IMG/VR virus record: IMGVR_UViG_3300021185_001607
Coordinates: 1-23,716 of that record
From: a virus
Length of the DNA stretch: 23,716 nt
Strand: one strand, 5' to 3'
Shown one piece after another: positions 1 to 23,716 of the stretch (the stretch's first letter is position 1; the number at the start of each line of letters is the position of its first letter). A model generated the notes under the pieces. That model was not told the origin of the DNA, ran no database searches, and saw only the letters and a list, made by a program, of their open reading frames with translations. Made by a program: the position numbers and the translations under genes.

Positions 1-1287
1 TTTACAGCCGCAGGATCAACGTATTTGAATTTGCTTGATCGAGTTTTACCTATATTAGATAACGAAGGCTGGAGTGTTGAGCTTGTTGATAACAGAATTA
101 AACATAGTTTCGAGTTTGAGCAAGTTACCGAAGACACTTTTTCTGGCATTACTTGGCCTAAAGGACATGTTGCAGAAGGACAATCTATTAAACTTAGAGA
201 TTACCAGATAGAATGTATTAATAGGTTCCTTGCTAACCCGCATGGTGTACAAGAAATAGCAACAGGTGCAGGTAAGACATTAATGACAGCCGCATTGAGC
301 TTAATGTGCGAGCCTTACGGTAGAACGTTGGTAATTGTACCTAACAAAGATTTAGTTAAGCAGACTCAAGAAGATTATATTAATTTAGGTTTAGATGTTG
401 GTGTATTTTTTGGTGATGAAAAGGATGCAAATCATAAACATGTTATTGCTACATGGCAAAGCATAAATTCTTTAATTAAAAGATATAAAGATGGTAAGAG
501 TAATGTTAGTATTGATATCTTAACAGATGATTTAATTTGTGTTATGGTAGACGAAGTACACATGGCAAAAGCAGATGTACTTCGTACAATGCTAACAGGT
601 CCTTTTGCAAATATTCCTATTAGGTGGGGTTTAACAGGTACAATACCTAAAGAAGAACACGAATATATTAGTTTAATTTGTAGCCTAGGTGGAGTATTAC
701 ATAGGCTACAGGCAAGCGAACTTCAAGATAAAGGTGTTCTGTCAAATTGCAATGTTAAGATATTGCAATATCAAGATAGTGTTGAATATAATAACTATCA
801 AGAAGAACTGTCGTTTCTTACTACTAACAAGGAACGTATGACAGAGATAGCAAAGAAGATGGATACGATTAGTGATACAGGAAATACGTTGATATTAGTA
901 GATCGGATTAAAACAGGTCAGATGCTAGAAGAAATGCTACCTGATTGTGTATTTGTATCTGGATCAATGAAAAGTAAAGATCGTAAAGCAGAATATAATG
1001 AAGTGCAGACACTAGACAATAAGATTATTGTTGCAACATACGGAGTTGCAAGTGTAGGCATTAATATACCTCGTATTTTTAACCTAGTATTAGTAGAACC
1101 GGGTAAGAGCTTTGTAAGAACTATTCAAAGTATAGGTAGAGGTATAAGAAAAGCAGAAGACAAGGACTTTGTACAGATATGGGATATTACTAGCAATGCA
1201 AAGTTCTCAAAAAGGCATCTAGGAAAACGAAAGAAGTTTTACGACGAAGCAAATTACCCACACGAAACACAGAAGGTAAAATATTAA
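1..1287 (+). CDS. uvsW: UvsW-like recombination helicase, 5'-truncated by window edge
   Basis: Superfamily 2 helicase of the T4 UvsW type, which remodels branched DNA (R-loops, stalled forks, recombination intermediates). The frame is open from base 1, so the N-terminus lies outside the window; 428 residues are visible. Seen motifs: Walker A ATGAGKT (visible residues 87-93), a DEVH box (184-187), the GLTGT motif III and the QSIGRGIR motif VI, in the correct order. The N-terminal part before the Walker motif matches the DNA-binding region expected for UvsW. A TTG at base 25 could be read as a start but is internal. The stop overlaps the next start as TAATG. Alternative: another phage SF2 helicase, but the length and T4-like context favour UvsW. 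Confidence 0.9.
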   Translation, partial: FTAAGSTYLNLLDRVLPILDNEGWSVELVDNRIKHSFEFEQVTEDTFSGITWPKGHVAEGQSIKLRDYQIECINRFLANPHGVQEIATGAGKTLMTAALSLMCEPYGRTLVIVPNKDLVKQTQEDYINLGLDVGVFFGDEKDANHKHVIATWQSINSLIKRYKDGKSNVSIDILTDDLICVMVDEVHMAKADVLRTMLTGPFANIPIRWGLTGTIPKEEHEYISLICSLGGVLHRLQASELQDKGVLSNCNVKILQYQDSVEYNNYQEELSFLTTNKERMTEIAKKMDTISDTGNTLILVDRIKTGQMLEEMLPDCVFVSGSMKSKDRKAEYNEVQTLDNKIIVATYGVASVGINIPRIFNLVLVEPGKSFVRTIQSIGRGIRKAEDKDFVQIWDITSNAKFSKRHLGKRKKFYDEANYPHETQKVKY

Positions 1288-1793
1288 TGAACATTTTAAC
1301 AGTAGACAATGAAACATATGATTTAGATAGACTTCCAACTGAAGTAGACGGAGATTTAAGGTATAGTGTATTAGATTATAGCAATGCCCAGGATGTAGAC
1401 TATCTCTTTATACCTTTGGTATTCTTAGAAAGTTTTTCTTGCCCAGCCGCCGTGCTAAGGATTGGAGAAGCTGAAATTAAAATGCCATTAGACTGGAGTC
1501 TAATTATAGGAGAACCAGATCACGGAGAACCTGAGATTGTAAATATAATGAGTTTGAATGACAGAGGCTTTAATGCATTTGAGTTTAATCCAGTAACTGG
1601 GTATAAGGCAAATTGGGTTCCGGTAGAAATTGTAAATGTATACCAAGAAGTAAAATGGTATGTTCCTAAATTAAAGTTTGGTCATATTTTGACTGTACCA
1701 TTGAACTCTGGTAAAGGATCTCCTTGTACATTTTTTCTCAAAGAGTCAACAAAGGTTCCTGAAGTACTTGACCTTAACAAGATTTGGTTTTAA
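1287..1793 (+). CDS. Conserved marine T4-like phage protein of unknown function
   Basis: A 168-residue soluble protein whose ATG shares one base with the uvsW stop (TAATG), so it is probably translationally coupled to it. No catalytic motif, signal peptide or membrane segment is seen. It has a recognisable core with MPLDWS followed by SLNDRGF and a later VEIVNVYQEVKWY stretch; from memory, similar proteins occur in cyanophages, but this was not searched. The strand-rich, aromatic sequence suggests a compact beta fold. Its place between a recombination helicase and a possible clamp-loader subunit suggests expression with the DNA metabolism genes. No function is assigned. Confidence 0.8.
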   Translation: MNILTVDNETYDLDRLPTEVDGDLRYSVLDYSNAQDVDYLFIPLVFLESFSCPAAVLRIGEAEIKMPLDWSLIIGEPDHGEPEIVNIMSLNDRGFNAFEFNPVTGYKANWVPVEIVNVYQEVKWYVPKLKFGHILTVPLNSGKGSPCTFFLKESTKVPEVLDLNKIWF

Positions 1794-1801
1794 ATAGTAT
1801 T

Positions 1802-2287
1802 ATGCCAGCAAAGAAAAAAGCATCAGCAGTACATAAAGTTAATATACATGAGATAATGAATGCAATTGATTATCGTAATGGCAATTATTATACTGACTTA
1901 GATGATGAAAGTAAGAAGTCTGTTAGTACATATATGGCACAACGTTGGGCGAGCCAGGTACAAGGATCGCAGGAAATACAGGAACATTACTTGCTAATGG
2001 TTAACGATTTAAGCAATATTGATTATATTGCAACTACTAGCGGACATGAAGAATTACGTTATAGAGTTTTAGCATTGATTGGATTGGGACAAAAATTAAG
2101 GCATGAATTTGTTCCGCCTAAAGGAGCAAAAAAAGATAAACTCAGAGAATGGCTTTTAGAGTTATTGCCTCATTGTAATGATGACGAGGTAGAATTGTTT
2201 AGAGAAATTAACGACTCATCGGTTCTACAGGATATTGCAACGGCTAAAAACACGCCAGATAAAAAGTTAAAGGATTTGTTTAAATAA
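1802..2287 (+). CDS. Conserved phage protein, possible gp62-like clamp-loader small subunit
   Basis: A 161-residue protein starting MPAKKKASAVHK. An upstream in-frame TTG at 1784 exists, but the ATG at 1802 is preferred. The core (AIDYRNGNYYTDL, then YMAQRWASQVQG, then EIQEHYLLMVND) and the C-terminal helical part with LLELLPHCNDDEVELF resemble the layout of T4-like clamp-loader small subunits, which work with gp44 to load the gp45 sliding clamp. The resemblance is distant and from memory. gp44 and gp45 are not in the window, so context support is only general. A TTTAAATA element at 1789-1796 lies 5 bases before the ATG and holds the upstream gene's stop. No Shine-Dalgarno sequence is evident. 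Confidence 0.6.
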   Translation: MPAKKKASAVHKVNIHEIMNAIDYRNGNYYTDLDDESKKSVSTYMAQRWASQVQGSQEIQEHYLLMVNDLSNIDYIATTSGHEELRYRVLALIGLGQKLRHEFVPPKGAKKDKLREWLLELLPHCNDDEVELFREINDSSVLQDIATAKNTPDKKLKDLFK

Positions 2288-2289
2288 GC

Positions 2290-2961
2290 ATGGGAAACGA
2301 ATATCAGTGTAAATACTGTATGAAGAAGTTTGCTAGGGAACGTACTCTATCAAGCCATATGTGTGAAAAGAAAAGAAGGTGGATGTCAATAGATGAACCT
2401 TCATCTAGAATTGCTTTTCAAGTTTGGTACGACTTCATGAAGTATGTTGCTCCACAGACAAAGAAGGAAAGAAGCACAGACGATTTTATTCGTAGCCCAG
2501 ATTATATAGGTTTTGTAAAGTTTGCTAATTACATTATAGAACTTAGACCCAATGAAACAAATAAATTTATTAAATGGTTGTTTAAGCATAGTGTTAAACT
2601 TAGTAACTGGAATAAGAGAGAAACGTATTCTCTTTATATACAAGAAAGTAGTAAGACTGAAACGGTTGAACGAGCAGTAGAACGCATGGTGTTGTTAATG
2701 AAGTCATGGAGCGAAGAAACCGGAAATTCTTGGGAACAATACTTCCAGGAGGTACCAACAGCAACAGCCGTGAATTCGATAGTCATGGGAAGAATTAGTC
2801 CTTGGATCATATATTCGTCTAAGTCTGCACAAGATTTATTAGATAGAATGGAACCAGGACAATTAGAGACGATAACAGGGAGCATAGACACAGAATGGTG
2901 GACAAGAAAAATCCAAAAGAGCCAGACGGAAGTGACTTGGTGCAACAAAATTTTGAATTAA
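2290..2961 (+). CDS. Zinc-finger protein of marine T4-like phages
   Basis: A 223-residue protein with a classical-type zinc finger at its N-terminus: C7-x2-C10, twelve residues, then H23-x-C25, a C2HC variant of the C2H2 finger, followed by a basic KKRR patch. The remaining ~190 residues are helical with many Trp and Tyr and no enzyme motif I recognise; GRISPWIIY around residues 167-175 looks like a family signature. From memory, homologues with the same arrangement occur in cyanophages without a known role. The finger suggests nucleic-acid or protein binding, possibly in transcription or replication control. It starts 2 bases after the previous stop, and its 3' end overlaps the next reading frame. 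Confidence 0.8.
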   Translation: MGNEYQCKYCMKKFARERTLSSHMCEKKRRWMSIDEPSSRIAFQVWYDFMKYVAPQTKKERSTDDFIRSPDYIGFVKFANYIIELRPNETNKFIKWLFKHSVKLSNWNKRETYSLYIQESSKTETVERAVERMVLLMKSWSEETGNSWEQYFQEVPTATAVNSIVMGRISPWIIYSSKSAQDLLDRMEPGQLETITGSIDTEWWTRKIQKSQTEVTWCNKILN

Positions 2962-3104
2962 AACAACATGTTGATAATTTAGAAAAGCTAGAAACTAGAA
3001 TTATGCTTTTTGACGAAAAACTTAGTTTATTAGCAAAAGAAATGATTGATATGAAGAACAGACAAGAAGAGCTAATACAGATTATTAAGCAGGGACTAAG
3101 ATGA
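2895..3104 (+). CDS. Small coiled-coil protein overlapping the zinc-finger gene
   Basis: A 69-residue charged protein with heptad-like spacing (LVQQNFELKQHVDNLEKLE onward), predicted as one long coiled coil. With the ATG at 2895 it overlaps the zinc-finger gene by 67 bases in another frame, which is unusual here. A GTG at 2940 would shorten the overlap to about 22 bases and has a GGAAG-like site about 8 bases upstream, giving a 54-residue protein; this start is plausible. The stop overlaps the next ATG (ATGA), so it is likely coupled to the DnaE-like gene. Function unknown; a small adaptor would fit a coiled coil. Confidence 0.6.
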   Translation: MVDKKNPKEPDGSDLVQQNFELKQHVDNLEKLETRIMLFDEKLSLLAKEMIDMKNRQEELIQIIKQGLR

Positions 3105-3685
3105 GTAGGCCAGACGTAGATATCGACTTTGGTAACCGAGAAGAATTATTGCATATACTAGATGGAGTTCCTGCGATGATTTCTACTAACCAAGGTGCAA
3201 CTAAACATAAGACTGGAGTATACTTTCATCCAGTTTCAGTTGATCCATTTACTGGTTGGTGCAACCTAGATCATAAAGAAGCAGAAGATGTAGGGTTCTT
3301 TAAGTTAGACTTGCTTAATGTAAGTTTTTATTCTAAAGTAAAAGATAAAGAACAGTTAGATAAATTAATTGCTAAGGAGCCTATTTGGGAGTTATTAACA
3401 CATGATGATTTTTCTAGTCAGCTCTTGCATGTCAACGGACACGGAGATATACTTCGTGCAACAACTCCAACTTCTATTGAACAATTAGCCGCAGTATTAG
3501 CAATGATACGTCCTGCAAAACGTTATCTTATAAACAAGAATTGGGATACTATAATGAAAGAGGTTTGGGTAAAACCTAAAACCGATGAATATTTCTTTAA
3601 GAAATCTCATGCAACAGCCTATGCTATTATGATTGTAGCACAGATGAATCTACTATGCGAAGAACTAACTAATCCATCTTCTTAA
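3101..3685 (+). CDS. Miniature DnaE-like (DNA polymerase III alpha-related) protein
   Basis: A 194-residue protein that reads like a compressed bacterial replicative polymerase (C-family, DnaE) core. RPDVDIDF at residues 3-10 matches the DnaE PDFDVDF motif carrying two catalytic aspartates (here D7 and D9). HKTGVYFHP (36-44) resembles the KHAGGVVIAP block. GFFKLDLLNV (65-74) matches LVKFDFLGL with the third catalytic aspartate (D70). PTSIEQLAAVLAMIRP (123-138) and FKKSHATAYA (166-175) match two later DnaE blocks. The PHP domain, most fingers, the thumb and C-terminal domains are absent; DnaE is usually over 1,000 residues. Polymerase activity is therefore doubtful; a regulatory or primer-end binding role is inference. 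Its 3' end overlaps the minus-strand gene by 17 bases. Confidence 0.75.
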   Translation: MSRPDVDIDFGNREELLHILDGVPAMISTNQGATKHKTGVYFHPVSVDPFTGWCNLDHKEAEDVGFFKLDLLNVSFYSKVKDKEQLDKLIAKEPIWELLTHDDFSSQLLHVNGHGDILRATTPTSIEQLAAVLAMIRPAKRYLINKNWDTIMKEVWVKPKTDEYFFKKSHATAYAIMIVAQMNLLCEELTNPSS

Positions 3686-4043
3686 CAAGACTAATTTGAC
3701 GTCTTTTAGTTCTTTTTACAATTACATTTTCTAAACTAGTTAAATGTCCAGCCAACATTTCAAAATCTTTGGTGGCATATGTTTGTAAGCAATATGAAAA
3801 GTTTTTCATTGTAGTTCTAAGAACAATATTAATTGGTAGTAACCGATTACTTCCCCACCACCATTCTTCACCTGCTTCAATAAATGCTAATTTCTCTTCT
3901 GATGTTTTTAAAAGGTCATACCGGTATACTGTAACAACAGTATTATCGCTATTTTGTATGATTCCGACAATTTCCTTATCTGCATAGCGAACTAAACTCA
4001 TAAAAGGGAATTCTTCTAAAAATTGCTGTATTTTTGTATCCAT
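3669..4043 (-). CDS. Conserved marine T4-like phage protein, minus strand
   Basis: A 124-residue protein starting MDTKIQQFLEEFPFMSLV at 4043. The frame stays open further upstream, but this ATG is preferred because it lies just after a late-promoter-like ACTAAATA and because the upstream translation is low-quality. The body (EEWWWGSNRLLPINIVL, near residues 60-76) and the basic C-terminus VKRTKRRQISLVKK look like a widespread cyanophage hypothetical, from memory. No catalytic motif, signal or membrane segment is seen. It overlaps the DnaE-like gene tail to tail and diverges from the virion gene at 4106. The late-type promoter suggests expression with virion genes. Confidence 0.8.
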   Translation of the reverse strand: MDTKIQQFLEEFPFMSLVRYADKEIVGIIQNSDNTVVTVYRYDLLKTSEEKLAFIEAGEEWWWGSNRLLPINIVLRTTMKNFSYCLQTYATKDFEMLAGHLTSLENVIVKRTKRRQISLVKKMD

Positions 4044-4054
4044 ATTACTACTTC

Positions 4055-4062
4055 TATTTAGT
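4055..4062 (-). promoter_or_regulatory. Late-promoter-like ACTAAATA for the minus-strand gene
   Basis: Read on the minus strand this is ACTAAATA, six of eight matches to the T4 late consensus TATAAATA. It ends 11 bases before the ATG at 4043. It pairs with a divergent element at 4093-4100. Confidence 0.4.
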
Positions 4063-4092
4063 AGGAGGACCAGCCGGTTGTTTGTCGTAACT

Positions 4093-4100
4093 GATAAATA
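4093..4100 (+). promoter_or_regulatory. Late-promoter-like GATAAATA before virion gene
   Basis: Seven of eight matches to T4 late consensus TATAAATA, ending 5 bases before the ATG at 4106. If transcription starts about 6 bases after the element, as in T4, the first base of the mRNA would be the A of the start codon. No Shine-Dalgarno sequence lies between them. Confidence 0.5.
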
Positions 4101-4105
4101 AACAT

Positions 4106-4912
4106 ATGGGAACATTAAACTCAACAGTCGCGAAAGCAAACTTAAACTATGCAGGTGCTGGAACCGGTGCTTCGTTAACAAGACATCATGCTTCTTATAC
4201 AGATAGAACTATTAGGTGGTTTCAAGGAGTTGATAATCTATTAGATTTAACAATTTCTGGTAGTGATAGACGACCATTAAGTCTGCTACACAAAGAAGTC
4301 ATGCTTATCCTATGGGATAACTACACCAGCACAACTATATTTAAAAGACGTGCAATTCCAACAGTAGCAGAAAACGGAGAAGCAAGATTAACCATTTATG
4401 CAAGAGATTTAATGACCTCACCACCAGGACGTTATATGTTAAGTGCTACAATAGTAGACGGTAGAGGTCTTGAAACAGCATTAACATGGGATCGTTCACA
4501 ACGGGCTCATTGGGACGTTGAAATTATGGAGGCAGTAGTGCCAATAGGTAGATCTACCTTTGAAATTACAGAATGGCCTCAAGCAGTAACAGGAACAGAT
4601 TCGTTTGCAAGTTCATCTACAAACGGTCCATCATATTATAGAAAAGATACCAGTCTATTTTCATCAGCAATATATGCAAGTAACTTTACTGGAACAGTTA
4701 TACTTCAAGGTACTTTAGATGATGTAATCACTGAAGATACTTTATGGGCAGATTTGGTTCCTCAAGATTCAAACACTCCGATAATTACATATACAGGATT
4801 CACAGGAATTGATCCATTCAATTATTATGCAGGCGTAAGATGGCTTCGTACAATAATCACAACAGATGTCACTAATGCTGGTACATTAGATAAAATCCTA
4901 ATTAGAGTATAA
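4106..4912 (+). CDS. Virion structural protein (baseplate/tail type)
   Basis: A 268-residue protein with no signal peptide, starting MGTLNSTVAKANLNYAGAG. The N-terminal part (residues ~35-140) is strand-rich and resembles the immunoglobulin-like N-terminal domains of phage upper-baseplate proteins (VDNLLDLTISGSDRRPLSL, then VMLILWDNYT, then PPGRYMLSATIVDG). The second half has a separate beta domain with TGTVILQGTLDD and GVRWLRTIIT, like small jelly-roll or discoidin-type modules in structural proteins. The assignment to virion structure is by composition and recalled similarity to marine phage structural proteins, not by a catalytic motif. It is preceded by a late-type promoter, which fits. 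Confidence 0.65.
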   Translation: MGTLNSTVAKANLNYAGAGTGASLTRHHASYTDRTIRWFQGVDNLLDLTISGSDRRPLSLLHKEVMLILWDNYTSTTIFKRRAIPTVAENGEARLTIYARDLMTSPPGRYMLSATIVDGRGLETALTWDRSQRAHWDVEIMEAVVPIGRSTFEITEWPQAVTGTDSFASSSTNGPSYYRKDTSLFSSAIYASNFTGTVILQGTLDDVITEDTLWADLVPQDSNTPIITYTGFTGIDPFNYYAGVRWLRTIITTDVTNAGTLDKILIRV

Positions 4913-4913
4913 A

Positions 4914-5102
4914 ATGAAATTTAAAAAACGTGAATTAACAGACCTCGAGAACCGTCTGGTGGCTTTAGCTACGATACCTACATCTTTAGGAATATATTAT
5001 CTATTTCTTTTGTATATAATACCTTGGTTGTATGAACAATGGCCTATATTACAACATTACTTTTCAATGAAAATAGATCAAAACGGAATACATTTCTCTT
5101 GA
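4914..5102 (+). CDS. Small membrane protein
   Basis: A 62-residue protein whose ATG follows the previous stop by one base. A charged N-terminus (MKFKKRELTDLENR) precedes a hydrophobic segment at about residues 15-40 containing LGIYYLFLLYIIPWLY, which should form one membrane helix. The short C-terminal tail is polar. Holin, anti-holin or a host-membrane modifier are possible but nothing in the sequence decides between them. The -35 element of the primase promoter overlaps the last codons. Confidence 0.65.
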   Translation: MKFKKRELTDLENRLVALATIPTSLGIYYLFLLYIIPWLYEQWPILQHYFSMKIDQNGIHFS

Positions 5103-5127
5103 CATTCACCCAATAATATACTATAAT
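5099..5127 (+). promoter_or_regulatory. Consensus sigma70 promoter for primase
   Basis: TTGACA at 5099-5104 and TATAAT at 5122-5127, both perfect, separated by exactly 17 bases. The expected start of transcription, 7 bases after the -10, is position 5134, the A of the primase ATG, so the mRNA is predicted to be leaderless. Confidence 0.85.
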
Positions 5128-5133
5128 AGTATT

Positions 5134-6093
5134 ATGAATGTTGTAGAGTCTACACTCCGAGGTAATCTTCCTCCTTTAAAAACAAATAGTAGCGGTTGGC
5201 TGACTATGAATTGTCCTATGTGCATTCACAACGGAGAAAGCCGTCCTGATTCAAAAGGAAGAGGCGGTTGGCGTTTTGATAATGACAAAACAGCATACCA
5301 TTGTTTTAACTGTGGGTATACAACTGGTTGGCGACCTGGAAGTAAGTTAGGTTTCAAGTTAATTAAGTTGATGCGAATATTAGGCATTGACGAAGCTGAA
5401 ATACAACGACTTAAAATTTTGTTATGGGATCAAGTTATTGAGGAAGTAGCAGAAGAAGAACAAGAAGTGTTTAATAAGGAATGGCCAGAAATTCCATATC
5501 CTTTTGAACTAACAGATTTAAGAGACGAGGCTGTTGAGTACCTAACAGGTAGAGGTATATTTGAATTAGCAAAGTGGGAGCAAACAGATCAAATAGGAAT
5601 GAAACAACGTATTATTTTACCTTATACAGATAATTCAAAAGTAGTTGGTTATATGGCACGTTGGATAGGCGATCCTCCTAAAGGAACTGCTAAGATGTTA
5701 AGAAAGTCTCCAGATGAATTTGTTTTTAATTTAGATAAGCAACCAAAGAAACGTAAATATACAATAGTATGCGAAGGTGAATATGATGCCTTAGCAATAG
5801 GCGGTGTTGCCATACTATCTAATAAAATTAGCAAATATCAAGCACAACTAATTGAGGATTTAGATACAGAACCGGTAATGTTAGCAGACAAAGATCCAGG
5901 TGGCAAGTCGTTAGTTGAAGATGCAATTAATTTAGGATGGAATGTTAGTTTTCCAGACTGGCCAGCAGGAATAAAAGATGCAAATGAGGCAATATTGCAT
6001 TTTGGAAGAGTAGCAACCTTGCAAAGTATATTAATGGCGATTGAACACTCGCCTTTGAAGGTTAAATTATTAATGAGGAGATGGTGTGTATAG
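5134..6093 (+). CDS. DNA primase, gp61/DnaG-like
   Basis: Synthesises RNA primers for lagging-strand replication with the gp41 helicase. The 319-residue protein has an N-terminal zinc ribbon (C27-x2-C30 and C57-x2-C60) followed by a basic region, then a TOPRIM domain: CEGEYDAL at 213-220 carries the catalytic glutamate, LADKDPGG at 250-257 the metal-binding aspartates, and KDANEA at 281-286 the third acidic motif. The length is close to T4 gp61 (about 340). No helicase domain is fused; the helicase is two genes downstream, as in T4-like replisomes. Its 3' end overlaps the next gene by 8 bases. A perfect host promoter puts it among early genes. Confidence 0.92.
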   Translation: MNVVESTLRGNLPPLKTNSSGWLTMNCPMCIHNGESRPDSKGRGGWRFDNDKTAYHCFNCGYTTGWRPGSKLGFKLIKLMRILGIDEAEIQRLKILLWDQVIEEVAEEEQEVFNKEWPEIPYPFELTDLRDEAVEYLTGRGIFELAKWEQTDQIGMKQRIILPYTDNSKVVGYMARWIGDPPKGTAKMLRKSPDEFVFNLDKQPKKRKYTIVCEGEYDALAIGGVAILSNKISKYQAQLIEDLDTEPVMLADKDPGGKSLVEDAINLGWNVSFPDWPAGIKDANEAILHFGRVATLQSILMAIEHSPLKVKLLMRRWCV

Positions 6094-6319
6094 TTTAACG
6101 TTGATCTGGAAAGAAGGACAAAATGATAATGCCTTTTGGGAAGAGGTAATCTTATGGATGACTACAGAATTTGGGTTACCCTCATATAAAGTAAGTAATT
6201 GGAAGGCTAGACCAATAACACGTTGGGCATATCAATCATCGCTAGACGAGATGAGATTTAAATTCCGTAATAAAGAAGACCAAATGTTAGCAAAACTTAG
6301 ATGGGGCAATGATGGCTGA
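6086..6319 (+). CDS. Small conserved phage protein between primase and helicase
   Basis: A 77-residue protein with a GTG start at 6086. The start is supported by GAGGAG at 6075-6080, five bases upstream. The sequence (SLTLIWKEGQNDNAFWEEV, then TEFGLPSYKV, then FRNKEDQMLAKLRW) has a pattern that recurs, from memory, in cyanophage small hypotheticals. No known motif. It overlaps primase by 8 bases and the gp41 gene by 11, so all three are probably translated together; a small replisome accessory is a reasonable but unproven guess. Confidence 0.7.
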   Translation: MYSLTLIWKEGQNDNAFWEEVILWMTTEFGLPSYKVSNWKARPITRWAYQSSLDEMRFKFRNKEDQMLAKLRWGNDG

Positions 6320-7706
6320 AGATGAAATTAAAGAATATAGTTACGAATTACAGAAACTTTTTTTAGAGTTTCTTATTTCTAGCAGGGACTTGGCGGCTAG
6401 GTGTAATAATGTATTAGATCCAGAATACTTTGATCGTAGATTGCGACCAGCGGCAAAATTTATTAAAGAATACATTACAGAACATAGTAACGTACCTGAT
6501 GCAAAACAACTTTCAGCAATTACTACTATAGAAATACAGGAAATTGGCGATAAAGCAGAAGAACATAAAAATTGGTTCTTAGATGAGTTTGAAGGATTTT
6601 CTAGACATAAAGCACTAGAAGGTGCAATTTTAACTAGTGCTGATTTGCTTGAAAAAAGTAATTATGGAGAGGTTGAAAATTTAATTAAGTCCGCAGTACA
6701 GGTTGGCCTTCCAAAAACATTTGGCACAAATTACTTTGAAAATCCTAAGTCCAGATTAGAAGGGCTTAAAGATGCAAATGGACAGTTAACAACCGGTTGG
6801 GCAACTGTTGATAATAAGCTATATGGTGGATTTAATAGAGGAGAACTAAACATTTTTGCAGGTGCATCTGGTGCTGGTAAGAGTTTGTTTCTGCAGAACT
6901 TAGGATTAAACTGGGCAAAAGCAGGATTGAATACTGTCTACTTTAGTTTGGAGTTAAGTGAGGGGTTGTGTTCTATGAGAATGGATGCAATGCTAACCGG
7001 AACATCTACTAGAGATGTTTACAAGAAAATTGATGATATTGATTTAAAAGTTCGCATGATTGGAAAGAAAGCAGGATGTTTACAGATTGTACAGTTACCA
7101 AATAGTGTTACTGCCAACGATCTATTAGCATGGATTAGAGAGTTTCAAACACAAAGGAAAGTACAAGTTGATGCAATACTTGTAGATTACTTAGACTTAA
7201 TGATGCCAGCAGGACAAAAAATTAGTGTTGCTGATTTATATATTAAAGATAAGATTGTTAGTGAGGAATTGAGAAACTTAGCAGTTACTGAAAATCTATT
7301 ATTTGCAACTGCATCGCAGTTAAACAGAAGTGCAGTAGAAAGTGTTGAATTTGACCATAGTATGATTGCTGGTGGTTTAAGTAAGATACAAACAGCAGAT
7401 AATGTGTTTGGTATCTATAGCACTCCTAGTATGCGAGAAAGAAATAGAGTACAACTACAGTTTATGAAGACAAGAAGCAGTAGTGCAGTAGGACAAAAAC
7501 TTGAATTAGACTTTGATCCAACAACATTACTAATTTCTGATTTAGCAGAAGATGCTGAACCGGTTGCAAGTTCAGCAACTACGGTGTTTAATAAATTGCA
7601 TAAAACATCTAGTACAATAGTTTCGCCAGCAGAGCAACCACAAGCAACATCTTCTTCTGTTAATAGGGATAAACTTAGAGGATTAGGATTAACGAGAGAT
7701 GTCTAA
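6309..7706 (+). CDS. Replicative DNA helicase, gp41/DnaB-like
   Basis: Hexameric 5'-3' helicase that unwinds the fork and recruits primase. The 465-residue length matches T4 gp41 (475). The N-terminal helical domain (1-140) is followed by a RecA-like ATPase: Walker A GASGAGKS at 185-192, YFSLELSEG at 211-219 with the catalytic glutamate, and Walker B ILVDYLDLM at 290-298. ATASQLNRSAVE (from about residue 335) matches the DnaB H4-type motif and the later region TADNVFGIYS the next conserved block. Two adjacent ATGs (6309, 6312) are possible starts. The C-terminal ~60 residues are low-complexity, Ser/Thr/Ala-rich. The end overlaps the minus-strand gene by 18 bases. Confidence 0.92.
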   Translation: MMAEDEIKEYSYELQKLFLEFLISSRDLAARCNNVLDPEYFDRRLRPAAKFIKEYITEHSNVPDAKQLSAITTIEIQEIGDKAEEHKNWFLDEFEGFSRHKALEGAILTSADLLEKSNYGEVENLIKSAVQVGLPKTFGTNYFENPKSRLEGLKDANGQLTTGWATVDNKLYGGFNRGELNIFAGASGAGKSLFLQNLGLNWAKAGLNTVYFSLELSEGLCSMRMDAMLTGTSTRDVYKKIDDIDLKVRMIGKKAGCLQIVQLPNSVTANDLLAWIREFQTQRKVQVDAILVDYLDLMMPAGQKISVADLYIKDKIVSEELRNLAVTENLLFATASQLNRSAVESVEFDHSMIAGGLSKIQTADNVFGIYSTPSMRERNRVQLQFMKTRSSSAVGQKLELDFDPTTLLISDLAEDAEPVASSATTVFNKLHKTSSTIVSPAEQPQATSSSVNRDKLRGLGLTRDV

Positions 7707-8189
7707 ATTTTCTTTTTCATCTCTTGGCGGAATAACATCTGGAGTTTCTTCAGCAGTCTCACCGTCATCAAATTCTACATTTGGATCGTCTTTAGCATCT
7801 GATGTTGCAGATAGGTTATAATTCTGAATGGTATTTCTTAATCTAATAGTTAATGCGGCATCATCAGCAATAATATCAGCCATTGCTATAAAAGCAACTG
7901 TAATTAATTTCATTTCGCTTGTTCCCATAGGAGCACCACTTCGCATTTTGTTTAGTGCTTGTACAAACCTAGATTGTAATTCATCACTAACTAAAGGTCT
8001 TAATGTAATTTTTAAGCGATTTAATTCAGTAGTAGTAATGTCATGGGATACATTGCCTGTTGTTTTTGATACTTTTTCCTTAGGAGGATTGTTACCAACT
8101 GATCCGTCAGCACCTGGTGTTGACGAAAAATCTTCGTTAATAACAGATAAACGATTAATAAATTCACGTATTTCTTGGGCAGATGTCAT
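7689..8189 (-). CDS. Hypothetical protein with acidic C-terminus, minus strand
   Basis: A 166-residue soluble protein starting MTSAQEIREFINRL at 8189. A Shine-Dalgarno-like AGGAGA on the minus strand lies about 13 bases upstream, and no other in-frame start fits because a stop occurs just above. Layout: a short helical N-terminus, a Gly/Pro/Ser linker (residues ~22-45), a helical core (LNRLKITLRPLVSDELQSR onward) and a disordered acidic tail (DDPNVEFDDGETAEETPD). No catalytic motif. Head-to-head with the gene at 8237 over a shared late-promoter palindrome, so likely late and possibly assembly-related. Function unknown. Confidence 0.75.
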   Translation of the reverse strand: MTSAQEIREFINRLSVINEDFSSTPGADGSVGNNPPKEKVSKTTGNVSHDITTTELNRLKITLRPLVSDELQSRFVQALNKMRSGAPMGTSEMKLITVAFIAMADIIADDAALTIRLRNTIQNYNLSATSDAKDDPNVEFDDGETAEETPDVIPPRDEKENLDISR

Positions 8190-8213
8190 GTTTTCAAATG
8201 TCTCCTATGAATG

Positions 8214-8228
8214 TATTTACCATAAATA
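8214..8228. promoter_or_regulatory. Palindromic, back-to-back late promoter elements
   Basis: TATTTACCATAAATA is a perfect 6-base inverted repeat with a 3-base centre. The plus strand reads CATAAATA (8221-8228, seven of eight to TATAAATA) toward the gene at 8237; the minus strand reads GGTAAATA toward the gene starting at 8189. It lies in the 47-base gap between two divergent genes. Confidence 0.5.
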
Positions 8229-8236
8229 GAGTTACT

Positions 8237-8491
8237 ATGCAAATAAAAACTAAATCAATTCTAGAAGAAATTACAACGATTGTTCCTAAAAAGGACAAGC
8301 ATTTAATGGTAGAAGGTCTTGCAGTACAAGCTCTTGCTAGAATATCAAACTTGATGAGGGTCATTGAAACTTCATATCCGCCGGATCAAGCACAAGATTT
8401 AACTAGACGTTTGCAACTAGCTATTAAAAATGGAGATCCTAAGAAGTTCACTCGAGGTGTTAGGATAATTAAAGAAAACGAAAATAAATAA
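8237..8491 (+). CDS. Small conserved marine T4-like phage protein
   Basis: An 84-residue, mostly helical protein starting MQIKTKSILEEITTIVPKK. The frame is open back to 8183, but the ATG at 8237 is preferred because it lies 8 bases after the CATAAATA element and the upstream part overlaps the divergent gene. It has a conserved-looking core (KDKHLMVEGLAVQALA, then DLTRRLQLAIKNGDPKKF, then RGVRIIKE) recalled from cyanophage hypotheticals. No catalytic or membrane motif. It starts the plus-strand head cluster; its stop is embedded in the next TAAATA element, and the following gene starts 5 bases later. Confidence 0.75.
   Translation: MQIKTKSILEEITTIVPKKDKHLMVEGLAVQALARISNLMRVIETSYPPDQAQDLTRRLQLAIKNGDPKKFTRGVRIIKENENK
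8483..8490 (+). promoter_or_regulatory. Late-promoter-like AATAAATA
   Basis: Seven of eight matches to TATAAATA; it ends 6 bases before the ATG at 8497 and overlaps the stop codon of the upstream gene. A start site about one base before the ATG is predicted. Confidence 0.4.
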
Positions 8492-8496
8492 ACAAA

Positions 8497-9777
8497 ATGA
8501 AGATTAAAGACTTAAATGAAAATGATAACTTTCAGATTGACGAAGGCGTATTTGGCGATTTAGCAAAACGAGTAGTTAACAAAACAAAAGATGTTGCTAA
8601 CGGTGTTGGACTTGCTGTTCGCGGACAAGGAGCCAACGAGTTTGCTAAACTTACTAACCTAATTGATCAAAAAGCAGTACAGATGTTTAATACTGCTAGA
8701 CCAGGCGAAAAAGATGCAACTGGTAAAGACTTACCTTTAGGTGATATCGTAAAGATGGTTGGTAAAGCAATTATGCAGGCAACTAACAATGCAGTTGGTA
8801 CAAAACAGTTATTAGTTTATATCAAAGAAAATAAAAGAGAAATTATTAAGAACGTTAATGTAGCAGATAGAGGCGCCGCTGGAGCAGATCAAATGATTCA
8901 GTTAATGTTACAAGGTGGTAGTGCTACAGCACCTGAAGGCTTTGGTGTTGAAGAATGTGTTAGATCAATTTCATTGATTTTTTCTGTTACATTTTTACAT
9001 ATGCAAATCGAAATGGGACAACCTGGACAAGATCAACAGGCAGGCGGACCTACACAAACACCAAGTGAAGCTGAAAAGGCAATGGATGATAACCCAGAGT
9101 ACCAAACAGAATTAAAAACATTCGAACAATTAACTACTAAACTTGCCGGAGAGTTATATACACCTGGTAATGCATTCTTAGCAAACATACAAGCAAATAA
9201 TGAATTTCCTGCAAAGCAAGAAGCATTTATTGTTGGATATGCAACAGCCGTTAAAGCAAAATACTTTAATGCAGATTTAAAAGCATTGGAAACTGCCGCA
9301 AACTCAACTACACCAGAATCAGTTATTGACGACAACCAATGGAGAGCATCTTTCTTTGGACATATTTCTCCGCAAGTAGCTCAGCAAGTACAACAAAATG
9401 CAGACGTTACATCAGCAATACAAACTTTTAAAAATGATTTAGATTCTATTACTACTTCTTTTGCTAAATTAGCATTTATTGAAAAGACAGCAAACGAAGT
9501 AGCAAATGTTGACGCAACAATGAAAAAATTAATTGACTGGGTTGAAAAAGCAATTTCGCTTATTAAGACATTACAATTAGGTAAAGCAGGCGGAGGAGCA
9601 ACAAGTGCTACAACACCACAAGCTGGTAAACCTGATGACGAAGAAGTTTCTAGTACTACTCAAGGTGGTCCAATGGACGATCCAAATCTACCTAACTGGG
9701 AAAAGGTTAAAATGGGATATGATGCATTAGATGCACAAGGGCAAGAAGCATTAGTAAAGGCATTGTTTAACAAATGA
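8497..9777 (+). CDS. Probable head-internal virion protein with capsid-targeting-like N-terminus
   Basis: A 426-residue Ala/Gln/Lys-rich protein. It starts MKIKDLNENDNFQIDEG: the MK start and I14-D15-E16 before G17 match the T4 pattern of a capsid-targeting peptide cut by the gp21 protease at (I/L)-X-E before A/G/S. After that comes a helical region (GDLAKRVVNKTKDVANGV), a hydrophobic stretch around residues 160-170 (ISLIFSVTFLHMQIE), a low-complexity Gln/Gly/Pro linker (~171-195), a long helical region and a second disordered linker near 370-400. No enzyme motif. The C-terminal YDALDAQGQEALVKAL resembles the C-terminus of the next protein. ATGA overlap with the next gene. A scaffold or ejected-protein role is inference. 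Confidence 0.65.
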   Translation: MKIKDLNENDNFQIDEGVFGDLAKRVVNKTKDVANGVGLAVRGQGANEFAKLTNLIDQKAVQMFNTARPGEKDATGKDLPLGDIVKMVGKAIMQATNNAVGTKQLLVYIKENKREIIKNVNVADRGAAGADQMIQLMLQGGSATAPEGFGVEECVRSISLIFSVTFLHMQIEMGQPGQDQQAGGPTQTPSEAEKAMDDNPEYQTELKTFEQLTTKLAGELYTPGNAFLANIQANNEFPAKQEAFIVGYATAVKAKYFNADLKALETAANSTTPESVIDDNQWRASFFGHISPQVAQQVQQNADVTSAIQTFKNDLDSITTSFAKLAFIEKTANEVANVDATMKKLIDWVEKAISLIKTLQLGKAGGGATSATTPQAGKPDDEEVSSTTQGGPMDDPNLPNWEKVKMGYDALDAQGQEALVKALFNK

Positions 9778-11393
9778 AAATAAAAAATATAAACAAAAGA
9801 ACAGCATTACTTGAAAGTGTATGTTATGATTTAGATAAAGAGCAACGATATATTGTTGAAGGAGTAGTATCAGCCTGGGACGATTTACTTGAGGTTGAGT
9901 TAAGACAAGATCAAATCAATAACTTATTTCCTTTAGTACAAAAGTTATCAGACGAAACAGGTAAAAATAGAACGGCAGTAGGATTAACAAAAGATAAAAT
10001 TGTAGATACAACAAAAGCCGCCAATGAATATTTAAATAAAGTTGGAAAATTATTACAAGATACAAAACCAGTAGAAAATTTTGATAATAAATTTGAAAAA
10101 TTAAAAACAGATATTAAAACTAAACTAGGTGCAGATAGCAAAATTACTACTGGGATAGAAAATTTAGGCAAATATGCTAAAATGAACCCTGGTAAAACAG
10201 CATTCGCTATTGGTGTTATGACTGCCTTAGTTGGTATTTCAACTGGTGGAAGTGCAATAGCTATTGGTGTTGCCGCTACACTCTTAAAAGGTTCTGTTGA
10301 AGTACTCAAAGGAGAGAAATTATCTACCGCTGTTGGAAAAGGATTAAAGACAGGTGTTATTTCTGGACTTGCCGCAGGTGCATTTAATGCAGTTGGCGAT
10401 TGGTTGTCAGGTTTACAGGCAGAGGTTGTACCATTTGAAGGATTAGATCAAATTACTTTTGATGTATCAGGTACAGATGTAATGCCAGGATTTGAATGGA
10501 AAGGCTCTATGAGTTTTGAGAATCTAACCGTTCTTCCTTCTGATGCAGATTTAGCTGGACAGTTAGTAGCAGAGTTTGCTAAAGGAGATGCATCAGCATT
10601 TGATGCCTTAGCAGAATTGGCAAAGAAGTCGTTTACACCAGAGTATACAGAGCAAATGGCACAATTTGTATCAAATGCAAAAGACATTGCTTTACAAAAT
10701 GATGCAACTTATCAAGCCATTGTACAAATTCAACAAGGAATAGCATCAGCCGCCGGCGGTGCAGTAGCAGGTAAGAGTGTAAGTGATGATAGAGGAGAAG
10801 ATCAACAAGAGTTATTTCAATCGTATACTAATAATGGAATTTTATTAACAGAAAGAAGAATTGAAAGATTGTTTGATACTGTAGGGTATTACAATACAAA
10901 TCCAAATATTGAATTTTTAGGCGAAGGACCAGTTTGGGATACCATTAAGAAAGATGCTATTGCAAAAGCAAAAGAACTTGCTAAGCCAACTGTAGATAAA
11001 GCTAAAACAGTTAGCGGAAATACAATGAATGTTGTTACAGCAGATAAACTTAAAAAAGCATGGAAGACAGCAGGAAGTCCAACTGACAGTGAAGTGCTTG
11101 CAAGGTTCTTAGAAAAAAATAAAGTATCTCCTGACGTTATTGCAAGTGCCTATAAAGATTTAAAACTTCCAGATCCAAATGACGATTCGTCACCAGAAGA
11201 AAAAGAAGAGAAGGAGTTAGCACTCCGTAAAACTCCACAGATGAAAGACGGACAATATGAGTTAGATCTTGCTTCATTGCCACCAGCAGTAAGGCAAGCA
11301 ACAAGCAATTTATGGGACGAGTTTAATAAACTTACTCCACAGGAACAAGAAAAGTTTAAAGCAGATCTAAAGAAATCGGAAAATATAACATGA
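9774..11393 (+). CDS. Probable head-internal protein with glycine-rich hydrophobic centre
   Basis: A 539-residue protein in ATGA overlap with both neighbours. The N-terminus MKIKNINKRTALLES has L12-L13-E14 before S15, a candidate prohead-protease site, with a second (IVE before G) at residues 27-30. Residues ~135-205 are a Gly/Ala-rich hydrophobic region (AFAIGVMTALVGISTGG, later GVISGLAAGAF) that could form a membrane hairpin or glycine zipper. Near residues 380-400 a FLGEG motif precedes a helix, echoing the processed N-terminus of the preceding protein. Residues ~423-463 hold an AWKTAGSPTDSEVLARFL module, recalled from marine phage virion proteins. The end is acidic and charged. Ejection with DNA and membrane insertion is inference. 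Confidence 0.6.
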   Translation: MKIKNINKRTALLESVCYDLDKEQRYIVEGVVSAWDDLLEVELRQDQINNLFPLVQKLSDETGKNRTAVGLTKDKIVDTTKAANEYLNKVGKLLQDTKPVENFDNKFEKLKTDIKTKLGADSKITTGIENLGKYAKMNPGKTAFAIGVMTALVGISTGGSAIAIGVAATLLKGSVEVLKGEKLSTAVGKGLKTGVISGLAAGAFNAVGDWLSGLQAEVVPFEGLDQITFDVSGTDVMPGFEWKGSMSFENLTVLPSDADLAGQLVAEFAKGDASAFDALAELAKKSFTPEYTEQMAQFVSNAKDIALQNDATYQAIVQIQQGIASAAGGAVAGKSVSDDRGEDQQELFQSYTNNGILLTERRIERLFDTVGYYNTNPNIEFLGEGPVWDTIKKDAIAKAKELAKPTVDKAKTVSGNTMNVVTADKLKKAWKTAGSPTDSEVLARFLEKNKVSPDVIASAYKDLKLPDPNDDSSPEEKEEKELALRKTPQMKDGQYELDLASLPPAVRQATSNLWDEFNKLTPQEQEKFKADLKKSENIT

Positions 11394-12562
11394 AGATAAA
11401 TGAAGTTATAATACAACATAAAAAAGTAATAACAGAAGCAAAAGCAAGAATTGATCATCCTGAAGATATTATCTTTGATGACAACGGAACACAAGGTGCA
11501 ATGAGAGCTCTTGATGCGATGGTACATGCTTCGCAAAATCACGGAGAGACAACTTCAATCAAATGGGACGGAAGCCCAGCAGTAATTTTTGGATGGATGG
11601 ATAAAAATTCTTTTATTGTAACAGATAAAGCAGGCATGGGTGCAAAGAAATATAACGGAAAGCCTACTAGTGCCGCAGATGTACAGTCTATGATTTTTAA
11701 CAGAAGGCCAGACGAAGAAGGTAGGCAGTATTATGCAAATAAGTTTGCAAGCATATATGAACTGTTAAAGAAGGCAACTCCAAAGAGTCTAGTTGGCCAA
11801 ATGATACAAGGTGATTTACTTTATATGAGTGCTGATGATATTGTTCATACAGACGAAGATGTTACATTTGGTCCAGTTAAAGTTAGATATACAATTGACA
11901 AAGATAATCCAGTAGGTGCTAGAATTGCCAAAAGCCAATGTGGTATAGCAGTACATAGTGTTTATGATTCTGTTGAATCTGCTAGTGCCGCAGACGGAGA
12001 ACCATCACCGGTAACTCCTAAATCTTTAGGATTGAAGGATAGTCCAAAATTAGTAATATTTGGTCCAGAAACACAGATACCAACAGATACTGAAATTTCA
12101 TTACCGATGTCAGAAGTAGAATCCTTAAGAAACTTAATTAAAAGCGGTCCAGCACAACTAATTGATGATATGTTAGATCCGTTTACTATGGGTAGTCTTA
12201 AAATAGCAAACTTACCAGAATTATTTAAAAAGTTTGTAAACTTTAAAGCCAGAGGCGGAGAAGATATTGGCTCTGCACCTGAATTAGCAAATGAATTTAT
12301 CAAATGGATCGAAGGTCCAGCAGGATTAACAGACAATAAGAAGAAAAATGTGTTATCGCACCTAGAACAATATAAAGCACCTTTTGAAATGGCTTGGCGT
12401 ATTGTTTCTGCACTAAGTAATATAAAGCATACAATTAAGGATCAGTTAGATACTCATGTAACTGGAATTAGAACAAACAAAGGCCACGAAGGTTTTGTAT
12501 CTGCTACACCGCATGGTAAGATTAAATTTGTTAATCGACCAAACTTTATGAAGAAGGACTAA
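11390..12562 (+). CDS. Ligase/nucleotidyltransferase-like phage protein with capsid-targeting-like N-terminus
   Basis: A 390-residue protein with motifs laid out as in covalent nucleotidyltransferases (DNA/RNA ligases, capping enzymes): K58-W-D-G-S-P resembles motif I (KxDG), Q140-G-D-L-L resembles the later acidic strand motif (DGEL), E367-G-F-V resembles motif IV (EG(V/L)V) and KIKF at 377-380 resembles motif V. From memory it belongs to a phage family of unknown function (DUF6267). The N-terminus MKINEVIIQHKKVITEA has I14-T15-E16 before A17, as in T4 internal proteins that are packed in the head and cut by the prohead protease. Biochemical activity is unproven; it could be a catalytically inactive structural relative. 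It overlaps the upstream gene as ATGA. Confidence 0.7.
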   Translation: MKINEVIIQHKKVITEAKARIDHPEDIIFDDNGTQGAMRALDAMVHASQNHGETTSIKWDGSPAVIFGWMDKNSFIVTDKAGMGAKKYNGKPTSAADVQSMIFNRRPDEEGRQYYANKFASIYELLKKATPKSLVGQMIQGDLLYMSADDIVHTDEDVTFGPVKVRYTIDKDNPVGARIAKSQCGIAVHSVYDSVESASAADGEPSPVTPKSLGLKDSPKLVIFGPETQIPTDTEISLPMSEVESLRNLIKSGPAQLIDDMLDPFTMGSLKIANLPELFKKFVNFKARGGEDIGSAPELANEFIKWIEGPAGLTDNKKKNVLSHLEQYKAPFEMAWRIVSALSNIKHTIKDQLDTHVTGIRTNKGHEGFVSATPHGKIKFVNRPNFMKKD

Positions 12563-12566
12563 AGAC

Positions 12567-13400
12567 ATGGCTGAAAAGTATACAGCAACTGAATGGGCAA
12601 CAATGGAAGGTGGGCATACCGTAGAACCTCTTACAGAAGATTCGTTTTCTTTTATCAAAGATAATTGTAACGAAAGTAAAATGTTTCGAAACACACATCT
12701 TAATTCTTTGACATTAAGAGATGCAGTTGATGCCGCCTTTTTAAATATGACAACATTGTATATGTTATCATGTGAATTTGAAACTGCTCCGTTTGCTCAA
12801 GATTATGCTAGAAAAAGTATGATATTTGGAAACTTTAGTCAAAGTCGTGTTAGTTCAACTGATTTATACCAAGCATTACATATGTCAATATACAAAGACA
12901 CTACACAGGGAGGAAAACTTAAAGCACCTGAGCAAAATGCCGCTTTAAGAGTTAGACTTCATATCAACGAAAAGATGGTTAAAGACTTTTTAAGAGGTAT
13001 TGCATCCGGACGTTTAGATAAAACAACTGCAAAAAGACTTATGTATAGGCTTGAAAGCCAAATGAATATTACTATTAGTAACTATAAAAGTTTACGCAGG
13101 TTAATTACAGATTGGGAGCATCTTACTACCTTCCAAAAGCAAACCTGTGTAACTAGATTACTACAGTATTATAGAACAAGAGGCAGACGTAGTGATATAT
13201 TTGCAACTCTTTCAACCTTTGCTAATCATAAGTCATGGGAATTAAAAGCAAAAGATAATGCAGAAGTTAAAGCAGTAGGACCGGCAAACGCAGTACACGG
13301 TACTAGTTCTTCTAAAAACTTTATATCAAGTATTGCAAAGGTAGGCGGTGCTGGAGTAGCAGGTTATGCCGCGGCGAGATTACTTGGCCGACTAAGGTAG
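12567..13400 (+). CDS. Conserved phage protein, probably virion-associated
   Basis: A 277-residue, largely helical protein starting 4 bases after the previous stop. The region FAQDYARKSMIFGNFSQSR followed by SSTDLYQALHM, and the later ISNYKSLRRLITDWEHL, recall a cyanophage hypothetical that neighbours the same ligase-like gene; this is memory, not a search. The middle is rich in Arg/Lys. The C-terminus (IAKVGGAGVAGYAAARLLG) is a short Gly/Ala-rich hydrophobic helix, possibly membrane-interacting. No enzyme motif. Its place between head-type genes suggests a virion or assembly role. Confidence 0.7.
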   Translation: MAEKYTATEWATMEGGHTVEPLTEDSFSFIKDNCNESKMFRNTHLNSLTLRDAVDAAFLNMTTLYMLSCEFETAPFAQDYARKSMIFGNFSQSRVSSTDLYQALHMSIYKDTTQGGKLKAPEQNAALRVRLHINEKMVKDFLRGIASGRLDKTTAKRLMYRLESQMNITISNYKSLRRLITDWEHLTTFQKQTCVTRLLQYYRTRGRRSDIFATLSTFANHKSWELKAKDNAEVKAVGPANAVHGTSSSKNFISSIAKVGGAGVAGYAAARLLGRLR

Positions 13401-13404
13401 TAAA

Positions 13405-13830
13405 ATGACAGCAGTTAGTAAAAGATCTTGGAGTATTCCTGGCTCTCATTTTGGTGGAGACCCAGAATTCTATTCTTGTTGGACGTTATATGATATAAGC
13501 AATGACGAAGGACAATCATCAGAAAATTTAGAAAAACTTATGGGTATTGCAACAGTAAGATCTCAGCCTATTCTTGCTGGAGTAGAAATGATTATTGACC
13601 AAGATATCACAAACGGGCTATTTGGCAGTAAGTTTTCAGGAAAACATAATGTATGGACTTACAAATGGATTGTTGACAAAGTAGGTATCATGACAGAAGA
13701 CACACTTAACAAAGAAGCACATGGACTTACTATGCATGTAGGGTTACAAGAAACTGCTAAGTTAACTAAGCAGATATATACCAGGGGTGTTAATACAAAC
13801 ATGTTCTTTGTCCGGCATGATTCCTTATAA
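13405..13830 (+). CDS. Hypothetical protein
   Basis: A 141-residue soluble protein starting 4 bases after the previous stop. It opens with an aromatic, Gly-rich stretch (RSWSIPGSHFGGDPEFYS) and continues with mixed strand-helix sequence (GIATVRSQPILAGVEM, then HNVWTYKWIVDKV, then TNMFFVRHDS). No motif, signal peptide or membrane segment is recognised. I do not know the family. It is the last gene before a 135-base gap and is probably transcribed with the upstream head-type genes. Confidence 0.65.
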   Translation: MTAVSKRSWSIPGSHFGGDPEFYSCWTLYDISNDEGQSSENLEKLMGIATVRSQPILAGVEMIIDQDITNGLFGSKFSGKHNVWTYKWIVDKVGIMTEDTLNKEAHGLTMHVGLQETAKLTKQIYTRGVNTNMFFVRHDSL

Positions 13831-13965
13831 AGTCATAAATATCTAGTAAACAAAAACATAGAATCAAACAACTCATACTGGCTCACATTGGCACTTTACG
13901 GACACTAAGCAGACTAACCTGCAAGAGCAACCCAGTCTATATTGCACTCAGTAAAGATAACAATA
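13831..13965. other. 135-base gap with a late-promoter-like element only
   Basis: Apart from CATAAATA at 13834-13841 (seven of eight to the T4 late consensus) I see no gene. GCAG and CTGC near 13908-13921 could pair in a short weak hairpin. No tRNA arms, T-run terminator or convincing small reading frame on either strand. Confidence 0.5.
13834..13841 (+). promoter_or_regulatory. Late-promoter-like CATAAATA
   Basis: Matches TATAAATA at seven of eight positions. Unlike others in the window it would give a leader of about 119 bases before the ATG at 13966. Confidence 0.35.
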
Positions 13966-14262
13966 ATGAATAAAAAAATTAAAGTAGTATCCGGTGAGGC
14001 CGAGAATTTACAACTTCATGTTGAGCTATGTGCTGAACGTTATAATCGTATGGAAGAGAAATTCACTGGTTTAGAAAACAGATTAGATTATCTCCAAAAC
14101 GACTTCACAGAATTAAAAGAAAAAGCCGATTCAAATTTTAATGACCTAAAAGACTTAATCCACCAAACTGCTAATAAGAGATTTAACACCATGGTTACAA
14201 CTACTGGTACTGTAATTGTTGCCTTAATAGGTATGCTAGGTTATATAATTATTAATAACTAG
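13966..14262 (+). CDS. XhlA-like coiled-coil membrane protein
   Basis: A 98-residue protein starting at ATG 13966 (MNKKIKVVSGEAENL); an earlier in-frame TTG is unlikely. A heptad-rich region (YNRMEEKFTGLENRLDYL onward, residues ~27-70) is followed by one hydrophobic C-terminal helix (TGTVIVALIGMLGYIII, ~79-95), the layout of the XhlA family of small phage lysis-associated membrane proteins. Related cyanophage proteins are recalled but untested. A role in lysis or membrane anchoring is plausible. No strong Shine-Dalgarno sequence is seen. It is followed by a strongly basic protein. Confidence 0.6.
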   Translation: MNKKIKVVSGEAENLQLHVELCAERYNRMEEKFTGLENRLDYLQNDFTELKEKADSNFNDLKDLIHQTANKRFNTMVTTTGTVIVALIGMLGYIIINN

Positions 14263-14276
14263 TATTGGAGGCTTTA

Positions 14277-14597
14277 ATGGAGATTTTAGTAGAATCAAGA
14301 ATAGTATGGGCAAGATCCGGTAACAAGGTAAAACGTAAAATACGTTGTACTACCGGTAAACGTCGTGGCCGTATTGTCAGCACAGTCGGAGCCTGTAATA
14401 AAAGAATAGATATTAAAAAGAGGTATATCTTTAAACGTGCAAAGCAACGTTTTAAGTCTAGAATGTCTATTAAGCGTCAAAGAACAAAACGTTATAATCC
14501 AATTTCGAGAAGAGTCAGACGATTAAACAGGCAAAAAGGGCATCGTAACCCTATTAGGCCAGGAATTGGACGTAAAACAACGATAAAAAGAAAATAG
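14277..14597 (+). CDS. Highly basic protein, possible prohead core or DNA-binding protein
   Basis: A 106-residue protein in which 40 residues are Lys or Arg (about 38%). The ATG at 14277 is preferred over a TTG at 14265 because GGAGG at 14267-14271 is a good Shine-Dalgarno site. It starts MEILVESRIVW: L4-V5-E6 before S7 fits the (I/L)-X-E prohead-protease rule, and the opening recalls T4 gp67 (MEGLIEA). The body has repeated basic clusters and two Cys (residues 24 and 40). No membrane segment. Likely binds DNA, perhaps inside the head; the cleavage and the role are inference. From memory, similar basic proteins occur in cyanophages. Confidence 0.65.
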   Translation: MEILVESRIVWARSGNKVKRKIRCTTGKRRGRIVSTVGACNKRIDIKKRYIFKRAKQRFKSRMSIKRQRTKRYNPISRRVRRLNRQKGHRNPIRPGIGRKTTIKRK

Positions 14598-14614
14598 TTA
14601 TATAGTCTTATTTG

Positions 14615-14622
14615 GCTAAATA
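14615..14622 (+). promoter_or_regulatory. Late-promoter-like GCTAAATA with strong downstream RBS
   Basis: Six of eight matches to TATAAATA. About 25 bases of leader would precede the ATG at 14653 and contain a perfect AGGAGG at 14641-14646. This is one of the few start sites in the window with a full Shine-Dalgarno sequence, suggesting high expression. Confidence 0.45.
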
Positions 14623-14652
14623 AAACAATAAACAGATACCAGGAGGTTTAAT

Positions 14653-15303
14653 ATGAAGTTTAACGATATTTCCAATAATACAAGTCCAGCCCAAGCCGCT
14701 CGTGACGCATTATTGAAGCAAAGCATTGAGATCGATGAATCAGTTCAAGGATCCAAGCTAAGAGATCACTTAGGGGATCTACAAAAAGAACTTGATACAT
14801 TATCAAGCAAAGGTGGAGAAGAATACACTCGTGCAGTTTTACATAAAGCAGTCTATGAAGATTTAGCAAATGTAGATGCGGAGCCTATTTTTGAAGCAGA
14901 GCTTGGTGACGAAGATATTGAGCAAGCAGAAATTATTATTGCCGCTAACGGTCTTAGTAAAGAGTTCCAAGGCATGATTGAAGATTGTGCTGATATGCTC
15001 GGAAGTGACCTTATTACATTAGTTGATCAGATCAAATCTAAGTTTGGCGATGGAGCCGGAGAACAATTTGGCACCTCAATTAGAGATTCATTGCAATCCG
15101 CAATGGACGTTCTTACTACAACTAAAGACGGCGTTGACTCTGCTATTAATGGACTTAAAGATCCAATGTCTATACCAGCAACTGATGATGCAGGAATGGA
15201 TGATATGGCAGACACAGGAATGGATGATGAGGCAGTTATGCCTGCTATGTCCGGACCAGAAGAAGAGCCAACCGGTAGGGAACTAAAGAGTGAACTTGAG
15301 TGA
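14653..15303 (+). CDS. Probable head/virion protein, acidic
   Basis: A 216-residue acidic, helical protein with an optimal AGGAGG Shine-Dalgarno site 6 bases before the ATG, so likely made in large amounts. It starts MKFNDISNNTS, and I27-D28-E29 before S30 is a candidate prohead-protease site. The middle (EQAEIIIAANGLSKEFQGM, then LITLVDQIKSKFGDG, then RDSLQSAMDVL) resembles a marine T4-like virion-associated family, from memory. The C-terminal ~45 residues are disordered and hold a Gly-Met-Asp-Asp repeat. No enzyme motif. It overlaps the next gene by 14 bases. A scaffold- or core-like role is possible. Confidence 0.65.
   Translation: MKFNDISNNTSPAQAARDALLKQSIEIDESVQGSKLRDHLGDLQKELDTLSSKGGEEYTRAVLHKAVYEDLANVDAEPIFEAELGDEDIEQAEIIIAANGLSKEFQGMIEDCADMLGSDLITLVDQIKSKFGDGAGEQFGTSIRDSLQSAMDVLTTTKDGVDSAINGLKDPMSIPATDDAGMDDMADTGMDDEAVMPAMSGPEEEPTGRELKSELE
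15191..15228 (+). repeat. Short direct repeat inside the acidic virion gene
   Basis: The 14-mer CAGGAATGGATGAT occurs at 15191-15204 and again at 15215-15228, giving a repeated GMDD peptide in a disordered tail. Probably simple replication slippage. Confidence 0.6.
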
Positions 15304-15625
15304 GATAACATCAATTGATGGTGATTTTGCTAGTGCAATAAAAATGTTCTTGATAAGAGCATCATTAGATGGCAAAGATACCTTACCAATGGAAGAACTT
15401 GTTGGAATGTTAGCAAAACTTGGGTTTCAAGCCAATGGACAAGAAACTGGAATTAGGAATTACATTACTACATTAAAAGGCAAGAATCCTGATTTAGTTT
15501 CCGACGTTAATGATACAGATGTAATTTTAACAACAATGCCAAGCGATCCTGGTGACGCTGAAGACAATGAAGAAAAAGTTGATGACATGGCATTACAGAA
15601 CGCAAAGGCAGACTTAGGAATATGA
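15290..15625 (+). CDS. Hypothetical protein with acidic C-terminus
   Basis: A 111-residue protein with a GTG start at 15290, overlapping the previous gene by 14 bases; a TTG at 15296 is an alternative, and neither has a clear Shine-Dalgarno site. The N-terminal part (DFASAIKMFLIRASLDG, then LPMEELVGMLAKLGF) is helical and the last ~35 residues are acidic and disordered. No known motif. It overlaps the next gene by 4 bases (ATGA) and is probably co-translated with the flanking virion-type genes. Confidence 0.65.
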   Translation: MNLSEITSIDGDFASAIKMFLIRASLDGKDTLPMEELVGMLAKLGFQANGQETGIRNYITTLKGKNPDLVSDVNDTDVILTTMPSDPGDAEDNEEKVDDMALQNAKADLGI

Positions 15626-15969
15626 GTAGAATATTTTATACAGCAACAGAAGCAAGATCTCAGGCACTTCAAGACCTGGTAATCTTAAACGAAGTAAGAG
15701 ATCTAGAGATTGCAGTAATAACAGCAACCGGAACTGGTGCTGTTGAAACCGAGGTGGTCACCACAACCACCATGGCCGCTCTTTCCACCGATGCAAATTT
15801 TGTTACAGCATCAGAATATTATGATACTTTACAAGGTACAAGAGATGATAGACAAAAATCTTTACAAATAACTAAAGTTATAAAGTACTTTGAAGACTTA
15901 GGATATACTATAGATCCAGTAACTAACCAATCCACCAGTACTACCTTTAAATGGAAGATTTCCTGGTAA
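15622..15969 (+). CDS. Virion-type small protein
   Basis: A 115-residue protein starting MSRIFYTATEARSQALQDL, overlapping the previous stop as ATGA. A Thr/Val-rich low-complexity stretch (VETEVVTTTTMAAL) separates an N-terminal helix from a C-terminal domain: LQITKVIKYFEDLGYTI, then TSTTFKWKISW. That C-terminal pattern (a helix with YF-x-x-LGY and an ending FKW-x-I-x-W) is recalled from marine phage structural proteins, where it recurs as a small module. No catalytic motif. It ends the head cluster just before a strong early promoter. Confidence 0.65.
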   Translation: MSRIFYTATEARSQALQDLVILNEVRDLEIAVITATGTGAVETEVVTTTTMAALSTDANFVTASEYYDTLQGTRDDRQKSLQITKVIKYFEDLGYTIDPVTNQSTSTTFKWKISW

Positions 15970-15977
15970 TTTTCTTC

Positions 15978-16006
15978 TTGACAATGTAGTAAAATCCTGT
16001 TATACT
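15978..16006 (+). promoter_or_regulatory. Strong sigma70 promoter for the nuclease gene
   Basis: TTGACA at 15978-15983, 17-base spacer, TATACT at 16001-16006. The predicted transcription start, 7 bases on, is 16013, the A of the nuclease ATG, so the transcript should be leaderless. Confidence 0.8.
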
Positions 16007-16012
16007 TAACAG

Positions 16013-16681
16013 ATGATAAAACATAATCTAATATACGACTATAAAAAATTAAATAGAATAGACGGTAAGCAACGTTTATACGAAACACCTGCTGGTGATA
16101 AAGTACCAAGTGTTACAACTATCTTATCAAAAACAGGCGACAATAGTGGTCTTATTGCTTGGCGTAAACGTGTCGGAAATGAAGAAGCAAATAGGATTTC
16201 AAAAGAATCAACTGGCTTAGGAACACTAGTACACACTCATGTTGAAAACTATCTACTAGGAAAAGAACGTCCGGGTGGTAAGAATCTTGTACATGAAATG
16301 GCTACAAGAATGGCAGATAAGATTATTAACGAAGGTTTGCCAAGTGTAACAGAAGTATGGGGAATGGAAGTTCAGTTATACTTTCCAGGTTTATATGCAG
16401 GAACAACAGATCTAGTTGGAATGTACGAAGGTGTTCCTGCAATTATGGATCATAAGACGTCTAAAGCATTAAAAAAAGAAGAGTGGATGGAAGACTATTT
16501 TATTCAGACTTGTGCATATGCTTTAGCACATAATGAATTGTACGGAACAGATATCAAAAAAGGTGTACTTTTCATGACCACAAGAAATGATAATTATAAA
16601 ACTTACATTATAGAAGGTAGTAAGTTTAAACAATATACAGAAAAATGGCTCGAAAGAGTGGAAACTTTTTATAGCAGATAA
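16013..16681 (+). CDS. PD-(D/E)XK nuclease, RecB/Cas4/MGME1-like
   Basis: A 222-residue single-domain nuclease with the RecB-type motif set in order: GLGTLVH (68-74) with the conserved His, E119 in WGMEVQLYF, GTTDLVG (130-136) with metal-binding D133, MDHKTS (145-150) with D146 and catalytic K148, and QTCAYA (165-170), the QxxxY motif. The length and lack of extra domains resemble MGME1 or Cas4-like exonucleases rather than RecB itself. The likely role is processing DNA ends or flaps in replication, recombination or host DNA breakdown. No Cas genes or CRISPR array are present, so a Cas4 role is not supported. A strong host-type promoter suggests early expression. Confidence 0.85.
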   Translation: MIKHNLIYDYKKLNRIDGKQRLYETPAGDKVPSVTTILSKTGDNSGLIAWRKRVGNEEANRISKESTGLGTLVHTHVENYLLGKERPGGKNLVHEMATRMADKIINEGLPSVTEVWGMEVQLYFPGLYAGTTDLVGMYEGVPAIMDHKTSKALKKEEWMEDYFIQTCAYALAHNELYGTDIKKGVLFMTTRNDNYKTYIIEGSKFKQYTEKWLERVETFYSR

Positions 16682-16684
16682 ATA
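16677..16684 (+). promoter_or_regulatory. Late-promoter-like GATAAATA
   Basis: Seven of eight matches to TATAAATA, overlapping the nuclease stop codon and ending 14 bases before the ATG at 16699. Confidence 0.3.
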
Positions 16685-16698
16685 AGAGACTGGCGGTA

Positions 16699-17139
16699 AT
16701 GTACGATCAAACTTTTTGGGAGACAGATAAGCATAACAGAATGCTACTCTGGAGGAAATGGAGGAGAACTTTAGAAGACCTTCCCCAATCCACTCTATAT
16801 AATACTATTGCTATGTGGTGGAAGATGGTTCCTATGTCAAATAATACTATTGATATATGGGATCAGGAATCATGGCCAACACCGTGGGAATTAATAGTGT
16901 TTCCTAGTTTTTGTTACCCCAGTAGAGGACTAGGAATTTACTATACACTTGCTTTGATAGGTATACAAAGCAACTTAGTACTTGCCCAAAAGGGTAGTGA
17001 AACAACTCTTCTGGTGACATTAGAAGATAAAAAACTGTTAAATTACTATGAAGGAGAAGTTCTTGACACTTCTCAATATTCATATGAAGAATTAAAAATT
17101 TTCGCTCCGGCTGATATGTACAAGCTGGTTAAAGTATAA
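16699..17139 (+). CDS. Conserved marine phage protein of unknown function
   Basis: A 146-residue, Trp-rich protein starting MYDQTFWETDKHNRMLLWRK. The central IDIWDQESWPTPWELI and the following GLGIYYTLALIG look like a family signature; I recall similar cyanophage hypotheticals but no function. There is no signal peptide or clear catalytic motif. It is preceded by a possible late promoter and weak Shine-Dalgarno matches. It lies just upstream of the ribonucleotide reductase genes but is separated from them by 60 bases with a separate ribosome-binding site. Confidence 0.7.
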   Translation: MYDQTFWETDKHNRMLLWRKWRRTLEDLPQSTLYNTIAMWWKMVPMSNNTIDIWDQESWPTPWELIVFPSFCYPSRGLGIYYTLALIGIQSNLVLAQKGSETTLLVTLEDKKLLNYYEGEVLDTSQYSYEELKIFAPADMYKLVKV

Positions 17140-17199
17140 CTGTATTGCATGGTGTAATAGAAATAAGTACTCTACAAAGAAATATAAAAGGATAACAAA
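17140..17199. promoter_or_regulatory. Leader region of nrdA with ribosome-binding site
   Basis: A 60-base gap ending in AAAAGGATAACAAA before the ATG, a reasonable Shine-Dalgarno site. No clear -35/-10 pair and no TAAATA element are seen, so how nrdA is started is unresolved. Confidence 0.35.
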
Positions 17200-19509
17200 A
17201 TGAACGAAACGGTAAATGTAGTAAAAAGAAATGGATCAGTTGAACCATTAGATATCAACAAGATTCATGTAATGGTAGAAGAGGCATGTGAAGGACTAGC
17301 AGGAGTAAGTGTTTCCCAAGTAGAGATGAATGCAGATTTACAATTTACAGATAAGATTGCAACATCAGATATACAAGAAATTTTAGTAAGAAGTGCAAGT
17401 GACTTAATTAGTTTAGATCATCCAAACTATCAATATGTTGCGGCTAGACTTTTATTATACGGTCTCCGCAAAGATGTATTTGGTAAGTTTGATTATGCTC
17501 CTCTTTATGACCTAGTAAAAGAAAATGTTAAACAAGGAGTATATGATGCTGAGTTATTAGAAATTTACTCAGAAGAAGATTGGAATCAACTTGATACATA
17601 TATGAATCATACAAGAGACTTAGACTTTACATTCGCTGGAATGAGACAAGTAGCTGACAAATATCTAGTACAAGATAGAAGTTCAGGACATATATACGAA
17701 ACACCACAATATATGTATATGTTAATTGCCGCAACTATTTTTGCAAGTTATCCTGATAATAAAAGGTTATCATATATTCGCCGTTACTATGATGCTATTT
17801 CTACATTTAAAATTAATATTCCGACTCCAATTATGTCGGGTGTTCGCACTCCAATAAGACAGTTTGCTTCTTGCGTTCTAGTTGACGTAGACGACACATT
17901 ACCTTCGATCTTTAATAGTTCTTCTGCCGTTGGATATTACATTGCTCAACGTGCTGGTATTGGACTTAATTTAGGTCGTGTTCGTAGTATTGGATCTAAG
18001 ATTCGTGGTGGTGAAGTAGCACACACTGGAGTTATTCCTTTCCTAAAAGTTTTTGAATCAGTAGTGCGTTCATGTACACAAAATGGTGTTCGCGGTGGAA
18101 GTGCTACAGTACATTTTCCTATCTGGCATAAAGAGATTGAGGATATTATTGTACTAAAGAATAATAAAGGAACGGAAGATAACAGAGTCCGTAAGCTCGA
18201 CTATTCAATTCAGATCAGTAAGATCTTTTATGAAAGGCTAATTGAAAGTAAACCAATTAGTCTTTTTTCACCTCATGACTGCCCAGGATTATATGAGGCA
18301 TTTGGTGATAATGATGCATTTGACGAATTATATTTAAAGTATGAAAAAGACAAAAGTATTCCTAGGACTGAAATCCCAGCATATGAATTGTTTACAAGCA
18401 TTTTAAAAGAACGTGCAGAGACAGGACGTATCTATATTATGAATATAGATCATTGTAACCATCATAGTAGTTTTGATGCTAAAGTTAGAATGAGTAATCT
18501 ATGTCAAGAAATTACTTTGCCAACAACACCTATTCAAGGTCTTGAGGATGGTGCTGGAGAGATTGCATTATGTATCTTAAGTGCTATCAATGTTGGAACA
18601 TTAAGAAACTATGATGATTTAGAAAATTTATGTGATTTAGCAGTTCGTGCTTTAGATCAGATAATTGATTACCAAAATTATCCGGTTAAAGCCGCAGAGC
18701 TATCCACTAAGGCAAGGCGTAGTTTAGGAATTGGATATATTGGACTAGCACATTATCTAGCCAAAAGAGAATTACATTATAGTGATGACAAAGCCGCTCA
18801 AGAAGTTGGACGTTTAACAGAGGCTTTTCAGTATTATCTAATCTCGTCAAGTGTTGAATTAGCAAAAGAGAAAGGTGCTTGTTCTGCATATAATGAAACA
18901 AAATATAGTAGAGGTGTTTTACCTATTGATACATATAAAACTGATATTGATGAGTTCTTAGGAACCAAGTTAGAATTAGATTGGGAGGAGTTAAGAGCAA
19001 AAGTTAAAGAACATGGTATGAGACATAGTACATTATCAGCTCAGATGCCTTCAGAGAGTTCTTCTGTTGTTAGTAACGAAACAAATGGTATTGAACCACC
19101 AAGAGCATTTATGAATACTAAGAAAAGTAAGAAAGGTCCGTTAAAACAGATCGTACCACAGTATAATAAACTTAAAAACAACTATAGTTTCTTGTGGGAC
19201 GAAGGAGTCAATCAAGGCTATATTAAAATTGTTGCCGCAATGCAAAAGTTCTTTGATCAAGCAATTAGTGGCAACTGGAGTTATAACCCTAAGTTATATG
19301 AAAATAATGAAGTACCAATGAGTGTTATGTTTAATGACTTATTAACAACTTACAAATATGGTTGGAAAACAAGTTACTATCAAAATACTTACGACTCAAA
19401 AGGAGAAGACGAAGAATTATTAGGTGAGGTTCCTGAGGAGTTTACCCAACTTGCGGAGAACCCAAGTATTGTAATAGAAGAGGAAGAGTGTGAGGCATGC
19501 AACATTTAA
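17200..19509 (+). CDS. nrdA: Class Ia ribonucleotide reductase, large (alpha) subunit
   Basis: Reduces ribonucleoside diphosphates to deoxyribonucleotides for phage DNA synthesis. The 769 residues (E. coli 761) hold an N-terminal ATP cone (KRNGSVEPLDINKI from residue 9), catalytic C225, C435 in SNLCQEI (with N433 and E437) and C458, the redox and radical residues, the Y726-Y727 pair of the radical transfer path, and C-terminal C764/C767 that shuttle electrons. The tail pair is spaced CxxC rather than the wider spacing I recall for E. coli. With the ATP cone present, dATP regulation is possible. The last 13 bases overlap nrdB, so the two subunits are coupled. No intron or intein is seen. Confidence 0.97.
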   Translation: MNETVNVVKRNGSVEPLDINKIHVMVEEACEGLAGVSVSQVEMNADLQFTDKIATSDIQEILVRSASDLISLDHPNYQYVAARLLLYGLRKDVFGKFDYAPLYDLVKENVKQGVYDAELLEIYSEEDWNQLDTYMNHTRDLDFTFAGMRQVADKYLVQDRSSGHIYETPQYMYMLIAATIFASYPDNKRLSYIRRYYDAISTFKINIPTPIMSGVRTPIRQFASCVLVDVDDTLPSIFNSSSAVGYYIAQRAGIGLNLGRVRSIGSKIRGGEVAHTGVIPFLKVFESVVRSCTQNGVRGGSATVHFPIWHKEIEDIIVLKNNKGTEDNRVRKLDYSIQISKIFYERLIESKPISLFSPHDCPGLYEAFGDNDAFDELYLKYEKDKSIPRTEIPAYELFTSILKERAETGRIYIMNIDHCNHHSSFDAKVRMSNLCQEITLPTTPIQGLEDGAGEIALCILSAINVGTLRNYDDLENLCDLAVRALDQIIDYQNYPVKAAELSTKARRSLGIGYIGLAHYLAKRELHYSDDKAAQEVGRLTEAFQYYLISSSVELAKEKGACSAYNETKYSRGVLPIDTYKTDIDEFLGTKLELDWEELRAKVKEHGMRHSTLSAQMPSESSSVVSNETNGIEPPRAFMNTKKSKKGPLKQIVPQYNKLKNNYSFLWDEGVNQGYIKIVAAMQKFFDQAISGNWSYNPKLYENNEVPMSVMFNDLLTTYKYGWKTSYYQNTYDSKGEDEELLGEVPEEFTQLAENPSIVIEEEECEACNI

Positions 19510-20606
19510 AGAAAACCGTATTTAATAAAAATAAAGTAGATTATACAAAACAACCGATGTTTTTTGGTGAAGAATTAAACTCTCAACGTTTTGATGAGTT
19601 CCGTTATCCTGTGTTTGATAAGTTAACACAAACACAACTTGGATATTTCTGGAGACCAGAAGAAGTTAGTTTACAAAAAGATAGAAGTGATTATCTAAAC
19701 TTTACTGATTCTCAGAAGTTTATTTTTACAAGTAACTTAAAGTATCAAACGTTACTCGATAGTGTTCAAGGTAGAGGTCCGGCGATTGCATTTGTACCTT
19801 ATTGTTCGTTACCCGAGCTAGAAGCATGTATGATTACTTGGGATTTCTTTGAAACTATTCATAGCCGCAGTTATACTCATATTATTAAAAACATATATCC
19901 TGATCCTAGCGAGGTTTTTGATACTATTCTTGACGATGAAAAAATTGTTGCTAGAGCAGAAAGTGTAACAAAAGCATATGATGATTATATCAATGATGCA
20001 CAATATTACTCAGCCACAGGTAAAGGTGATTTACGAGAAATTAAGAAAAAATTATATCTAGCAATGGTTAATGTTAACGCATTAGAAGGTTTGCGTTTTT
20101 ATGTATCTTTTGCATGTACCTTTGCATTTGGTGAATTAAAAACAATGGAAGGTTCTGCTAAGATTGTTAGTTTAATTGCTAGAGACGAAAGTCAGCATTT
20201 AGCAGTTAGTACACATATTATTAAGAATTGGATGAAAGGTGATGATCCAGAAATGGTTTCTATTGCTAAAGAATGTCAAGATGAAATTGGACTCATTTAT
20301 GATAAAGTAGTAGAGGAAGAAAAGGAATGGGCAGATTATTTGTTTACAAATGGTTCTATTGTTGGACTAAACGAAAAACTATTACATATGTTCATTGAGC
20401 ATACTGCAAACAAAAGACTTAAGAGTTTAGGATTACCAATTCGTTATAACCAGAGTCCAAACGATAATCCGTTACCTTGGACACAACATTGGCTTTCAAA
20501 CAAAGGAGTACAAAATGCTCCGCAAGAAACAGAAATTGAAAGTTATGTTATTGGTGGAATTAAACAAGACGTAGACAAAGACACATTTACAGGATTTAAA
20601 TTATAA
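19497..20606 (+). CDS. nrdB: Class Ia ribonucleotide reductase, small (beta) subunit
   Basis: Carries the di-iron centre and tyrosyl radical used by NrdA. All 369 residues (E. coli 376) are uninterrupted, unlike T4 nrdB, which has an intron. Iron ligands are D88, E119, H122, E197, E231 and H234, and the radical tyrosine is Y126 in ETIHSRSYTH. The C-terminal tail (DTFTGFKL) should bind NrdA. Its ATG lies inside the nrdA tail (13-base overlap). The stop overlaps the next ATG as TAATG. No thioredoxin or glutaredoxin gene follows in this window. Confidence 0.97.
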   Translation: MQHLKKTVFNKNKVDYTKQPMFFGEELNSQRFDEFRYPVFDKLTQTQLGYFWRPEEVSLQKDRSDYLNFTDSQKFIFTSNLKYQTLLDSVQGRGPAIAFVPYCSLPELEACMITWDFFETIHSRSYTHIIKNIYPDPSEVFDTILDDEKIVARAESVTKAYDDYINDAQYYSATGKGDLREIKKKLYLAMVNVNALEGLRFYVSFACTFAFGELKTMEGSAKIVSLIARDESQHLAVSTHIIKNWMKGDDPEMVSIAKECQDEIGLIYDKVVEEEKEWADYLFTNGSIVGLNEKLLHMFIEHTANKRLKSLGLPIRYNQSPNDNPLPWTQHWLSNKGVQNAPQETEIESYVIGGIKQDVDKDTFTGFKL

Positions 20607-20932
20607 TGTTAGTATCAACTAAAACAAGAAAAAAAGGAGATGTGATCTCTATAAAACTATCAAATGGCGAAGAGCTTATTTCTAGTTTTGTCGAAGAACA
20701 GGATACACATCTCCTTATTGATAGGCCAGTAGTTTTACAATCTGGTCCCAAAGGAACTCCAGCTTTGATGCCGTTCTTTATGACAGCATCACCTGATGCT
20801 ACAAGAGACATACAGTTAAGCAAAACTCATATTGTTATGATTGCTGATACTGATGCTCCTTTAGCCAAGCAGTATACCTCAGCAATGTCAGGAATTATAC
20901 AAACAGGAGCCATTCCAGGGTTGCAAGTTTAA
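20606..20932 (+). CDS. Sm-like (LSm-fold) phage protein
   Basis: A 108-residue protein with the strand pattern of Sm-like proteins: GDVISIKLSNGEELISSFVEE (in parts), then HLLIDRPVVLQ, then a long loop, then IQLSKTHIVMIADTD. Sm-like proteins of putative cyanophage origin are known, and this matches that type from memory. Sm folds make rings that often bind RNA, but the phage version has no proven ligand. The C-terminal ~25 residues (AKQYTSAMSGIIQ) form a likely helix outside the fold. The start overlaps the nrdB stop as TAATG. It could link the reductase operon to RNA control, or simply be a small structural ring; both are inference. Confidence 0.6.
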   Translation: MLVSTKTRKKGDVISIKLSNGEELISSFVEEQDTHLLIDRPVVLQSGPKGTPALMPFFMTASPDATRDIQLSKTHIVMIADTDAPLAKQYTSAMSGIIQTGAIPGLQV

Positions 20933-20938
20933 TAAATA
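20931..20938 (+). promoter_or_regulatory. Late-promoter-like AATAAATA before PAAR gene
   Basis: Seven of eight matches to TATAAATA, ending 5 bases before the ATG at 20944, so the mRNA may start at the start codon. It overlaps the stop of the upstream gene. Confidence 0.5.
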
Positions 20939-20943
20939 CTTGT

Positions 20944-21228
20944 ATGACTGAAGTTCACAGAGATACAGATTCTAGAATATGCGGAGCACAAACCGTTGTT
21001 GCTGGTAACTCAACTGTCTTTGCAAATAATTTACTGGTAAGTGTTGATGCAGATCCTAATTCACACGGCTCCGGCAGTATTATTGCAAGTACAAAAAATG
21101 TTTATGCTCATAACAAACTAATTGTTGAGAACGGTGATGCCGCTAACCCGGATTCATTATGCCCAATACCACCTCATTGTGGCCCAGACACTAGTTCAGG
21201 GTCTCCTAATGTATTTGTAGGAAGTTAG
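20944..21228 (+). CDS. PAAR-type spike tip protein
   Basis: A 94-residue protein about the size of T4 gp5.4 (97), which caps the baseplate spike that pierces the outer membrane. Gly-rich beta repeats (TVVAGNSTVFANN, then GSGSIIASTKNVYAHNK) and spaced His/Cys residues (H5, C13, H41, C73, H78, C79) fit a zinc-binding PAAR cone. The Pro/Cys-rich IPPHCGP loop and the final GSPNVFVG strand are also PAAR-like. Which residues bind zinc is not certain. It is followed 2 bases later by a large virion protein, and preceded by a late-type promoter, as expected for a tail component. Confidence 0.75.
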   Translation: MTEVHRDTDSRICGAQTVVAGNSTVFANNLLVSVDADPNSHGSGSIIASTKNVYAHNKLIVENGDAANPDSLCPIPPHCGPDTSSGSPNVFVGS

Positions 21229-21229
21229 C

Positions 21230-23092
21230 ATGGTTAATATTCCAGTAATCCCAGGAGTCAATGTTCAAACACAAGGAATACTCAATAAGTCTATTAAAGA
21301 CATAATTTGTGCGATACTCTTTGGCGGTATTGGAAACCTTTTAAAAGGAAATATCATATGTATTGAAGCAAATATAAACGAGATGCTTGAAGATGCTGGA
21401 TATGCTAACTTATATGATATAAAAGACGAATTAAGATTACTACAAGATGAAGTTAAAGCATTTAACGACCACTTAGGTATAAATGATATAACGCAAAGGA
21501 TTAATGATGCGTTAGCAGAAGTAAGATATCTACTAAGTCTAGGAGGATTATGTCCTGTTCCAATTAAGATACCAAATATTAACGGAGATATATTAGATCA
21601 AGTCACTGATAATGTTTTTAATAACTTACAAGGTGTATTAAGTGCATTTGGTCCATTGCTAAAACCTAAAATTTGTATTGATGCACAAGGAAGAATAAAC
21701 ACAGGATCTTTTGATCCAGGTAGTATACTTGATAATATCAGGAAAGCATCACAAAATGCGTTAAATGCTGGAAGTGTAATACCATCAAGTATTACATCAG
21801 GCTTTAATAACCAAATAAGCGGTGTTACAAGCAGTATTAAACAGGCAAGGGCAATAGAACTATTTCCAGACTTTAGACACAAGCATAACTTATTAACAGG
21901 AGCACCTGTTGTTGCTGGACAACCAGCGATAACTATTGCCGCTAGACCATCAGATGCTGATATTGCCGCAGTAGCTGGACTTTCGACTACAAGTGGCCCA
22001 GCATTTGAGGCCGCAGGAGCCTCTTATCCTCCTCAAGGAAATCCTAATTTAACAGATGCAACTAAGCAAGCACAACAGTTGGTTGCCAATGTTGCAAATA
22101 GTGCAAACTATCCTATTAATGCTGATAAAAATCTATGGGCAAGAGCATTGGGACCTGAAGTATATGCATTAGCATTAGATGCTTTAAACGGAGATGACCC
22201 ATTTGTAGGTCAATCTCAAGATGTCTATGATTATTGTGGAAGAGTAGTTTCGCAAGAAACACAAACTATTACCGGAGATCCATTAGGTGCAGGATTGTCA
22301 GATACTACAGATGCAAATCTAACACCAACACCAATAAACTATAGTTTACTATGGATTGATGCACCAGCACAAAGTAGGGTTGGTTGGGCAGTTAGTGGAA
22401 TTACAGAAGAAGCATTAGTACCAGATGACTATGGTTGCGAAGTACTAACACCAGCACTAGCATTAAACCCTGAAATTGAGTTATTTCAAGGCAAATCTCA
22501 TATACTAAGTCTGCCACCAAGTAACCCAAATGTTAATTCTTTGGAAATAAGCAATTTTGGCTATAAAGATAACGGTTTAAGTGCCGTACGGACCCAAATT
22601 TCCTACGAAATGCCAGTTGGACAGGAATTTTACATATACGAAGCCAAATTAGACGGTTCAGGTAATAGAGTACCCGATATAACGAAGAGATGGACAAATG
22701 GACTGGTTCGTTTTGAATTTTCTGAATACTTAGATGAAGCAAATGGCAGAAACGAAGATCAAATTACTTGGGCTCAATCATTTATTCCGGATTTAATTCC
22801 AGATCCAAATGATACCAATAAGCAATTTGATTCTCAAGGACGATTGTTAAAGAGTACTTTGATACAAGCACCTTTACCAACCGAACCTGGTGAAGTTTGG
22901 ACTGATAATGGATCAGTAGTATACGATAGTCCTACAGGTGGCAATCCAATCTTAGTAAAAACTTGGAAACGAGCAGTAGCAAATCTAGCAGTTGGCGAGA
23001 ATATGCTTATTGAAGTAGACAGTACCTTCCCTGATTACCTAACCTACAGTAATGAGGCTGGTACCGTATTTGGGCTACTAAAAATAACGTAG
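21230..23092 (+). CDS. Large virion structural protein, probably baseplate/tail
   Basis: A 620-residue protein starting one base after the PAAR stop. The N-terminal third (IPVIPGVNVQTQGILN, then SIKDIICAILFGGIGNLLKG, then NINEMLEDAGYANLYDI) is helical and resembles a marine T4-like virion protein family, from memory. The middle (~residues 230-320) is Ala/Thr/Pro-rich, and the C-terminal half is beta-rich with aromatic residues (NYSLLWIDAPAQSRVGW, FYIYEAKLDGSGNRV, NGLVRFEFSEYL), possibly a receptor or host-contact domain. No enzyme motif is seen. Neighbouring the PAAR tip suggests baseplate association. Confidence 0.65.
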   Translation: MVNIPVIPGVNVQTQGILNKSIKDIICAILFGGIGNLLKGNIICIEANINEMLEDAGYANLYDIKDELRLLQDEVKAFNDHLGINDITQRINDALAEVRYLLSLGGLCPVPIKIPNINGDILDQVTDNVFNNLQGVLSAFGPLLKPKICIDAQGRINTGSFDPGSILDNIRKASQNALNAGSVIPSSITSGFNNQISGVTSSIKQARAIELFPDFRHKHNLLTGAPVVAGQPAITIAARPSDADIAAVAGLSTTSGPAFEAAGASYPPQGNPNLTDATKQAQQLVANVANSANYPINADKNLWARALGPEVYALALDALNGDDPFVGQSQDVYDYCGRVVSQETQTITGDPLGAGLSDTTDANLTPTPINYSLLWIDAPAQSRVGWAVSGITEEALVPDDYGCEVLTPALALNPEIELFQGKSHILSLPPSNPNVNSLEISNFGYKDNGLSAVRTQISYEMPVGQEFYIYEAKLDGSGNRVPDITKRWTNGLVRFEFSEYLDEANGRNEDQITWAQSFIPDLIPDPNDTNKQFDSQGRLLKSTLIQAPLPTEPGEVWTDNGSVVYDSPTGGNPILVKTWKRAVANLAVGENMLIEVDSTFPDYLTYSNEAGTVFGLLKIT

Positions 23093-23093
23093 G

Positions 23094-23273
23094 ATGGAGA
23101 TATTTTTGATATGTTTGGTATTGTTCTTGCTCATTGTAGCAATTATGAGTATAGGCCTCCTAAAAGGCCGTTCTGTAAGAGGAACATGTGGTGGTGCAGG
23201 TTACGTTTGCTCCATGTGTGGAGAGGTAAGTGTACTCCCTCAGAAGAAAAAGGTTGACATTACGGACCTTTAG
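23094..23273 (+). CDS. NqrM-like small membrane protein
   Basis: A 59-residue gene starting one base after the previous stop. It begins with a membrane helix (residues 3-23, containing LFLLIVAIMSIGLL), then RGTCGG with C32, and C39-x2-C42-G. NqrM, the maturation factor of the sodium-pumping NADH:quinone oxidoreductase, has the same layout: one helix ending in a similar AMxIG stretch, then GR...GSCGG and further cysteines. From memory NqrM has four conserved cysteines, whereas only three follow the helix here, and the protein is shorter. Function as a phage metabolic gene is inference; it could be another small Cys membrane protein. The -35 of the next promoter lies inside its 3' end. Confidence 0.55.
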   Translation: MEIFLICLVLFLLIVAIMSIGLLKGRSVRGTCGGAGYVCSMCGEVSVLPQKKKVDITDL

Positions 23274-23282
23274 TGCTATGTT
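23254..23282 (+). promoter_or_regulatory. Sigma70 promoter with extended -10
   Basis: TTGACA at 23254-23259, 17-base spacer, TATGTT at 23277-23282, preceded by TGC (extended -10). The predicted start is near 23289, giving a leader of about 30 bases with AAAGGA at 23305-23310. Confidence 0.65.
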
Positions 23283-23318
23283 ATACATAATAGTGTAATA
23301 TATGAAAGGATTTAAGTG

Positions 23319-23699
23319 ATGCATGTTAGTAAATTGTCTATTGTTGCGGCGTTGTCGCTCATAATGATGTTAATAACATTTAACATAGCAACGGCTCACG
23401 AATATTCATACAAGCATTATCATAATTCTCATGATAGTTGGGACGTTGACAGGTATGATGATTATAGTTACTATCACAGTGATTATTATAAACGTTATAA
23501 AAGAAATGATCGCGAAAGAGAACATTGGGATTGGTATTATGACGATAAGAGTGGCCCAGAAAGAGAGGACACATATTACATGCCAACACCTTCTCCAATA
23601 ATCGTGCAACCTGTTCCTCCTATAGGTTATGAAAGAGTTATTGCATATGATAACTTATGTCATTGCAATATATACGTTCTTGTACCTATCAGACAGTAA
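23319..23699 (+). CDS. Exported Tyr/His/Asp-rich small protein
   Basis: A 126-residue protein. ATG 23319 is preferred over GTG 23316 because AAAGGA lies 8 bases upstream. The N-terminus MHVSKLSIVAALSLIMML and onward to TFNIATA is a typical signal peptide with an AxA-like cleavage site after residue 26. The mature part is low-complexity, rich in Tyr, His, Asp and Arg, then a Pro-rich segment (PTPSPIIVQPVPP) and a C-terminal LCHCNIYVLV with two cysteines. I do not recognise the family. It is probably periplasmic or outer-membrane. It has its own host-type promoter, so it may act early, for instance on the infected cell envelope; this is inference. Confidence 0.7.
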   Translation: MHVSKLSIVAALSLIMMLITFNIATAHEYSYKHYHNSHDSWDVDRYDDYSYYHSDYYKRYKRNDREREHWDWYYDDKSGPEREDTYYMPTPSPIIVQPVPPIGYERVIAYDNLCHCNIYVLVPIRQ

Positions 23700-23716
23700 T
23701 CTTAAAACCCTACCTA

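Follow-up and report, generated by a model that had tools for sequence, protein, structure and literature searches.

Avoidance of the word GCWGC in an uncultured T4-like jumbo phage and its patchy occurrence among relatives

A phage replication module without GCWGC

The DNA analyzed here (the window, the whole 23,716-bp stretch of virus record IMGVR_UViG_3300021185_001607) comes from the genome of an uncultured T4-like jumbo phage, a myophage that is distantly PA5oct-like and presumably lytic. It carries a replication and ribonucleotide reductase module (Table 1). A second record (L210), which overlaps the end of the window near-perfectly, continues the same or a near-identical phage, and the 11,854 bases examined of its 15,911 hold no GCWGC. 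A TRAP-transporter gene cluster begins less than 100 bases past the window end.

Table 1. Features of the window
Feature	Position	Strand	Remark
DNA helicase (phrog_16)	1..1287	+	Truncated by window start; marker for relatives and tree
phrog_11778 protein (annotated DNA polymerase)	3101..3685	+	
DNA primase (phrog_47)	5134..6093	+	
DnaB-like replicative helicase (phrog_19)	6309..7706	+	Closest named relatives are PA5oct-type phages, ~50% identity
DUF6267 protein	11390..12562	+	
Exonuclease (phrog_298)	16013..16681	+	
Ribonucleotide reductase large subunit	17200..19509	+	
Ribonucleotide reductase small subunit	19497..20606	+	
Overlap with IMGVR_UViG_3300048546_000554 (L210)	17653..23716	+	99.93% identity over 6,064 bp

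The initial annotation had reported, from the letters alone, that GCAGC and GCTGC are wholly missing from DNA of which about one third is G or C, that base composition predicts about 14 such sites, and that GCSGC occurs about thirty times. Computation bears this out on each point: a repeated count over the whole window gave 0 GCAGC and 0 GCTGC at a G+C content of 35.5%, a mononucleotide model expects 14.7 GCWGC (8.2 + 6.45), and GCSGC occurs 33 times (27 GCCGC and 6 GCGGC). Under a maximal-order Markov model, the expectation rises to 26.1 sites (symmetrised; 17.7 + 7.3 on the + strand), so that none rather than several were found where the 5-mer count was set against its Markov expectation. 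The ratio of 0/26.1 lies below the observed/expected threshold of 0.1 for site avoidance. GCAGC/GCTGC is by far the most depleted of all 5-mers in the window (z = -5.1), followed by CACTG with 7 occurrences versus 21.1 expected. The probability of finding no site is 4.6e-12 when 26.1 are expected and, for an expectation of 24.95 multiplied by 512 words, 7.5e-9. The exclusion covers precisely GCWGC; GCSGC is spared and enriched.

Distribution among relatives

Avoidance extends to far longer contigs of related phages, none of which is shown to be a complete genome. Observed versus expected GCWGC counts are 2 versus 129.0 in G001 (116 kb), 35 versus 412.7 in G021:C57 (335 kb), 0 versus 50.3 in G024:C2 (60 kb), 0 versus 40.5 in G025:C19 (38 kb), 49 versus 515.8 in G027 (285 kb), and 1 versus 68.5 in G032 (67 kb); the last has identical proteins in common with G001, and the two may be one phage. 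Other relatives are intermediate (70 versus 182.2 in the 179-kb G002 and 20 versus 79.5 in G022:C2) or normal (142 versus 145.1 in G003, 194 versus 177.8 in G004, and 279 versus 259.7 in G005). Stretches from six named phages have counts at or close to the normal level. Among the 61 testable loci of the helicase set, 19 retain 0.3 to 0.6 of the expected sites and 10 retain more than 0.8.

No other 5-mer is as depleted as GCAGC in 32 of the 80 loci of the helicase set and in 27 of the 80 of the reductase set. With exclusion defined as an observed/expected ratio of at most 0.1 at an expectation of at least 8, GCAGC is excluded in 22/70 and 22/71 loci of the two sets, respectively, and each other 5-mer, of the 505 testable in at least 10 loci, is excluded in at most one locus per set. 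On the helicase tree, the avoider label requires 17 changes, 14 of which are forced by starred branches, which rules out a single-origin clade; GCWGC avoidance is patchy and lineage-specific.

Further Type II-like words are excluded in related lineages, namely, AGCT, CATG, GTAC, and TGCA, with no AGCT where 183 are expected in G006, no CATG where 61 are expected in L250, and no GTAC where 53 are expected in L219. Avoidance of GATC by T7 is the textbook case of restriction-site avoidance, and T7-type loci served as the positive control: GATC was excluded in 77 of 80 and GCAGC in none of the 80.

Selection on the DNA and its probable agent

We consider it very likely that the phages avoid restriction by a host Type II system that cuts GCWGC and not GCSGC (TseI/BbvI-type specificity). 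Present or recent hosts would carry a system that cuts unmodified GCWGC and spares GCSGC, and incoming phage DNA would be cut in such cells at any GCWGC. Variants that had lost a site, mainly when its middle base mutated silently to C or G, would survive, and this would continue until nearly all GCWGC had gone. The initial annotation had proposed selection by a GCWGC restriction system of a host or past host or by a nuclease of phage or host. Its selection part stands, supported by the extent of avoidance (up to the 335-kb contig), its presence in every frame, its patchy, lineage-specific distribution, the escape to GCSGC, the other excluded words, and the recovery of GATC avoidance in the T7 control. 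As to the agent, we infer a host restriction enzyme, and likewise the cells that carry it.

No GCWGC restriction enzyme or matching methyltransferase was found in the phage contigs or linked to a host. Metagenome bins were set aside as a guide to the host: 11 MAG contigs are close relatives, their bins carry the names of many unrelated taxa, and the phage contigs in them are probably contamination. The DctM protein of the TRAP transporter matches 245 of 398 sampled genomes (best identity, 48%), and this search named no host. C5 methyltransferases (PF00145) had no match in 40 virus contigs, all of them fragments and exclusive of the 335-kb contig, which is consistent with unprotected phage DNA. 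PF01555 matched one of 34 virus contigs (G002), below the cut-off, and one of six MAG bins (G023), and the Methyltransf_24 protein encoded by G001 is not known to be connected with DNA. Deazaguanine modification of DNA as an alternative strategy to avoidance, an idea prompted by QueD genes in PA5oct, was dropped: QueC matched only twice in 43 records, and neither match reached the cut-off.

The pattern alone does not separate restriction from another GCWGC-specific nuclease, and the selecting factor could be a host nuclease or structure-specific enzyme that acts on unmodified GCWGC outside restriction. We regard this as improbable, since Type II restriction accords with the joint exclusion of classical short palindromes and with the GATC result in T7.

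It is similarly doubtful that the phages themselves encode or carry a GCWGC-cutting nuclease, directed at host or rival DNA, and avoid the word for self-protection. A shared nuclease could explain why, in a broad set of related phages, GCWGC is excluded more often than any other 5-mer, many phage proteins are without a family match, and a methyltransferase or nuclease may lie beyond the pieces at hand, the contigs being incomplete. G001 also encodes two nuclease-fold proteins, one TnsA-like (L090:11196-11645) and one PDDEXK_15 (L092:6494-7003). However, both have homologues in phages that do not avoid GCWGC (PA5oct and G004 for ORF 91, G003 for ORF 123), scans of 98 of the 110 G001 ORFs with 110 aa or more turned up no family whose name denotes a Type II restriction enzyme, and the exclusion of several different Type II-like words by different lineages is better fitted by varying host systems. 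PADLOC gave 14 matches on G001, mostly weak and unassigned to proteins (the best being mad3, 2.3e-15, and LmuB, 1.1e-10; DndD, 4.5e-4). We give as little credence to a GCWGC nuclease as a shared trait of the jumbo-phage lineage or community, for example, a phage endonuclease that replaces methylation as self-protection.

The route by which sites were lost bears on a third explanation, C5 methylation of GCWGC followed by deamination without selection, for which a known C5 methyltransferase that methylates GCWGC provides a precedent (excerpt of PMC8936443). When 12 less-avoiding loci were aligned with avoiders, none of their 96 alignable GCWGC sites was retained in the avoiders, versus 7 to 28% for seven control word pairs. 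Escape was mostly via the middle base, the position changed in 21 of 28 single-base fates, and left GCCGC/GCGGC in excess; C>T or G>A accounted for just 2 of the 28. The deamination products GTAGC and GCAAC stand at 1.06 and 1.00 of expectation, and GCCGC stands at 1.78. This substitution pattern and these product counts, together with the missing C5 methyltransferase matches, make methylation-driven decay highly improbable, and we rejected it.

Codon usage was analyzed in ORFs of at least 60 aa. Shuffling synonymous codons in the window gave 29.5 ± 2.5 GCWGC (minimum, 22 in 200 shuffles), and shuffling that also kept the next base gave 26.3 ± 2.7 (minimum, 19 in 300), versus none observed; GCCGC is enriched, at 28 versus 4.5 under the codon-shuffle null. 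Before codons that start with GC, alanine is encoded by GCC 27 times, by GCG 5 times, and by GCA or GCT never, as the initial annotation had described for Ala-Ala pairs. Before all other codons, the counts are 318 GCA, 142 GCT, 39 GCC, and 14 GCG, so that GCA and GCT make up 460 of 513. Most sites expected in the window (24.3 of 26.3) are codon pairs of the Ala-Ala type, in frame 0, and the codon-shuffle null runs somewhat high, as G003, which is normal under the Markov model, falls slightly below it (137 versus 162.8 ± 7.4; minimum, 141 in 200). Out-of-frame sites are nevertheless missing too (0 versus 15.8 expected in G001 and 0 versus 8.5 in G006), which indicates pressure on the DNA rather than on translation, and PA5oct, of like composition, agrees with its null (66 versus 65.9 in coding DNA). 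With 26 to 30 sites expected in the window by the Markov and codon-shuffle nulls, rather than an equally low number, and with the frame tests, we reject ordinary composition, codon, or codon-pair bias, whose chance of producing the gap we put as close to nil.

Comparison with known systems

The exclusion of GCWGC offers a testable host predictor for uncultured phages, pointing to hosts that methylate and cut GCWGC, and the excluded words, which differ between lineages, can be read as a record of the restriction systems that the phages have encountered. Among the matches listed in our literature search, none described jumbo or uncultivated phages as avoiding GCWGC; a search for the word in PMC9516812, PMC12570018, and PMC9426551 gave no hit, and its sole occurrence in PMC11094077 is within a primer.

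PA5oct-type jumbo phages (Wroclawvirus, Arenbergviridae) have their replication and ribonucleotide reductase genes in a similar order. The helicase of the window phage is about 49% identical to that of PA5oct, and DnaB is at the level given in Table 1; close protein similarity to PA5oct was not found. Unlike the window, a 49-kb stretch of PA5oct does not avoid GCWGC (67 versus 52.9 expected).

BbvI and ApeKI recognize GCWGC. The same specificity is given for TseI, and M.AbaBS3I, from uncultured freshwater Chloroflexi, methylates GCWGC and is listed as outside any restriction system (excerpt of PMC6329791). The word avoided here is the one these enzymes share, and the enzyme acting on our phages is a predicted one, with none found in the phages. 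Restriction-site avoidance is a known phage strategy, directed mostly against orthodox Type II sites, as described in part of Rusinov et al. 2018 (PMC6286503). As in the lytic double-stranded DNA phages treated there, a short Type II-like word is lost almost totally relative to a compositional null, and the 40 virus contigs searched gave no match to a protective C5 methyltransferase. Here, however, a degenerate palindrome of 5 bp is avoided, and the contigs are those of jumbo phages of uncultured lineages, with hundreds of sites expected. Phages with contigs of 285 to 335 kb can thus lose about nine-tenths of several hundred restriction sites, an unusually strong form of a known evasion tactic.

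GCWGC in the window and its relatives

The initial annotation had reported GCAGC and GCTGC (together GCWGC) to be absent from the window, and its counts were correct: 0 and 0, against 26.1 expected under a maximal-order Markov model, a depletion that no other 5-mer even nearly matches. Codon shuffling that kept the proteins and codon usage gave 29.5 ± 2.5 GCWGC sites (minimum of 22 in 200 shuffles), and a stricter version in which the next base was also kept gave 26.3 ± 2.7 (minimum of 19 in 300). Ahead of codons starting with GC, Ala is encoded by GCC 27 times, by GCG 5 times, and never by GCA or GCT; ahead of other codons, the counts are GCA 318, GCT 142, GCC 39, and GCG 14. The gap is real and selected. 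The window also shows weaker depletion of palindromes (AGCT, 31 versus 74.8 expected; GCGC, 1 versus 11.3).

The window record, classed by IMG/VR as linear (23,716 bases), encodes a helicase, a primase, a DnaB helicase, an exonuclease, and both ribonucleotide reductase subunits. Its DnaB has PA5oct-type jumbo phages as its best named relatives (~50% identity), and PA5oct has a similar helicase/primase/DnaB/exonuclease/reductase gene order. T4-type capsid, portal, prohead protease, terminase, and tail sheath genes occur in G001, the 116-kb contig holding the nearest relative (L007). The final 6,064 bp overlap, at 99.93% identity, with contig IMGVR_UViG_3300048546_000554 (L210), which extends the phage beyond the window and has no GCWGC in the 11,854 bases read.

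Totals per contig, which may represent partial genomes, show the same gap at larger scale: GCWGC occurs 2 times versus 129.0 expected in G001, 35 versus 412.7 in a 335-kb contig (in which no exact terminal repeat was found), 49 versus 515.8 in a 285-kb contig, 0 versus 50.3 in a 60-kb contig, 0 versus 40.5 in a 38-kb contig, and 1 versus 68.5 in a 67-kb contig that, given identical proteins common to both, is possibly from the same phage as G001. Intermediate contigs are G002 (179 kb; 70 versus 182.2), G006 (89 kb; 11 versus 85.1), and G022:C2 (90 kb; 20 versus 79.5). Counts are normal in G003 (142 versus 145.1), G004 (194 versus 177.8), and G005 (279 versus 259.7), as well as in G042 (354 kb; 610 versus 713.2), recruited via the PA5oct terminase. 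GTGCAC is almost missing from the 335-kb (L169-L185; 2 versus 63.6) and 285-kb (L540-L554; 5 versus 50.9) contigs.

Specificity of the pressure and phage-borne genes

GCCGC occurs 28 times versus 4.5 in the codon-shuffle null; GCSGC is thus over-represented rather than shunned, which points to GCWGC, not GCNGC, as the avoided word. Out-of-frame GCWGC sites are missing as well (0 versus 15.8 expected in G001; 0 versus 8.5 in G006), so the pressure acts on DNA and not on codon pairs.

A GCWGC nuclease encoded by the phage itself is unsupported and unlikely, since the two nuclease-fold proteins located in G001 have homologues in phages without avoidance (see table). G001 has 134 ORFs of at least 60 amino acids and 110 of at least 110, and among the families matched by the 98 of these 110 scanned against Pfam and PADLOC (in the second set of these ORFs, among 25 of the 28 Pfam families matched), none bears the name of a Type II restriction enzyme. 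PADLOC gave 14 matches for the scanned ORFs taken as a set, mostly weak, including mad3 (2.3e-15), LmuB (1.1e-10), mad8 (3.9e-9), and DndD (4.5e-4). The C5 methyltransferase family had no match in 20 + 20 virus contigs; the N4/N6 family had one, below cut-off (G002), in 34 virus contigs, while of six MAG bins a single one, G023, had matches to it.

Deamination decay is excluded as the main cause by the pattern of substitutions. Avoiders were aligned with 12 less-avoiding loci over 84 ortholog pairs (mean identity, 70%), and they retain 0 of the 96 GCWGC sites aligned, compared with 7 to 28% retention for seven control word pairs. Of these sites, 68 have at least two of their five bases changed, and the 28 single-base changes fall mostly in the middle base (21), with only 2 being C>T or G>A.

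A TRAP transporter cluster (order DctP, DctQ, DctM, DctP, DctP) adjoins the reductase region of the phage; as L210:6064 corresponds to window position 23716, it begins 92 bases past the window end. Homologues of the G001 copy match at 73 to 96% in L210 and are identical in L209, and G042 also has related DctP proteins. The literature match for a TRAP transporter as a phage auxiliary metabolic gene concerned a gut bacterium. Other host-type families among 51 G001 proteins (L087-L089) are TctC, a Gram-negative porin, a malonyl-CoA decarboxylase C-terminal domain, APS kinase, and AdoMet decarboxylase.

Locations of the transporter cluster and nuclease-fold proteins
Feature	Location	Remarks
TRAP cluster	L210:6156-11835; L088:10235-15952; L209:16349-22066	Pfam matches for G001 copy
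TnsA-like nuclease-fold protein, G001 ORF 91	L090:11196-11645	Homologues in non-avoiders PA5oct, G004
PDDEXK_15 nuclease-fold protein, G001 ORF 123	L092:6494-7003	Homologue in non-avoider G003

Distribution of GCWGC and other excluded words

On a tree of 86 helicases, 31 loci are avoiders (observed/expected ratio [O/E] of ≤0.25), 28 intermediate, 25 not avoiding, and 2 unclassed; the avoider label must change 17 times, and well-supported branches force 14 of these changes, with some labels noisy owing to small contigs. We defined exclusion as an O/E of ≤0.1 at ≥8 expected sites and fetched the best 80 matches of each of five scans (in the first four, the best 80 of at least about 600 stretches). 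GCWGC is excluded in 15 of 61 helicase-recruited and 22 of 71 reductase-recruited loci, as well as in 0 of 32 HTVC008M-helicase, 2 of 78 PA5oct-terminase, and 0 of 80 T7-polymerase loci, counts that are not independent events because near-identical contigs were retained. Widening the helicase set by the window and 8 of 15 MAG loci (leaving out near-duplicate L154, short L152 and L156, and distant L158-L161) gives 22 of 70. Eleven close MAG loci have 0/16.5, 0/8.9, 0/13.5, 7/19.1, 1/19.7, 2/4.6, 25/20.9, 1/19.9, 0/14.9, 4/4.3, and 0/15.1 observed/expected sites. In MAG bin G024 (named Rickettsiales bacterium MED657; L191-L193, L201, L202), the stretches read are GCWGC-free (0/23.9 in C1 and C3 jointly; 0/50.3 in C2) and AGCT-depleted in all three contigs, so the bin seems to contain several phage pieces.

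Comparable avoidance is absent from the examined stretches of six named phages: PA5oct (67/52.9), Atu_ph07 (16/18.0), Vibrio 2.275.O (46/57.1), XaC1 (46/36.5), and RaK2 (21/16.7), over 25 to 49 kb, and HTVC008M (47/42.3), over 47 kb. The stretch read of Agrobacterium phage Atu_ph07 (L083, 40000-65000) totally excludes CCAGG (0 versus 14.8) and CCCAG (0 versus 13.2).

Of 505 5-mers, none apart from GCAGC is excluded in as many as two loci of either the helicase or the reductase set. Among short palindromes, by contrast, AGCT is excluded in 9 of 87 helicase and 12 of 80 reductase loci, CATG in 1 of 89 helicase and 8 of 80 reductase loci, TGCA in 4 of 89 helicase loci, and GTAC in 3 of 80 reductase loci. 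HTVC008M-type phages exclude GATC (22 of 80 loci), ACGT (15 of 60), CATG (13 of 80), and a few 5-mers in three or fewer loci; the T7 control recovered GATC avoidance in 77 of 80 loci. One lineage (G006 L102-L106, G009 L111-L112, G015 L144-L146) totally excludes AGCT (0/183 in G006) and is depleted in TCTAGA, TCATGA, TCAAGA, TCACGA, and GCAAGC, not in TCAGGA and not strongly in TCCAGA, a degenerate set that no recognised word fits.

A putative host restriction system

Avoidance of restriction sites probably accounts for these observations, with a putative GCWGC Type II system of the host as the agent that would have selected for site loss. The spread of O/E among relatives between 0 and 1 suggests that exposure to this system is intermittent. 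The pattern of excluded words is that expected from varying host Type II systems, in line with passages of PMC6286503. Passages of PMC6329791 place GCWGC methylation in uncultured freshwater Chloroflexi and list the enzyme outside any restriction system, which is a precedent for the word and not a host assignment. The phenomenon is a known one, of which these phages are a strong new example, notable for the size of the contigs and for the lineage-specific sets of excluded words.
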